64,000 nt of DNA, taken from the NCBI GenBank assembly GCA_918797485.1, contig CAKKNE010000003.1:4526001-4590000 (forward strand), in the 5' to 3' direction. The notes below the pieces were generated by a model that saw only the letters and a program-made list of their open reading frames with translations, was not told where the DNA came from and did no database searches. The position numbers were made by a program, and so were the translations under genes. Origin of the DNA: Pelagomonas calceolata. Lineage: Eukaryota; Sar; Pelagophyceae; Pelagomonadales; Pelagomonadaceae. The stretch's first letter is position 1, and each line of letters begins with the position of its first letter. Below, piece after piece: positions 1 through 64,000 of the stretch.

Positions 1-70
1 AACAAATGTTGCAGGTCCAGCTATCCGATAACGGTACCATGGTACCACTCGGCCCTGCCCGGCCTAGATA

Positions 71-291
71 GGTAGAGAGAGAAACCTACTAGCCCTTCCT
101 ATCCTAGATATGTATCTCCCACTCTCTAATATTTGAGTCTATACATCGAGTGTCAAAAGCACTACGGTGTAACAACAGTTCACTATAAAACACTCTCGTA
201 GTCAGGTTGGCCCAGCCCTCGGCTGGTGAGCTAAGACCCTGCTACTATACCGTGACATAACGCTGCGACATACTCTTGCTAGGTTATGGGC
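71..291 (+). repeat. R1 dispersed repeat, most complete forward copy
   Basis: R1 is a repeat of about 200 bp seen in at least ten whole or partial copies between 1 and 36.5 kb. From its left end it has a block opening with AGAGAGAGAAACCTACTAG, a block ending near TCTATACATCGA, a TATA-like stretch CACTATAAAACACTCT near position 183, a small hairpin CAGCC..GGCTG, and a tail GCTGCGACATACTCTTGCTA. It could be an LTR, because the TATA-like box sits where an LTR promoter would, or a non-autonomous TIR element. It does not encode a protein. Confidence 0.75.
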
Positions 292-332
292 CCACAGGGT
301 TCTGCCTATTGACGTAGAGTGTTTTACAGTGA

Positions 333-605
333 ATGCCTAGACAAGAAAAAACACCTAAAAAGAAATCCAAAAAGAAATCACCCCAAAAGAGCGAAGAAAG
401 TGAATACCCAGCAATGGATCAAGCTGAAATGAATCGGCTCATACAAAACGCGGTCGAACACGTACAAGCTGAGCTCCAGCAGAAACACGAAGAACGTATC
501 AAAGCGCTGGAAGCAAACCGCGAAGCGCAAATCAAAGTATACATCGACTCGGAGTGTCAAAAGCACTACGGTGTAACAACAGTTCACTATAAAACACTCT
601 CGTAG
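333..605 (+). pseudogene. Lysine-rich Gag-like N-terminal fragment inside R1
   Basis: An open frame of 90 codons starts MPRQEKTPKKKSKKKSP and continues into a charged, coiled-coil-like stretch rich in Glu, Gln and Lys. After about residue 70 it runs into R1 sequence, so the last residues are not native. The bases around the start (GTTTTACAGTGAATGCC) recur in reverse near 9366-9385 and, partly, near 13787-13800. There they also precede short basic open frames. This looks like the 5' end of a retroelement Gag gene or of another transposon gene whose remainder is lost. The family assignment is inference. Confidence 0.4.
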
Positions 606-698
606 TCAGGTTGGCCCAGCCCTCGGCTGGTGAGCTAAGACCCTGCTACTCTACATAACGCTGCGACATACTCTTGCTAATAGGGGCAAAATTTAATA
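538..698 (+). repeat. R1 right half, second copy
   Basis: This repeats positions 150-280 almost exactly, from GTGTCAAAAGCACTACGG to the CTCTTGCTA tail. The left block is missing and the Gag-like fragment takes its place. At 581-604 the sequence mirrors the inverted start of the Gag-like segment at about 313-336, so the Gag-like insert is bounded by inverted copies of a sequence related to CTACGAGAGTGTTTTATAG. Confidence 0.7.
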
Positions 699-1118
699 GA
701 CGGATAGTCTACTGCGGTATGTTTCTAGTGGACTCTTGGGAGGCTAGTAGGCCGGTAGTGTTTTATGGTAGCAAAAGTGGGCTAATCGGCGACGTAATAG
801 TGTGGTTCACGTCGGTCCTCAGGCTCTAATTTTTGGGATTCGAGCCTGAGTTCCCAGCCACCGTGACTTGGCCGGCGGCGATTTTGGCCAGGGCAGCCAC
901 ATACGTACGCAGGTCCAAACTCGTACCCCTCCATGGAGCTACACACTTTATTTCCCCCTGCATCGCAATGCTCTCTCGGCCCCGCCGTTCCGACGAGGAC
1001 TTTTTCCAGCTTGGACGACGCAGACTCATATTCCGCCCAAAACATTAGTCCTTTTTCGACTATCACGAGACCCGACTCACCGGAATCCACTTTCACCAAG
1101 GTCATGCCCCTACTGCTA
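699..1118. other. Intergenic, short dispersed repeat R3, no gene recognised
   Basis: This stretch is not recognisably coding. Around 930-970 it holds a short dispersed repeat containing TATTTCCCCCTGCATCGCA, which recurs near 2219, 42640 and 53244. Around 840-890 it resembles the sequence near 22375-22420. Weak open frames on both strands have no recognisable domain. Confidence 0.5.
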
Positions 1119-2156
1119 CTATGGCTCGCTTGCGTTGGTGGCCACAAGTAACGGATACATCGCAAAGATCTCACGAAGGCGGCGGCTGAAGTCGCGCAGG
1201 ATCGGCGCGTTCCGGCGGTCGCGCGCGTAATACGCCCGCCGCATCGCCGTCCGGTTCCGTAAATCGTCGAGAACGACCCAGTTCTTGTGGCAGGAATTGA
1301 CTTGGCACGTCGGCCGTTGGTCCAGCCGCGCCAGCTTTTCGATCTTCACGTCGCGGCTGTCCGATTCCTCGATGTAACCGTGACTCACGATGACGTCGTG
1401 CGCCAAGCGAATCAAATCCTCGTAGGTTCTCTGGTGGTAGTGAACGATTGCGAGGCCCTCTGCTTCCGGTGCGGACCGGTTGTGCCAGGCATGGCTCCCG
1501 AGGTTAAAGAATCGCCGTCGGTAGCGTGCCCCACTGTAGATCTGCTTATGCACGCCCGCGCGCGACATCTTGGCATGCTCGCCGTCGGTCGGCGGGCCGC
1601 GTTGGATCGCATCGACGTCGAACGCCCACGCCGTGCGCAGCGTGTCCGAGACGCGCGCCGGCGGGAGGCCGAGCCGCGACGTCGTCACGTCGGGCGCGCG
1701 CGCGCCCTGTGCCACGTGCGCGACGAACTCGTCGGTGTCGACCTTGATGATCCAGTCGTATCGCGCCTTGATCTCGTCGATCCAGCGCGCGAGGTTGTCT
1801 TCGATGTGGTTCAGATCGACGAGGCTGTGGCGGAGGTGGATGGGATAGCTCGCCGTCACGTCCTGGAGGTGGTCTTTTTGGGCGCCCGTGCTGCCGTCGA
1901 ACACGTAAAGGTGCTCGAAACCGTACACGTGCCCGTGCCACGCGAGCCACCGCGACGCCAGCGGCCAGTCGTCCTTCGTCATAATGACGAGGGCGACCTC
2001 GGCGCGGGACGCGCACGCCGGAGCCGTCACGACCGACAGCCTGGATTGCCGACCGACCAAGATGCCCAGTCCCAGGGCGATGCCCAGTGCCGACGCTGCT
2101 ATTATTCTCCAATGGGTAATGCCTCGACACGACGACACACTGGCGGCTGCATGCAT
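1119..2156 (-). CDS. Type II membrane glycosyltransferase, GT92/GT2-like
   Basis: A 345-residue protein. The chosen start is the first Met that places a hydrophobic anchor (about residues 17-35) near the N terminus, as in Golgi type II transferases; the frame is open further upstream, but those residues come from repeat DNA. The lumenal part begins AEVALVIMTKDDWPLASRWL, typical of the GT92/Glyco_tranf_2_4 group, followed by HLYVFDGST. The metal-binding acidic motif is DTDEF at about 140-144. HYHQRTYEDL and the Cys pair near the C terminus are also typical of this group. The likely role is transfer of a sugar from a nucleotide-sugar to a secreted glycan; donor and acceptor cannot be read from sequence. 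No intron. R1 sequence lies about 130 bp upstream. Confidence 0.75.
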   Translation of the reverse strand: MHAAASVSSCRGITHWRIIAASALGIALGLGILVGRQSRLSVVTAPACASRAEVALVIMTKDDWPLASRWLAWHGHVYGFEHLYVFDGSTGAQKDHLQDVTASYPIHLRHSLVDLNHIEDNLARWIDEIKARYDWIIKVDTDEFVAHVAQGARAPDVTTSRLGLPPARVSDTLRTAWAFDVDAIQRGPPTDGEHAKMSRAGVHKQIYSGARYRRRFFNLGSHAWHNRSAPEAEGLAIVHYHQRTYEDLIRLAHDVIVSHGYIEESDSRDVKIEKLARLDQRPTCQVNSCHKNWVVLDDLRNRTAMRRAYYARDRRNAPILRDFSRRLREIFAMYPLLVATNASEP

Positions 2157-2284
2157 CGTTCTTTTAAACCGTCGAGATGATGAATATATCCCCAAAAGGC
2201 ACACGGAGCTCCACACTCTGTTTCCCCCTGCATCGCAAAAATGGACGCTCGTGTCCAGGGGGAATAGAGAAACCCTGGTAGCGT

Positions 2285-2677
2285 AAGAGTATGTCGCAGC
2301 GTTATGTAGAGTAGCAGGGTCCCAGCACACCAGCCAAAGGCTGTGCCTACCTACGGTACCTCACGGTACCTACGGTACCTAACTACGAGAGTGTTTTATA
2401 GCAAATTGATACATCGTAGTGCAACGTAGAGAGAAACCTACTAGCCCTCCCTACCCTAGATATGTATCTCCCACTCTCTAAATTTGAGTCTATACATCGA
2501 GTGTCTATCGCACTACGGTGTAAACACAATTCAAGTTCAACTTGAAGTTTGCTATAAAACACTCTCCGAGGCTCGTACTACTAGTAGTAGTTCGGTTGGC
2601 CCAGCCTTTGGCTGGTGAGCTACGAGCCTGTAGGACCCTGCTACTTTACATAACGCTACGACATACTCTTGCTAAGG
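2285..2677. repeat. Two R1 copies head to head
   Basis: A reverse, truncated R1 copy (about 2285-2420) abuts a forward copy (about 2428-2677), making an inverted pair. The reverse copy carries an inserted run of TACGGTACC units at 2343-2382. The forward copy has insertions of its own (AAGTTCAACTTGAAG near 2532; CTACTAGTAGTAG near 2578). Just beyond, 2698-2722 is a tandem GGTACC palindrome array. Confidence 0.7.
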
Positions 2678-2850
2678 TCAACCGTGACTGGTGCAGGGTA
2701 CCGGTACCGGTACCGGTACCGTAGGTATCAAATAAGTTACATCGGTGCACGGGTTTTTGCCGTAGTCTTTTTGCAATTGCACCCAACATGCGGACCGCGG
2801 GGACACTCCTCTTGGCAGTTTTTTACGCCTCACCAGCGGCACATTTCTAA

Positions 2851-4315
2851 ATGCGCATCGCTCCCCTCGTCGCACTCCTTCTTCCCGGCTGCCGCGGCGG
2901 TGGCAAGGCCTCCAAGGCGCTGCTGCGGCAGTTCTGCGCGCGCGGCCTGCTCGCGGTGGACGATAGGCGTGGCGACGCGTGCGTCGATGCAGCGGGCACA
3001 TTCGCGGGCTGCCCGCCGGGCTGCGCGGCGACGACGCGAGGCGGCGGCGGCGCGCGCTGTGTTCACAAGAAACGTCCCTGCGTGGCGCCGGCGCGGACGG
3101 CGTGCGCGCGCGACGGCTGGTGGCTCGAGCAAAGCGACGAGGCGGCGCGCGGCGACGTGTGCCGCAAGCCCGGCGGCGGCTTCGAGTGCCCCGCCGACTG
3201 CGAAAAGCGGAACGCGACGTGCGTCGGCGGCGACAGACGGCCCTGCCGGTCGGCGGCGCGGCCGCCCCGGCGCGCGTGCGCCGATTGCGCCGAGGCGTGG
3301 GACGCGCCGCTCACGGCGGGACCGGCGCTCGCGCGGCGCGTCGACGCGGAGTTCGTCGTGAGCCACTGCGGCTACGACCTGAGGTGGCTCGCCGACGCGA
3401 TGGCGGAGCTGCGCGCCTGCGGCGTCGACGTCCGGCGCACGACCGTCTACTCCAAGTGCGGCCGGCCGCCGCGCAACGCGCCGAACGGGTCGATCCTCGA
3501 GACGCTGCCGAACGTCGGGCGCTGCGACCACGCCTACGCGATGCACGCGGCGCGGCGGTACGACCGCCTCGAGCCGCTGGTCTTCTTCCTCAAGGACTCG
3601 TCGCGCTACGGGTCGCGCGCGGACTACCGCCGGCTCAACGTTGGCCTCTGCGGCGTCGCGCGCGCCGCGGCGGGGCCCGTCGGCTTTGGCTGCGGCCGCC
3701 GGCCCTACGTCGACGGCTCCGCGTACCACTGGGCGCCCGCGCTGCTCGCCTACAGCCTCATCGAGGTCCACGCGCACGCGTGGGACCAGGCGGCGCGGCC
3801 CGCGGCGGCGTTGGACTTCTTTGGGCCGTTCCCGACGCTGGGCGCGCTCCTCGCGGCGACACCTGGCGTCCTGCGCGCTGACGAGCTCCAGCGACGCGCC
3901 GTCGTGCCCGTCTGCTACGGCGGCACGTTCGCCGCAGTGTGGATATCATTGAGCGCGTAGTGACCCTTTCGCCACGACGCCATCGACGAAGGCACCGTAA
4001 TTTTAAGTTCCGCACAGGTTTGCCGCGCGCCGGGCCTCCGTCCGCCGCCGCGCCCGCGCCGCCTACGCGGCGCTCGCGGCGCGCCTTACGCGTGGCGACA
4101 ATATCATGGAGGGTTCCATGGTCGAGAGGCTCTGGGCAGCGCTCCTCGCGCCGCGGCACCCCGACCCGCACGCGCGGGCCCGGCACCTCTGCGCTGCCAC
4201 GCGCCACTTCGCCCGGCCCCACGGGTATGCCGGCATGCTCGTCGGCTGCAGCTGCTCGGCGCCCCGGGGGGACTTGCGGACCTGCGCCGCGAGGCATTCG
4301 CGCGTGGCGACGTAG
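2851..4315 (+). CDS. Secreted cysteine-rich DUF3431-like protein, two exons
   Basis: Exons 2851-3926 and 4018-4315 encode 457 residues. A short signal peptide (MRIAPLVALLLPG) is followed by two copies of a cysteine-rich repeat (GDACVDAAG..CPPGC and GDVCRKPGG..ECPADC, each ending in PC). A DUF3431-like domain follows: EFVVSHCGYDLRWL near 168 and LPNVGRCDHAYAMHAARR near 219, then FFLKDSS. DUF3431 is thought to have a glycosyltransferase-like fold. The same architecture opens the large protein at 32533-35682. The exon join was fixed by that paralogue: joining after GGCAC and resuming at GTTTGCC gives GGTFAARRASVRRRARAAYA, which aligns with GGAFGAGREAIRRTPAATYA. Without splicing the frame stops at 3958. 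Confidence 0.7.
3927..4017 (+). mobile_element. Introner-type intron, 91 bp, GT-AG
   Basis: The intron begins with the duplicated target GTTCGCCG, and the downstream exon begins with the nearly identical GTTTGCCG. The element between has degenerate terminal inverted repeats, CAGTGTGGATATCA at the left and AAGTTCCGCACAG at the right. It is the shortest copy in the window and keeps only a trace of the internal CGCCATCGACG motif seen in longer copies. The donor lies in the target duplication; the acceptor AG is the last two bases of the element. Confidence 0.75.
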
Positions 4316-4448
4316 TTTGGTGTGTACTTGGTCTTTTCATACTAGTAGATGACTCCCTGCTCTTCCCCTCTCTTTTTCTTGGGATATTTCTTCCTTAATA
4401 GCGTCGTGCCGATGTTAAGGAGTTGTGCGTCCTTTGGCGAGAGAGATA

Positions 4449-4535
4449 TGAAGTAGAGCCCATTTTGCATCAAAACGGACGCTCACGGGAAAACCCGTTC
4501 GCTAACCGTTTGGATGCAAAATGAGCTCTACTTCA
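4449..4535. repeat. Hairpin element H1
   Basis: Inverted arms starting TGAAGTAGAGC and ending GCTCTACTTCA pair over about 30 bp with few mismatches. The inner part, CATCAAAACGGACG followed by CACGGGAAAACCCG, matches the reverse complement of the inner part of hairpin H3 at 52605-52709. The outer arms of H1 and H3 are unrelated. Confidence 0.75.
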
Positions 4536-4640
4536 ATTATATTACGACCGAAATCCATGGTTCTGGGTGGCCGATTTTGGGGGTCTAATGATTTCTAGTA
4601 TATTTCATGACTAGGGGGGTATTTCGAATATATAGTTGAG

Positions 4641-4704
4641 TTAGACCCGCCACGTCATCAAAACGGTTCACTGCGTTCACCGTTTAGACGCGTGGCGAGT
4701 CTAA
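4641..4704. repeat. Hairpin element H2
   Basis: The arms TTAGACCCGCCACG and CGTGGCGAGTCTAA pair. The inner stem CATCAAAACGG / CCGTTTAGACG is the same core as in H1 and H3. The loop is short and contains TTCACTGCGTTCA. Confidence 0.7.
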
Positions 4705-5050
4705 CCACGTAATCATATTAGATTACGCTTATATTATAATTTTCACGACAGTTTCAATATATTTAAACCTTCGATAATTTTGCACGCACAAGATCTTATA
4801 ATCATTCCGCCAAGATTCCGATTAAACTTCAATAAGATCTTGGAGTTCATCAAGGGGATAGATTTGATGATGATGACACTTTGGCCATAAAATTCACCAC
4901 ATCCTGCATCAACTTCAAGAAACTGTTGGGTGGTAGAGCGTCCTCGAGGCCGTGGGCTTGGCCCCGCCGCCGATGGTTCGGGGGCGAGGTGTTGTTAACG
5001 GTCTTTTGGGAACTAACACCTTGGACTCATGCGGTAAAACCCGTAGCTAA

Positions 5051-5287
5051 GCGAAAACAGTCCCACGCCCTAGCGCGACCTCGCAGGACCACGCGGCCGC
5101 CCTGCTCAAGAATCGCCTTTACCGTCGCTGGGGCATCAAGACCGCGCGCGAGTACGCCCGGATCAAGATCGACGGCCTCCGGCTCGTCGGCGGCAACCCG
5201 GACTTCACCAACGCGCCCGGGCACGGCAACGACGACACACGCTTCTACGACCGGCAGCAAGCTTACGTACACGCTCGCGGGGGATAG
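5051..5287 (+). pseudogene. Copied C-terminal gene fragment F1, copy 1
   Basis: An open frame without a start codon encodes about 78 residues: SQDHAAALLKNRLYRRWG, then IKTAREYARIKIDGLRLVGG and NPDFTNAPGHG, ending in TAG. From 5115 on it is almost identical to 24608-24795. The few differences include one third-position silent change and two conservative replacements, which favours past coding on this strand. Product not recognised. It looks like the last exon of a gene carried to new places together with its 3' flank. Confidence 0.45.
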
Positions 5288-5470
5288 CTCCCCCGACACC
5301 CCTCCCTAGGCGCCTGACTATAGGTATTTGAAACCCATCGTGGCGCCGCCGGCCGGCCTGTCGGCGCGTGCGCACTCCTCGTGGTGGGATTTGTGGTAGT
5401 GAGGTGGTAGTCAGCTCTGCATGCCTAGGGCCCAACTTGGATAGATGGACAGCTTGAACTAAGACTTTTC
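5288..5470. other. Intergenic 3' flank
   Basis: The short gap between fragment F1 and the stop codon of the minus-strand gene. Nothing is recognised beyond the start of the flank shared with 24780-24795. Confidence 0.5.
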
Positions 5471-8101
5471 TTATTGCATTGAGCGCCGCGCCCGCTTTCG
5501 GCTTCGCACGAGGAGCGCGCACGCGAGGCCGGCTGCGATGCCCGCGACTCCGCGTGCTCGCGAGAAGACACTCGGTCGATCTCCGCCGCGGCGGATGTAG
5601 GCCATAACCTCGTCGCCGTGCCGCCTGGAGGCGAGGGCGCACAAGGCCGAATTTTTGCGCGATCGTTCGTACCGCCGCGAGCGCGTGATGTGCGCAAATT
5701 GTGCGCCGGCGTCTGCCTCGGCGAGGAAGACGGCGCTCGTCGCCGTCGCCTCCTGCTCGTCGGGGCCCCGCAGCGTCCAGGAGGCGTAGGGAAAGGCGAG
5801 CTGGTCGCGGCGGTGTCCCCAGCGGCGGTATTCGTCAAACCAGGCGCAGCCGAGCGCCGAACTCTCGTTCCGGTAGAGGTCGCGGAGGTGCCATTCGCCC
5901 TCAGCCAGCGGCGCGTCGCGCGGCAGGCCCGCCGCAGCGTACGCGCGGAGCTGGCTCAGCGCGGCATCCGAAGCAAGGCCCAGCAAGTGGACGCACCGCG
6001 CCTCTTCGTGCGGCGTCCCGCGAGCCGGGTGCCGCGGCGACGTCCACGCGGAACCGCGAGCGAGCAGCTCGTCGTGCAGCAGGCGCCACGTCCACTCGAG
6101 CGTGCTCGGGTGAAGCTTGGCGTCGAAGTAGAGCAGATACCGCGCGTTCGGGACGAAGCGGTGCGCGAGCATCTTCGGAATGCGGGTGTTCTGGGCGGCC
6201 GTCGCGAACGGTTGAAGTGCCTTCGGGACACGCACGACGCGCCACGGTCCGTGGTCAACGCTGTGGCACCGCCGGGCGCCGTGCATCGCGGCGATGCGGC
6301 GAGCCGCCGCGAAGTCGACGAGTGCGATCCAGCAGCTCGCCGCGCCCAGCCTATTCTCGAATTCTAGCAGCCGCGCGTGCTTGGGTTCCAGCGTTTTAAG
6401 GTGCTCCAGCGAGTCGATAGAACCAAAGAGCGCCGTGACGACGGCAAGCGTGCAGCGCCGCCCGCCCGCGGCCGCCGGCGCGTCGAGCGGCGGGTTGATC
6501 GACGAAAATGAGAGGCTTCCCGAGCACTCGCCGTCCCGCGCGCCGTCGCCTGGCGTGTTGCCCAGTTTCGCCCTCAGCGACGCCCTCAGCGACGATCTCA
6601 GCTCCCCCGTGTCCGTGATGTCCTCGACGACGTAGATCTCCCCGGTCGTTGGATTCCGGTGCACGCCGCGCTCGGCGACGACTTGAACCACGCGCGCGCA
6701 CGAGATCCGCCGGAAGCCGCGCGACACGACCGCCTGGATTTGCGTTGATTCAACAAACGCCGCGTGCCGCGCGTCCGCTTTGTCGAGGTCGAGGCAGACG
6801 CTCGGCATGAGGTGCGAGCAGTCCTCGCAATGTCCGAAGCTGTGAACCGCAAGGCTCGAGCCCGCGCGTGGTGGTGGTAGGCACGCGGCCAGCCCCGCGC
6901 CGAAGGCGGCGTGCGCCGCAACGACGTCGCGGCACAGCCTGGAAAGCGCCGCGTCCGTCCGACGCCGCGCGTCGTGGGGGAACGTGAGCGCGAAGATCAG
7001 GCCGAGCCGGTCGGCGACGTCGACGTCGAGCATGAGCGAATCGCGGCCCTCGGCGCGTCGCGCGAGCGCGACGAGCGCCGAGAAAGACGAAAACTGCGTG
7101 CCGACGAACACGGCGGCGCGGAGACCGAGCTCGAAGTCGACCTGGCCCTTGACGTCGTCGCCGCCGTCGGGCCCGGATGCCAGCGCCTCATCGACGTTCC
7201 CCAACGTCGCCTTGGCGTGCAGGCTAAAGCGCGGGCAGCTTCGATGCTTCCGAAGGTCGGCGTCGATTGCCCTGATGCGCGCGCGGTCCGCCTCGCCCAA
7301 GACGAAGACGTCGAGCGTCTTCAACGACGACCGACCGCGCGCGACACCAGCCAGCGCCGTGCACGCAGCGCGCGCGTACGCGCGCGCGTCGAGGCCATGC
7401 GCGCTCCGCACAAAGTCCTCGTCCGCGCGCCAGTGGATCGCGACGGCCGCGTGCTCCTTCGCGCGCCCGGTCGCCGCCGCGAGGCGCCGTGAGACCTCGT
7501 GCGCGGCGCGACGGATGCGCCGCGCCGATGAAAACGCCGCGTTGACGCTCGTCAGGAGGTCGAGGCTCCGGCGCGTGTCAACCACGAGCTTGGTGCAGCA
7601 GTCCTCCTCGCCGCCCAGCGACCAGACGCCGCCCCGAAGGTCGTAGCGCCGCGCGACGTCGCCGCCGGGCCCGAGCTGCGACGCGGTCGTCGGCCAGAGC
7701 GCGCCGGCGAGCTCCGGCGCGCGCCCCTCGCTGCGCGTGTCGACGACGCAGACGCCCGCCCTTCGGAGGCCCTCTACCACCCTCTCACGATCGTAGACGG
7801 CGTCGAACGGGACCGTGCCTTCGTAGTCCTGGTAGCAGCCTGCGCGGTAGCCGCACCGCCGCCGCGTTCGGAGAAAGGAAGGCAGCTCGACAGCCGCGCC
7901 GAGCAGCGCCGCGATAACCGCGTCCTGGACGATGCGCATCCGCTGGTTGTTCAGGCCCTTGCGCACCGCCGGAATTCGGACGACGCCGCTCACGCCTGCA
8001 CCGCAGGTTGTTGCGGCGTGGTAGGCCGGCGCAACGGCCGGGCAGGCGGGCGACGGCGCCGCTGCGGCAGCCGCCGCCAGCGTAAAGAACACCGGCCCCA
8101 T
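5471..8101 (-). CDS. O-fucosyltransferase-like and DUF616 fusion, membrane anchored
   Basis: 876 residues, no intron. A signal peptide is followed by an O-fucosyltransferase-type (GT-B) domain: GLNNQR at 49-54 and AIHWRADEDF at 221-230, the HxRxD/E signature that binds GDP-fucose in this superfamily. A second domain (about 545-790) has the DUF616 pattern: TALFGSIDSLEHL, then NTRIPKMLAHRFVPNARYLL, YFDAKL, and WFDEYRRWGHRRDQLAFPYA. DUF616 includes plant glycosyltransferases such as MUCI70. A C-terminal transmembrane helix (about 845-862) with a basic tail suggests a lumenal body held by a C-terminal anchor. Two transferases in one chain suggest consecutive sugar additions. The last 60 codons are copied at 28770-28955. 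Confidence 0.75.
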   Translation of the reverse strand: MGPVFFTLAAAAAAAPSPACPAVAPAYHAATTCGAGVSGVVRIPAVRKGLNNQRMRIVQDAVIAALLGAAVELPSFLRTRRRCGYRAGCYQDYEGTVPFDAVYDRERVVEGLRRAGVCVVDTRSEGRAPELAGALWPTTASQLGPGGDVARRYDLRGGVWSLGGEEDCCTKLVVDTRRSLDLLTSVNAAFSSARRIRRAAHEVSRRLAAATGRAKEHAAVAIHWRADEDFVRSAHGLDARAYARAACTALAGVARGRSSLKTLDVFVLGEADRARIRAIDADLRKHRSCPRFSLHAKATLGNVDEALASGPDGGDDVKGQVDFELGLRAAVFVGTQFSSFSALVALARRAEGRDSLMLDVDVADRLGLIFALTFPHDARRRTDAALSRLCRDVVAAHAAFGAGLAACLPPPRAGSSLAVHSFGHCEDCSHLMPSVCLDLDKADARHAAFVESTQIQAVVSRGFRRISCARVVQVVAERGVHRNPTTGEIYVVEDITDTGELRSSLRASLRAKLGNTPGDGARDGECSGSLSFSSINPPLDAPAAAGGRRCTLAVVTALFGSIDSLEHLKTLEPKHARLLEFENRLGAASCWIALVDFAAARRIAAMHGARRCHSVDHGPWRVVRVPKALQPFATAAQNTRIPKMLAHRFVPNARYLLYFDAKLHPSTLEWTWRLLHDELLARGSAWTSPRHPARGTPHEEARCVHLLGLASDAALSQLRAYAAAGLPRDAPLAEGEWHLRDLYRNESSALGCAWFDEYRRWGHRRDQLAFPYASWTLRGPDEQEATATSAVFLAEADAGAQFAHITRSRRYERSRKNSALCALASRRHGDEVMAYIRRGGDRPSVFSRARGVAGIAAGLACALLVRSRKRARRSMQ

Positions 8102-9360
8102 CTGGGCAATAATTAAATAGGCCGTGGGCAGCCCCTGCCTCTAGACTAGAATACTAGAATGCCTACGCGAGTCCCCTGCGCGAGCGCTGGACGTCGGATC
8201 CGCTTTGTTGCGTTCCTCGTGTACTCTGATGCATCTGTGCCGCTTGGCGCAGCCCCGGAGGCGCTGCGTGCGTTGTGAGAGGCCTAAGTGCACCTAGGCT
8301 CATCGGAGCCAGTTTTCGCCGGCGGCGCGCGTTTCCGCCGCCCGCGACCCTCCCCCGGCGTCCACCGAGTCGCGGCGGCCGGGCCACAGGCCGGCGGTGC
8401 TCCACGGCTCGGTTTCTTCGACTTGCGCGGCAACGAATTGGTTGCATATACCCGCTGCGCGCAGGCCTCCTCGCGGCGCGTTGAACCTCGCCGGCGCCGG
8501 CGGCCAGTCCGAGCCCGAAACAAAGACAAGAGACATTCTTGCATCTTGATGGCGGGTCGAGCCCGGAACACGGACGGCACCCATCCTCGGGCATCGAGTG
8601 GTGCGCGTTCGGTGGTATCCGGCCCGTTTCCTGAAGTTTTGCCGCCGGCATGGCGGCGAGCCTCATTTGCCTGCGACCGGACCGACCCTACGGAGCTCGC
8701 GGAACTACTCGTCGGTCTCGACCTAGGAGGCGTCGGGGACGGCGGCATGCCGCCCCTCGCAACCTTCGTCGGGCCGGCCGAGCTTTCGTAGGCCCTCCGA
8801 ATCGCCGGGGCATCCATTGAACCCATTAGTTCCGTTCCGACGAGTTATTGTCAAGGGTCGTCTGGGCTGGGTCGGAGCCGAGCTCCCCACCAAAAAATAT
8901 GTGTCGAGGGCATGCCCTCAATCATTGTCAAAGGCCTGGTGTGCGAGGGCATCTCTCTCAGCACTTGATTTCCGGCTCGTCGTAAAAGAGGAGCCAGCGG
9001 CCAGTTCCACATCCTGACGGGGGTCGTCCCAAAAAGAGGGGGGGGGCGTGCGAGTCCATGCGACTCAGCCCTTGCGTCCTAGTCCAGCCGGACGGGTGGG
9101 CCCGGGGGGAGCGGGAGGGGTACGGGGAACCCTGCGACGTAACTAGCCTGAGCCTAGTAGTAAGTAGTAAAGTGAACTTGGTGCACCACAGAGCCACTTT
9201 TAGCCTGTCCCGCCATAGCTTTTTGTACGATTACCGGCGGCTGCTCGTCTAGATACCTGACCACGTTTGGTTAGATAGGGTTCGTTACGGATCCGAGTCC
9301 CCGGCCCGGGGCCGCGGCGGCCGCTCGTACATTAAGCAAACCATCTGTTTTGGTTTTCTA
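8102..9360. other. Intergenic, GC-rich, no gene supported
   Basis: 8160-8830 is GC-rich and open on both strands for up to 180 codons, but the translations are Arg/Pro/Ala-rich without a recognisable domain, and neither strand is convincing. 8830-9360 shows no gene; it has a run of G at 9040-9047. Confidence 0.5.
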
Positions 9361-9808
9361 CCGCTTCTAGGCATTCACTGTAAAAACACTCTTCCGAGTC
9401 GTCAGTAGGCGCCGGCGGAACGTTCAAATTATCTATAGTATGATAGTACTAGTACCTACGGTACTACCATGGTACCTACGGTACCTACGGTACCTACGGT
9501 ACCGTGACTACTAGAGAGAGAAACCTACTAGCCCTTCCTACCCTAGATATGTATCTCCCACTCTCTAATATTTGAGTCTATACATCGAGTGTCAAAAGCA
9601 CTACGGACGGTCCATTTGAAGGAGTTTACTGACTTTCCGAAAAAGGACGAGAAGGATCCAACAACAGTATTTACGGATATTCATTTCGAGAAGAAGTCTG
9701 TTGCTTATGAAGCCTATCACTTGTCACATGGACTTTGCCTGTGAATAGACTGAGTTGATACATCCTCTAGTGGAAGCGCATCTAGTGGACGCTCGCGTCC
9801 AGGGGGAG
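9361..9808. repeat. R1 left block with a foreign insert
   Basis: At 9366-9396 lies a reverse copy of the Gag-like start and its flank. 9452-9505 is an array of TACGGTACC units. 9509-9605 is the left part of R1 up to GTGTCAAAAGCACTACGG. The usual continuation is then replaced by about 165 bp of unrelated sequence. That insert has an open frame to 9743 reading TVHLKEFTDFPKKDEKDPTT and on to HLSHGLCL. This fragment was not recognised. Confidence 0.6.
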
Positions 9809-10007
9809 TAGAGAGAGAAACCTACTAGCCCTTCCTACCCTAGATATGTATCTCCCACTCTCTAATATTTGAGTCTATACATCGAGTGTCAAAAGCACTA
9901 CGGTGTAACAACAGTTCACTATAAAACACTCTTGCAGTCAGGCCTATCAGCTCTAAGCTGGTTAGCTAGGACCCTGCTACTTACATAACGCTGCGACATA
10001 CTCTTGC
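9808..10007 (+). repeat. R1, complete forward copy
   Basis: An uninterrupted copy from AGAGAGAGAAACCTACTAG to CTCTTGCTAA, closely matching 71-291. It contains the TATA-like ACTATAAAACACT. Confidence 0.75.
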
Positions 10008-10280
10008 TAACTACCGTAGGTACCTACGGTACCGTAGGTACCGTACTATAGTACTAGTAGTAGTAGCCTGAGGGTCCTAGCTCACTGGCACCAGCCAGAG
10101 GCTGCCAGTGGGCCAAGCCAACTACGAGAGTGTTTTATTATAAACTGGTTTACACTGTAGCGTCGGTAGACACCCAGCGTATAGACTCAAACTTAGAGAG
10201 TGGGAGATACATATCTAGCCTATACTAGTAATCTAGGGTACCTACGGTAGGAAGGGCTAGAGGTTTCTCTCTCAACCTTG
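10008..10280 (-). repeat. R1, reverse copy, with GTACC-type array
   Basis: About 10075-10275 is R1 in reverse orientation, preceded by a TACGGTACC array at 10015-10050. It ends about 90 bp before the start codon of the next gene, so it may contribute to that promoter. Confidence 0.65.
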
Positions 10281-10366
10281 ACGCCAGCCGGCAGTCCGTC
10301 CGCTGTAACTCTACTCGAGCGTCAATTTCTGCCGGGCCGACACGTCGCATCCCACACGGATTCAAC

Positions 10367-13282
10367 ATGGGCAGCGTGCTCTTCTGGTGCATCGCGGTCA
10401 ATGCAGCTGCGGCAGGCTGCGGTCGACGCCTCCTCCGTTCCCGGGTGATTGGGCTGATGGCAACGAAAGACGACGCGAAGGTGATGGCAGAGTGGCTGGA
10501 GCATAACATGGGTTCGCTGGCTGGGCTCGCCGTGTTTGACTCATCGCGTGGGACGGAGACGCAGTCGGTGATTGAAGCGTACGTGACGCGCTGCGGCGCC
10601 AACATCACGTACCACCGCGAGGACGAGCTCGCGGCGCCACTGGTCTCGCATTCGGACCAGGCGGTGCGGTACTGGCCGCTCCGCGCGCTCCGCGAGCGCT
10701 GGGGCGTCGGGCGCTGGGTGATGGTGGCGCACGCGGACGAATTCTGGTACCACGAGCCGGAGTTGGTGGCACGCGCTGCGGACACGCGCATGGAAGCGGG
10801 TTTGATGCCCCGCTGTCAGGTCGTCTCGTGGTACGCGCCGCAGGTCGTGCCCCACCCTTCGGAGTATGAGCGCTACATAAGGTCCAGGCGCCAACCGGTG
10901 CAGACGCTCTTTCAGCATTTCCACACGGACGCGCCGGGCGAACTCGTGAAGTTGGAGGCGCGACTGTTCCTCGACGACGGTCGCGACTATGTTGCGAACT
11001 CGACTGCACGACAGGGAACTGTACCCGCCGGCCTTACACCCTGTCGCCTGACGGGCCCGGCTTACCTGCACTACAAGGTAGTGGACCCGGACCCGGCAGT
11101 ATATGACTCACAGGGCCGGCACAGGTCGCATTGGACTGGACACGGCGCGCCCGGCGTCGGCTTCGGGCATGACGTGTCGTCGATCCGAGATTTTTTCGTC
11201 GAACACTTCCGTCGCTTCACCCGCGTGTACCGGTTTGAAGGCTGCCTCTCGGCGCTGGTCCCCGAATTTCCAGGGCTCGCCGACTTTGAGCCGCTACGAG
11301 TCGACCGCGTTTGGCCACTCGCGGTGGGAGATGGCACCGCCTGCCCAACAACACGGCTCCTCGTCGAGGTCGACGCCGCGGCGGCTGCCTACGACCAGTG
11401 GCGCGCGTCGCACTTCGACCGGCGGTTCGCCGGCGTGCGTCGCTGTCGCGTGGGCGGTCTAGAGTACCGCATCGCGGGCGGCCATAAGCGCCTCGGCAAC
11501 TGCGTCTCGACGGTTGACCACCACGCCGTCGGCTTCGACGCCGCGCCCGTGGTGCCGTTCGTGTGCCCGAGGGGCAAGCTCCGGATCCTCGGCGAGCCCG
11601 GGTCCCACAGCGAGAAGCACGTCTGCGCGCTCGACGCGCTCATCGCGCAGCCGCGGCCCTGCGTATTTATCTCGGTCGGCAGTTCGGGGAACTTCGTCTT
11701 CGAGGCGGAGATTGCGCGCCTGACACCGGCCCGGTGCGCGATCGAGACGTTCGACTGCACCGGCACTTGGTCCGTGCCCAAGGCGCTTGTCGGGCGGGTT
11801 CGCCTTCACCAGGTCTGCCTCGACACCGTCGACCACTGGGGTCCGTCGCCGGCGACGTCGGAGCACCTCCGGCGGATGATGACGCCGCCCGCCGTCGAAT
11901 TCCTAAGTTGGCCGTCGCTCCTTCGGCGCGCCGGATTGCCACCCGGCGTCCCACCTACCTTTCTGAAGATGGACTGCGAGGGCTGCGAGGCGACGTTCTT
12001 CCGCGCGCTCGCGCGCGCACCGCCCGCGCTCCGGCAGACGCTGCCACCTCAGATCGCCGTCGAAGTCCACTACCCCTTCAGAGAGGACAAATGGGCGGCA
12101 TTCTTTCGTCGTGTCTCGCCGTTTGCACGCTGGCCGCTCGAAGAGTTTGTCGCCGAGCTCCGCGCCGAACTCGGATACTTCATCGCGGACCGAAACGACT
12201 GCGCCCCACAATGCTGCTCCGAACTGCTTCTCGCAAGGACTCTCGCCCCCCCGGCACCGTCGACGGCGATCATGTCCGCCGCGTTAGCGCGCGACGACAC
12301 GAGATGCCCGCCGGGCCCGCGAGGCGGCGTCGCCGCGCTCCAGGCGCTCGAGCTCGGAACAGGGGAGGCGGATGTGCTGCTCTCAATCGTATTGCCCACG
12401 TACAACGCGCAACCGGGCGACGTACGCCGGCACGTCGTGGCCGTCGCGCGCGCGTCGCGCTCTGCCGTGGAGCTCGTCGTCGTCGACGACGGCTCAGCGC
12501 CGGCGCTTACGCCCGCGGAGGTCGGGCTGGATCGCACTGCATCGAAGATTCGCTACAGGTTCGCCCGTATTACGGTCGACATTCCCTGGAACGTCGTCGG
12601 CGCGAAGAATCTCGGTGCAGCCCTCGCGCGTGGCCGGTGGCTCCTGTTCCTCGACGCCGACATCGTCGCGCCCGCCGGCGCCATCGACGCTATGGTGGGT
12701 CGACTCGAGGCTGGGGGTGATCTCGCGGCTGGCGACGCCTGGGTGTTCGCGCGGCGGCAGGCCGGGGGCCAAATCATGGCCCGAGGACCGCACCCGGCTG
12801 TGGTACTCCTCCGGCGCTATGACTTTTGGGCACGCGTCGGAGGAATGGCCGAGGACTTTGCCGGGTCATGGGGCACGGAAGACACCCTCTTGAAAATGCA
12901 AGTGAAACTCTTGACACCTCGCCCCACCTTCGAGCCCGGCATCGTTCTTCCCGTCGCGCCCAAAGTCATTCTTGACCAGCACCGCTTGCGCTCGAGACCA
13001 AATTCCACTGGAAAACCTGCGCGCAATGGCACGCGCAACCGGTTGCTTCTCATCGATCTCACGAGAGAACGTGTCGAAAATAGCGCCACCTATGACCCGC
13101 TTGTGCAGTGTGTCCTCCGATTCCCGTACGAGCTCTTCGAAGAAGGTGGCGCGCCGGTAGTACTGGTCAACGCCAAGGTGCGCCGCGTGTCCACGTCAGC
13201 GACGACAGTGTATTGGACCGTCGTCACTACTGTGCTTTTGTTCATCGTCATGAGGTGCTGGAACGCACGCAATATCCACTGA
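10367..13282 (+). CDS. Trifunctional glycosyltransferase / methyltransferase / GT2 protein
   Basis: 971 residues without an intron. A signal peptide or anchor (MGSVLFWCIAVNAAAAG) precedes three domains. The first (about 25-310) is a GT92/Glyco_tranf_2_4-like transferase: VIGLMATKDDAKVMAEWLEH, then VMVAHADEFW as its acidic motif. The second (about 425-620) resembles METTL24/FkbM-type methyltransferases: CVFISVGSSGNFVFEAE as the cofactor loop and FLKMDCEGCEATFF near 532. The third (about 670-880) is a canonical GT2: SIVLPTYNA near 673, VVDDGS near 704, FLDADI near 761. A C-terminal transmembrane helix (about 945-962) follows. It probably elongates a glycan and methylates it in the Golgi; the order of reactions is inference. 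Confidence 0.75.
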   Translation: MGSVLFWCIAVNAAAAGCGRRLLRSRVIGLMATKDDAKVMAEWLEHNMGSLAGLAVFDSSRGTETQSVIEAYVTRCGANITYHREDELAAPLVSHSDQAVRYWPLRALRERWGVGRWVMVAHADEFWYHEPELVARAADTRMEAGLMPRCQVVSWYAPQVVPHPSEYERYIRSRRQPVQTLFQHFHTDAPGELVKLEARLFLDDGRDYVANSTARQGTVPAGLTPCRLTGPAYLHYKVVDPDPAVYDSQGRHRSHWTGHGAPGVGFGHDVSSIRDFFVEHFRRFTRVYRFEGCLSALVPEFPGLADFEPLRVDRVWPLAVGDGTACPTTRLLVEVDAAAAAYDQWRASHFDRRFAGVRRCRVGGLEYRIAGGHKRLGNCVSTVDHHAVGFDAAPVVPFVCPRGKLRILGEPGSHSEKHVCALDALIAQPRPCVFISVGSSGNFVFEAEIARLTPARCAIETFDCTGTWSVPKALVGRVRLHQVCLDTVDHWGPSPATSEHLRRMMTPPAVEFLSWPSLLRRAGLPPGVPPTFLKMDCEGCEATFFRALARAPPALRQTLPPQIAVEVHYPFREDKWAAFFRRVSPFARWPLEEFVAELRAELGYFIADRNDCAPQCCSELLLARTLAPPAPSTAIMSAALARDDTRCPPGPRGGVAALQALELGTGEADVLLSIVLPTYNAQPGDVRRHVVAVARASRSAVELVVVDDGSAPALTPAEVGLDRTASKIRYRFARITVDIPWNVVGAKNLGAALARGRWLLFLDADIVAPAGAIDAMVGRLEAGGDLAAGDAWVFARRQAGGQIMARGPHPAVVLLRRYDFWARVGGMAEDFAGSWGTEDTLLKMQVKLLTPRPTFEPGIVLPVAPKVILDQHRLRSRPNSTGKPARNGTRNRLLLIDLTRERVENSATYDPLVQCVLRFPYELFEEGGAPVVLVNAKVRRVSTSATTVYWTVVTTVLLFIVMRCWNARNIH

Positions 13283-14287
13283 GAGGGGACTGATGGATCT
13301 TGTCCCTGTCGGCGAGCCTCGTGGCCCTCAGCGCCACGTCTCTCAATTATGATACCGGAATGCGAACCTTGGCTGCCCACATTCCTGCAAAGTGTTATGG
13401 GGCACATGAGACAGCTGAAAGCTAGGCCATCCTAGAAACAAAATCAACATCCAACTTTGTGTATTATCCGAGTCGGCTCCGGTGAACATACCATCGGAAA
13501 CTTACCACTGGCAAGGAAATCAAGAAATCGAGCCGCCGCGCGAAGGCAGCAAACCCTGCGCGAGTGCGCCCACGACCCGTCGCGGGCGAAACAATTCTGG
13601 AACGTGGTGCTAGAAAACCGATGTTACCAACCCCGGGGGCCCTGGCTTCAGGCAGGTTCATCCCGGGGCCCGAACCTGTATGCATGTGTAGTGAACAAGG
13701 ATCTTTCCAACAATTTAGAGGAGAAGTCCGCAACATTATAAGGTCTATGGTTCTTTTTGTGTTTTTTGTTTCCTTTTCTACTGCTTCTAGACATTCACTG
13801 TAACTGAAAACTGCAATGGAAATACACGTCTAGTAGGATCCCAAGGTTCAACTGAGACGTATCCAAGCACAACCCGTACTAGGCGGAGCCTCGTGGGCCC
13901 ATAACCGTGACCTAGCAAGAGTATGTCGCAGCGTTATGTAAAGTAGTAGGGTCCTAGCTCACCAGCCAGAGGCTGGGCCAACTTGAAGCCAACTACTAGC
14001 CTAAGTAGGCGCCGTAAAAACACCGGGGTGAACCTAAACTTGAAGTAAGTTCACTTCAGGCGCGTCTCTAGTGCGCGTGGTCCGGGGGCCCTGGGGTTGG
14101 CGCCCGTTGTGGCAACGGCCTCTTTTCCCACTTATAAATCTCCCAAATTTTATCTTAGCTTCACTATCCTAGTCTCATTTATCTTAGTTAAATACCCGGA
14201 TAGAATAGGCCTAGTGAATACGGTACCAGCTTGTACCGGTACTGCTAGCGGGGATCATCTTGGCTAGATCTTGGCTGCCCGCGCAAG
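13283..14287. other. Repeat-bearing intergenic region
   Basis: 13787-13810 has a reverse copy of the Gag-like start followed, on the minus strand, by a short Lys-rich frame (MSRSSRKGNKKHKKNH). 13915-13995 is the tail half of R1 in reverse. 13990-14058 is repeat R5, whose core is CGCCGTAAAAACACCGGGGT. 14180-14230 recurs near 48003-48050. No gene was recognised. Confidence 0.6.
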
Positions 14288-15432
14288 ATGAGGCACGCGT
14301 GCTCCTTCGCGCTTTTCGCCACCTTCGGCCGCCTGCCCGCCGCAGCAGCGCCTGGCAAAGCCACGAAAAATCTCTGCGCGGCCGCGGTCGTCCTGCCGTT
14401 CAACGCAACGCGACCCTTTGACGCCGCCGGCCGCGCGAGCCTGGCCCGGAACCCGACCTGCACCGCGCGCTTCGGCGAGATCCGCACCGTCCGCGGGCGC
14501 CAGCGCGAGCGGCTGACCGTCGGCTACAGCTACTACTGCGACGTGCACCACTTGGAGCACAATGTGCGTCTCTGGAACACATTCCCTGCCGTTATTCTCG
14601 ACCACGTCCACTTCTTGATCGTCGATGACGGGTCTCCGGACGAAGCGCGAGCGGCGCCCGTCGTCGCTCGCAACGTGGAAGCAGCGAGCGGGTCTCCGGC
14701 GTCCCGCTCAGATTGGCGCTTTGGGCGAGCCCCATCCCCAACGCAGGCGTCACGGTCGTCGAGATCGAACAGGACCTCGCGTGGAACATTGGGGGCGCTC
14801 GGAATTTGCTCTTCGCGGTGGCACCGACCGATGTGATCTTTGTCATGGATATGGATACTTTCGCCCCATGGGAGCTCCTCGAATGGGCGATGGGGCAACT
14901 CGAGCCGGTGCGCGAGAGCTGCTTGGTCATCAACGCATTTCGGCGACTTGCGCCCCGATGCCCACTCCCGTGCCCGCATCCGGCCGTCATGCTCTTAACG
15001 AAGCTGAGCTACTGGCATATCGCCGGCTGCGATGAAGATCTCGTTGGCCGTTATGGGGGCACCGACCCCCTGTTCAGGCACAAGACCTCGGTCATGAGAT
15101 CGTGCACCACGACTCATGCCAAAAACTTGGGCGATATGCCGTTTCTCCAGGTCATCAAGCGTAATATAGGACCACGCAAGACCAAAGCGAATGGAAACAA
15201 GAAGATTGGGCTCGTCGCAGCAAAAATTAACGGCACGCGCCCGTGGGCGACGAGTGTTCTCCGCTTCTCGTGGTACGTAGCGTTCTCTACCGTACCGGCT
15301 TCGGCTTCGGTCCCGGCTCCGACTCCAGTTCTGGTCCCGGCTCCGACCAAAGCGACGTCCGGTACCCCTTTGCTTCGCAGAGGCGCGGTCTCATGGTGGA
15401 GACGCTGGATAACCAGGCGACTGAGGTCATAG
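14288..15432 (+). pseudogene. GT2-like glycosyltransferase split by a frameshift
   Basis: The first frame (14288 to about 14700) has a signal peptide, YSYYCDVHHLEHNVRLW and LIVDDGSPDEAR, the GT2 nucleotide-sugar motif. The second frame (from about 14700 to 15432) continues with LALWASPIPNAGVTVVEIEQ, DLAWNIGGARNLLF and VIFVMDMDTF, the acceptor-metal motif. The two halves align with the third domain of the 10367-13282 protein (VVDDGS..DIPWNVVGAKNL..FLDADI), but the frame shifts between them. An exact repeat GGGTCTCCGG at 14631 and 14691 lies on either side of the suspect stretch. No plausible intron restores the frame except a 20-nt one, which is too short. Either a real lesion or a sequencing error. 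A Pro/Val/Ala-rich tail ends the protein. Confidence 0.6.
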
Positions 15433-16693
15433 GTGAATCCCTGCATTTGTGTATAGCATTTATTGCAAAGAAGAGTTCACTCATTGTTACTGTGTTTCGT
15501 GTTGATCGGGATCTCCCCAAGGCCGGAGCCCTGTTGACTCTTTGGAGTAACATTCTTCCTTACCTTCCCTTAGCTTTAATTAGAATGAGGTGAAAACTCC
15601 CCTAGATATATATCTTCAACGCCGTAGCCCCCTATCGCCGGATCTATGGCTACATTACTCTCGCCTATCAGCACGCTATACCAGCCGGCACGTGCCCGAG
15701 CCGGTATTTCCCTATATCCCGTATCTTCTTGCTTATCCAAGTGGATCAAGCCCGGCGCTAAGTAGCCGCCGTAAAAACACCGGGGTGAACCTAAAGTAAG
15801 TTCACTTTACTGGGGGGAACAGCGGGAAACGACCCTACAAAGCCCAAGTGAGGCTAGCCCCATAAGTAACCTACATGTCCAGGGTAGAAATCAAAATATT
15901 ATAGGAGTAAACCTCGGATATTTATGCCGCGTCAGACTGAAGTTCAACGTAAAGTTGAAGTAGAGGGAGGGGGGTTAAATCAGCAAAACCCGTCACCTAG
16001 GTCCAAAACCAGACCTAAACGGGCGAAATTCGGTGTAATAATGATCCCACAGGCCTCGAACTGTGCCTAGGGTGGTCTGTGGGGGGCTCAGGAGGCGGAT
16101 GTTGAGCATCGCGTGTTACCCTAGTTACGCGCCAGAGGGGGGGTAACGCGCGCGCGCGGAATTTTTAGGAGGTGTCTGCCGGCCGAAATGATAGTTAGTT
16201 AATTAATAATATTCCTATGGGTGCACCCAGCCCTATGTTTGATTTCCACCCTGTACATGTCTAGCATCCTAAGCGCAAAATCTTGCACCTGGGGTCCTGG
16301 ACGCCTGTAAATTCGGGTTTTTAGCCTCAAAAGTGCGGAGAGAGCCGCCACGCGTGATTGGCAGGCCACTGCAGAGCCTGGAAGACAACATGACCGGAAA
16401 TACAGTTATTTGCGACGCCTTACACTAAAAAAAAATTCAGGCGCCCGCTCGAAATCACACTCACGTCTGAGGTCCGCGACCGGTCTCACACTCATCCAAA
16501 CGGGTCTCACACTCACATCTAACACCCTGGTCCACCCCCTTTGTACCTGGAGCGATGCAAGCTGTAAGTGCCCGGGCAGCCCGAAAGTCAGCGCACAACG
16601 TGTCACAGCCACGGCGTGCGGACAGAACACCCGCTGCTGCCGTGGTGACGAACGGGCAGGCCAGCTCGCGCGAGCACGCTCTTTGGGCCCAGG
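15433..16693. other. Intergenic with repeat R5
   Basis: 15741-15812 carries repeat R5, preceded by TTATCCAAGTGGATCAAGCC; the same block is present in reverse at 26800-26884. Nothing else is recognised to 16690. 16180-16260 is AT-rich. Confidence 0.5.
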
Positions 16694-18747
16694 ATGCGCT
16701 CGACAATGTTGATGCTGTGGGTGACGTCGACGTCGGGGACGACCATCTGCTCGACTGTGCGCGATTTGTGGGAGCGCGGTGAGCTGAGCACGCTCGCATT
16801 TGACGAGGTGATGAGGCTGGACCCCTGCCGCACCAACGTTTCGACATCATTCTCGCCTACGAGCAGTTCTCGACGGTCTCTAAAGTATTGGGGAAAATCA
16901 AATAGTAAGCAAAGTCCAGCCAAAGCGGATCCGACCAAAGCGTGGGCGTTCAAGCTGCTGGGCGCGCGCGCGGCCGAACTGGACGGCGAGTGGTCGCAAA
17001 TGCAAACGCCGACGCTGGCCAACTTCGACGTCCCGCAGTATCATTTGGCGTTCCAGGCCCTGTGGCTCGGTCTCACACGCACCCTGTTCACGGCGCGGAT
17101 CCTCCCCGTCGACCCCGCCGGCGGCAAGCACCGGAACCATCGCTGGACCATCGCGCGGTACTACATCGACAAGGCGCTGCGCGCGCCCGAGGTCAAGGCC
17201 CTCGGCGACGGCAAGGTCTGCGCCGAGGTCGGGGACAAGCACTTCCTCCACACGTACTTCCCGACCTGTGCGGAGATGCTCGCGGTCGACCTCAAGGATC
17301 CGAAGGCCGACGTCTTAGTCGACCTCGTCCATCCGGACTGGACCGACCCACGGATCAAACAGGCACACTTCGACCTCCTCGTCGTTGGCGAGGTCATGGA
17401 ACACATCGACCGGGTCGACGTCGCGCTCGCCACGTTGGTTCGCCTCCTCAAGCCGGGCGGCACCATCGTGTGGACTACGCCGTTTCTCATGCAGTACCAC
17501 GCCAATCCCGGGGACGAGAATCGCTACTCGCCGACCCGCGTCAACGCCCTGTTCGACCGCGCCGGCCTGGACACGGTGAAGTCCGACGGCGTCGGCAACT
17601 GGCTCGCCGTCACGCTCTACCTCGCTGGCTTCGGAACCGACGAAACACACTCCTCCGAGCTCGACGCGCCCGATCGCGACGGATCCCGACCGTACTGGAT
17701 CGACGTCATCGCCGTCGGCCGTAAGCGCACCTCGTCGTTGGATTCACGCGCAATGCCGACCGCTGAAACCCCGGCTCTCTCGTTAGAGGCTGCGCTGCGT
17801 CGCGTCCAGCCCGGTAGCAACAGGCGCGCCTGGAAATCCATGGTCGCCCCTGCCAAGTTGCAGCATCTCTACGAATCTGTGCTGCACAATATTTCCGTGG
17901 CGGAGCACCCTGTTGATGGTGCCTTTGTTGAGTGTGGTGTGTGGCGGGGTGGGGCCACCATGATGATGTTGTACGCGGAATTTGCAGCCCTCTCCCGCGA
18001 CGGCAGCCACCCCCATCGAGATGTCTGGCTCTTTGACACGTTTGAGGGTATGCCCGTGCCCGGCAAAAGGGACGGTAGTCGTGCCGCTCGTCGCTGGGAC
18101 AACGTGCAAGCATCTATTGCAAACAACAGCGCTGCGCGGGAACGGACTGCTGGCTGGAGTGCTGAGGACATGGCCACTGGTGGCGATGGGGGAGAATACG
18201 TCGATACCAGCGGCCAGGTGCGATGGAATTATGGGCCCATCGACATCGTACGAAAGAACATAGAGAGCACGACATATCCGTCCGAGCGTGTCCGCTACAT
18301 CAAGGGAAAGGTCGAGGACACGCTCACGAGCCCCGGCCAGGTACTTCCGCAGAAGATCGCACTGCTCAGGCTCGACACGGACTGGTACAAGTCAGTGCAT
18401 GAATCAAGTTCCAGGCGCCTTCGATGCGCACCACGACAGTATGTCTACTGCCGTACACCCGCCCAGCCAACGCGGTCGCATTGTTGAAATGACTTTGAGC
18501 CCTCGACTCAGCTGGTTTATTTGCACACAGGTACAAGTCGACCAAGACGGAGTTCGAGGTTCTCGTACCGCGGCTGTCCCCTGGCGGGCTGCTAATAGTT
18601 GACGACTACTGCGCGTGGCAGGGCGCACGCCAGGCAACAGACGAATTCCTCGCCACGCAAGGCACCAACTTTTTTATCCAGCACATAGGTAAAGGCGACG
18701 ACGGCGGCCGGCATGGTGTGTGCTTCGCAATCTGGAAAAAACGGTAG
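16694..18747 (+). CDS. Class I methyltransferase fused to a TylF-type O-methyltransferase
   Basis: Exons 16694-18384 and 18531-18747 give 635 residues. The first 100 residues are of low quality, so the true start could be later or on another exon. Residues about 125-330 form a Methyltransf_11-type domain: KVCAEVGDKHFLHTYFP, FDLLVVGEVMEHID, VRLLKPGGTIVW. Residues about 365-635 form a TylF/macrocin O-methyltransferase: GAFVECGVWRGGATMMM, LFDTFEGMP, RLDTDWYKSTKTEFEVL, LLIVDDYCAWQGARQATDEF. The Asp residues of DTDWY and VDDY match the metal ligands of this family, which methylates sugar hydroxyls. Splicing is required to reach VDDY; unspliced, the frame ends shortly after DTDWY. Confidence 0.75.
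18385..18530 (+). mobile_element. Introner-type intron, 146 bp, GT-AG, perfect target duplication
   Basis: GTACAAGT stands at 18385-18392 and again, unchanged, at 18531-18538. The element between starts CAGTGCATGAATCA and ends TTATTTGCACACAG, imperfect inverted ends of the introner type. Removing the first copy of GTACAAGT plus the element joins TGG to TAC AAG and restores the TylF domain through its metal-binding DDY. Confidence 0.85.
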
Positions 18748-19176
18748 CCTCCAGTCCTTTTCCTCGTCCATGGATAAAAGTAGCATAGGAATTTTTATAC
18801 TTCATGTCCCTTGCTGACGGATGACACATAAAATATACTAAGGGCCCCACTGGCATGCCTTTGCTGGAGTAAGTGCTCAGGCTGAGGCTCAGAGGCTGGA
18901 GTGTTGCTCTTGGGAAGCCGGGGGCGTGGGGCGAAGCTGCCAAGCGGCGTGGTGTGGAGCTCTGCCTCGCCTCCTCAGTCCTCGATTTCTAATTTATTTA
19001 TTGCTTTGCTAAAGCTAGCTGCCTAGCCACCTCGCCAACTTGAACGACGCGGGGCCTGCTTGACCGCACCGCACGCCCGTCCCGCCCCGGCCCTCATACA
19101 CTGTCTCGCCCCTAGTGTTAGATTTACTTATCATATGATTCACTGGCACGTTTATTTATCTGGACAGGTCCCGGAC
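18748..19176. other. Intergenic between convergent genes
   Basis: The region separates two convergent genes. Neither a repeat nor a further gene was recognised. Confidence 0.5.
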
Positions 19177-21762
19177 TCAAGCACCCCTAGAGGGAATATC
19201 GCCGGGCAGTCCGCCGCGAAGGACAGCTACATACTGGCGGGCGATGTCGTCAATATTGTGATGAAGCGGCGCGCCGACGACTGCAGCGAAGTAAGCGTAG
19301 CGTTCTTTAATGGTGCGGAGCGCGCTCATCAATTCGTCGTCGGTTTTAAAGGGCACGCCACCGAGTCCGACGGCCTCTGGGTGGCCTCCTTCGTCGCGAT
19401 AGGCGACGGGAAGGCCGACGGCGAGCGCCTCGACGAGCGAGTTGGAGGCTGGCTCGCGCCGCGAGGCGGCGATGAAAATGTCATGTTCGGCGAGCGCCGC
19501 AGCAATCTCGGCAGAGGATTGTGGCGGCACAACCGTCACGCAGGGCCGATGGGTAGCAAGGCGAAACTCGCGGCTCCGCGAGCCTATGAACGTGATGTTG
19601 AACTCTTCGCAGTCGATGGCGCGCGAAAGTGCGGCGAGCGTGTCGGCGCCCTTGACGAAACCATTGGCGTGCGACGTGGCGATGAGGCGCATCGGGGTGC
19701 GCGGCGCCGCGCAGGGCGGCCGCTGCTTGAAGATCGCCGGGTCCGCGGCATTTCGGATGATGACGCGGGGCCGATATCTACTGTCGCCGCCACCGAGACT
19801 TCCTGGGTATGTCGTGTCCCAGGCATGCCACGAGAAGAGCGACTGGTGGATGGAAACGTCGGCGTAGAGGCCGTTCATAAGGCGGACGATGCGGTCCTGG
19901 CTTTGGTAAGACGAGGTGTTGGCTCTGTTGATAATGTTGGGGCCATCGATGCGATGCGCAACGATAAACGGCTTACGATCTCCCTGCGGAGTCTTTTTTA
20001 CGAATTTCAGGTAGGCCCGCGCGAAGTCGGCCGTGTTGAAAGTGTGCGCGTTAATGAGAATCGCCGTCGTCTCTTTGGTGATCTTGTTCAACTGGACCTT
20101 CTTGATGAGGTCGTCCTGGCGGCGCAGCGCGTTAATGAGCGCTGCGAGGAACTGGTTGCCGCCGCCCCACGGCGCTTCGTGGAAGACGTGCCAAACACTA
20201 ACGACGAGCCTTTTGGCGCGCGACCGCGCCGCGCGGAGCGCCTCGTATTCGAATTTCCCTGTGCCGGCACCAGGTGGTTTGCGGAGCACGATCTCCCGTT
20301 CGGCGGCGACCGTCGCCGCGAGCAGGCCGTCGTCGATGCCGTAGTCGTCGGCGCAGCCGCGGCGAGTTCGCGTCTTTTCGTCCTCGATGGTCGCGTATTG
20401 GAGCGTCGTATATCGCGCCTTGAGCGCGGCGACGTCGATTGTGCACCCCTTGGACGACGAAGGTGGGTTGCGCATATATTTGTGGATTGACGTCGCATCG
20501 TACCGCACCTCTTCGGGGTGATGTACCATGAGGTACGTCGAGTAGAGCTCGTACTCCGAGAAGGTGGACGCGAGCTGCTTGCATTGGTCCCGCGTCTCGC
20601 ACGCGCGCTTCCGCGAGGCCCAGTCAAGGACTACGTCGTAGAACGAGGTCGCGTGGTCACGCGCCACGCGCTCGAAGATGCTCGCCAGCATGGCGCGTAC
20701 GCGGTGCCGCGAAAACACCATCCAATGCGCCACCGCCGTGCGGCCGTTGGCCAGGGCGCAGGGCCATTTGCCGAGGAGGTCGTGCGTCGTCGGGCCGTAG
20801 TCGCGAAACCACATCTTGGAATTATTTCCCGCGAAGAACACCGCGCGGAGGACCGGGTCTGAGGACGAATACGTTTTCGTCTGGAGCCTCGCCCTTATAT
20901 TTCCCTCGGCCCACTCGAGTGGAAAAAATTGGGCCGTCGGCGCGCGGATCGACGCTGCTCGGACGCGCTGGAGCACCTCCAGCTCTTGCAGGAAGATGTT
21001 GTCCGAGTCTATCACTACGAAGTGATCGGAGAGGCCGACGTCGATGAGGCTCACGAAGAGTTTGGCGAACTGCTGCACGAACCATCCGCCGTGGCGCCCG
21101 GACGTCGCCAGGTGGGGGTACGCCGCAACCATTTCCACGCCGCTTCGGCCGCTGAGCGCGTGAACGGGAAGGCAGTAGACGTGCGGACCAAGCGACGTGA
21201 GGTATCGGCACGACACGTCCGATTCGACCAGGAGATAAATGTTTCGCACGCGGGGTCGTATGTACTTGCGAATAGATTTCAAACGAGCTGCTGTGTTGGT
21301 GCTCGTCACCAGGAGCGGCACCACCGCGTCGAACTCAAAATCTTCACCAAGGCTTTCGACCGCAATCGAATCCACGCTTTCCGATCCCAAGTTTATCGCA
21401 GTGGCTGTCATGTTCGCTTGGGCCGCCGTTCCCCAGCTCGGACGCCAGTGCGCCTCCCAGCACCTCCGGGATTGCTCGCTGGCTTCGCGCGCCTGAGCTT
21501 GGGCCGGACGTGAGCCGCACCGTAACACGTTTCGTGCGGCCGGCAACGCCGGATCCGTGTCCTCGTCGGCCGCCGCACCACATACTGATGCCGACCGCGT
21601 GGGCGAGGGCCGGCGGCGGCGGCGCGCAGGCTGGCGGCGCAGCCATGAAGCCGCCGCAGGCACGCCCAGCAGTCTTGCGAGGCTCGCACCGAGCGCGGTG
21701 AGGAGCATCGCTGTCCAGCAGACGAGCCTCCGCGGCGCCACAGTGCGGCTGCCCTTCTTCAT
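19177..21762 (-). CDS. DUF6492-like and GT4 fusion glycosyltransferase
   Basis: 861 residues from the Met at 21762; the frame is open a little further but without an ATG. An N-terminal hydrophobic segment (about 12-30) and an Arg-rich stretch suggest a type II anchor. The first domain (about 145-400) resembles DUF6492: FDAVVPLLVTST, IRKYIRPRVRNIYLLVE, GWFVQQFAKLFVS and FVVIDSDNIFL, the last carrying a D-x-D pair. The second domain (about 530-850) is a GT4-type GT-B transferase: VWHVFHEAPWGGGNQFL, then RLIATSHANGFVKGADTL and the nucleotide-binding FIAASRREPASNSLVEALAV. No intron. It shares the two-transferases-in-one-chain plan of its neighbours. Substrates unknown. Confidence 0.7.
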   Translation of the reverse strand: MKKGSRTVAPRRLVCWTAMLLTALGASLARLLGVPAAASWLRRQPARRRRRPSPTRSASVCGAAADEDTDPALPAARNVLRCGSRPAQAQAREASEQSRRCWEAHWRPSWGTAAQANMTATAINLGSESVDSIAVESLGEDFEFDAVVPLLVTSTNTAARLKSIRKYIRPRVRNIYLLVESDVSCRYLTSLGPHVYCLPVHALSGRSGVEMVAAYPHLATSGRHGGWFVQQFAKLFVSLIDVGLSDHFVVIDSDNIFLQELEVLQRVRAASIRAPTAQFFPLEWAEGNIRARLQTKTYSSSDPVLRAVFFAGNNSKMWFRDYGPTTHDLLGKWPCALANGRTAVAHWMVFSRHRVRAMLASIFERVARDHATSFYDVVLDWASRKRACETRDQCKQLASTFSEYELYSTYLMVHHPEEVRYDATSIHKYMRNPPSSSKGCTIDVAALKARYTTLQYATIEDEKTRTRRGCADDYGIDDGLLAATVAAEREIVLRKPPGAGTGKFEYEALRAARSRAKRLVVSVWHVFHEAPWGGGNQFLAALINALRRQDDLIKKVQLNKITKETTAILINAHTFNTADFARAYLKFVKKTPQGDRKPFIVAHRIDGPNIINRANTSSYQSQDRIVRLMNGLYADVSIHQSLFSWHAWDTTYPGSLGGGDSRYRPRVIIRNAADPAIFKQRPPCAAPRTPMRLIATSHANGFVKGADTLAALSRAIDCEEFNITFIGSRSREFRLATHRPCVTVVPPQSSAEIAAALAEHDIFIAASRREPASNSLVEALAVGLPVAYRDEGGHPEAVGLGGVPFKTDDELMSALRTIKERYAYFAAVVGAPLHHNIDDIARQYVAVLRGGLPGDIPSRGA

Positions 21763-22021
21763 GTTGCCACTCAACACAATGACATTGTCATGGCAGGACA
21801 AATGGCCAAAAAGTTACTTCATTCAATCCCCTGCTGGTTCCAGAGCTCCCGTAGGTCTAGAGGCGCGTATATTATGACTGACTCCCCATGTGGGGTGAGG
21901 CGGGTTTCTACGAGTGTGCGCCCTGCCTACCGTGACGCTAGGGAAAATATACTGCTGGGTCTAACTGCTGGGGTATTGTCTTGGCCTGTTGCTAGGTTGC
22001 CATTTACCCGACCGTGACTCG
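21763..22021. other. Intergenic 5' flank
   Basis: The upstream flank of the DUF6492/GT4 gene. Near 21990-22010 a stretch GGTTGCCATTTACCCG resembles 26648-26665, another edge of the repeat-rich block. Confidence 0.4.
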
Positions 22022-22219
22022 ACTCATGTAGCGCATGCGCTACATGAGTAAACGGGCTATATGGGTAAATGGGCTATATAGGTATTTGGGTTATATGGGC
22101 GTTTGGGTTATAACCCAAATCCCAAATAACCCAAATACCCATATAGCCCAAACACCCATATAACCCAAATACATACCCATATAGCCCATTTACTCATGTA
22201 GCGCATGCGCTACATGAGT
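22022..22219. repeat. Large palindrome with identical 28-bp palindromes at both ends
   Basis: 22022-22049 is a perfect 28-bp palindrome (ACTCATGTAGCGC and its mirror). An identical copy stands at 22192-22219. Between them, arms made of variants of GGCTATATGGGTATTTGGGT run inward and are reversed beyond the centre near 22117, where the sequence reads TGGGTTATAACCCAAA. The whole can fold back over about 95 bp per arm, with small gaps. Confidence 0.85.
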
Positions 22220-22843
22220 CTCGGAGGGGTTATTAACTCCAATCGCGGCCCGGGGTCAGTAACCCGGGTAATTACCCGTTAGTACGGGTTATATTAACCC
22301 TATTAACCCGGGATCTTATGGACCGTCCGGACGCCCGCCGCTTAACACGGGGGCGGACCCCAAATTTGAGATTCGAGTTCCTAGCCACTTTCCGGGGGCG
22401 ATTTTGGCTGTGGGGTCCCAAAGGGTCCCTTTGTACGCCCCGAGAGGCTGAGGCCCGCGCCAGTGGCCAGTGAGGCCCCCTCCCCTACCCCTCTATAAGA
22501 TCCTGAGGTAAATAATCCGTACTAACCGGTAATTACCCGGGTTATTAACCCCGGGCGGCGCCAGGGGTAAATAGCCCCTCAGGTAAATGCCAACCTAGGC
22601 CCTTAGGACGGGTAAGGGTGCGGGTGACTCGTGTAGGGCGGGGGCACGCGGGGCTGACCCCCCGGCCCCTCTAGGTACAAGGAGAAGTACCGCGGCGATG
22701 CTGCGGCCTTTAAGAACGGCGCCGATGATACCGACGGCGACGCGGAATCATCCTAAGAGCACGGGCATCCAGCTCGTCCTACCATCACTCGAGGACCACC
22801 ACGATGGGGCGGAGTTCGGTCCCGGGCACTCAACCTCACCATC
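22220..22843. other. Intergenic with CCCGGG/TTAACC-rich sequence and direct repeat R2 copy 1
   Basis: 22230-22320 is rich in TAACCCG and its complement. 22451-22598 is direct repeat R2, nearly identical to 26952-27105 in the same orientation. No gene recognised. Confidence 0.65.
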
Positions 22844-24175
22844 TCATTGTTTGCTGGAACAATCGAAGTACATTGGTCTGCAATGATTTGAGCCCGAATC
22901 TTTATTGAAGAAAATTTCGGTGCATTCATTGTTCACATACGCAAGTGTCTGAGAGCGCAGCATTGCCGAGGATCCAAGATTGGGCGAGTTATAAGGGTTT
23001 GCTGCGGCCTTGGCCGTGGAGAGTTCAGCACAGAAGTCCATCATGATCGCCCCCGGACGATTGAGCGAGTTTAGGATAAGCCTCATGACGGACAGGGGGT
23101 CAGGAACATGTTCAAGCACAGTCAACACAATGGCCACGTCAAACGCTTGCGCTGGCAGGCTCGGTAGAGACTCGCCGTCTGCCTCGACCACCCTGATCGA
23201 AGATTGCATTCCTCTCTCCAATAGGAGATTCTTGAGGCGCCAGGCCCCGAAGTACAGGTGCTCACCAGAAATATCCACCACTGTTGCCGACTTGATTGGC
23301 ACACTGCAAGCTGTTTTTCCTCCCAATATATTTGCATCGTGAAATCCTCCGCCACCGAGCCTAAATGAGCCAGGAGCGATGCCCGCACCATATTCAAGGA
23401 CTCGGACCTCCTCCGAGGGGCGCCGCTGAAGGAGGTGGCATAGATTGTCGTACTTGAGTGCCGTGCTTCTTAGGTTATGGAATGACTGCCGGAATATCTC
23501 CCATGTTCCGAAGGCTTGGTAATGTCGCTGCTGGTCTATAGTTCGGTTGCGCTCGATAGAGTGCCAGGTACAGCAGAGGGCGCGCCACCGGAACGGGTAC
23601 GCTTTCGTGCACCTTGGACTGGGATAATCCGCATAGGTGGGCGCCCTTTGCTTGGGGTGCAGTTGCGCCGCCCTACAATATCGCGACGTCCGGTACCCGT
23701 CAACGCACGCGCTCCGATAGATCACGTCCTTGGACACAGAGTCGACGCAGATCTCCGTCCCGGCAACCCTCACGGTGGACACTCCGAACCAATCTTCAAT
23801 GGCACCTTTCCAATCCAGTGCCCAAGTCTTTACCGACCCCCGAGAACCAGAGTTGTGCCCGCCGTTGCCGAGCCGGCACGCCTCCAATCGTTTGTCCTCT
23901 TGGTCGAGCCGCATCCATCCTAAAGAACGCTCCGAACTCTGCATTTCGGCCGACGCCCAGCCCACTGGCATGTCCCTCGGCGTCCTGCCTTGTCGACACG
24001 CCGGCTGGGACAACTCGTCGGCTCTCCGTACCTGATCCTCCCTCGCTAGTGCGGTGAGCTCCCCCGCAGGCGCGAGGCGCAGGATGAAATAGATGGCAGT
24101 GCCCACTGCTAGGCCTAAGACAATGTGCTTGGACTGCACGCGCCTCCCGACCGCAGCACCGACACCGGAGGCCAT
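22844..24175 (-). CDS. Membrane-anchored class I SAM methyltransferase
   Basis: 443 residues from the Met at 24175, the first ATG in a frame that is open further upstream. A transmembrane anchor (about residues 18-35, IVLGLAVGTAIYFILRL) is followed by a lumenal region with many Cys (AGTEICVDSVSKDVIYRSA and on). The methyltransferase domain has VRVLEYGAGIAPGSFRLGGG as cofactor motif I, KSATVVDISGEHLYF, and AFDVAIVLTVLEHVPDPLS as motif IV. Its C-terminal part lacks further recognisable features. It likely methylates a glycan or protein in the Golgi; the acceptor is unknown. No intron. It lies between the two R2 direct repeats. Confidence 0.65.
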   Translation of the reverse strand: MASGVGAAVGRRVQSKHIVLGLAVGTAIYFILRLAPAGELTALAREDQVRRADELSQPACRQGRTPRDMPVGWASAEMQSSERSLGWMRLDQEDKRLEACRLGNGGHNSGSRGSVKTWALDWKGAIEDWFGVSTVRVAGTEICVDSVSKDVIYRSACVDGYRTSRYCRAAQLHPKQRAPTYADYPSPRCTKAYPFRWRALCCTWHSIERNRTIDQQRHYQAFGTWEIFRQSFHNLRSTALKYDNLCHLLQRRPSEEVRVLEYGAGIAPGSFRLGGGGFHDANILGGKTACSVPIKSATVVDISGEHLYFGAWRLKNLLLERGMQSSIRVVEADGESLPSLPAQAFDVAIVLTVLEHVPDPLSVMRLILNSLNRPGAIMMDFCAELSTAKAAANPYNSPNLGSSAMLRSQTLAYVNNECTEIFFNKDSGSNHCRPMYFDCSSKQ

Positions 24176-24310
24176 GCTACCACGCCACAACACCCATTCG
24201 ATGTGTCCTTCTCGCCTAGACAACGTATTGTCCGAAGCACGGGGGCAGCGCGCGCGGCATTCGGTCGATATCAAGCTTGAATTGTGCAGCTGTCTGCGGC
24301 CGGGCTGCAA

Positions 24311-25476
24311 AAGCTACAGAAATTTTCAATCACACGCTGCGCTCCCCTTGGCTTTTCTCTCGCTCATTAACTTGCAGCTATAGATGCACGCTATGTGCCT
24401 ATAATACCCTATTTATATTATTTATATTTTATTAACTAAGCTAACACCCCTCTAGGCGCGCGCCCCCGCAACCCGAATTGACTATAGCTATTCCTTTATT
24501 AACTAAGCTTACGTACACGCTCGCGGGGGATAGCTCCCCCGTCACCCCTCTAGGCGCGCGCCCCCGCAACCCGAATTGACTATAGCTATTCCTTATTAAC
24601 TAAGGCTGCCTTTACCGTCGCTGGGGCATCAAGACGGCGCGCGAGTACGCCCGGATCAAGATCGACGGCCTCCGGCTCGTCGGCGGCAACCCGGACTTCA
24701 CCAACGCGCCCGGGCACGGCGACGACGACGCACGCTTCTACGACCGGCAGCAAGCTTACGTACACGCTCGCGGGGGATAGCTCCCCCGTCACCCCTCTAG
24801 GCGCGCGCCCCCGCAACCCGAATTGACTATAGCTATTTCTCTCTTATTAACTAAGGATAATTAAAAAAGTTATTTTATGGTGCGGGTAATTTTAGTAAAA
24901 CGGGCTGAATCGGGAAAATACCGGCGTATGGGGCTGCTTTTGGCCCCAGGCACATTGCTGGGGGGTGCACGGGGCGGGGGACACCTGAGTGGTAATGGGC
25001 CGTGGCGGTGGGTCGGCCCGAGGGGGGGTGCGCCGCGCGCGCTGTTTCTAGTTTTAGGAGGAGCCTCTGAGTGCCATATTTTTTACTATTATACCTGTCA
25101 CGGTTATATACTAGTAATATCGAATTCAAGTTATAGTAGAACGCGGACGGCCCAGGTCACAAGCTCTTCGTGGCTGATGTACCCGCTGGCCGGGGTGATT
25201 CCGTCAAATTTGCACCCCGCGCTGCATGCAGCCCACGGACATCATAAGGAACAGTTGACCCAGCGGGACCTTCCCCCCTTTCCCCCGTCTTCCCTTCAAG
25301 TTTCATTTGCGGGTCCGGTTTTTTCGGAGTTTGCCAGATTATGCACTTCTGTGCCAGTATTGAACATACCGCAGTACTAATTTCTACGTCGATAGCGTAC
25401 TTTTTTTTTACATGTCGAGCAAGCGTACTTTTTTTAGTGGTACTCATTCGGAGTCATTCGGGGGAGTGACCTGGTA
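24311..25476. repeat. Repeat block with gene fragment F1 copy 2 and tandem tail units
   Basis: A unit CACCCCTCTAGGCGCGCGCC..CCCGAATTGACTATAGCTATT recurs at about 24446-24508, 24543-24603 and 24790-24855, and again at 50871-50922. Between units two and three sits fragment F1 copy 2 (24608-24780, ending in TAG), matching 5115-5287. The stretch AAGCTTACGTACACGCTCGC (the last codons of F1) also precedes the second unit. 24860-25476 holds nothing recognised. Confidence 0.65.
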
Positions 25477-26616
25477 ATGGCGCTATGTTGGCTTGCTTGC
25501 TTCGCTGCAGTCATGATTTTCCAGGCGGGTATGCGCCAGGGTGCTGCGACTCCTGATGGAGGCCGCAATGAACCACCGTTAAATATGTCTACCGCCGAAT
25601 GCGAGGTGGCCGCTTGGGACCAATCCTGCAGGATTTGGCTGAGTGGGACACCGGCACTGGCCAGTGCGCTTATGGGGCGTGGGCACGGTGCACGCACCTA
25701 TATTTGTGGCGGCAATGCAAGCAAAGTCCCGCGGGCCCAATGCTATTCACGCGGAGAAAGATTTCGATGGCTTAAGCGCGCGTGGCATTTGCTGAAAGGC
25801 ACGACGATCCTACTCCTTGGCGATAGTATTTCCATGGAGCACTACTTCGCACTGCTTTGCGAATTGCGTGAGTTTTCGCTCCTTGGAGGAAGTGAGGTGC
25901 CGCCACTGGTGCCGCCACGCCTCCAAATCGTCAATGAAAGTGGTGTGAGCATGCACTGTGCACGCTTTGAGAAGGCGCTTCCATCCGTCTGTTATGCGCC
26001 AGAAGATGCGCTTCACTGCGGCCTCTTTAATACTATTGGGCTCTGTCCAATGTTTAACAAACAATGCCGTTTAAAGCCAGAGGTTCCATGTTTCAAGCCT
26101 GCACCACCCGGCTCGCGTGGCTACATCCTCGAGCGGCTGTCCAGAATATTCATGGCCGCAGCGGGTGATTCCCGAGAACTACTTATCGTCATGAACGCGG
26201 GATTGCATTATTCGCACAACTTGACACTCCTTCATGATATCACTGCAATGCAGCTCAATCTATTTGCTAGTCTGCCACAAAAACTTCGGCCACGCATCTT
26301 CTGGCGCGAGACAGCTGCACAGCACTGGAATACAAGTGCTGGCATTTATATGGGTAAAATCAGCAGCAGGCAGTGCGTTAACCTCCCACTAAGCATGGTG
26401 CGCGACCCTGGTACCAGCAAAGCGAACATTTTCAACCGCGCAACTGAGCCGGTGGTCTCAGCCAGTCGCGATGTGACCATACTGAGGACGTGGGCACAGT
26501 CGGCCGCATTCTGGCGAGGCCACAAAAACGGCGACTGTACGCACTACTGCCTCGAGTCGGGCCTCTTCGACAGCTGGACAGACATGCTGTGTCAGGCGCT
26601 GCTCAGTAAAATTTGA
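25477..26616 (+). CDS. TBL/PC-esterase-like polysaccharide O-acyltransferase
   Basis: 379 residues, no intron. A short N-terminal hydrophobic segment acts as signal or anchor. ILLLGDSIS (Ser near 117) is the GDS motif, and DCTHYCLESGLFDSWTDML (about 353-371) supplies the D-x-x-H motif of the Trichome Birefringence-Like/PC-esterase family. Plant members transfer acetyl groups onto cell-wall polysaccharides; fungal and animal members include Cas1-type sialate O-acetyltransferases. Several Cys and N-glycosylation sequons fit a lumenal location. Base composition is lower in GC than in most neighbours. It forms a same-strand pair with the next gene, a distant paralogue. Confidence 0.7.
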   Translation: MALCWLACFAAVMIFQAGMRQGAATPDGGRNEPPLNMSTAECEVAAWDQSCRIWLSGTPALASALMGRGHGARTYICGGNASKVPRAQCYSRGERFRWLKRAWHLLKGTTILLLGDSISMEHYFALLCELREFSLLGGSEVPPLVPPRLQIVNESGVSMHCARFEKALPSVCYAPEDALHCGLFNTIGLCPMFNKQCRLKPEVPCFKPAPPGSRGYILERLSRIFMAAAGDSRELLIVMNAGLHYSHNLTLLHDITAMQLNLFASLPQKLRPRIFWRETAAQHWNTSAGIYMGKISSRQCVNLPLSMVRDPGTSKANIFNRATEPVVSASRDVTILRTWAQSAAFWRGHKNGDCTHYCLESGLFDSWTDMLCQALLSKI

Positions 26617-27353
26617 CCTAATTTGGCCTAGATGTGCCTGTCTCCTAGGTTGCCATTAACCGGTTAATAACCGGTAATTTGCCCATTATCACTCCTCGGA
26701 GGGGATCCGGGGTAAATAACCCGCTCAATAACCCGACGGGTTTTCGACTAAACCCGTTTAGTGAGATTAGCGAAAGACCCCCCCGGAAGAGCGGATTGAA
26801 GTGAACTTACTTTAGGTTCACCCCGGTGTTTTTACGGCGCCTACTTAGCGCCGGGCTTGATCCACTTGGATAAGCAGAAAGATACGGGATATAGGGAAAT
26901 ATCAGCTACGGGCCCAAGGCAAGTACCAAGTCATGTGGCCCGGCGCGGCCCAGGCCCGCGCCAGTGGCCCGTGAGGCCCCCTCCCCTACCCCTCTATAAG
27001 ATCCTGAGGTAAATAACCCGTACTAACCGGTAATTACCCGGGTTATTAACCCCGGGCCCGGGCGGCGCCAGGGGTAAATAACCCCTCAGGTAAATGGCAA
27101 CCTAGCCTGTCTCTATAATCGCGCTGGTAAGGTAGCAGGGTCCTGGCTCACCAGCCGAGGGCTGGGCCAACCTAGCTGCCAACCTAACTACGAGAGTGTT
27201 TTATAGCAAATTGTTGTTACACCGTAGTGTCAGAGACACTCGCTGTACTGTATAGACTCAAACTTAGAGAGTGGGAGATACATATCTAAGGTAGGAGGGC
27301 TAGTAGGTTTCTCTCTCTAGTAGTGCCAAAAACATGAGCTCACTTAGACGACG
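26617..27353. repeat. Repeats R5 (reverse), R2 copy 2 and R1 (reverse)
   Basis: 26800-26884 is R5 in reverse. 26952-27105 is R2 copy 2, differing from 22451-22598 by few bases and a CCCGGG insertion. 27133-27320 is a nearly complete R1 in reverse that ends about 30 bp before the next start codon. Confidence 0.7.
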
Positions 27354-28676
27354 ATGCGGGGCAACCGGCCCTTCGACCAAAGGCTGCGTTTTGCTTCTGG
27401 CGTAGTGCTGCTGGTCATTTCAAGTGCGCTGTTCGCGAGTCCGGCGTTTCTCAAGGCATTTGCCAAGTTACTGGTCACTCGCGCACCAAAACCTGGCGCT
27501 GTGAGGTCGGCGGCGCCTTTCGAGGTATCAACGTTGTTCCGGTGCAACGAGGCGGAGGTGGCACAGCATGTGGCGCGGGTCGAGTTGAGCACGTACCAGT
27601 GGGAGCGCATGAGGCGATCGAATTTGCCAGCGCCATGGTCAGATGTTCCGCAGCTAAGGTCGTTTCGCGAGTGCTTGTCGCAAACGGGCCACATGCCTTT
27701 TGGCACTGTGATTTCGCAGGACCAGCGGCTCGTGACATGGACCCCTGGGAGGAACGTAAGCACACCTCACTCCACGATGCACGGCGGCGGCGTTGAGTGC
27801 GTGTCTAACAGTATTGGACCAATTGCCGAAGAACTACTATCGAGCCCTACGATTGATGATTTGGAATGGGTCTGGGGCGACACTGCAATGGCAACCATGT
27901 CCGTCGACGACGTACGCCTCGCCCTCAAACATGCTGAGGTCGCGCTAATCGGCGACTCCCTCACGCGGCAGCAGTTTTATTCGCTATGCTGCCTCCTGGA
28001 CATGTTTGACGCTGAACCAAAGCGAATACACTACCTTAGTGTCGATATGATATCGCAGATGCAGCATTATCACGCCGAGGTCATCAACTCAAGCGACATC
28101 GTCCTCTTCGGCATCGGCCACCATATGGACAGGTCCAAGGACTTCCACGCGACGTACGAGGAGATCCTTGACACTGTTTTCAACTACGCTGCGGCTCGGC
28201 GGAGGGAAGGCGCTGCCATGTGGGTCCGGACACGTTGCCCGAGGCATTATCTCGCCGGCGATCCCCAACCGCCAGACATGAGGGCGTACCGGCTCCCAGG
28301 CGACACAAATCAGCCCCCGTGCCACAATTTTACGGGCCCCGCGACGAACCTTACCTACGCTGTCTTGAACAGATTCGATGCCACCGGCGTCCCCTTTATG
28401 AACTGCCAACTCCACAAGCGTCACCAGGCCATGTTGGTGAAAGGTCGCAAAGATGTTCACTTGCTCGACACAGAGGCGCTCTCGTTCTTCCGTCCCGACC
28501 AGCACAACAGAAACGGGTCGGTGTACTCCCGAGGCTCACAGGGGAAACTTCCATGTGATCTATCCCACTACTGCTACGCCGGATCTGCTCCCAGTGTCCC
28601 TGACACGTGGAACATCCTCTGGCTCAACAGAATAGTTGCTGACTGGAAAAAACAAGATCGGAGCGTCGCACGGTAG
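27354..28676 (+). CDS. TBL/PC-esterase-like protein, second copy
   Basis: 440 residues, no intron. A type II anchor (about 13-32, FASGVVLLVISSALFASPAF) precedes the SGNH-like fold. VALIGDSLTRQQFYSL (Ser near 201) is the nucleophile motif, and CDLSHYCYAGSAPSVPDTW (about 400-418) carries Asp and His of the triad. The arrangement is that of plant TBL polysaccharide O-acetyltransferases. The identity with the preceding gene is limited to these motifs, so the pair is old or of separate origin. An R1 copy stands directly upstream. Confidence 0.7.
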   Translation: MRGNRPFDQRLRFASGVVLLVISSALFASPAFLKAFAKLLVTRAPKPGAVRSAAPFEVSTLFRCNEAEVAQHVARVELSTYQWERMRRSNLPAPWSDVPQLRSFRECLSQTGHMPFGTVISQDQRLVTWTPGRNVSTPHSTMHGGGVECVSNSIGPIAEELLSSPTIDDLEWVWGDTAMATMSVDDVRLALKHAEVALIGDSLTRQQFYSLCCLLDMFDAEPKRIHYLSVDMISQMQHYHAEVINSSDIVLFGIGHHMDRSKDFHATYEEILDTVFNYAAARRREGAAMWVRTRCPRHYLAGDPQPPDMRAYRLPGDTNQPPCHNFTGPATNLTYAVLNRFDATGVPFMNCQLHKRHQAMLVKGRKDVHLLDTEALSFFRPDQHNRNGSVYSRGSQGKLPCDLSHYCYAGSAPSVPDTWNILWLNRIVADWKKQDRSVAR

Positions 28677-28769
28677 CCTGTGCCCTCGGCGCTTGGGATT
28701 GAGCCGCTGGTCCAGCACCGCACACATGCAGTCGCGTCCACGTGAAATAAATGACCTGATTGACTTTAC

Positions 28770-28955
28770 GAACGATCGCGCAAAAATTCGGCCCTCTGCG
28801 ACCTCGCCTCCAGGCGGCACGGCGACGAGGTTACGGCCTACATCCGCCACGGCGGAGACCGACCGAGTGCCTTCTCGCGAGCACGCGGAGTCGCGGGCAT
28901 CGCCGCAGGCCTGCGTGCGCGCTCCTCGTGCGACGCCGAAAGTTGGCGCGGCGTC
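28770..28955 (+). pseudogene. Duplicated 3' fragment of the fucosyltransferase/DUF616 gene
   Basis: In one frame this reads ERSRKNSALCDLASRRHGDE, then VTAYIRHGGDRPSAFSRARG and VAGIAAGL. The native C terminus at 5488-5670 reads ERSRKNSALCALASRRHGDE and so on. Identity is high over about 180 bp, then the copy diverges. It has no start codon of its own and lacks both catalytic domains. It probably arose by duplication of a gene end. Confidence 0.8.
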
Positions 28956-29642
28956 CCATGCCACAGTGTGGGTAACATACGGGGCACACTTGCCCTGCAC
29001 GTCCATTTGTATGCGCCTATAATAGCCTAAATTTCAAAATGCATCCATATTATGTACATATTTATTTATTTATCATGATTTATTTATTTAAGGGGCCGGA
29101 ACCCGATTAAATCGGGGGCTGTAGTGCCTCCCCATTAATAGCCTAAAGGGCCAAACTAGCTGCGAACGAGCCTAAGGGGATGCCTCACCTTCTGGCCGAG
29201 TGTGGGGCCCTGAAAAAGCGAGGGGGCGGAATGGCCACCACGCGAACGTCGCGCCAGTCACGGTGGCGTTTCGTTTTGGGCACCTCACCCCATCTCGAGG
29301 GGGGCACCTCCGTGGCAAGCTAGTGTCGCCGTGTGCTTAGGATGCCCCTGGGACCCAGCAAACGCCATTTGGCCCTTTAGGCTATTAATTGAAAATCTCA
29401 CCAATTTGGGTGCCGGCCCCGTATTTATTTATTTATTTTATTTATTTAGGGCCCGCCGGAACTCCCCGAGTCGGCCCAGAGGTCATCGGCTGCTGACTCA
29501 GGCTTATCCCCGCCTTCGCGTTCGAGCATCTTAATCTCGACAAGAACACGGACACGTTCTTTGCGGCTTCAGGAATCCGCGACCCACGCGGGACTTGGCC
29601 GGGGCGTTATTATTTCAATGATATTTATCTATACTCGTATTA
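28956..29642. other. Intergenic with ATTT-type low-complexity tracts
   Basis: Simple repeats of TTTATTTA occur at 29058-29096 and 29422-29446. The sequence between the tracts shows no gene. Confidence 0.6.
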
Positions 29643-30491
29643 CTACTCAGTTTCGCTGGGGGCAGCGGTGCCTGGGGCTGCCGCAGCAGCGTACGTGTCA
29701 ACGCGGTTGAGTTTGGCCTCTTCGTTCGGAAACCAGTCGGTGCCGAGTTTAATGCGCGTCAAGCGCGATTGCGGAGCCCGGCGCACGTAGAAGGCAATAG
29801 AGTCGTACAAATGGATGGCGTGCAAACTGCCACCGAAGATGCTGGGTGCCGGTTGCGTCGCGTCCCGCGTCTTAAACCAGTAGTCGTGCATTGACTCAAA
29901 GGCGCTGCTTGGTAGCTTCGTGAAGTCGCTGGGCGCCTCGCAGTATGATTTGTCGCCTCCGCAGCGCGCCATGACCATGAGGTCTTCGACCACGTAGACC
30001 GATTGCGGCGCCATGCAAGAGTCATCGTCGAATAGTGCCGAGATGGTCGCCTTTACCATCGCCGCCGTGTGGCCGCCGTCATCGATGATGACATCAAAGG
30101 GTCCGTGCCTTCTGCACACCTCCTTAAGGAATGCGTTGTCGAAGACGGAACCAATTTCTACGAAGACCCCGGCACTCTCGTTCCGGGATCGCGCGCACCG
30201 CGGGTCGATGTCGACTCCGACGTAGCGCAGCAAGGTACCATAACACGTCTTCCAGGCCACCGCAGACCCACCGCTTTGGACTCCGACCTCCAGCATACGC
30301 ACTGTAGACGTCCTGCCAAGTGGTGATGGTATGTGGTGCGAATATGTATTGGCATATTCAAGCCAGCGGTCGAGGCCCCGCGCTCCATTGTAACTCTGCC
30401 AGTGTTGTAGAAGAGTGGACCCGTCCCGGCAAAAAGGCTTGGCCGCGCCACGCAGAGCAAGGCTGAGCAGGAGAGGCATCTGCATATTCAT
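29643..30491 (-). CDS. Class I SAM-dependent methyltransferase, MycE/CmcI-like
   Basis: 282 residues, no intron, with a signal peptide (MNMQMPLLLSLALRGA). Motifs run RMLEVGVQSGGSAVAWK (cofactor loop), YVGVDIDPRCA (acidic ribose contact), FDVIIDDGGHTAAMVKATIS and VYVVEDL. The IIDDGGH signature is that of MycE-type sugar O-methyltransferases and CmcI-related enzymes, which bind a divalent metal. A signal peptide on such a fold is unusual and suggests action on secreted glycans. The Ala/Pro-rich tail is variable. Substrate unknown. Confidence 0.65.
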   Translation of the reverse strand: MNMQMPLLLSLALRGAAKPFCRDGSTLLQHWQSYNGARGLDRWLEYANTYSHHIPSPLGRTSTVRMLEVGVQSGGSAVAWKTCYGTLLRYVGVDIDPRCARSRNESAGVFVEIGSVFDNAFLKEVCRRHGPFDVIIDDGGHTAAMVKATISALFDDDSCMAPQSVYVVEDLMVMARCGGDKSYCEAPSDFTKLPSSAFESMHDYWFKTRDATQPAPSIFGGSLHAIHLYDSIAFYVRRAPQSRLTRIKLGTDWFPNEEAKLNRVDTYAAAAAPGTAAPSETE

Positions 30492-30979
30492 CGAGCCTGC
30501 TCGCGCTAGCCAGACACGGACGACTTAGTTTCCATGCATGACATTGTTTACTATAAGTACCTACGGTACCTACGGTACCTCGAAGCTTACCGTAGGTATC
30601 GTCCGCTAGGTCGTCTACAGGGGGTATAACTATATGGGGAGTAGCAAGAGTATGTCGCAGCGTTCTGTAAAGTAGCAGGGTCCTAGCTCACCAGCCAGAG
30701 GCTGGGCCTAACCCATAAAGTAAGTTCACTTTATTTATTCCAACTTGAACTTGACTCGGAGCCTGAGGGGGGGGGGGGGGGTGGTGTAAAAACAGCCAAA
30801 TTTTAGGCCTTCCTTAATCATTTGTTTGTTTGTTTGTTTGTTTGTTTGTTTATCATGATTTATTTATGGCTTTATTTATTTAAATCTGCATGGGGTCACG
30901 GTATTCCGCGAATCTTCATTCTCAGCGAATCCCGAATCTCGAATCCCAAAAATAAGAGAGTATGTAAGATCGTGACCGC
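30492..30979. repeat. GTACC array, R1 tail and microsatellites
   Basis: 30557-30600 is an array of TACGGTACC units. 30642-30712 is the tail half of R1 in reverse. 30766-30781 is a G run. 30822-30850 is a perfect tandem TTTG microsatellite followed by TTTATTTA tracts. Confidence 0.75.
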
Positions 30980-32047
30980 CTATTCGGACCTTTGTTTTGA
31001 GTCTCCGACCTTCACGGAGAGAAGACGGGCACGACCAGCTGCACGAGCGTGCCCGGGGTCGAAGCATTTCACCGGGAGAAGAGAACAGTTGTCGTGCAAG
31101 TGGCACAGCTGCAGCCCAGGAATATTCCCGCCCGTGACCCAGCGCTCAACCGACGCCGCGTTCTCGATGTATGATATCGTCTTGCGGATGTGGTGCTTGG
31201 TCGCGTTGGAAAGGCCATAGCTACGCACCAGCGACGCTGGCGCCATTGCTTGCCTTTCCTTGTCATTGACGGGGTCAGTGACGTGCAGCATGGCCGGGGC
31301 ATCGAAGGTGGCCTTGAGACCGAGGAAGCGCAGGATCGGGACGAAGGCGGAATAGTTCCGGTTCAGTGTCTCGTAGGTTACGTACAGCGCCGGGACATGT
31401 GCCCTCAGCAGGAGCTGCAAGGCGCCAGCGAACATGCCCTCGTTTTTCTGGCGCACCAGCACCATATTGTGCAGGTCAGCCTCACTGAGATTGAAAGAGT
31501 CGTCCCGGCCGCGGTGGACGATGTTCTCCGTGTTCGACGACGACATCGACATTGCCATTGGATTGATCCGCTCGAGCACGACAACCCGGATGCCCGCCCG
31601 TCGTAGGTACGGGATGTGCTCGCGCAGAGAGAGGCCCCACGACGCGCTGACGCCACAGCACTGCCAGATGAAGCCGACCGCCTGGTGGCTCCGCGTTACC
31701 CGCAGGCTTGAGTTTCCGTTGCGCTGCGCCTCGGCCTCGTCAAAGGGGCAGACCCCCGCCGTCGCGCCGCGCAGGCAGACGCAGTCGCGGAAAGCTGCCC
31801 AATCCGCGTCACGGAAGCCGAACATGCTGTCTAGCTCCTCCTCGGGGGGCGGGCGCGGCAACCCTTGCAGTGCGCACATGTCGCGGCTGAACATCTCGTT
31901 ACCCATGATAACGCCCAGATATGTCATCACCTCGCGGAAGAAATGCGTGCCACTGTGCTGGTGAGACAGCAACGCGAAACGAATGGGATACGCGCCGCAC
32001 TGCGTAGCACACCACATCAGCGACATCAGTTGAGGTACGCTGCCCAT
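30980..32047 (-). CDS. Sulfotransferase-like P-loop protein
   Basis: 355 residues from the ATG at 32047. YPIRFALLSHQHSGTHFF carries the 5'-phosphosulfate-binding loop, in the degenerate form SHQHSGTHF, and ALYVTYETLNRN resembles the conserved YE segment of sulfotransferases. The central part (RVVVLERINPMAMSMSSSN) sits where the 3'-phosphate-binding R..S motif is expected. The fold prediction is moderate; substrate probably a carbohydrate, by context. N-terminal signal or anchor of about 20 residues. No intron. Confidence 0.6.
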   Translation of the reverse strand: MGSVPQLMSLMWCATQCGAYPIRFALLSHQHSGTHFFREVMTYLGVIMGNEMFSRDMCALQGLPRPPPEEELDSMFGFRDADWAAFRDCVCLRGATAGVCPFDEAEAQRNGNSSLRVTRSHQAVGFIWQCCGVSASWGLSLREHIPYLRRAGIRVVVLERINPMAMSMSSSNTENIVHRGRDDSFNLSEADLHNMVLVRQKNEGMFAGALQLLLRAHVPALYVTYETLNRNYSAFVPILRFLGLKATFDAPAMLHVTDPVNDKERQAMAPASLVRSYGLSNATKHHIRKTISYIENAASVERWVTGGNIPGLQLCHLHDNCSLLPVKCFDPGHARAAGRARLLSVKVGDSKQRSE

Positions 32048-32050
32048 CAC

Positions 32051-32532
32051 AGCGCAATGGCTGTCGATGTAGAAACCCGCGAGCTCAGGAGGCCCGGGGC
32101 TCGATCGCTAGTGATTTAGCTTTAGCTTTGTCTTAGACTCTACAGCCTTAGTGCTCGTCAGGTTGCTCCAAACAGCGCCACCTCTTCTGCGTTTCGCCCA
32201 CAGCAACGACGCACGACACGCTTTTCGTTTGGTTAGGGCGATGCACTGGCGGCCGGCGCGAGGATGTACGCACGGTAGAGCAAAGACTCGGCGTTGCTCG
32301 GCTCGGCGCTGCAGAAAGCTAGTAGGAAAACCACGCACCTTGGTGAAATGTAACGTTGCCAGAGCCTGAGTCCATGAGACGGGGGCGGACCCCAAGGTAC
32401 CCATCCACTTTGGCCCCCAAAAGCTACGCCCCGCCTCACGCGTGCACGGGGCAGCATAGTCAGTTGAAATCCTGTGATTGGTTCCGCATCAGGACTGCCC
32501 AAGAGAAGAGATGATGCATAACACTTAAACCG
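32051..32532. other. Intergenic between divergent genes
   Basis: Separates two divergent genes. 32375-32395 (GAGACGGGGGCGGACCCCAA) resembles 22340-22362. No gene recognised. Confidence 0.5.
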
Positions 32533-35500
32533 ATGCACACCGCGCTCGCGGCGTGGGTGGCCGTGCTGGCCGCCGCCCTCGGACAGAGCGAGCCCGCGCC
32601 TTGCGCCTCATCGTTCGCCCTGGAGTCCCACGCCGGCGCAGCCCACCACGGCGACGTCTGCCGCGGCCCGAAGGGCGCCTGGCAATGTCCGCGCGGCTGC
32701 GCGACCAGCGCTACCGGGCCATTGTGCGTCGAGGACGGCCGCCCATGCCGGCGGCCCGCGGCGTGCCTCGGCCGCGCCGCGCTCGTCGCCGGGCGCGGCT
32801 CCCGCGGCGATGCGTGCGTCGTCGCGCAGGAGAAGAAGCCCGACGTGTGGTCGTGCCCGACCGACTGCGCGGCTGTCGCGGCGCCAAGCGACCCTGGCCG
32901 ACGCGTCGCGTGCATTCGCGCCGACGGGCAGCCGTGCGTCTCGCACGCGCGGCGGTCCCCGTGCCGGGACAACGCGACGAACGCGACGGAGCTCGAGTGG
33001 CACGATGAACGCTGGCATGGTGATGTCTGCCGCGAGCCCGACGGTAACTTCCATTGCCCCGTCGACTGCTCGCGGACCCACGGGAGCCGTCCGCCGTACT
33101 GTCTCAAGGCGCGCGTGGCGACGAAGCCGTGCCGTACGAATTTTGGACCCGCGCGGCCTTGGGGCAAGCCGAAGCCAAAGGTCCTGCCCGGCTGGGGCTT
33201 CGAGCAGCCGTACTCGCTGGCCTGCGTCGGCAGACCCTGCGATGTAGTGAAGGCGACGTCCCTGGACATCGTCGTCGCCGCGTACGACTACGGAACGGCG
33301 CCCGTCGTCATGGCGGTCGCTGCGGCGGCGCCGGCGCGCGTCGCGCCGGTCCGCGCGTTCCTCTACTGCAAGGGGCCCGCCGGCTGCGACCCCGCGGACG
33401 TCGCCGCGGTCCGGGCGCTCGAGCGCGTGGCTTCCGTGGAAGCCATCCCATTGCCGAACGTCGGGCGTTGCGACCACGCGTACGCGACGCACGCGGTGCG
33501 GCGCCGCGACGACCTCGCGGACGCGACGTTATTTCTCAAGGACACGACGCCCTGGCACGTCCACTTGGGTTCGATGGTCAACGTCCTCGGCCTGGCGCGC
33601 GCGCTCCCGGCGAACCTCGAGGCGTTCTGCGCGCGCGCCCCTATCTCCGAAACCCTCGCGTTCGAGCTGCCGACGTACGAGTCGGAGCAGTGCTACCGCT
33701 TCGGAAAATGCTACGCCGACGAGTCGTACCAGCGGGCGTCCGTGCGCCCGCTCGGCGCCTGGCTCACGGCGCGCGCGGGCGTCCGCGTCGGCGAGCGCGG
33801 CGTCGCGGCGTGCCTTGGCGGCGCCTTCGGCGCGGGCCGCGAGGCTATTAGGAGGACGCCGGCCGCAACTTATGCGGCGCTCGCTTCGGAATTGTCCGCG
33901 GGCGACTCGCTCGAGGCGGGCCACTTCGCCGAGCGGGCCTGGTTTGCGTTCTTCGGCGTCGCGCGGTTGCCGCCGCTCGTGCGGAACCGCGCCGTCGTCT
34001 ACGCGTTTGGTGATGCCGCCGGCCTGGACCTGCCATCGGACAGAGCGGGTCGTGACGACGGCTGGGACTACCTCTACTTTGTTCGTGAAGACGCAGCCTC
34101 AACGAAAGCGCCGCGCGGCTGGCGCCTCGTCTTCTCGCGCACGCCGGCAACGACCCTCAAGGCCGCGCCGCACCGCGACCCGCACCTCGCGGCCTACGCC
34201 CACAGCCTCTACGTCGAGGCGCGGCCCGACGTTCGCGCGGCCGCCGAGGCCGTCGCGACGGCGCTCTCCGCGGGCGCGTCGGTCGCGTTGCGGCGGCGCG
34301 CCGTCTGCTGTGCGGGCCACCGCGGTGCGCGCGCGCGCCTCGCCGACGAGGCGCTCTTGTGCGGCGCCGGCGCCGGCGCCGGCGCCGTCGCGGCCGCGCG
34401 GCGCGCGGCGGCCCGGTCGCGCGGGCCAGCGTACGCGTCGACCTTCGTCTTACGGAGACACACGGAGGCGGCGGCGGCCTTCAACGAGCGCTGGCTTGCC
34501 CGAATCACGGAGCTCGGTCCGGAGTTCGCCGACGTCGCGCTGATGGCGGCGGCCGCCGCGAGCGGCGGGACCGTCGCGGCGGCAGACGAGGCCATCGTCG
34601 ACGAGCGGCCCGGCGCGGCGCCGGCGCTGGCGGCGCGTCGGCGTCAACCGCCCGCGACCTGGGTCTTCCTCGCGACCGCGGATAGTAGTGAGGCGTGGGC
34701 CGCGATGGCGAAGCGGGCCGTCGCGTCGGCGCGCGCGCGGACGTCGCTCGAACACATTGTGTGCGTCTTCCGCGGCGGGCGAGACGCGGCCCTGGCGCGC
34801 TGGCTCGAGGGCGCCGGCGTCGAGGTGCTCTACCACGACGCGCCGGCGTGGGCCGGCCGCGTGTCCGAGGCCCTCTCGACGAAGGCGGGCCGCGACAACG
34901 TCCGCTTCTCGCCTTTGTACGAGTCGGCGTCGGCCCTCGCCGCCACCTTTCTCCGCGTCGACATTCCGCTCCTGCTGGACCCCCGGAAGCACGGCGAAAT
35001 TGTATTATACGCGGACACCGACGTCGCGTTCCTGCGCGATGTTAGAAGGGAGGACTTCGGCGCGGGCGCGGACCCGGCCTACTTCACCATGGGCGCCGAG
35101 TTCATGGAACCCCCCATCTACGGCAACGCCGGCGTCATGCTCCTCAACTTAATAGGTTTACGACGGACGTACGCGGCCTTTGCGGACTGGACCTTCTCCG
35201 ACGCGAACGTCAGGCGGGGCCTGCACTTTGGCAAGTTCGGTCCCGGCGACCAGGGCGCCTACGCCGAATTCTACGAGGGCGCTTTTGCCGTCGTGCGCTC
35301 GCCTTCCTTCAACTGGCGGCCGTACTGGCGCGCGCGGTGGGCCGACCCGGCGATCCTCCACTTCCACGGGCCGAAGCCCGACGATTACAGAGAAGCACTG
35401 GGCGGCGGCGCGGCGAAACCGCCCCTCGCGTGGCGCGCCATCCTCAAGCGCTGCCGCGGCCGCGGCGGCGCGCCGTGCGCCGACTGGCTCCGGATTTATG

Positions 35501-35682
35501 ATTGTCTGCCTGAGGAGGTCGGCGACGTCCCGACGCCCGCGTGCGCCGCGCTGTTGGCGCCGCGGCGCGGGCCGCCCGCGGGCGCCGCATTCGCAGCGGT
35601 CCTCTTCCTTCTCGGGTGCTGGTGCTCCCGGCGCCTAGGCGTCCTCCCGCGGTGGCGACGGAGCCCATCCACGGCCCTTTAA
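32533..35682 (+). CDS. Cys-rich repeat / DUF3431 / GT8-like glycosyltransferase, 1049 aa
   Basis: A signal peptide is followed by three cysteine-rich repeats (about residues 35-210; for example GDVCRGPKGAWQCPRGC, each closing with C-x5-PC). A DUF3431-like domain comes next (about 238-440): LDIVVAAYDYGTAP, PLPNVGRCDHAYATHAVRRR, ATLFLKDTTPW. After a variable middle, a GT-A domain (about 700-960) has EIVLYADTDVAFL as D-x-D motif, YGNAGVMLLNL, GPGDQGAYAEF and ILHFHGPKP, the pattern of GT8/glycogenin-like transferases. A C-terminal transmembrane helix (about 1015-1032) follows. The N-terminal half is paralogous to 2851-4315. GC content is far above that of its flanks. No intron. Confidence 0.75.
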   Translation: MHTALAAWVAVLAAALGQSEPAPCASSFALESHAGAAHHGDVCRGPKGAWQCPRGCATSATGPLCVEDGRPCRRPAACLGRAALVAGRGSRGDACVVAQEKKPDVWSCPTDCAAVAAPSDPGRRVACIRADGQPCVSHARRSPCRDNATNATELEWHDERWHGDVCREPDGNFHCPVDCSRTHGSRPPYCLKARVATKPCRTNFGPARPWGKPKPKVLPGWGFEQPYSLACVGRPCDVVKATSLDIVVAAYDYGTAPVVMAVAAAAPARVAPVRAFLYCKGPAGCDPADVAAVRALERVASVEAIPLPNVGRCDHAYATHAVRRRDDLADATLFLKDTTPWHVHLGSMVNVLGLARALPANLEAFCARAPISETLAFELPTYESEQCYRFGKCYADESYQRASVRPLGAWLTARAGVRVGERGVAACLGGAFGAGREAIRRTPAATYAALASELSAGDSLEAGHFAERAWFAFFGVARLPPLVRNRAVVYAFGDAAGLDLPSDRAGRDDGWDYLYFVREDAASTKAPRGWRLVFSRTPATTLKAAPHRDPHLAAYAHSLYVEARPDVRAAAEAVATALSAGASVALRRRAVCCAGHRGARARLADEALLCGAGAGAGAVAAARRAAARSRGPAYASTFVLRRHTEAAAAFNERWLARITELGPEFADVALMAAAAASGGTVAAADEAIVDERPGAAPALAARRRQPPATWVFLATADSSEAWAAMAKRAVASARARTSLEHIVCVFRGGRDAALARWLEGAGVEVLYHDAPAWAGRVSEALSTKAGRDNVRFSPLYESASALAATFLRVDIPLLLDPRKHGEIVLYADTDVAFLRDVRREDFGAGADPAYFTMGAEFMEPPIYGNAGVMLLNLIGLRRTYAAFADWTFSDANVRRGLHFGKFGPGDQGAYAEFYEGAFAVVRSPSFNWRPYWRARWADPAILHFHGPKPDDYREALGGGAAKPPLAWRAILKRCRGRGGAPCADWLRIYDCLPEEVGDVPTPACAALLAPRRGPPAGAAFAAVLFLLGCWCSRRLGVLPRWRRSPSTAL

Positions 35683-36111
35683 TAATGTAAAAAGATTGCT
35701 GTCTTTATCTTTGGACCTCGGGAACCAACAGCTAGCCTGTAGAACCGGACCTGATCATTGCCTCGCACGTTGCACCTGCCGTCTGTCGGACTTCCTATAC
35801 ATACTCCCCACCTAGGCCCTCAGCCTATATAAGGCCGCATACCTACGTACCTGCTACTGCCAATACTGCGGTATGATATGGCACGTATGCTTGTATTTAC
35901 GTCTATGGAACTCCCGGGGTTCAACGTCCGAGTCAAGCTCTCTACTCACGAGCTACGCCGCATCCGCGACGAGATCCGAAGCCTACCGCCGTGCACACAC
36001 TACTAGACTGGCAGCGGGCCGCGTCGCCGTTTGGAAAATCGTTAAACACTCTCAGGCTTCGTCAGCCTGAGGCCCGGGCCCGGGAGGCGGAACCTTGTGG
36101 GCCCATAACCT
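35683..36111. other. Intergenic
   Basis: The 3' flank of the large GT gene. No gene and no repeat was recognised before the R1 copy that starts near 36112. Confidence 0.4.
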
Positions 36112-36520
36112 AGCAAGAGTATGTCGCAGCGTTGCGTAAATTAGCAACGGCGCTATTAAGCTTCCTCGTAGGGCTGGGCCAACCTAACTACGAGAGTGTT
36201 TTATAGCAAATTGTTGTTATATGTATTGGTCGCTCCTATTGAATCAGCACCGGGCCTCACAGGACTTGGATTTATCAGATCAAAAAGTGACACCAGTCTC
36301 TACACTTACATTGGTCCCGATGGAAAATGGTGCGCGATTGCAGTATTCGTAGATGACCTCCTAATCACTGGGACCGGGACCAGCACCACCAAGATAGACG
36401 AACTACGTACATAGGGTAGGAAGGGCTAGTAGGTTTCTCTCTCTACTACGGTACCTACGGTACCTACGGTACCTACCTACGGTACGGTACCTGCGGTACC
36501 TAGCTCTACGGTACCATGGT
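36112..36520. mobile_element. R1 reverse copy carrying a Ty1/copia reverse-transcriptase fragment
   Basis: 36112-36220 is R1 in reverse. At the point where other copies read ACACCGTAG, this one switches to a 190-bp insert translating on the plus strand as GLTGLGFIRSKSDTSLYTY, then AIAVFVDDLLITGTGTST. The VDDLLITG block is the active-site region of Ty1/copia reverse transcriptases. After about 36414 the R1 sequence resumes (GGTAGGAAGGGCTAGTAGG), followed by a TACGGTACC array to about 36515. The fragment covers only a small part of the enzyme, and its strand is opposite to that of the surrounding R1. Confidence 0.75.
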
Positions 36521-36977
36521 GCCTATGGCAGCTGATGGCGTGCAATGGCTGGCCCTACGTCGCACGTCTTAATTTGAATTCTTGAACGCACTTGCAGTCC
36601 AGTTTTGGGTACACCTCCTCAAACAACTGCACAATCCGTGGCAATCCGTGGCTTGTCCGGCCGGCGCGCCATGACGCCCGACGCCGACGAGCCAGCGCCC
36701 GCTGCTCCTCCGTCCGCGTCGCGCGCCGCGTCCGCTCGAAATCTTACAAGTACCGTGCTCTTTACGCGCCGCGGCGCGGGCCTCCAAAAGGGAGTCGCCC
36801 AGCAGTGCGCCTCGCGGCCCAGGATTGGCGCGGAAGAAGGAGGTCTTCGTCGCATCTAAACCGTTGCCGCGCGCCTTAGCCACGCGCCGCAGCGACCTGT
36901 CTCAGCGGCACACCCGCGCAGGCGCTTCGGTGCGCGGCCGCGCCTCGAGTCATCATTTTGTTCGCGCGGGCCGGACG
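36521..36977. other. GC-rich region, coding status unclear
   Basis: Base composition rises to the level of the genes downstream. Short frames on both strands (for example one opening MTPDADEPAPAAPPSAS at 36671) have no recognisable domain. It may be an upstream exon or promoter of the next gene. Confidence 0.35.
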
Positions 36978-37731
36978 ATGAGAGAATCGCGACCTCACGG
37001 TCACGGCCGAATTTGATAGCGTGTGGACGAGCGTTTGTGCGTGTCTGACGGCCCCCCGGCGCGTCCCACAACCCGCCGCCGCCGCCCGCCCGCACTCGTC
37101 TCATGATAAGACTGCCGCCGCAGGCCGTGAGAAGTGGGCGTTCGACCCGGAGAGCGTGGGTCAGGCGCGGGCGGCGCGGACGCGGCGCGCGGACGTGGCG
37201 CGGTGGGCGACCGACGCGCTGCCGGCTGCGGTGGAGCGGGAGGCGTGCGGTGTCGTCTTCCGCGAGGCCAATGGTTCGGCCTGCGTCGTCTTCGCGTTCG
37301 AGGGCGGTGCGAACGTCGTCGTCGACCTGCCCGAGACGACGCGGGGCGCGGTCTACCGCGCGGTGCTCAAACACGCGGACGCGCTGCTGGCCGCGCGCGC
37401 GGGCGCGCCGCCGCCGCCGCTTTCAGCGCCGCGGCGCGACGACGCGTGCCTCGCGGCGCTGCTTTCGGCGTGTTGCGTGGTGTGCGTTCGGCGTGCGGGG
37501 CGCGAGGCCGCCGCGGCCGCCTTTCTCGCGGCCGGCGTCGCGCTGCTCGCGTACGCGTCGGGGGCGGCCGCCGCGCGCGCGGCGGCGGGTCGGCGGCGCC
37601 GCGGTGGCAGGCCACGGCCCTCGACGGCAGCCACGCGCAAGCGGGGCGCCGTGACGCTCCTCGGCCACAAGGCGCTACGGGGCTGCCCGTGCTGCGACTT
37701 CTCGATCGACGGCGGCGATTTGTTCGGGTGA
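36978..37731 (+). CDS. Small predicted membrane protein of unknown function, two exons
   Basis: Proposed exons are 36978-37005 and 37124-37731, giving 211 residues. The long second part has no ATG of its own. Joining MRESRPHGHG to REKWAFDPESVGQARAAR through a 118-nt GC-AG intron (GCCGAATT..GCCGCAG) gives a continuous frame, but the flanks show no clear inverted ends or target duplication, so the first exon is tentative. Two hydrophobic stretches (ACLAALLSACCVVCVRR and AAAAAFLAAGVALLAYASG) are probably membrane helices. A basic linker and a short Cys-containing tail (GCPCCDFSIDGGDLFG) follow. Not recognised. Confidence 0.4.
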
Positions 37732-38506
37732 CTCGGATAATCTGTGAACTTTCTTGATCTCTGGACGGGTAGTACGACCGGCCAGACGACGCGCAGTAGT
37801 ATAGGGTCCTGCAGGGGTGCCCCGCACGATGCTACCAGACAACATGACAGATTGGCGCAGCGGACCACCTCTCGGACCGACCGACCTCTCTAGTAGGGGG
37901 GTAGGGTCTAGTAGGGGGGTCTCGGCTCAGGCTCTCGGCTCGCCGGGGGCTGCCCCTACCCCCCTACTAAGCCTCCTACTAGCTGCCACGTATCCTACTA
38001 GCCCCCCGTGGATCCCATATGGGATACTAGGATTGGGAGGGCCGTCTGGGTCCCACGTGGGTCCCACGCGGCCGGGGTCCAGCGAGGGGGGTATGACTGA
38101 CGCGACCTCATACGAAACCCGTCCAGTTCCTTATTCACGAGCGACATGCAGCCGTTTGAGTATCGTTCGGTTCGATACTGGCCCGAAGAGATCGATACGA
38201 CACTTACTGGGGGGCGAAAAAAATAATTTTTTCAATTCAATAAGTTCGCGACATTGACGGTCCCGCCATGGGTCTGGAGCCTTTCCCGCGCCCACGCGCC
38301 ATCGACAAATGTATACTGGCGGATTACAATATGAGGTCCTCCTTCAGACCAACCGACCTGGTCCTGTTGTCTAGTACCATCGTGCGGGGGTCCTGTTGAG
38401 CAAGGTATAAGTATACCCAGTAGTGCCCGCTTGTACCGCAGTACCGTGGTACCAGCATAGCTACCGTGGTACTGGGTGAGATCTCGGGAGGCTTCTAAGC
38501 TTTAGG
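37732..38506. other. Intergenic, short repeats, no gene
   Basis: 37890-37925 contains TCTAGTAGGGGGGT twice. 38020-38080 has small palindromes (CCCATATGGG, CCCACGTGGG). 38430-38475 has GTACCGTGGTACC-type palindromes. This is the last repeat-bearing stretch before the compact gene region. Confidence 0.5.
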
Positions 38507-39599
38507 ATGCGCGGCGCGCTGGTTGCCGTCGCCGCCGGCGCGGCCGCGTGGGCGCCCGCGTTTCGTTACGACGCGCTGCCGCGACGACCCACCAGACGCG
38601 CTGCCGCGACGACCCACGGGGACCAGATAGTCGTGGCCCTGACGCGCGAGGCCGGCAAGAACGGCGGCCTCGCGCGCGCGCTCGCCGAGCATCACATAGA
38701 AACGGTCGAGGTGCCCTGCGTCTCCACCCAGAGGACGCCCCAGATGGACGCCCTTCTTGATAGCGCGCTGCTTTTTGCAGAAGACCCCTGGGACTGGGTC
38801 GTCGTGACGTCGCCCGAGGCCGCCAAGACGTTTGGCGCGGCGGTCGCGCGCGCGGGCCTCGGCGCGACGCGCGATGCGAAATGGAGGGCCTTCCGGCTCG
38901 CGGCCGTCGGCGGCGCGACGGCCGCGGCGCTGGACGCGTGTCAGGATTTGAGGCCGTGGCGCGGGAGTTCGTTCACGCCCGCGACGGCGACGGCCGCCGC
39001 ACTTGCGAAGGCGCTGCCCGACGACTCGGGCCGGCGCGTGCTCTTCCCCGCGTCGGCGCTCGCCGCGCCGACCTGTGTGGAAATCAAAATTTTACGGCGC
39101 GTTCGTGCTGAATCATCGCGTCGACCTCCACGCCATCGACGCGACACCTGCTCGATGGCGTGGCGATGTCGGTTCTTCACCGCTCGACGGAGCCAGCGCG
39201 GCCACGTCATCGCCGAGAAATGACTTAGTGAAGAATTGTCGGGTGCACCCGACACACTGGTTGATTTCCACACAGGCGCCGACGCTCGAGGAAGGGCTCA
39301 AGGAGAGAAACTTCGCCGTGACACGCGTCGACGCGTACACGACGGCGCCGGCGCCGTGGTCTCCTGAAGATGCCGCGGCGGCGGCCTCCGCGGATGTCGT
39401 CGCCGTCGGCTCGCCGTCCGCCGCGCGCGTCTGGGCCGCGCGCGCTTCCGTGAACGTCCGCGCCGCGTGCGTCGGCGCGACGTCGGCCGACGCGTGCGTC
39501 GAACTGGGCTTCGGGCGGGACCGCGTCTTCGCGCCGGCGAAGCCGGGCCTCGCGGGCTGGGCGGGCGCGGTGCGGGACGCCGTCGCGGCGCTCGCCTAG
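38507..39599 (+). CDS. hemD: Uroporphyrinogen-III synthase, plastid targeted, two exons
   Basis: Exons 38507-39064 and 39276-39599 give 293 residues. The enzyme closes hydroxymethylbilane to uroporphyrinogen III in haem and chlorophyll synthesis. The two-lobe HemD pattern is visible: VVALTREAGKNGGLARALAE, DWVVVTSPEAAKTF, FRLAAVGGATAAAL, then VLFPASALAAPTLEEGLKER after splicing, VTRVDAYTTAP, VVAVGSPSAARVWAAR and ACVGATSADACVELGF. The N terminus is a signal peptide followed by AAAWAPAF, close to the ASAFAP cleavage motif of complex red-lineage plastids. Unspliced, the first frame ends inside the element. The gene converges on the next one with 75 bp between them. Confidence 0.85.
39065..39275 (+). 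mobile_element. Introner intron, 211 bp, GC-AG, perfect 8-bp target duplication
   Basis: GCGCCGAC at 39065-39072 is repeated at 39276-39283. The element has perfect inverted ends: CTGTGTGGAAATCAA at the left and TTGATTTCCACACAG at the right. The interior holds a strong potential hairpin (CCACGCCATCGACGC with GATGGCGTGG) and a segment shared with the introns at 57991 and 60262. Exact removal of one duplication plus the element restores LAAPTLEEGL, with a GC donor taken from the duplicated target. A GT donor four bases inside the element would also keep frame but would add four residues. Confidence 0.85.
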
Positions 39600-39674
39600 A
39601 GTCGCTCCGGAGCTGACGAGGGCGTCGCCTTGCGGACGGGGGCGCGAAGCTCGTAAGGGGTATGTAGGCAGTTT

Positions 39675-40451
39675 CTAGAAGCGGGGGTTGAGGATGCCGA
39701 CGCGCTCCGTCAGGCCCGTCGCGCTCGCGTCGAAGCGCGTCGGGCGCAGGTGCAGGACGGCGGCGAGCGCCGGGAGCGCGCCCGCCTCGGCGGCCTCCCG
39801 GTGCGTCCAGGATTGTGTAGCGCCGTCGCCGAACACGCGCGCGAGGGGCGCGTCGTCGGCGAGCGGCGGTAGTTCAAGCGGCCGCGCGTCGAGGGCCAGA
39901 AGGTGCTGGTAGTTGTGCGAGGCGGGCTGCATGTCCAACGCCGTGGACACAAAACACTTGAGCGAGGGCACCGCCGGCGAGAAGAAGGCCCGGGCGGTCC
40001 GCGACGCGTAGCCGCCGAACCCGGGCACCGCCTCGCGGAGCAGCTCGAGCTGCTCGTCCGAGCCGTCGTGCACGACGACGCGGGCCTCGGCCTCGTTCAG
40101 CGCGTCCCGGACGCCACGGGCGCCCAGCGCCGCGTCCACCCGGCAGCTCACGACGCCGGACACGGCGGCCGCCAGTTCGATGCAGTGCTGCTCGGGCGCG
40201 TCCGGAGAAAGCAGGCTCGCGACGGCGTCGCCCGCCTGGACGCCGAACTCCGCGAGCCCGCGCGCCAGACCGTCGCCGTAGCGCTTCGCGTCGCGCACGG
40301 TCCACTTCATCGCGCCGTACTGGAGCACCTCCGTCTCGCCACGATCCTCAACCAAGTCCGCAAGCCGCGCGCGCAGTGCTCCGAGGCCCCGTCGCGGCGC
40401 CGCGATAACAGCTGCGCGCGGCGCGGCTTTGCGGAGGGCCCGCGCGATCAT
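39675..40451 (-). CDS. Short mitochondrial AMP-binding-like protein (N-terminal subdomain only)
   Basis: 258 residues, no intron. A positively charged, Ala-rich leader (MIARALRKAAPRAAVIAAP) looks mitochondrial. WTVRDAKRYGDGLARGLAEF, VQAGDAVASLLSPDAPEQHC and VSGVVSCRVDAALGARGVRD follow the N-terminal lobe of acyl-CoA synthetases/ANL enzymes. The protein ends before the ATP-binding TSGTTG-type loop and the C-terminal lobe, so it should not be an active ligase. It could be a structural or regulatory derivative. No remnant of the missing part is seen downstream on this strand. Confidence 0.55.
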   Translation of the reverse strand: MIARALRKAAPRAAVIAAPRRGLGALRARLADLVEDRGETEVLQYGAMKWTVRDAKRYGDGLARGLAEFGVQAGDAVASLLSPDAPEQHCIELAAAVSGVVSCRVDAALGARGVRDALNEAEARVVVHDGSDEQLELLREAVPGFGGYASRTARAFFSPAVPSLKCFVSTALDMQPASHNYQHLLALDARPLELPPLADDAPLARVFGDGATQSWTHREAAEAGALPALAAVLHLRPTRFDASATGLTERVGILNPRF

Positions 40452-40649
40452 CCTGTGGTGCGCTTATCACCCTCGAGGTCTCCAAATGCTGTCGACGTAG
40501 TAAACCCGCGAGCTCTGGAGGCTCGAGGCTCAATCGCCAGTGAATTATCTGAATCGCCAGTGAATTATCTGAGCTCCCCACGAGCCTAGCGGGCTGAAAG
40601 ACTCTAGCGAACATCACCCTGCAGCTGAGCCCAGGCACCCAGCCCAGGC

Positions 40650-42287
40650 ATGGCGGCCCAGGCGACGGCCGTCGTGGGCGTCGCCCTGCAGCTCGACGTA
40701 CCGAGCCTGAACGAGCCGCTGCTCGCGTTCCTCGCGACGCGGGCGGGCATCACCGCGCTCTGCGCCGCCATCGTCTCGCGGCAGCAGCGCGCCTCCGCGG
40801 CGGCGCTCGCGCGGAGCGCGCGGGCCGCGCGCCTCTTGGTCGGAGACGCGGACGACGCGGCCGGCGCGGCCGGCGTCGCCAAGTGCCTCGACGACGCGCT
40901 CCATCAACTTGCGGCGGCGCGGCTCCTCGACGCGCTCGACGCCGCGACGCCACGGGCGTTCGCGCGCCACGCGGCGTACGCGCTCGTGCGGCTCTTTCGC
41001 GGAAAGCCCGACGCCGTATACGAAGCGGCGCTCGACGGCGACGACGGAAGCGACGGCGACGAGAGCGACGGCGGCGCGCCGCGCGCGCCGCCGCGGCTCG
41101 CGCGCCTCCTCGACGCCGCCCCCGAGGTCTTCGTGGAGCTCGCGGGGGGCGGCGTCCCGGCGGAGGCGCGGCCCGAGGACGCCCCCCCCCACCCGCCGGC
41201 TGCCCCTTCGCCCGAGGCGCGGTGGAAATTCTGCATCGCGCTCGCGCGCTGGCGGTGTCTCCGCAGCCTCGCGGAGCGGTGCGTCTGCGGCGGAGACGGC
41301 GCCGGCCGCGCCGCGGCGGACGCGTGCCGCCTCTTCGCCGAGTGCGTGGAAGCCGCGGCGCGCGACGTCAAGTGCGGCGAGGTGCTGCTCCGGGGCCTGC
41401 CCGGCGTCGAGGCGCCGCTCCTGGCGCTGCTCGAGGCTCCGGACGCGCCGCCCCGCGCGCGCGTCGCGGCCGCGGCCGCGCTCGCCGCGGCCTGCCGCGC
41501 GGGCGCCGCGCCGGACCGCGGCGCGCCGGGACTCGCGCTCGAGGCGCCGAAGACGACGGGCGGGATTGACGCGGCGCGGAGCGCGTTCCTCGCGAGCGCG
41601 TCGCCGGTGATCGCGCGGCGCGCGGCGCGCGCATTGATCGAGTGCGACTCGCCGCTGCTGCGCGTGCACCTCGCGACCACGCTCGCGGCGTGCGTCGCGG
41701 CGGCTCCGACGGCGGCGTTGGGCGAGATACCCAGAGGGGCCTGGCGCGACGTCGCCGACCGCTTCGTCGCGGGCCGCGACGGCGACGTCTTCCTACGGAT
41801 CGCATTCAAGCTGCTCGCGGCCGCGCTCGTCGCGGGCCACGCGCCGACGGACCGGACGCTGGTCGTGGACTGCGACGTCGGCGCGCGCTGCGCGGCGTCC
41901 CCGGACGATCCGTTCCGCCTCGCGCTCTGCGACGTGCTGCGGCTGCGCTGCGCGAGCCTGCCGCGCGACGCGCCGCTGCGGCGGCTGCTCGCGGCGTCCG
42001 CGCCGTGGCGCGCGGCGCAGAAGGCCATCAGGGCCGCGGCGCGCGCCGAGAACGCGCGGCAGCCGCGCGGGGCGCCGCAGCTGGCGGCGCCCCGCGTCGA
42101 CGGCCTCTTCGGCCTCCTCGACCCCGGCGCTCCCGCGCCGGTCGGCGGGTTCGATGGAGACGACGTCGACACGTTACTCGACGAGCGCGTCGACCTCGGC
42201 TCGCCGTACGCCGCGGCGCGCGGCTTCGGCGGCGTCGAGCCGTTCGTGCCCCCGGCGAGGGCGCGGCGACGCTCGACTCTGAGATAG
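40650..42287 (+). CDS. Alpha-helical repeat-type protein, unknown
   Basis: 545 residues, no intron, very rich in Ala and Arg. The chain appears as serial amphipathic helices (for example LDVPSLNEPLLAFLATR, LLRVHLATTLAACVAA and FLRIAFKLLAAALVAG), resembling HEAT/ARM or SAPS-type phosphatase regulators. An acidic loop (DGDDGSDGDESDGG) interrupts near residue 130, and a Pro-rich low-complexity stretch follows near 180. The C-terminal tail is acidic, then basic. SAPS-like is only a guess from the overall pattern. It is divergent from the AMP-binding-like gene with about 200 bp between starts, a likely shared promoter. Confidence 0.5.
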   Translation: MAAQATAVVGVALQLDVPSLNEPLLAFLATRAGITALCAAIVSRQQRASAAALARSARAARLLVGDADDAAGAAGVAKCLDDALHQLAAARLLDALDAATPRAFARHAAYALVRLFRGKPDAVYEAALDGDDGSDGDESDGGAPRAPPRLARLLDAAPEVFVELAGGGVPAEARPEDAPPHPPAAPSPEARWKFCIALARWRCLRSLAERCVCGGDGAGRAAADACRLFAECVEAAARDVKCGEVLLRGLPGVEAPLLALLEAPDAPPRARVAAAAALAAACRAGAAPDRGAPGLALEAPKTTGGIDAARSAFLASASPVIARRAARALIECDSPLLRVHLATTLAACVAAAPTAALGEIPRGAWRDVADRFVAGRDGDVFLRIAFKLLAAALVAGHAPTDRTLVVDCDVGARCAASPDDPFRLALCDVLRLRCASLPRDAPLRRLLAASAPWRAAQKAIRAAARAENARQPRGAPQLAAPRVDGLFGLLDPGAPAPVGGFDGDDVDTLLDERVDLGSPYAAARGFGGVEPFVPPARARRRSTLR

Positions 42288-42905
42288 CTCCCTGGCCATG
42301 CTGTGTGTTTATTTTCTTGCCTGCCTGCCACGGCGGGCAAAGGGGAATTTTAGGTCTGGTGATTGATTCGGGGGCCGGAGAGGTCTGTTTAAATCTTGAA
42401 AATGCCATCCACCTCGGGGCCCTACGGTTCCTCGGCCTACGCGGCTCCCCCCCGCTGTCGCGGTGTAGGAGAGAGCGCAAGCCCTGGGAGACCTGAATTT
42501 TCTCATTTGGGAGGCTCCCTGGATCATGGGGGTTTCAAAAGCTTTTCAGGTTTTCTATGGCGCCGCAAACATCCCAGTGGGGCACACTATTTCGTTAGAC
42601 TACGACACTACGCTGCCGGGGAAGTCCAGAATTACACACCCTATTTCCCCCTGCATCGCAGTCGCGGGGGGGCGGCTCCGAGTCGGGGTGGGTACCCAGT
42701 CACGGTGCGCGCGCGGCCCGCCGGGTAATTTAGGAGAACTCGGAGTAGAATTTTTTTACTATACACTTCTTGAATAATATGGAGCCCCGCTCAGGGCTAG
42801 CGGCTTCAGACACTAGCTCCGTTATTACCAGTAGTAGCCAGCCTTTTAGCAACGCGCTCGTCGCACACTGACCCTGCGCGAAGACTACAGATCCAGGAGC
42901 CACGG
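42288..42905. repeat. Intergenic with dispersed repeat R3
   Basis: 42578-42665 (ACACTATTTCGTTAGAC at the start, CCCCCTGCATCGCA at the end) matches 53178-53262 with few changes; shorter parts recur near 935-970 and 2205-2240. No gene recognised. Confidence 0.7.
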
Positions 42906-43523
42906 ATGGCGCTCGCCCAACGGCTGTGGAAGGCCATGAGCCGCCATTACCAAAAGAACGTCGCCGGGCGAGTATCCCTGCCTCCCCGTAGACGCCAAGC
43001 GCTCGCGGCACGCGCCGGCTCCGACGACGACGCGTTCGAGAGCCGGCTCCTCGCGCGCGCCTCGCCGCCTCGACGCGCGCCGCCGCAGGTCCCTCTCCGA
43101 GTTCGGGCTCAAGTACGACGACATAAGAATTGAAAGTGATGCGGACTACGCAAAGGCCCTCGACCGCCTGCAGCAGCGTGTGCAGATCAAATTTCACGCG
43201 CCTTCCGCGCCACTCGTCGAGAGAATCTCTACGTCGCACAACCGTCCGCGCCAGCAGCACGACCGCATCGCCGCTGTAGAAAGGAATTGTGAGAACTTAT
43301 TCGCGGATATACCGCACTCACCGGTTTACACGCAGGCCTGCCGCACGCGGAGCTCCAGCTACGCGCGCGGCGCATGAAGCGCGCCTTCGACGTGTCCTTC
43401 AAGCGCAAGGCGCTGCCGCCCGACCTGCGGGCGCTGCAGAAGCCTCTCGAGGGCTACGCGGGGCCCCTGATCGAGGAGGCGAAGGCCCGTCGGGTGGAGC
43501 GCGAGCTGCTCAACACCTTCTAA
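42906..43523 (+). CDS. QCR7: Cytochrome bc1 complex subunit 7 (QCR7/UQCRB), three exons
   Basis: Exons 42906-42967, 43089-43165 and 43336-43523 give 108 residues, the usual size for this subunit of mitochondrial complex III. Exon 2 encodes SLSEFGLKYDDIRIESDADY, matching the GLKYDDL..D signature. Joining exon 3 gives ALDRLPHAELQLRARRMKRA, matching the RLP..x..R..R..RA segment, then FDVSFKRKALPPDL and YAGPLIEEA. All three exons are in different frames, so no continuous frame reveals the gene. Intron 2 is supported by a target duplication; intron 1 (42968-43088, GC-AG) is set only by frame and homology. Only 14 bp separate this gene from the convergent GT32 gene. Confidence 0.75.
43166..43335 (+). 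mobile_element. Introner-type intron, 170 bp, GC-AG
   Basis: GCCTGCAG at 43166-43173 and GCCTGCCG at 43336-43343 form an 8-bp duplication with one mismatch. The right end GGTTTACACGCAG is of the introner type; the left end CAGCGTGTGCAGATCAA is a degenerate partner. Removal joins GAC C to GC CTG CCG, restoring DRLP of QCR7. Confidence 0.65.
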
Positions 43524-43537
43524 ACAACATACTAGTG

Positions 43538-44374
43538 TTAGTACTTCTCTTTCCAACTACACTCCCACCGGTGGACCGTGATGGAGGCGCCCGTCGCGCC
43601 GCCGGTCCCGTCGTTCGCCACGGGGTAAAGGATGGTCTTGGGGAGGCAGGCGCAGTCCCACGCGCGGCGGAAGTAGACTCGCGTGAGGAGCCCGGGGCCC
43701 GTCGTCTCTATTGTCCTCGCGGCGCTGGCTTCCGCCAGTACCTTGCCGAGGGTCGCGCCGAACCCGCTCGCGGCCACGAGCGCCGCCGCGCGCGTTTTGG
43801 CCACATCCTCCGCCGCGACCGCGGCGTCGCACGCTTCGACGAGCGCCGCCATCAGCGCGCAACCGGGCGCGCAGCCCATGACCGCGTTGCCGACCTCCAA
43901 GCCGCGGACGTTCGCCAGGCCGACGAACGCATTACATTTGCGAAGGAGCGGCTCGAAGCTCCGCACGAAGTCCACGTCCACGTCCGCGTAGACGCCGCCG
44001 TGCACGAACAGTATGTAGTAGCGCGCGACGTCGCTTTTGGCGGCCCAGTCGCGCGCTTTTGCGAACGCGCGCCGCGCGCCGCGGTTCCCCCCCAGGAGCG
44101 CCGCGACGGCCGCGCCGCGCCACAGCACGCGGGTCCAGCCCGGGTGTATCCGGCAAAAGGCGGCGCCGCGCTCGATCAACGAAGGCGGCACCGGGCGCGG
44201 CCCGAGCCAGATTTGATGAAGCACGCGCGGAATGCTCTCCGCCGTCGCCGGCGTCCGTCGGAAGGCCTCGTAGTCGCCCGCGAGGCGCGCGAGCCAGGCG
44301 TCTTCGTTGTCCCCCCAGAGGTTGCTCCTTGGGATTTGCGGTGCCTCCCAGGGGGGCCAGTCTCGAGCCTCCAT
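43538..44374 (-). CDS. GT32-family (OCH1-like) glycosyltransferase
   Basis: 278 residues, no intron. IPRVLHQIWLGPRPVP is the typical GT32 opening. WAAKSDVARYYILFVHGGVY followed by ADVDVD gives the metal-binding D-x-D. NAVMGCAPGCALMAALV and TGPGLLTRVYF complete the fold. No signal peptide or anchor is visible at this start, so an upstream exon might exist. Family members transfer mannose or other hexoses from nucleotide-sugars onto glycans. The 3' end faces QCR7 at 14 bp distance, so the two transcripts must overlap or end precisely. Confidence 0.8.
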   Translation of the reverse strand: MEARDWPPWEAPQIPRSNLWGDNEDAWLARLAGDYEAFRRTPATAESIPRVLHQIWLGPRPVPPSLIERGAAFCRIHPGWTRVLWRGAAVAALLGGNRGARRAFAKARDWAAKSDVARYYILFVHGGVYADVDVDFVRSFEPLLRKCNAFVGLANVRGLEVGNAVMGCAPGCALMAALVEACDAAVAAEDVAKTRAAALVAASGFGATLGKVLAEASAARTIETTGPGLLTRVYFRRAWDCACLPKTILYPVANDGTGGATGASITVHRWECSWKEKY

Positions 44375-45214
44375 GTGGCTGCCAGCGTACGAAACGCTAC
44401 GAGCGCGCCCTCTTGATCCACATTCTTAGCACTGCTACGTTGGATGTGGCAGGATGCAACCGTTGACCGGATAACTTGAGAGCCGTCCGCGTGCGTGATC
44501 GTGTATTCAAATGTCGTCGTGACACTCGTCGCGCTTATATGCCTGTATACAGTAGAGCAGGGAGCGACAATGGGAAGGGAGCGGGAATTCCCGGGAACTC
44601 TCGGGAATTCCCGGGTCCGATTTTTCACTCCCGGGGAGCGAGACCTGGGAAAACAGCGAAAAAACCCGCCAGTTACAGTGGACGGGCAGACGCGTTTTGT
44701 ACTATGGGCAGGATCTGGCCAAGCAGATGCCCCAGGCGCACGTCCTACGGTCCTAAGGTACCCTAGTACGCGCCAGTCCCATTGGAAATGCTTATCTGGG
44801 TTCGGGGGGGGCTGCCCCGGCCCGGCTCCCCGCGGATCTCCCATACTCCCGGGAATTCCCACCGGGAGCGGGAATTCCCGGGAGTTCCCGGAACTCCCGG
44901 AAATTCCCGACCCCTAGATCTCGCTCCCCGGGAATTGCTCAACTATAGTCGCGCTCGTCACGCGGTTGGCCTTCGCGCTGTAGCTGTCCGTCTCGAGGAG
45001 ACCGATCGGCGGCGGAATTGTGATCTTGCCCTCAGCCATGGTCTCTCGAGGGAGTAGTTGACCGGTCACCGACGCTCTCGAGGCCTGTTTCACTGGCCTA
45101 GACAGGCTCTTGTAAATTTGTAATTAGTAATTAATAGAGAGCTCCAGAGAAGGGATCAGGATGGGTTATTATAAACCGAACCGAAGTTTGTCGAAACACG
45201 GTCCCAACTCTAGT
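44375..45214. repeat. Intergenic with inverted CCCGGGAATTCCCGGG-type repeats
   Basis: 44565-44650 and 44845-44940 are built of variants of CGGGAATTCCCGGGA and carry inverted flanks (TCCCGGGGAGCGAG at 44630, CTCGCTCCCCGGGA at 44920). Together they bracket about 200 bp of unique sequence. No gene recognised. Confidence 0.6.
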
Positions 45215-46387
45215 TCAGCTATGTCCCTTGGGCACCGGCGGCAGGGGTGCAAGTGGGGGGGTTGCAGGGGGCACCGGCGGCGGGGGTGCAGGAGGGGGTG
45301 CTGGAGGGGGCACCGGCCAGTGCATTTTTCGTCCGACGAGCTCCTCGAGATCCGCATTGAATGGAGCGTAGAACTCGCGCAGCAGGCGCTCTGTGACTGG
45401 CAGCATGTGCTCGTGAAGCGTGGTCTTAGAGCCTGCATGCTCCGTCGGAATCTGTACGTGGTAGATTGTGTTCGCCCTGTTGGGCGTGGCCCATGCCAGC
45501 ATCTCCTTCAGAGTGTCAGCGCCATGCACAAAGAAATCTTCTGCACGTACGAGCAACACGTTGGAAGCGCGATGGTAGCGGTATATTCGCCGAAGGTGCC
45601 AGATGTATAAGCCCATCCTCACTTGTGCCGCCCTCTTGTCGCCGTAGATGGAGCAGTGGAAGTCGCTCAGATCACAGCTGCATCCCAGCCACGAGCCTTG
45701 GCCAAATGAGCTGCCTACAAGTGCCGAACAGCACTCGCGAAAATGTGCCGACCGCTCGTGGTCGATGGCTGGATCGCCTGAAGGCTGCGCGCTGTCGGGG
45801 CAGCCTCTGATGATTGCAACCTCGATCTCAACGAGGCGATGAAAGCCATTGGCATTGCGTCCGAGATGCGTGACGTCGCCACCTTCGTAGAAGGAGGAGT
45901 AGGCTCGACTCGTCGGGTCGCGCAGGAAGATCACCAATCGTGGGCTTCCCAACGCCTCGCAGAGGCGCAATGGCGCGTGCGGACTGTAGTAGTACGCGGG
46001 TGTCTTCTCGGCGAGGGCCACTGTGGATTGCTGACACCGCGTCTTGCTACTCAGTCGCTGGGCATACGCCTCCACATCATGAGCGGTGATAGAGATGTTG
46101 GAGAACTCGTTGCGGTCAAAAAAGTGCAGCTCGCCCCACGCCATGCACGCCACCTGAGGTTGAGCAGCATTCAGATCCTGGATCACGCTGGTGGTGCCAC
46201 CTTTCTGCACTCCGATGACAACGAAGTCGGGCAGACGGACGTGTAGGTGGTGCGCGATTGTTGTGCGCGAGCAGCCGACGTATAGCTGAGATGTCTGGTT
46301 CGATGGCGCAAGGAACGTGCCGCCGGGAGAGGCGCCGAGGCGCAGAGGAAGCAGCAGAGGCAACAAGATGGCCATCGCGCCACGCAT
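45215..46387 (-). CDS. Secreted or Golgi sulfotransferase, PF00685 type
   Basis: 390 residues from the Met at 46387, which starts a signal/anchor (MRGAMAILLPLLLPLRLGA); the open frame extends 160 codons further upstream without a domain. LPDFVVIGVQKGGTTSV is the PAPS 5'-phosphosulfate loop and LVIFLRDPTSRAYSSFYEGG the 3'-phosphate-binding motif, the pattern of heparan-sulfate and related carbohydrate sulfotransferases. GLYIWHLRRIYRYHRASNVL followed by LVRAEDF is conserved too. The C terminus is an unusual Pro-rich tail made of PPPAPPPAPPPPVPPATPP. The gene is divergent from the elongase, with about 320 bp between starts. Confidence 0.75.
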   Translation of the reverse strand: MRGAMAILLPLLLPLRLGASPGGTFLAPSNQTSQLYVGCSRTTIAHHLHVRLPDFVVIGVQKGGTTSVIQDLNAAQPQVACMAWGELHFFDRNEFSNISITAHDVEAYAQRLSSKTRCQQSTVALAEKTPAYYYSPHAPLRLCEALGSPRLVIFLRDPTSRAYSSFYEGGDVTHLGRNANGFHRLVEIEVAIIRGCPDSAQPSGDPAIDHERSAHFRECCSALVGSSFGQGSWLGCSCDLSDFHCSIYGDKRAAQVRMGLYIWHLRRIYRYHRASNVLLVRAEDFFVHGADTLKEMLAWATPNRANTIYHVQIPTEHAGSKTTLHEHMLPVTERLLREFYAPFNADLEELVGRKMHWPVPPPAPPPAPPPPVPPATPPLAPLPPVPKGHS

Positions 46388-46704
46388 GCCGACGGCCGCG
46401 GAGGCGTCCTTGAGCGTCAGCTCGCCGCTGGCGCTGGCGCTGCCGCAAGACGGAGAAAAGCGGCAAATGAGGTCGCTGGCGCTGCAGCGCAAGACGGGCC
46501 GCGGCGTTTGAGGTCGCAAAATTCTCGGCGGACCTAAAGTGACATATATGGCAAGACCTGCAGGTAGGCTACCCAAGTACCACGGTACCGTGGTACCGTA
46601 CCCAAGGCCAGCGCGTACGTATACGTTTTTTTGCGTACACGCTGCTATTTTGGTTTGAATACGACGTTTGCGCGTGTTATCGCGCGGCAACAAGAATCGC
46701 CAGC
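46388..46704. promoter_or_regulatory. Probable shared promoter region of two divergent genes
   Basis: The only sequence between the starts of the sulfotransferase and the elongase. It contains GTACCACGGTACCGTGGTACC-type palindromes at 46576-46602. No TATA box stands out. A bidirectional promoter is inference from the arrangement. Confidence 0.35.
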
Positions 46705-47617
46705 ATGACGTCGCTGGCCGAGTCGTTGGACAGCGTCGGCGAGCGCATCGTCGACTGGGCGCTCGTCGGGTCGCCCGTGACGGACGCGCCCGTCCGGGGT
46801 TGGCCGCTGGCCAGGTTCTCGACGGCGCTCGCCATCGCCGTGGCTTACCTCGCCTTCGTCGTGTTAGGCTCACTCTTCGCGCGCGCGACGCCGGGCGAGG
46901 GCGTCAAGTCGCGCGCGGCGCGGAAATCAACAACCTCAAGCGTCAACTTCCACGCCGTCGATGCGAGATTCTCTTTGCAATTGCGTCTGCTCGATGCAGG
47001 GCTGACGATCGATTGCTGCGCGCAGGTTGTACGGCGTCGCGTTCCTGTACAACATCTGCCAGGTCATGCTCTGCTCCTACATGTGCCTCGAAGCGGCCAT
47101 CGTGGCCCGGCGGCACGACTACAACTTGGTGTGCAATTCCTTCAAGAGCGAGAACCCGCCCGTGGCGAACGTCCTCTGGCTCTTCTACGTGAGCAAGATC
47201 CTGGATTTCGTGGACACGTTCTTCATCGTCATCGGCAAAAAATGGAAGCAGCTGAGCTTCCTGCACGTGTATCACCATACCACCATCTTCCTCTTTTACT
47301 GGTTGAATCTGCACGTGAACTACGACGGCGACATCTATTTGACGGTGGTCTTAAACGGGTTGATCCACGCGATCATGTACACCTACTACTTCGTGAGCAT
47401 GCACACGCGTGACATCTGGTGGAAGAAGTACCTCACGCTCGCGCAGCTCTTCCAGTTCACGTGCATGAACGGCCAGGCCCTGGTCCTCTACGCGACGGGC
47501 TGCTCCGACGCGCCGCCGCGCGTCACGGGGTTGTACTTCGTCTACATCGTCTCGCTCTTCGTGCTGTTCCTCCAGTTCTTCGTCGCGAGCTACGTACCCA
47601 AGGCGAAGGCGGCATGA
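46705..47617 (+). CDS. Very-long-chain / PUFA fatty-acid elongase (ELO), two exons
   Basis: Exons 46705-46907 and 47026-47617 give 264 residues. The protein is the condensing enzyme that extends acyl-CoA by two carbons in the ER. Visible are KILDFVDTFFIVIGKKW, the HVYHH histidine box, and NGLIHAIMYTYYF; several hydrophobic helices surround them. HVYHH together with the N..H..MY..Y motif suggests a PUFA elongase. The splice join gives EGVKLYGVAFLYNICQV; without it the first exon runs into a frame with no elongase sequence. Chain-length preference cannot be told. Confidence 0.8.
46908..47025 (+). mobile_element. Introner-type intron, 118 bp, GT-AG, degenerate
   Basis: Left end GGCGCGGAAATCA and right end GATTGCTGCGCGCAG are recognisable but worn inverted ends. 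The flanking 8-mers GTCGCGCG and GTTGTACG agree in five positions, so the duplication is old or absent. The donor GT is at the first base. The 118-bp length and traces of the CACGCCGTCGATGCGA motif tie it to the longer family members. Confidence 0.6.
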
Positions 47618-48200
47618 ATATCCACGGCGGGACGGTGCGCTATCTAGTTTTAACCACGTTAGGAAGAGGTGGTAGTTTTCTTAACTGCGATGCGCGGAGA
47701 CCTGGGCGGCAGTTAATGCCGTGGGCTATCGGAGCTTCCAGTCAAGCTCGGGTGCAAAATAAACGCGCCCAACTTGAAGTTCCTTAGGAGTCGACAACAA
47801 AGTGGTAATTAACACTCAGAGCTGTCCGTGCTAGAGATACCCCACCCTAGTAGGCCCGGGTACTTTTCACTGCAGCCTGAGGGGGTCGGTATACCACCGC
47901 ACCCCACTTATTTAGGATGATTCAGTTGCTCCCCGCCTTGAGGGCGGATCTAGAGACAATTCATGTGGAATTTGAGGAGGTGACCATCCTGGGCGGACTC
48001 TCAGTTACTTGAATACCCGGATAAAATAGGTCTAGTGAATACGGTACCGTATCAAGACGGCGCGCGAGTACGCCCGGATCATGGGTAGGGTTACGGGAGG
48101 GTTACGGGACAAATCAACACGACCACGTCTTACTCTTGATTCAGACGGCTAGGGGAGAGGATAGACGGCGTCTTCGATGGAGTGGGCGCCTACGCGAATC
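47618..48200. other. Intergenic
   Basis: 48003-48050 resembles 14180-14230 (AATACCCGGATA..TAGGYCTAGTGAATACGGTACC). It runs into 30 bp matching fragment F1 (48055-48083). Nothing else recognised. Confidence 0.5.
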
Positions 48201-50346
48201 TCACGCCCTGAAAGCACTTCTTGCACTGGAAGTAGGAGGCCTTGCCGCCATAGGCGAATTCGAAGGCTGGCTGGGGAGACGCGCGCGGAGGCGAGCGACG
48301 TCGGCCCGTAGTGCCGCGTTCTCCGCGGTCAACAGAGCGACCCGTGCGGAGAGCAGCGCGTCCTCCGCGGCGGAGAGCGGCGCGTCCTCCGCTGCGGAGA
48401 GCGGCGCGTCCTCCGCAGCGGAGAGCGACGCGTCCTCCGCGGGGGATGGGAGCGCGGCATCAGCCACGGGGTTCGACGCGTCCCAGTCCCAGTCCCAGCC
48501 CAGGAGGTCGTGGAGGAGGCGCTCGTGCCAGAGCAAGTCCTCGGCCATCTGCGGCTCGAAGCCCAGCAGAGCCATGGTCGCGTTCGGATCGTTCAGGACG
48601 TGGCGCGCCTCTTTCTTGTGCTCCTCGACATTCTTGTGGCCCGCGCCTTCGTTCTTGAACTCGGCGTACGGGTCCGCGTGGATCCAGCGCGGCTCCATGC
48701 CCAAGAACGAGGCGAGCGCGGGGCCGCACGTCGTCTCGCCGAGGCAGCGCTCGAAGCGCAGCACGAAGACGTGGTCCGCGCCCCAGAGGCGCTGGAAGAG
48801 CTCGACCGCGTAGACGTAGTGGACGAGCTTGAAGTACGATGCCTGGGTCTCGGACACCTGCAGCTTCCGCAGAGCGAACGGGGACGCGACGAACGAGCAG
48901 CCGCGCTTGTCCCACAGGCCCGGATCCGACCGCGCGTCGGCGGGGCAGCCCGCCTGTCTGAGATCCTTCATCAGCTTGGACCAGTTCTGGCGGAGGTAGC
49001 TTGCGCGGCCGTCCGCGTCGACGCGCGCCGCGAAGTTCCACCTGGGTGGCAATCAAAGTATTCCAAGGTCACCGCGACATGGGTCCAACGAATCCGTCGT
49101 CTGAACGAGGTGACATGCCTAGGCGAACTCCATGAGGACGTCAACAGCTGTCCGCCCGTGAAAGAACGAGCGACATCGACCGGGGGGAAAGGGCCGAGAT
49201 ATGGAGCTTTTTTAATGTTTCAGGCCGGTCTCACTCGGTGGTTGATTTCCACGCGGAGTCCCGCGGGTGCCGCGTCGAGAGGACGATTTTCGCCGCGGGG
49301 GCCTTGTAGTGGATGCTCAGCATGACCTCGACGCGCGTGTGGTAGTCGGGCGTCTTGTCGACGAACCAGCGCGGCGTCCTGTCCGCGGGGCCGTCGTAGT
49401 ACCGCAGGCCCGCGCCGTCGACGCAGCGGTCCGCTGTGGGCGCGTCGCACGCGCACAGCCCGGGGCGGTCGTACCCCGCGAGCGACTTGGAGAAGCGCCG
49501 CAGGTAGTCGCCGTACTGCACCGAGCCCTTGCCGTTGCCCTTGAAGTACAGGCCCTCGCCCGGATGGCCGTCGTTTCCCTCGGCGCCGACGACCAGGTGC
49601 CCCGGCACGCTCTTCGCGAGGCCCGCCCGCAACGACGTCGTGCCCGAGCGGCTCCAGCCCGCGATGAACACGTTCGGCGACGCGAGCCGCACGAGCGCGC
49701 CGCCGACCTGGGTGGAAATCAAAAGTTCAAGGCCACTGCAACTTGGGTCAAACGAACCCGTTTCGACCGTGGATTGTCAATCATAATAAAGAGGATGTCC
49801 GCAGCTATCTGCTCGTGAAGAAACGAGCCATCGACCGAGAAACAGCCGAGATATGAATACTTTCGATTCGGGTGAACACCAAACTCAGTGGTTGATTTCC
49901 ACACAGCCGCCGACGCGGACGCACGCGCGCTGGTCGTCGAGTTTCAGCGACGCGACGCGCCTCGCCGTGGCGTTGACCATCCACGGCTCCACCTCGACGG
50001 GCACGAGGCCTCGCGCGCGGGGCTCCGCCGCCGCGTACGCGTCGCCGCCGCCGTGGAAGGCCTCGACCGCGCACGACTCGAGACGCGGCGCGTCCGAGGC
50101 GACGCTCAGGCGCTTGCCGCCCTCGCCGCGGAGTCTGCGGCTCCAGGACGCGACGAGCCGCCTCGAGCGCCGCGCGCGGCACGGCGGCCGGCGGAAGACG
50201 GCGGCGACGAGCAGCAAAGCGGCCGCGCCGCGCGCGGACCGACGCATTGCGCGCCACCGCCGACGCGGCGACCGCGGCGAGCATGGGCTCGTTTCATCCG
50301 CCTCGACGCTGTCCTCGGCGAGGACCACCTGCAGCTTTTCCGCCAT
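48201..50346 (-). CDS. Sulfotransferase-like protein, three exons split by two introners
   Basis: Exons on the minus strand are 50346-49915, 49707-49265 and 49041-48201; 571 residues. Exon 1 has a hydrophobic stretch (RGAAALLLVAAVF) that may anchor the protein, with basic flanks; the true start could be the second Met. Exon 2 carries ALVRLASPNVFIAGWSRSGT, the PAPS 5' loop, and RWFVDKTPDYH. The exon 2/3 junction reads KIVLSTRHPWNFAARVDADG near the 3'-phosphate-binding site. Exon 3 continues with LFQRLWGADHVFVLRFERCL, the conserved segment after the core. It then has four near-identical repeats of LSAAEDAP and a heptad-like coiled coil. The repeats are mirrored in DNA at 48340-48430. Confidence 0.7.
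49042..49264 (-). mobile_element. Introner intron, 223 bp, GC-AG on the minus strand
   Basis: On the plus strand the element runs from CTGGGTGGCAATCA to TGATTTCCACGCGG, between AGTTCCAC and AGTCCCGC (6 of 8 match). Read on the gene strand, the donor is GCGGGACT and the acceptor CCACCCAG. The interior matches the intron at 49708 along its whole length, a subfamily distinct from the one in hemD. Confidence 0.75.
49708..49914 (-). mobile_element. Introner intron, 207 bp, GT-AG on the minus strand
   Basis: CCGCCGAC flanks the element on both sides without mismatch; on the gene strand this is GTCGGCGG, which supplies the GT donor. Inverted ends are CTGGGTGGAAATCA and TTGATTTCCACACAG. Removal gives RACVR joined to VGGALVRLASPN in phase 0. 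The interior is similar to the 49042 element (for example GGTCAAACGAACCCG against GGTCCAACGAATCCG). Confidence 0.85.
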
Positions 50347-50981
50347 CCTTCGCTCTATCTAGCGTTTCGCTGCGCGGTGTTGCAGCAGCGCTGACAGCTG
50401 ATCTATAGAGACCAGCACCCGCGCTCCCAGCGCGTAAATGGCAGCACGCGGCGCGCCTGATCTCTGCCTCTCGCGCCAAAGCGGCAGTCAAAACGCGTGC
50501 GGCAAGGACGCGAGGGACGCTAGGTAGTAGGCGTCGGCGAGCACTACGCAGTAAATACAAGCCTCCTTACAACAGAAAAAACCGGAGCAACCGGGGAACC
50601 CCGCGTGACACGACAAGAGCTGGGCCATCTAGCGGCGACGCAGCCCGCGGCCCTGGTCGTGTATCTCTCCGAGCGCCGCCGCCCTCGCGCCGTCGCCGAG
50701 GTGACGTACTCCGAGCACGCGCTCCCATCAAACGCGGGCGTCCTGTTCGTCGACAGGGAACGCGACATCGCCCTAGATGCGCACGGCCTGTGGTCCTACA
50801 TCTAGCCCAGGGCCCGCCGAGACCTCGAGGGCGCGGGGGCAAGGGTGGTCAAGCCCGGATAGCTCCCCCGTCACCCCTCTAGGCGCGCGCCCCCGCAACC
50901 CGAATTGACTATAGCTATCTATAATACGGTACCGTACCGTAGGTATAGAAGCCTAGTACCGTAGGTACGCAGTAACCAAAA
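50347..50981. other. Intergenic, one short possible exon
   Basis: 50605-50805 is an open plus-strand stretch (ELGHLAATQPAALVVYLSER onward, ending GLWSYI) with coding-like composition but no ATG and no recognised family. 50871-50922 is the same tail unit as at 24446. 50930-50970 has GTACC-type palindromes just before the next gene. Confidence 0.4.
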
Positions 50982-52187
50982 ATGTCGCCTTGCGGGCAGC
51001 CCTCCGCGCCTGCAACAATGCGTCTAGCGCTGGCAGTCGTCCTGGCCTGCTGCAGCGCGGTCCATCGCGACTACCAGGGTGCCCCCGTCGTGATCGGCCT
51101 TAGGCTAAACGCCACAGAGGAGCTAAACATTACAGCGAAGCTGCTGACGTGCCGGGCGGGGGCCGGGACGCCCAACTTCGCGGCGAGTCGTGCGGCCGTC
51201 GAGCGGCTGCATGGCGAGATGTGGCCCGTGCGGCTGCGCGGGATGTTCAACGTCGGGTCGCACTACGTGTATGAATTAATGAAGCACCGAGTGCCTGTCA
51301 CGATGTTCAACCCGGGAGGTTGGTATGGACCGGAAGGCTGCTTCCGCTGGAAGCATATGCCGCTTAACGTGGACACCGCACGCAAGCGAGGCGCGTGCCG
51401 CACCGAGGCGGCGGTGCCCGTTAATGAATTGCATCTCGTCGTTGCGCGCCACCCGCTGTCGTGGCTGCTTTCGATGCGCGGAGCGTCGTATTCATTTCGT
51501 TGTGTGTGTCAATCAAATTCATCTATCACAGGATGCTGGGAGGCGGGCTGCTCGAAGTCGGAGATCGACCACAGGAACTGCATGGCGGTGCCCAAGCCGC
51601 GAAATGGTCCAGGGGCAAATTCGACGCTGAGCGTCGCGGCGATGCTGCGCGGCCCCTGCGAGCTCTTCAGCACGGACGGGCACTTCGGGCCCCTGCGCGT
51701 GGCTTATGATGGCGCGTTCGAGCTGTGGAATAGATTTTACGGGGACTTTGTGGACCTCGCCGCCGCGTCGCCGAACGTGCTCGTGCTGCGGTACGAGGAC
51801 ATCCTGCGCAACGAAACCGGCGCCATCCGCGAGATCGCCGCGCGCGCGCGCTGTGCCCTCGACGCGAAGTTCGCCCAGACCTCGGGCAAGAGCCTCGTCC
51901 CGCGGAAGGTCGGGCCGCAGGTGGCGCACGGGGACCTGCCCTCGAAGGCGGTGCAGCTGAATCAGGCCTGGCGCGCCTCTTGGTCGCAAGCCGAGCTTCG
52001 CACGGCGTGCCGCCTCTTCGACGCGCGAGTGATGGCACGGCTGCGATACACGTGCGATGACGCAAACGTATCCGCCGACTCGGGCCGCCCGCCGCACGCG
52101 CGGTGTGACGAGACGGTGCAAAAGCTCGCCGCGCTCGCGCTCGAGGCGGGGGCCGAGCCGGCGGCGGTGCGAGCCGTGACGGGGTAA
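50982..52187 (+). CDS. Sulfotransferase-like secreted protein
   Basis: 401 residues, no intron needed. The ATG at 51018 would give a cleaner signal peptide (MRLALAVVLACCSAV). RGMFNVGSHYVYELM is a degenerate P-loop, LHLVVARHPLSWLLSMRGAS fits the 3'-phosphate-binding R..S motif, and NVLVLRYEDILRNETG is typical of sulfotransferases. Cys-rich middle part (CVCQSNSSITGCWEAGCSKS). Many N-glycosylation sequons are consistent with a lumenal enzyme. It is a third sulfotransferase within 7 kb, but only the motifs are shared with the other two, so it is not a recent tandem copy. Confidence 0.65.
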   Translation: MSPCGQPSAPATMRLALAVVLACCSAVHRDYQGAPVVIGLRLNATEELNITAKLLTCRAGAGTPNFAASRAAVERLHGEMWPVRLRGMFNVGSHYVYELMKHRVPVTMFNPGGWYGPEGCFRWKHMPLNVDTARKRGACRTEAAVPVNELHLVVARHPLSWLLSMRGASYSFRCVCQSNSSITGCWEAGCSKSEIDHRNCMAVPKPRNGPGANSTLSVAAMLRGPCELFSTDGHFGPLRVAYDGAFELWNRFYGDFVDLAAASPNVLVLRYEDILRNETGAIREIAARARCALDAKFAQTSGKSLVPRKVGPQVAHGDLPSKAVQLNQAWRASWSQAELRTACRLFDARVMARLRYTCDDANVSADSGRPPHARCDETVQKLAALALEAGAEPAAVRAVTG

Positions 52188-52604
52188 GCCAGAGGCGTAG
52201 TGGTCCGTACACATGCGTGCGTGGGCCGGAAGCTAGCGGTACAGAGCAGCATCCCGACGCAAAAACCATGAGTTTTTCCGGACTCCGAGACCGCCACGGC
52301 CGCGGCCAAGCAGATTCCCTTCCCCCCGCACCTCTGTATTCGACGTCGGAGCTCCGGTCGGGGCCGGGCCGCCGTTGCTGCCCCTGGCCGAGGGCGCGGC
52401 GCCGGCGGCCGGGCTGGCGCCCGGGCGCGTCCCTCCGAGTAGGGCGCCGCTACCCCGCTGCGGCCCCCGATGCGCCACCGGCGCTCGTTTCGCGCATACC
52501 TAGTATGTGCGATCACCGAGTCCGGCCACTCACCGGAGCAGATCCAGGCGCTATGCCGCTGGACTACACTAGGGCCCACCCCACGTCGGGTATATCTTCC
52601 ACCC

Positions 52605-52709
52605 AGTAGTATATGACTTGTAGCCGTTTTTACATCAACGCGGAAAGTGAACGGGTTTTCCCGTGAACGTCCGTTTTGATGTAAAAACGGCTACAAGTCA
52701 TATACTACT
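52605..52709. repeat. Hairpin element H3, 33-bp perfect arms
   Basis: AGTAGTATATGACTTGTAGC and onward at 52605-52637 pairs perfectly with 52677-52709. The inner part (GAACGGGTTTTCCCGTGAACG, then TCCGTTTTGATG) is the reverse complement of the core of H1 at 4449-4535, with minor changes. Confidence 0.8.
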
Positions 52710-53177
52710 CCCGGGCCGAGTTCTTCGTGGTTAAGATTGCTTCTCTCTCTCTGGATGGCGATGTTCTTTCGTTGCCAGTGGCGCCCATGAACGCATGCAG
52801 CCGCAGCCGGCGCGTCGCTAAACCTACTAAACGGGTTTTTGACGACTTTGGAGCTCTCCCTCTCATCGGCATCGACCTCCGTACAGACCCCCCGACCTCG
52901 GGCGGGCTACCGACCCCTCGGAGGCTCCATGCGAAAAAGCACGTAATTTCGGATCGATTAAGACTTGGTCAGTACCTGGCTTCCCCCCCCGTGTACCGTT
53001 AACGGTACGGGGCACTGTTGACCAGTTCCGCCATCATGATGGGTCCGGCCCGGGGCGGCGTGGGCCCATACTAACCTGAGTAGAAAATGCATCATCAGTG
53101 AGAAGTGACCGCACCCAGGCCCCATACTATAGTATTATTCAAGTTGACGGACCGTCGCAAGTCCCCTCCGAGTCAAA

Positions 53178-53262
53178 CATGGGACACACTATTTCGTTAG
53201 ACAACTACACTACGCTGCCGGGGAAGTCCGGAATTACACACGCTATTCCCCCCTGCATCGCA
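53178..53262 (+). repeat. Dispersed repeat R3, second copy
   Basis: Matches 42578-42665 with a few substitutions: GGGACACACTATTTCGTTAG at the start, CCCCCCTGCATCGCAC at the end. Both copies carry CTACACTACGCTGCCGGGGA in the middle, with small differences. No terminal repeats are evident. Confidence 0.7.
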
Positions 53263-53428
53263 CTGGGGACCGTGGAGGCCCGGCCGCCGTAGGTTTGATT
53301 GAAAAGTAGCAATCACGTCATGCTCGGATCAGACCCGGAGAGAAAAACGAAAGCAGTCGCGGACACCGCTCCCCGCCCAGACGACGTCGCGAGCGAAAAA
53401 AGGCCGCGCAGCTGCGCCAAGTCGCTGA

Positions 53429-54205
53429 TTAAACCTCGTCGGGCTGCTGCTTCTTCTTCCGCTTCGCCTTGGCGCACTTGGCGACGCGGGTCTCGAGCGC
53501 GACGACGCGCTCCTCGAGGCGCGCGGCGCGCGCCTCGGCGGCCGCGCAGCGCGCCGCCTCGCGCGCCGCGGCGTCGCGCGCCGCGGCGCGCGCGCGGTCG
53601 GCGTCGGCCGCGCGCGCCTCGGCGGCGCGCTGCGCGGCGCGCGCACCGTCGGCGTCGGCCACGGCGCGCGCGGCGCGCGCGACCGCCGCGTCGGCGTCCG
53701 CGCGCGCGGTTTCCGCCGCCCGCTTTACGTCCTCGAGCTCGCGCGGCGCGGCGCCCGAAGAAGCCCGCGCGGCCTCGGCGGCCCGGGCCGCGTCCCGCAC
53801 CTGGCGCTCGAGCGCGCGGCGCGCGTCCGCGAACTCGTCGGCGAGCATCTGGCGGTCGACGCTGAGGCGGTGCAGCCGCCCCTCCAGCTCGGCGACGCTG
53901 TCGGCGTACGCGGCCTCGGCCCTCGCGTCCTTCCGCGCGTTCGCCCGGCCGGCGCTGTGGCCCGCCGCCGCCGCCGCGACGAGCGCGAGGGATCTGAGCG
54001 CGGTGACCAACCTGACGAGCCTGCCGACCGCCTCGCCCAGATTTATCCCCGGCGTCGCCTCGCGTTCGCAGAGCGCGCCCACGCCGTCGAGGTCGCCGAA
54101 GAACGCGGCGTTCGCGTCGCGCGGCCTGCCGCCGCCGCGGGGGACCAGAGGCAGCGGTTTTGGTGCTGCCTCCGCCAGGAGGGCCAGGAGGGCGAGGCGT
54201 CTCAT
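53429..54205 (-). CDS. Secreted or anchored Ala-rich coiled-coil protein
   Basis: 258 residues, no intron. N-terminal signal peptide (MRRLALLALLAEAAP), a short globular part, a second hydrophobic patch (SLALVAAAAAGHSAG), then a long uninterrupted coiled coil from about residue 95 to 245, rich in Ala, Arg, Glu and Asp (repeats of RAAEARAADADRA type). A Lys/Gln tail (KAKRKKKQQPDEV) closes it. No family recognised. The coil is a low-complexity sequence, so similarity to other coiled coils is not informative. Confidence 0.55.
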   Translation of the reverse strand: MRRLALLALLAEAAPKPLPLVPRGGGRPRDANAAFFGDLDGVGALCEREATPGINLGEAVGRLVRLVTALRSLALVAAAAAGHSAGRANARKDARAEAAYADSVAELEGRLHRLSVDRQMLADEFADARRALERQVRDAARAAEAARASSGAAPRELEDVKRAAETARADADAAVARAARAVADADGARAAQRAAEARAADADRARAAARDAAAREAARCAAAEARAARLEERVVALETRVAKCAKAKRKKKQQPDEV

Positions 54206-54864
54206 GCGGGGAGTCCTCTTGGTTCTTCTTTAGTTCTTAGTTCTTCAGCGCTGCCGGCTTGCGTGAAAGCTCTCACTTCCCTATTCCCTATTAATTTTAT
54301 CCCTAGTCCCCCGATGCTAGTGTGTGTCGACACGCTAGGTTTCAAACGGGGGCGTCAGGTGCCTTCTGAGAGCTTGTGCTGCAGTGCTGCTGTTTCAGAG
54401 GAGCAGCGGCTCTACACGTTCCAAGCCCGTTTTCCAACTGCTAACATCTAGGGGGACACCTAGGCCCGGGGGAGGCGCAAACCCTATAATTGAATGAAAT
54501 TGAATTGACTGAGCGGGCTCGCGCGCTAAACATGGGTCGCGTCTTCGACAACTGTCAGGCCTTCATGCTTTTAGTTTCTTGACGTCTCTTCTCTTTTTAA
54601 GCGCCGGCTGGGTATCCTAGCCGCGCAGGGAGAATGCCTCTAGAGGCTTGGTGTATGTCCTTTCCTTTAGGATATTCCTTCCTTAATTATTTATTTATGT
54701 ATTTTTGGTCAGGTACGTCGAGCGTTCACACTTGCGTTCACGCAGGGCGGCAAACGTTCGTAAAGTCGAAAGAAACTGATTTCGCACCAAGGCGGCGCAG
54801 GCCGTTAGCATTTTGGTGAATGAGATCGCGCAGGCTATGGTGCGCACCACAGGGTGGTTCGTAG
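54206..54864. other. Intergenic between two same-strand genes
   Basis: Moderately AT-rich (for example 54270-54300 and 54660-54705). No gene or repeat recognised. Confidence 0.5.
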
Positions 54865-56541
54865 TTAGGCGGGCGGATGATACCCGGGGTAGTAGGACCC
54901 GTAGCGCTGCTGCTGCTGCGCCTGGAGATTCGTGGGCGCCGGAACCGGCGGCGGCGGCGCCGCCGCGACTTGCGCAGAGACGGCCTCCGGCTTCTTGAAA
55001 CCGAGCCCGGGCTCCGCGCCGAGCTCCGACATGAAGTCGAGGAACTCGGCGTCGACCTTGACCGGCGCCTCTTGCGCGCCGGTCTCGACCGCCTCCGCGG
55101 CGCCGTTCTTGTTGAGGACGCAGTCGCGCGTCGGGTGCGACGTGTCGCCGCACAGCGCGCACCGCACGTTCGCCATCGCGTAGCTCCGCTGCTTCGCGGG
55201 GCACTCCCACTGCAGGTGGCCCTTCTCTCCACAAATGTGGCAGTAGGTCTCCTGGCGCTGCGTGCCGTTGATCTCGGCCAGTTCCGTCTGGTGCTTCTCC
55301 TTGAGCTCGTCGACCTTGCCGGACTCCGGATTTAACAGGGGTTCGATGAGCGCGCAGGCCTCCTGGACCTGGGCCTCCGTCGGGCCCTCGACGAAGACGT
55401 GCATGTCGTCCTGGTCGTCCTCGAAGTCGCGCTGCGCGTCCCTTCCTCGTGACCCCTCCCGCAGCGAGCCGCGCCCTCGCACGCGTATGCGACACCCGGT
55501 CTGGGCCTCCATGCGCTTGTGGTGGTTCCCGCGCGGGCCCAGGATGAGGCCCATGAAGCACACGTTCGGGAACTCCTTCTGGGGGATGTACAATCGCCGC
55601 GACGGTCGCGCCGGCGCGTCGCCCAAAGCGGTCGCGGCCGACGGTTCGATCGCGCGGATCTTTTTGAGGAGCAGTGACCTTTCCCGCGCGAGCTCCTGCC
55701 GAAACAGGACCTCGGGCGTGTTCGCCCGCGAGCCGTCTGGGCCGTAGACCGGCGGCGGGTCCACGCGCCTCGGGTCGTCGCGCCACTTTTCGAATTCGCT
55801 GGCAAAGTCCATGGTCCGCTCCTGCAGCGTCCGCAGCCGCATCTGCAGCAGCATCAGCTCCTGCCGCCGCTCCTGCGTCGGCGCGCCCGCGCCCGTCCGC
55901 GCGCGCGCCGCCGCCAGCGCGAGCTGCCGCGCGGCGTCGGGCGCGACCACCGTGAGCTGCGACGCGGCCAGGGCCTCGCGCTGCGCCCGCGCGAGCCGCT
56001 TGGTTTCCAGAGAGGCCGGCGCCGCGTTCTCCGTCGTCGTCGCGTCCCGCTTCCCGAACCGGCTCCGCTTCCGTCTGGGCGCCGGCGGTTCGACGGTCGC
56101 GGCCAGGAACCGCTCGGTCGCCTCCCCAAAGGCGGGCCACGCCGCGAGCGCCTCGGCCGTTTCTGGATACGCGCCGTGCCGCGCCCTCAAATCGGACGCC
56201 GCGTACCACTCGCCCAGGGGGCCGTGGAGCTCCTCCAACGTCTTCGCGTCGACGGCGGGCGCGGCGGCGGGCGCGGCGGCGGGCGCGGCGGGCGCGGCGG
56301 CGGGCGCGGCGCCCGCCCACTCGCCCGTGTCCTGGAACTTCAGGTACTCCTTCCGCACGCTCTTCCAGCCGGCCCACGCCTCCAGCTCCATCCACATGGC
56401 GGGGAAGAGGCCGTGCGCCGCCTGGAGGCGCACGTTCCGCTTGTCGGCGTACCATCTGCGGCAGGGATGGAAGAGCAGCTTCTGCTCGGCCTTGCGCTCG
56501 GCGGCCGCCTCGTACGAGTTGGCGTCGGCCTCGAACGTCAT
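54865..56541 (-). CDS. SF1: Splicing factor 1 / branchpoint-binding protein
   Basis: 558 residues, no intron. SF1/BBP binds the branchpoint adenosine of introns in the early spliceosome. Order of parts: an N-terminal region with two similar units (LFHPCRRWYADKRNVRLQAA and LHGPLGEWYAASDLRARHGA) separated by an Ala/Pro linker; a basic stretch KRSRFGKRD; a helical SF1-HH-like segment; a STAR-type KH domain (RLYIPQKEFPNVCFMGLILG, then GPRG, RIRVRGRGS and DDMHVFVEGP); and two CCHC zinc knuckles (CHICGEKGHLQWEC and CALCGDTSHPTRDC). The Pro/Gln/Tyr-rich end is usual for the family. The N-terminal duplicated unit is not part of the canonical protein. It is divergent from the patatin gene with 147 bp between starts. 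Confidence 0.85.
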   Translation of the reverse strand: MTFEADANSYEAAAERKAEQKLLFHPCRRWYADKRNVRLQAAHGLFPAMWMELEAWAGWKSVRKEYLKFQDTGEWAGAAPAAAPAAPAAAPAAAPAVDAKTLEELHGPLGEWYAASDLRARHGAYPETAEALAAWPAFGEATERFLAATVEPPAPRRKRSRFGKRDATTTENAAPASLETKRLARAQREALAASQLTVVAPDAARQLALAAARARTGAGAPTQERRQELMLLQMRLRTLQERTMDFASEFEKWRDDPRRVDPPPVYGPDGSRANTPEVLFRQELARERSLLLKKIRAIEPSAATALGDAPARPSRRLYIPQKEFPNVCFMGLILGPRGNHHKRMEAQTGCRIRVRGRGSLREGSRGRDAQRDFEDDQDDMHVFVEGPTEAQVQEACALIEPLLNPESGKVDELKEKHQTELAEINGTQRQETYCHICGEKGHLQWECPAKQRSYAMANVRCALCGDTSHPTRDCVLNKNGAAEAVETGAQEAPVKVDAEFLDFMSELGAEPGLGFKKPEAVSAQVAAAPPPPVPAPTNLQAQQQQRYGSYYPGYHPPA

Positions 56542-56688
56542 CTTTCTGATCTATTTTTGCAGCGTAAAGTGTCCGTTCGCCCCAAAAGTAAAGCGCAGAT
56601 GATGCTAGGCATCCCTAGTGTCTTACCGGCCGCTAGCAGCTACTCGGGACGGGACGCCCCAGGCCCTGCACCACGCCGACCGTCCAAA

Positions 56689-58569
56689 ATGAGCGGCCGC
56701 CTCAGCCCGGCGAAGATGCTGGGCGCCTGGCTCCACGCGAACGGCAGCGACGGCGAACTGAGCCTGCACGACGACGCGGAGCCCGCGAGCGTCGAGGAGG
56801 AGAACGCGAGCCTCAAGCGGCGCGTCGCCGCCCTGGAGGCCACGCTGCGGCGCGTGCGCGGCGAGCGGGCCGACCTCGAACGCGTGCGACGGGTCATGAA
56901 GCGCAACTCGAGACTGCGGCGCAAGCTCGGCCTCGCGCTCGTCGCGTCCTACGTCCTCTACTACTGCTGCTGGAACCTGAGCTTCCTGGCGGGCTACAAC
57001 AAGCTGCGGGGGCGGCCGCGCGACTGCGCCGTGACGCGCTACGGCGGACTCATCCTGGAGGGCGGCGGCGTGAAGGGCGTCGCGTACGGCGGCGCGGCGG
57101 CGGCCTTGGAAGCTTATGGTTTATTGGATCGGCGGCACGTGACCCACTTCGCGGGCACGTCGGCCGGCGCGATGATGGGCGCGCTCCTCGCGGCGCGGAC
57201 GCCCGCCGAGGACATCGCGCGCTATCTCCTGGATTTCCCGTTCGAGCGGCTCATGGATGGCGGCCACGCGCTCGCGAACGCGGGGCGCCTGCAGCGGAGG
57301 CTAGGCTGGTTCCGGGGCGACGAGGTCGAGCGGGCGATGCGCGAATTACTCGACAAGGCGGGCGTCGGCGGCAACGCGACGCTCGGCGAGCTGGAGAAGG
57401 CCCGGAAAACGACGCTGCGGCTGTCCGTGACGGACCTGACGAGGGGTCGCCACGCGTGGCTCGACGCGACGAACATGAACAACGTGTCCGTCGCGCGCGC
57501 CGGCGCGCGAATCACTTTCGCCGTGCCTCTCGCGGGACGCGCGGCGGCGTGTCGTTCGCCGCTCGAGTCAGCCCGCGCGGCCGGGTGTGCACCCGACCCA
57601 CCGGCTGATTTTCGCGCAGGCGCGCGCCGTGCGGGCCTCGTCGGCCGTGCCCTTCGTCTACCCGCCGGTGCAGCTCGGGAAGCGGCTCTTCGTGGACGGC
57701 GGCCTCGTGCGGAACCTGGCGTGGGACGCGTTCGGCCACTGGGGCGTCGCGCGGAAGAGCAACCGGAAGCGGCGGTGGGTCCCGCGGCGGCGGCGCGCGG
57801 TCCTCGCGCTGTCGATCCGGGGGCCCGACCGCGCGTGGGCCGAAGATTTTTCCCTCCGGGGGGGCGACGGCGAGGAGGAAGACGACGAGCCCGCGCCGCC
57901 GCGGCGGGCGTTCTTTCCCTTCTTCGCCGGTCCCGACGAGGAGCAGGAGACCCTGAGGCGGCGCGCCCTCAACCGGCGGGGCTTCGCCGGGCTCCGGGCG
58001 GGGCGAAAGGCAAACTTCACGGCGCCTTCGTGCCGAGTCATCGACCTCCGCGCCATCGACGCGGCGTCTGCTCGACAGCGTGGCGGCGAGGGGCTCTCGC
58101 CGCTCGACTTAGCCGGCGGAGCCGCGTCGTCGCCGAGAAACGAGTTTGCGAGATAATTATCGGGTGCGTCCGACTCACCGGTCGATTTGCGCGCAGGCTC
58201 TGGGCCTTTGGCACGAAGCTGCTGGAACTCGTCGCGTTCGGCGCGGACTCGCCGAACGCGCTCCCGCCGGACGGCGCCAATCTGGACGTGGTGAAGATCG
58301 ATACATTAGATGTCCAGGCGGCGGAGTTCGACCTGGGGTCGCGCGAACGGGCGCACCTCGTCGCGTCCGGCTACCTGTCCGTCGCGCGGCACCTCGAGGC
58401 CTGCGGCCACGGGCGGTCGCCCGCGCCGCCGCCGTGGCTGGTCGGGTTACTGCGGAACGCATCGCTGGACTTATACGAGCTCATGGCCAAGGACGCAGCT
58501 TTGTCGCTGCTGAAGCGCGGCATCCGGCCGCAGGAGGCGGTCAAGCCAACGGTTTATCCGGAGCTCTGA
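56689..58569 (+). CDS. Patatin-like phospholipase, membrane anchored, three exons
   Basis: Exons 56689-57492, 57620-57990 and 58197-58569 give 515 residues. The N-terminal coiled coil (EEENASLKRRVAALEATLRR) precedes a transmembrane segment (LALVASYVLYYCC). The patatin domain has LEGGGVKGVAYGG as oxyanion loop, GTSAGAMM as the G-x-S-x-G nucleophile elbow and VDGGLVRN carrying the catalytic Asp. The Ser and Asp lie on different exons. Splicing gives NNVSVARAVRASSAVPFVYP and RRGFAGLWAFGTKLLELVAF, both well-formed. It likely hydrolyses membrane phospholipid or triacylglycerol acyl esters. Confidence 0.8.
   Translation: MSGRLSPAKMLGAWLHANGSDGELSLHDDAEPASVEEENASLKRRVAALEATLRRVRGERADLERVRRVMKRNSRLRRKLGLALVASYVLYYCCWNLSFLAGYNKLRGRPRDCAVTRYGGLILEGGGVKGVAYGGAAAALEAYGLLDRRHVTHFAGTSAGAMMGALLAARTPAEDIARYLLDFPFERLMDGGHALANAGRLQRRLGWFRGDEVERAMRELLDKAGVGGNATLGELEKARKTTLRLSVTDLTRGRHAWLDATNMNNVSVARAGARITFAVPLAGRAAACRSPLESARAAGCAPDPPADFRAGARRAGLVGRALRLPAGAAREAALRGRRPRAEPGVGRVRPLGRRAEEQPEAAVGPAAAARGPRAVDPGARPRVGRRFFPPGGRRRGGRRRARAAAAGVLSLLRRSRRGAGDPEAARPQPAGLRRAPGGAKGKLHGAFVPSHRPPRHRRGVCSTAWRRGALAARLSRRSRVVAEKRVCEIIIGCVRLTGRFARRLWAFGTKLLELVAFGADSPNALPPDGANLDVVKIDTLDVQAAEFDLGSRERAHLVASGYLSVARHLEACGHGRSPAPPPWLVGLLRNASLDLYELMAKDAALSLLKRGIRPQEAVKPTVYPEL
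57493..57619 (+). mobile_element. Introner intron, 127 bp, GC-AG
   Basis: GCGCGCGC stands at 57493-57500 and 57620-57627. Inverted ends are CGGCGCGCGAATCA and TGATTTTCGCGCAG. Removing one duplication plus the element joins GTC to GCG CGC GCC GTG and restores the ARAVRASSAVP segment. A GT donor three bases earlier would drop one Val only, so the donor choice is not fully settled. Confidence 0.75.
57991..58196 (+). mobile_element. Introner intron, 206 bp, GC-AG
   Basis: GCTCCGGG at 57991-57998 and GCTCTGGG at 58197-58204 form the duplication, with one mismatch. The right end GTCGATTTGCGCGCAG is of the introner type. The interior (CGACCTCCGCGCCATCGACG) matches the hemD and 60262 introns. Removal joins GCC GG to G CTC TGG and continues the patatin frame. 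Confidence 0.8.
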
Positions 58570-58600
58570 GTAACACAACAGGAAGCAATTAATCACATGG

Positions 58601-61104
58601 CTAGGATGAGGCGTCGGTGTCGTCGTCTGAGTCGGAGGCGTCTTCTTCTTCTTCCGCCGACGACGACTCAGAGGCCGACTCGTCGTCGTCGTCTCGCGCC
58701 GACTCGTCCCCCGCCGAGGCCGACTCGTCGTCGTCGTCTCGCGCCGAGGCCGACTCGTCGTCTTGCGCCGACTCGTCTTCCGACGAGGCCGACTCGTCGT
58801 CGTCGTCCCCCGCCGAGGCCGATTCGTCGTCGTCATTCTCGTCGGCGCTGTCAGAGTCGTCATCGTCGTCCTCGCCGGTACTCGAAGCAGAGCCAGAGGC
58901 GTTCTCGTCGTCTGACTCGTCCGAGTCCGACTCGGAGCTCGCGCCCGACCCGGATTCCACCTCTACCTCTTTTTGGCCCGGGCCCTCGGTAGGCGGCGTG
59001 ACCTGCCGGACGGGCGCCGCCAGCGCGTTGCGCTTGACCGCGCCGCGCGCGCGCGCGGCCGCATCGCGCGCGTCGCGCCCGCCGCGCGCCGCCCGCTGAG
59101 CCGCCGCGCGCGCGACCGCGACCGCGCCGTCGGCGGCCCTTTCGCACGCGCGCCGGAACTTGCGAGCGAGCGCGGCGAGGCGCTTGCGGCCGGCCCTCAG
59201 CGCCGCAGCGTGAGCTTTTGTCGCCGCGTCGCGCGCGACGCCTGGAGCGACCTCGTCGAGCACGATCCGCCAGCACGCCTCGACCCGATCCTCAAAAAGA
59301 CGCTCCTCCTCGTCCATCACTCTCGACGTCCAGAAGGAACGCCACCGCTCGACGTTGCCGGCGTGCGCGGGGCCGAGTCCCGAGGCGACGCATCGACACA
59401 CGTAGTCGACGCCCAGCGCGTAGGCGTCCCGAATGAGCGGGTGCGGCGGCGCGGGGTGCTTTTTGACGACGCGCTCGGCCGCCTCGGCCGCCTCGGCCGC
59501 GCGGCCCGCGCCCTCGGCGCGAGCGGCGGCGCGCAACGCCGCGGCGCACGCTAGCAGCGAAACTCGCAGAGGCCCATCGGGCGCCCTATTGGCCGCCCCT
59601 TCATTAATGCGCGCCAGCGCCGCCGCGGCCCGGCCGTTTCTTGGCGGAGCGGGCGGCTCCACCGCCGGAGCCAGAGGCCGATCAACGGGAACAATGACGG
59701 GGTGCGGGTCCGGCCGGAACCAGAACAACGGCTTCCGCAGGTTCTTCGGCCGGCGCTCGTCTTGTAGAGCCTCCTCGTTCTTTACGACACACTTGTCGCA
59801 CGCCACCTCGGAGTGGCAGAGGCCGTGGGCGGGAATGCCAAAGTTCGCGGGCCGGGGGTGCCACGGCGCCACGCCGCAGCGGCAGAAGAGGCACTCGGTC
59901 TTGTGTCGGTCGCCTCTCGACGCGAACGGCGCGACTGTCACCGAATGGTTGGCGTGCTGCAGCGCCCGGATCCAGTAGCGGAGCTGCAGCGCGGCCTTGG
60001 CGTCGCCGCCGGGCGCCGCGGCCCAGACTCTCCCCGCCGCCGCGCGCGAATCTTTCGGCGGCGCGGCCGATTCCGGTCCCCCGGGCGCCCCGGCGACTCC
60101 CGGCGCCAGCGGGCCCCCGGACGCGTCGAGCCGGAGCACGCCGTCGGCGCCGAACGCGCGGCGTGGCGCGAACGCCAGCGTCGCGGGGACGCGCTCGTCG
60201 CGTAAATCAAAAACGAGCGCGACCGCGTCGCCGACGGCGTAGGCCCACTTGCGGTCGTCGCCTGTGCATAAATCAAATTGTCGCGGCGCGTCCAACGACC
60301 TCCACGCCATCGACGCGACGCCAGCTCGATGACATGGCGAGATGGTCTATTGCCGCTCGTTCCAGCCAACACGGCCGCGTTCTCGCCGAGATGTGACTTT
60401 GTGAAGAAGTGCACCCGACTCACTGGTTGATTTGCGCACAGGTCGTCGCGCGGCCGGCCGACGACGAGCCGCAGCTCGAGGCGGGAACTTTCGAGGACGG
60501 CGAAGCACAGGACCCAGGCGTCGCCGAGGCGCCGAGCCAGCGCCTTCGCGGCCGCCGCCCGTTGCGCGGGGTCCGCCGCGCGCGCCGCCCAGCCGCGCTC
60601 GCGCCGCCGTCCCCGCGCAGGCGGCGGCGCGAGGACGTCGGCGTCCCCCCCACAGTCCGCGGGCGCGACGCCGGTCGCCGCTGCTCCAATGGCGCGCTCC
60701 GCGGCGCGCCGGCCCAGTCTCAAACTCAAGAAGCCGTAGCGCGCGCCCGAGCCCCGCACCAACCACCGCGTCTTTCCGCGGCGCTCCTCCTCGCTCACCC
60801 CCGGGTACCAGGCGCCGTCGTTGGCGAGCCGCGCCTCCAGGCTTGGGCCGTAGCGGCAGCGCGCGGAGGCGGCCCGCGACCAACCCGTGAGTTTTCCCTT
60901 TGGGCACGGCACGGCTGGTTTATCCGGGCGCGCGCCGGGCCGCACCTTCTCCGGCCGCGCCGGCGGCGTCTCGGACGGCTCGGGCAGCCGGAGCGCGGGG
61001 GCGAAGGGCGCATCTAGCAGGCCGGCTCCGGTCGCCGCCGGGTCGTCGTACGCGCCGCGGCAGTAGCGGCTCCGGAGCCCGGAGGGCGCGATTCTTGGCT
61101 TCAT
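58601..61104 (-). CDS. Cysteine-containing protein with long acidic tail, unknown, two exons
   Basis: Exons on the minus strand are 61104-60450 and 60261-58601; 771 residues. Splicing gives LRLVVGRPRDDRKWAYAVGD, a smooth join. A putative zinc-binding cluster lies near residue 330-370 (ECLFCRCGVAPWHP, then HSEVACDKC). A helical basic region (about 430-640) is followed by a tail of about 120 residues made of Ser, Asp, Glu and Ala (DDDDESASAGDDDDESASSE type), encoded by a TCG/TCC-repetitive DNA stretch at 58620-58960. Acidic tails of this kind are common in histone- or ribosome-interacting proteins. No family recognised. Convergent with the patatin gene (31 bp gap) and divergent from the TPR gene (150 bp). 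Confidence 0.55.
60262..60449 (-). mobile_element. Introner intron, 188 bp, GC-AG on the minus strand, perfect duplication
   Basis: GTCGTCGC occurs at 60254-60261 and 60442-60449. On the gene strand it reads GCGACGAC, so the donor is GC; the plus strand would have offered GT. The element runs CTGTGCATAAATCAAA to TTGATTTGCGCACAG. The interior (CCAACGACCTCCACGCCATC) matches the hemD intron, here in the opposite orientation relative to the gene. Confidence 0.85.
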
Positions 61105-61254
61105 CGCCGCGCTATGATCCTCGCGTGCGCGCCCATTTTATGTTTAGTGTATCTTTAGTACAAAAAGTACCTACAAGTATCAAACCTACGGGAGTGCCGT
61201 GCGTGGAAGAAACAGCTTAACCTCCGGCGGAAAACCTCGCGTGGGGGTTCTCTA

Positions 61255-62178
61255 ATGCCGGCCACCTTCGCGCAGCCCGCGGAGAGCGTCGAGGGGGCCG
61301 AGTGCAGATGGAGAGAAGCGAGGACGCAAGGCGTCGAGGCCTTCCGGCGGGGCGATTTGCACGCCGCCGACGGACACTTCCGGGACGCGCTCGCGCGGCT
61401 GTGCCCCGTGATCCTCGGCAGCGACGACCCGACCCAGCCGGACGGCGACGCGCGCGACGGCGCCGGCATCGAGGAAATACCGCAGTACGAAACCTGGACG
61501 CGGCAGTGGGCGGCCGAGCTGCTGAGCTGCCGCGCGGCCGCGCTGCTCGGCCAGAAGCGGTACCGCGACGCGCTCGCGCAGGCGGAGAAGGCGCTGGAGT
61601 TGCGGGACGACTGGGCCAAGCCCGGGATGCAGGTCTGCAAGGCGCGCCTCGGCCTCGGCCAGTACGATAAAGCACTAGAGTGCTCGCGCGTCGCCTCGTT
61701 GCAAGCGACGCCCGCGTTGCGGGAGGAAGCGCGCAAGTTCCGCGCGCGGGTCGAGAAGGCGGCGTACGGCAAGGTCCTCGGGGAGACTCCGCCGCCGCCG
61801 CCGCCGCTCCCGCAGGGAACGCTGTGCCCCGCGGACCCCGGCGAGTGGGACCACGTGGACCTGCTCCCGCCGGACGCGTGCAAAGATAGGTTGGCCGCGG
61901 TGCTGGCGCGCTGCGAGGAGGCCGACGCTATCGCATTGCTGGACGAGGCGCACGCCAAGGTCGAGCGGGACGGCGAGGGGACGAGGGACGCTGTGATGAA
62001 GCCCCTCATGGTGCGCCTGCAGGCGGACGCCCTCGCGGACTTTGGCTATCCGAGCGGGGAGCGCGGCGTCGCCCGGTTCGGCATGGAGATGCGGAAGGCG
62101 ATGCGGGGCTTCCCGGACGACGCGGAGTTCCGCGGTCTCGTCGCCGAGCTGTCGACCTACGGCCGGCCGCGCGCGTAA
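61255..62178 (+). CDS. TPR-type protein
   Basis: 307 residues, no intron. Helical repeats resembling tetratricopeptide motifs occupy about residues 15-165: GVEAFRRGDLHAADGHFRDA, ELLSCRAAALLGQKRYRDAL, KARLGLGQYDKALECSRVAS. A proline run (PPPPPPLP) and a C-terminal helical part (ADAIALLDEAHAKVERDGEG) follow. This type of protein usually acts as a co-chaperone or scaffold; partners unknown. Convergent with the WW gene with 10 bp between stop codons. Confidence 0.55.
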   Translation: MPATFAQPAESVEGAECRWREARTQGVEAFRRGDLHAADGHFRDALARLCPVILGSDDPTQPDGDARDGAGIEEIPQYETWTRQWAAELLSCRAAALLGQKRYRDALAQAEKALELRDDWAKPGMQVCKARLGLGQYDKALECSRVASLQATPALREEARKFRARVEKAAYGKVLGETPPPPPPLPQGTLCPADPGEWDHVDLLPPDACKDRLAAVLARCEEADAIALLDEAHAKVERDGEGTRDAVMKPLMVRLQADALADFGYPSGERGVARFGMEMRKAMRGFPDDAEFRGLVAELSTYGRPRA

Positions 62179-62188
62179 GTTTAGTGCA

Positions 62189-62839
62189 TTAGTCCGCTAT
62201 CGCCTCGAGCTCGGGCTGGACCCACGTCGCCTCGCCCGTGCTCGAGTTGAAGTAGTAGTGGCTGCCGACCTCTTCGTCCCAGTGCTGCGTCCACTCGCCC
62301 CGGTCGTCGTCGCCGTCCGAGGGCCACTCCTCGCCCCGGTCGTCGTCGTCGTCGTCGGCCGCGGCCGCGCCGTCCCTGTGTGCACGCCTGGCTGTGCCGC
62401 CCCCCGCGCCATCAAAATCGTCGGGCACGAACCCGTTGGCCGTCGGCGCGTGGAACCGGCGCGCGTCGACGGCGCGCGGCGGCCGCCGCTCCGCGAGCGG
62501 CGGCGGCGCCACGCGCGGCGGCGCCACGCGCCCGCGCCCCGCCGCGGCCGCGACTGACACGCGCCGGACGGGCCCGCGCGCGAGCGGCGACGCGTGCCGC
62601 TTGCACTCGGACGCGCTGTCGACCGCGGACCGCGGACCGCGGGGCTCCGGCGCCGCGCCGAAGCGCACCGAGCGCCGCGGCGCGGCTCCGGCAGAAGGCG
62701 ACCGCCAGCCGGGCGGCAAGGCGGGGGCCGGCAGCGGGCCGGCGCCGCGCGCCGGCTTTGGCGTGGCGGCGCGGCCGAAGCGGTGCGAGCTCAGCGTGCG
62801 CTGCTCGGGCCGCCGCCGCGGCGATTGTTGATGGAGCAT
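62189..62839 (-). CDS. Small WW-domain protein
   Basis: 216 residues from the Met at 62839. The long Arg/Pro/Ala-rich N-terminal part looks disordered. An acidic run (AAADDDDDDRGEEWPSDGDD) precedes a single C-terminal WW domain, WTQHWDEEVGSHYYFNSSTG followed by EATWVQPE, with both signature Trp residues and the Tyr-Tyr pair. WW domains bind proline-rich partners; SF1 and the sulfotransferase at 45215 have Pro-rich tails, but no link is shown. The exact start is uncertain. Confidence 0.6.
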   Translation of the reverse strand: MLHQQSPRRRPEQRTLSSHRFGRAATPKPARGAGPLPAPALPPGWRSPSAGAAPRRSVRFGAAPEPRGPRSAVDSASECKRHASPLARGPVRRVSVAAAAGRGRVAPPRVAPPPLAERRPPRAVDARRFHAPTANGFVPDDFDGAGGGTARRAHRDGAAAADDDDDDRGEEWPSDGDDDRGEWTQHWDEEVGSHYYFNSSTGEATWVQPELEAIAD

Positions 62840-63063
62840 CGGTCGCCTCCACCACGAGGGCAGCGAAAAACTGCTCGTGGGAATTTGCCGCCGCGCCAGG
62901 TACAACCAAGGTATACCGTAGGTACTTTCGGGCACACATACTGCGGTAATAATTTAACGCAGGCACACGCCCGACGGCGGGACGTGTGGCTCAGAGCCGC
63001 GCGCGCGCACGCGATCATCTACACGTAGCACCGCTGCCGCAACAAACGGGCTGCCCTTGGAAC
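62840..63063. other. Divergent promoter region
   Basis: 224 bp between the starts of the WW gene and the actin-related gene. No TATA box or repeat was identified. Confidence 0.4.
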
Positions 63064-64000
63064 ATGGTCTACGGCCAGTTCCACGACTGTGATGCGGGTT
63101 CCACGATTATCCTGGACGTCGGCTCGTCGTCCGTGAAGGCCGGCTTCTGCGGCGAGGACCTCCCGCGGGCCGTCTTTCCCGCTCGCGTGGGCGACAAGCC
63201 GACACACAAAAAGCGGTCCGCGCGCGGCATGCCCGAGAGCGCCGAGGCGACGCCGGCGACTCGCCGGGACTTCCCGGTGCGGGACGGCGCCGTCGCGGAC
63301 TGGGATCTTTTGGGGAAACTGCTGGAACTTACTTTTACGGAAGAACTGGAGACAACACCGGAGCAGGGCTACGCCGTCCTGGTCGCCGAGGCGCCGGGCG
63401 CCAAGGAGGAACAGCGGGAGAGGATGGCCCGGCTCCTCTTCGAGACCCTGAAGGCGCCGGCCGTGTGCTTCTACAACGCGGCTGCTTTGTCGCTTTTCGC
63501 GTCCGGGCGGACGCGCGGGCTCGTTTTAGACGTGGGCGCGAGCGTCTCGAAAGCCGTGCCGGTCTTCGAGGGATTTGGGATAGCGCACGCGCTGACGACC
63601 TCGAAGCGCGCGGGCGCGGCGGTAACGGCTGTGCTGGCCGAAAAAATGGGATTGGGCCACGACGACGCGCGCCGCGCGAAGGAAAAGGCGTGCGCGTTCG
63701 GGGCTCCCGAGGACGTTGAGGTCGAGCTCCCCGATGGCACGGTCGTTTCCGTGGACGCCGCGGCGCGGGCTTTGGCGCCGGAGGCGCTCTTCGAGGACCG
63801 CGAAGTCGGGGAGGTCGACGAGGACTGCACGAGCCTCACGCGGCCGGGCGACGACGACCGGAACCTTCAAACGCTCGTCGCGTCGTCCCTGCAGCTGTGC
63901 GACAAGGACCTGCAGGTCGAGTTCGCCGAGAACGTCGTGCTGGCCGGCGGCACGACCATGCTGCCCGGCTTTTGCGGCCGTTTGCAGAATGAGCTCGAGC
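63064..64000 (+). CDS. Divergent actin-related protein, cut by the window end
   Basis: The frame from the ATG at 63064 stays open to the last base (312 codons seen). STIILDVGSSSVKAGFCGED followed by LPRAVFPARVGDKP matches the first phosphate-binding loop and the start of actin. LVLDVGASVSKAVPVFEGF stands for the second loop, with substitutions compared with the usual DSGDGVTH. NVVLAGGTTMLPGFCGRLQN is the C-terminal adenosine-side motif. Divergence from actin suggests an actin-related protein, but which class cannot be told; the rest lies beyond the window. Confidence 0.7.
   Translation, partial: MVYGQFHDCDAGSTIILDVGSSSVKAGFCGEDLPRAVFPARVGDKPTHKKRSARGMPESAEATPATRRDFPVRDGAVADWDLLGKLLELTFTEELETTPEQGYAVLVAEAPGAKEEQRERMARLLFETLKAPAVCFYNAAALSLFASGRTRGLVLDVGASVSKAVPVFEGFGIAHALTTSKRAGAAVTAVLAEKMGLGHDDARRAKEKACAFGAPEDVEVELPDGTVVSVDAAARALAPEALFEDREVGEVDEDCTSLTRPGDDDRNLQTLVASSLQLCDKDLQVEFAENVVLAGGTTMLPGFCGRLQNELE

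Follow-up and report, generated by a model that had tools for sequence, protein, structure and literature searches.

Does a run of carbohydrate-type genes near one end of a chromosome of the pelagophyte alga Pelagomonas calceolata serve one dedicated pathway, or is it part of something larger? The window analysed here is a stretch of 64,000 nucleotides from contig 3 (C3:4526001-4590000); positions refer to this window, with negative values upstream of it. The genome searched spans 8 contigs with 32,445,274 bases in total; the published RCC100 assembly of the species is described as 32.4 Mb, with six nuclear contigs as well as those of the plastid and the mitochondrion (PMC9481584). Thirteen gene models were drawn between positions 1,122 and 35,679, each an ORF or ORF pair with a coding signal or a homologue. 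As predicted from sequence, a several-family cluster of glycan-type enzymes in this pelagophyte is supported. The reading we prefer, at a probability of about 0.5, is that an archipelago of glycan-type genes occupies the final ~1.0 Mb of contig 3 and encodes builders and decorators of coat glycans, the cluster being its densest islet among those found. The gene models are:

g1, 1122..2360, minus strand: glycosyltransferase of the Glyco_tranf_2_4 (GT2_4) family (Pfam 1.2e-5, 26.1 bits against a cut-off of 27.5), hydrophobic segment near the N-terminus
g2, 2851..3957, plus strand: shortened g13 paralogue with Cys-rich repeats (by eye) and a DUF3431-like region
g3, 5474..8140, minus strand: fusion of O-FucT-like and TOD1/MUCI70 glycosyltransferase regions, hydrophobic segment near the N-terminus
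g4, 10232..13279, plus strand: GT2_4-like, Methyltransf_22 and GT2 regions, hydrophobic segment at the C-terminus
g5, 14249..15429, plus strand: GT2-type, split over two overlapping frames by a short intron or a frameshift
g6, 16649..18687, plus strand: Methyltransf_11 and macrocin-type (TylF) O-methyltransferase, ending in an exon at about 18531-18687
g6 probable intron, 18385..18530, plus strand: 146 nt, GT..AG, with the direct repeat GGTACAAGTC on both sides, connecting two TylF frames (from reading the sequence)
g7, 19180..21813, minus strand: N-terminal half DUF6492-like (0.024), C-terminal half GT4-type (Glyco_trans_1_4, 1.7e-10)
g8, 22847..24313, minus strand: Methyltransf_11 (Pfam 1.4e-6), hydrophobic segment near the N-terminus
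g9, 25438..26613, plus strand: TBL-like O-acyltransferase of the PC-Esterase family with a hydrophobic N-terminus; GDS and DxxH motifs (by eye)
g10, 27348..28673, plus strand: second TBL-like PC-Esterase, also with a hydrophobic N-terminus; GDS and DxxH motifs (by eye)
g11, 29646..30524, minus strand: Methyltransf_24 (Pfam 5.9e-5, 24.3 bits against a cut-off of 26.3)
g12, 30983..32107, minus strand: candidate sulfotransferase of the first-pass annotation, family unconfirmed
g13, 32515..35679, plus strand: Cys-rich repeats (by eye), a DUF3431-like region and a possible GT-A domain (by eye)

The first-pass annotation had described a glycan-building gene cluster, and a search of its proteins with HMMs bore this out: nine of the 13 genes matched glycosyltransferase, methyltransferase or TBL/PC-esterase profiles in Pfam (E of 6e-5 or better), seven of them exceeding the Pfam cut-off and two, g1 and g11, lying slightly under it. 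The tenth glycan-type gene is g5, with a weak GT2 match (0.065) and a tblastn match to the GT2 of g4 (6e-5). Six or more glycosyltransferase families had been proposed; GT2, TOD1/MUCI70 and a GT4-type domain scored above cut-off and GT2_4 and O-FucT just under it, whereas DUF6492 (0.024) and DUF3431 are no more than suggestive. The two regions of g3 matched O-FucT at 6.6e-7 (29.7 bits against a cut-off of 31.5) and TOD1_MUCI70 at 1.5e-19, the latter being one of two such matches listed in the genome. For g4, Pfam returned Methyltransf_22 at 3.9e-7, GT2 at 7.5e-15 and a GT2_4-like match well under the cut-off (0.0022), and a sequence search of the PDB gave weak matches to GT2 enzymes (best 0.011). 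The four methyltransferase domains counted in the earlier description, beyond the fusion partners, were all recovered with Pfam. In g6, Methyltransf_11 matched at 2.2e-8 and TylF (PF05711) at 1.7e-22 (80.4 bits, above the gathering score); the C-terminal TylF part is present, with an exon 2 match at 18532-18687, and the PDB search found O-methyltransferases at 2e-9. Beyond weak relatives among glycosyltransferases and methyltransferases and a single match at chance level, an NCBIfam scan added nothing, and Rfam (gathering scores) and ARAGORN gave 0 matches within the window.

The two TBL-like genes also held up, as both g9 (1.4e-7, 32.2 bits; best stretch 27 residues) and g10 (5.9e-16, 59.7 bits) matched PC-Esterase (PF13839) above the gathering score of 27. 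They resemble the plant TBL/PMR5 polysaccharide O-acetyltransferases in this profile, in a hydrophobic N-terminus and in the GDS and DxxH sequences, which we take to be the TBL-like motifs; a difference is that g10 gave no match to a solved structure (PDB sequence search, E<=0.1). The proposed sulfotransferase within the cluster was not borne out. The gene put forward for it, g12 (30.98-32.1 kb), matched nothing in Pfam at E<=10 or in the PDB at E<=1, and its AF2 model from a single sequence had a mean pLDDT of 35; a Sulfotransfer_1 gene of the window sits outside the cluster, at 45.2-46.9 kb. The sole family tie of g2 and g13 is to DUF3431. The g2 protein had no Pfam match of its own and was linked by tblastn to g13 (4e-16) and to a DUF3431 gene upstream (9e-21); g13 gave a DUF3431 match of 0.0034 for one piece in Pfam, has tblastn ties to DUF3431 genes, and in the genome search its other three matches listed all fell inside the contig 3 block defined below. 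PDB sequence searches with g13 and g3 were empty at the thresholds used, and the C-terminal part of g13 was modelled by AF2 (single sequence) with a mean pLDDT of 38.

Glycosyltransferase domains attach sugars, enzymes of the TylF/FkbM type transfer methyl groups to hydroxyls and PC-Esterase/TBL proteins acylate polysaccharides. The cluster enzymes might assemble cell-coat glycans and then methylate and acylate them, a stepwise building and capping, and fusion proteins such as g4 could couple methylation with sugar addition; the substrate of the Methyltransf_24 and TylF proteins need not be a sugar. The proteins had been assigned to the secretory pathway, and this received weak support. A hydrophobic segment among residues 1-90 was commoner in the cluster (6/13) than in flanking ORFs (2/21) or ORFs on other chromosomes (5/31), but strongly hydrophobic 19-mers at any position hardly set it apart from these controls (7/13, 7/21 and 11/31). 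Because such counts are a crude measure, it is mainly the family assignments that speak for a location in the Golgi.

Judged by sequence comparison, the cluster does not consist of recent tandem copies. The only related pairs found by tblastn (E<=1e-3) were g2/g13 and g4/g5, at 29-44% identity; g9/g10, g6/g8 and g1/g4 have a Pfam family in common, yet are too distant for tblastn. Adjacent genes encode enzymes of different families, which is characteristic of eukaryotic biosynthetic gene clusters. Within the cluster the 3' end of g3 recurs (90% over 40 aa by tblastn):

relic, 28767..28961, plus strand: inverted copy of the g3 3' end, with inverted repeats of 146 nt (94%) and 49 nt (88%)

The ends at 1.1 and 35.7 kb that had been given to the cluster were not upheld, as related genes reappear 31-46 kb upstream and at 43.5-46.9 kb. 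Gene units were unspliced ORFs, and the scan covered part of those with coding signal (20 upstream and 13 at 36-64 kb of the window). To the left lie a dynein heavy chain gene (-12.7 to -2.2 kb) and then other genes, followed by an islet at -46 to -31 kb in which 4 of the 10 ORFs scanned were glycan-type; its Pfam matches were PC-Esterase (2e-5), DUF3431 (3.4e-5) and GT2_4 (7.2e-6), all just under the cut-off, and GT15 (3.3e-9). To the right are HemD, an AMP-binding gene, two further glycan-type genes, ELO, SF1 and actin. The two glycan-type genes, both outside the range first claimed, are:

Gly_transf_sug glycosyltransferase, 43541..44425, minus strand: Pfam 1.2e-9
Sulfotransfer_1 gene, 45218..46903, minus strand: Pfam 7.6e-8, found also by genome search

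The wider region was delimited with two repeats:

repeat A, 72..679, plus strand: query 60-700; other places at 2273-2675, 9366-10278, 13880-13986, 27126-27319, 30642-30713 and 36085-36446
repeat B, 24400..24860, plus strand: second place at 5115-5347

Repeat A occupies seven places within 0-36.5 kb and three upstream (-46.8, -30.7 and -25.2 kb), and none was found from -25 to 0 kb or from 37 to 64 kb. Genome-wide, with 40 of 97 candidates scored, it gave at least 59 matches that merged into at least 40 places, 29 of them inside C3:4377006-5385517. This repeat-defined interval, which forms the terminal ~1.0 Mb of contig 3 and 3.1% of the genome, was taken as the test block. Repeat B had 20 of 38 merged places (at least 38 genome-wide) in the block; the queries for both repeats were drawn from the block itself. 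A link between glycan genes and repeat A inside the block was considered and rejected: the 11 block glycan loci outside the window lay a median of 12.1 kb from repeat A, against 12.7 kb for random points (P=0.46). Because these loci are no nearer than random points, repeat A marks the block, not the genes.

Eight families were counted across the genome (PF00535, PF13704, PF04488, PF05711, PF13578, PF13839, PF00685 and PF04765), with loci less than 3 kb apart merged and their positions entered manually; the best candidates were scored, and the counts are lower bounds. The block holds 17 of the 95 merged loci listed, where 3.0 were expected (P=6e-9). Within the 35-kb cluster, 5 merged loci gave a scan P of 3e-4, a count biased upward because the families were picked from the window; the fair count therefore omits the window, and by it the block holds 11 of the 89 loci listed (expected 2.6, P=6e-5). 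The grouping had been called beyond chance, and this stands for the block, which is what the test addresses, rather than for the 35-kb cluster. With the window included, the block and genome loci listed were 3/20 for sulfotransferase, 2/3 for PC-Esterase (in a search that missed g9 and the upstream-islet gene), 1/6 for TylF, 2/2 for TOD1, 3/19 for GT2, 3/11 for Gly_transf_sug, 2/16 for GT2_4 and 4/26 for Methyltransf_24. Mitochondrial carriers (Mito_carr), the sole control family, were not enriched, with 3 of at least 63 loci in the block (expected 2.0, P=0.31).

Five block pieces chosen by an arithmetic rule (24 ORFs) contained GT61, GT2 and a GDP-mannose dehydratase/epimerase once each among the 25 of 30 matched families listed. 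Five 10-kb pieces picked arbitrarily from other chromosomes (31 ORFs) contained DUF3431 and DUF5672 once each; of their 47 matched families 25 were listed, and these included no glycosyltransferase, methyltransferase, sulfotransferase or PC-esterase. At 24 versus 31 ORFs the two samples are too small for a statistical test. In seven block pieces picked around matches, 5 of the 20 ORFs scanned were glycan-type (one of them DUF3431 only), including a 1266-aa protein with PAN, GT2 and GT4 domains, and the remainder included housekeeping genes. The combination of Methyltransf_24, TOD1 and PC-Esterase recurs at C3:5.062-5.095 Mb. DUF3431 was found on contig 1 too, and seven methyltransferase matches cluster at C6:976988-1038860, so contig 3 is not the only place where such genes cluster. 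Housekeeping genes, namely those for dynein heavy chain, HemD, ELO, SF1, actin, RecQ and MIF4G, are interleaved with the glycan-type ones, and the block is therefore not dedicated to glycans.

One explanation for such a gathering would be that the block was imported, either from a bacterium or from a giant virus. Glycosyltransferases are described as common in large DNA viruses (PMC10720644), and the GC of the cluster is below that of its immediate flanks. The median GC3 was 0.76 in the cluster genes and 0.89 in 16 flanking ORFs (P=0.0015). In GC3 the cluster was, on the other hand, like ORFs on other chromosomes (median 0.75, P=0.54; 20 of the 31 control ORFs, shorter ORFs being omitted here and in the flanks), and a foreign low-GC island was rejected on this match. 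The probable spliced intron in g6 also argues against import, as does the result that no relatives were found in scans of viral contigs (g4, g6, g7 and g13) or prokaryote contigs (g6), by a method whose reach is limited to close relatives. We regard import as very improbable. Across the contig, 1.5-kb samples had a mean GC of 0.643 in the block (n=23) and 0.617 in the rest of C3 (n=17), and low-GC block samples (0.53-0.56) occurred only from 5.26 Mb on. The same genome has its own regional peculiarity in putative centromeric regions, described as low in GC and with their own repeats (PMC9481584). A 1.5-kb sample at C3:3.4 Mb had a GC of 0.46 and may be the published trough; such a trough was rejected as the site of the cluster, which lies ~1.1 Mb away and has a GC of 0.54-0.71 in 2-kb steps.

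A dedicated biosynthetic gene cluster, in which co-regulation holds together one pathway for one methylated, acetylated and sulfated polysaccharide, would account for several families of transferases and decorating enzymes within 35 kb and for the adjacent PC-Esterases g9 and g10. Among the ORFs scanned in the cluster, no transposase or other mobile gene was recognised, nor any gene of another kind between the enzymes. Like genes extend past both ends and over 1 Mb, however, the genes lie on both strands, there is no confirmed sulfotransferase inside, and no sugar-nucleotide synthesis, transporter or regulator gene was recognised there among the ORFs scanned. Since the over-representation spans about 1 Mb, a regional property fits at least as well, and we judge the dedicated pathway unlikely. 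Passive accumulation, in which duplications and insertions are tolerated in a stretch rich in repeats, where members of expanded families such as glycosyltransferases and methyltransferases pile up functionally unconnected, is a little more plausible, if still a minority view. It agrees with the concentration of repeats A and B in the block, with the duplication relics, with the interleaved housekeeping genes and with glycan loci that have no fine-scale tie to repeat A; against it, the one control family is not enriched (3/63 loci listed), and the rare families TOD1 and PC-Esterase also have members in the block. In the preferred reading, an archipelago of coat-glycan genes, different families adjoin with a block-concentrated repeat between them, and the distant pair g2/g13 and the copied g3 end would be signs of local duplication. 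For this archipelago we infer that the enzymes work in the Golgi on common acceptor glycans, and that the genes were gathered by selection for a diverse coat; the genes may also share a pathway and a product, and could have an antiviral role.

The closest known parallel is the small outlier chromosome (SOC) of the Mamiellales, chromosome 19 or the "viral immunity chromosome". In Ostreococcus tauri it is described as carrying 14 glycosyltransferases and 8 methyltransferases in 101 ORFs, with sugar genes side by side in small groups and expression that shifts in virus-resistant lines (PMC5082852). Over-representation of glycosyltransferases and methyltransferases, groups of sugar genes, repeats and merged glycosyltransferase domains are described for the SOC (PMC5082852) and recur in the block, where the eight families counted include PC-Esterase and sulfotransferase, and where the enrichment in repeats A and B was measured with queries drawn from the block. 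The block differs in being a chromosome end within C3 (5,385,517 bp) rather than a separate small chromosome, in having many housekeeping genes between and in its stramenopile host; its GC is ordinary (0.643, against 0.617 in the rest of C3) where that of the SOC is below the genome average, and the link to virus resistance is a feature of the SOC, as is a size or structure that differs from strain to strain. The block was not filed as a member of the SOC class because it is neither a separate chromosome nor low in GC, and the likeness is functional. By analogy, the end of chromosome 3 might be an independently evolved stramenopile counterpart of the green-algal chromosome, in which coat genes have been gathered, duplicated and fused, such that strains would differ in the coat that faces giant viruses and grazers; we hold this to be a doubtful extension of the preferred reading. 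In another pelagophyte setting, a giant-virus review describes the Aureococcus glycocalyx as little understood in its molecular content and as vanishing on infection, and some resistant strains as preventing virus attachment (PMC10720644). A defined block enriched in candidate coat-building enzymes would make genes available for testing, and a stramenopile gathering comparable to that of green picoalgae would suggest a convergent genome architecture for surface diversification.

No literature was found on structural variation of Pelagomonas chromosomes, on Pelagomonas glycosyltransferases for extracellular polysaccharide or on pelagophyte virus-surface glycans, and the words "glycosyltransferase" and "gene cluster" are absent from the main text of the P. 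calceolata genome paper (PMC9481584). That paper describes two large end duplications in RCC100, between contigs 3 and 6 and between contigs 1 and 5, and duplicate scores in the genome searches agree with them: sulfotransferase scores were identical at C3:162257 and C6:3746602, and carrier scores were identical at C1:19071 and C5:19055.

Genome profile searches showed that a family combination seen in the cluster recurs elsewhere in the block, the last ~1.0 Mb of contig 3 (C3): the 33 kb at C3:5062076-5095365 of the assembly (G000) contain Methyltransf_24, TOD1_MUCI70, and PC-Esterase genes, all three families being present in the cluster too. The block also houses a predicted nucleotide-sugar synthesis gene, and unusual domain fusions are found in both cluster and block (L053 and L059 are pieces of the block):

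L059:2-688 (C3:4400002-4400688), GDP-mannose 4,6-dehydratase/epimerase-type gene
window 5474-8140 (g3), O-FucT+TOD1 fusion
window 10232-13279 (g4), GT2_4-like+methyltransferase+GT2 fusion
L053:3968-7765, PAN+GT2+GT4 fusion, 1266 aa
C3:5009724-5010854, GT2 with Methyltransf_24, apparently in the same 606-aa frame
window 72-281 and 9808-10009, among others, repeat A copies

Repeat A has a core of ~210 nt, with longer versions also existing, and a genome search found it strongly concentrated within the final 1 Mb of contig 3; it may be a non-autonomous transposon or something else. The probable g6 intron (window 18385-18530) is flanked on both sides by the direct repeat GGTACAAGTC, as read from the sequence, and is perhaps akin to the introner elements described in pelagophytes, although at 146 nt it is shorter than the ~210 bp given for these in PMC9481584.

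On contig 6, the profile search found seven Methyltransf_24 matches within 62 kb (C6:976988-1038860), four of them in frames >800 codons, a predicted second methyltransferase cluster.
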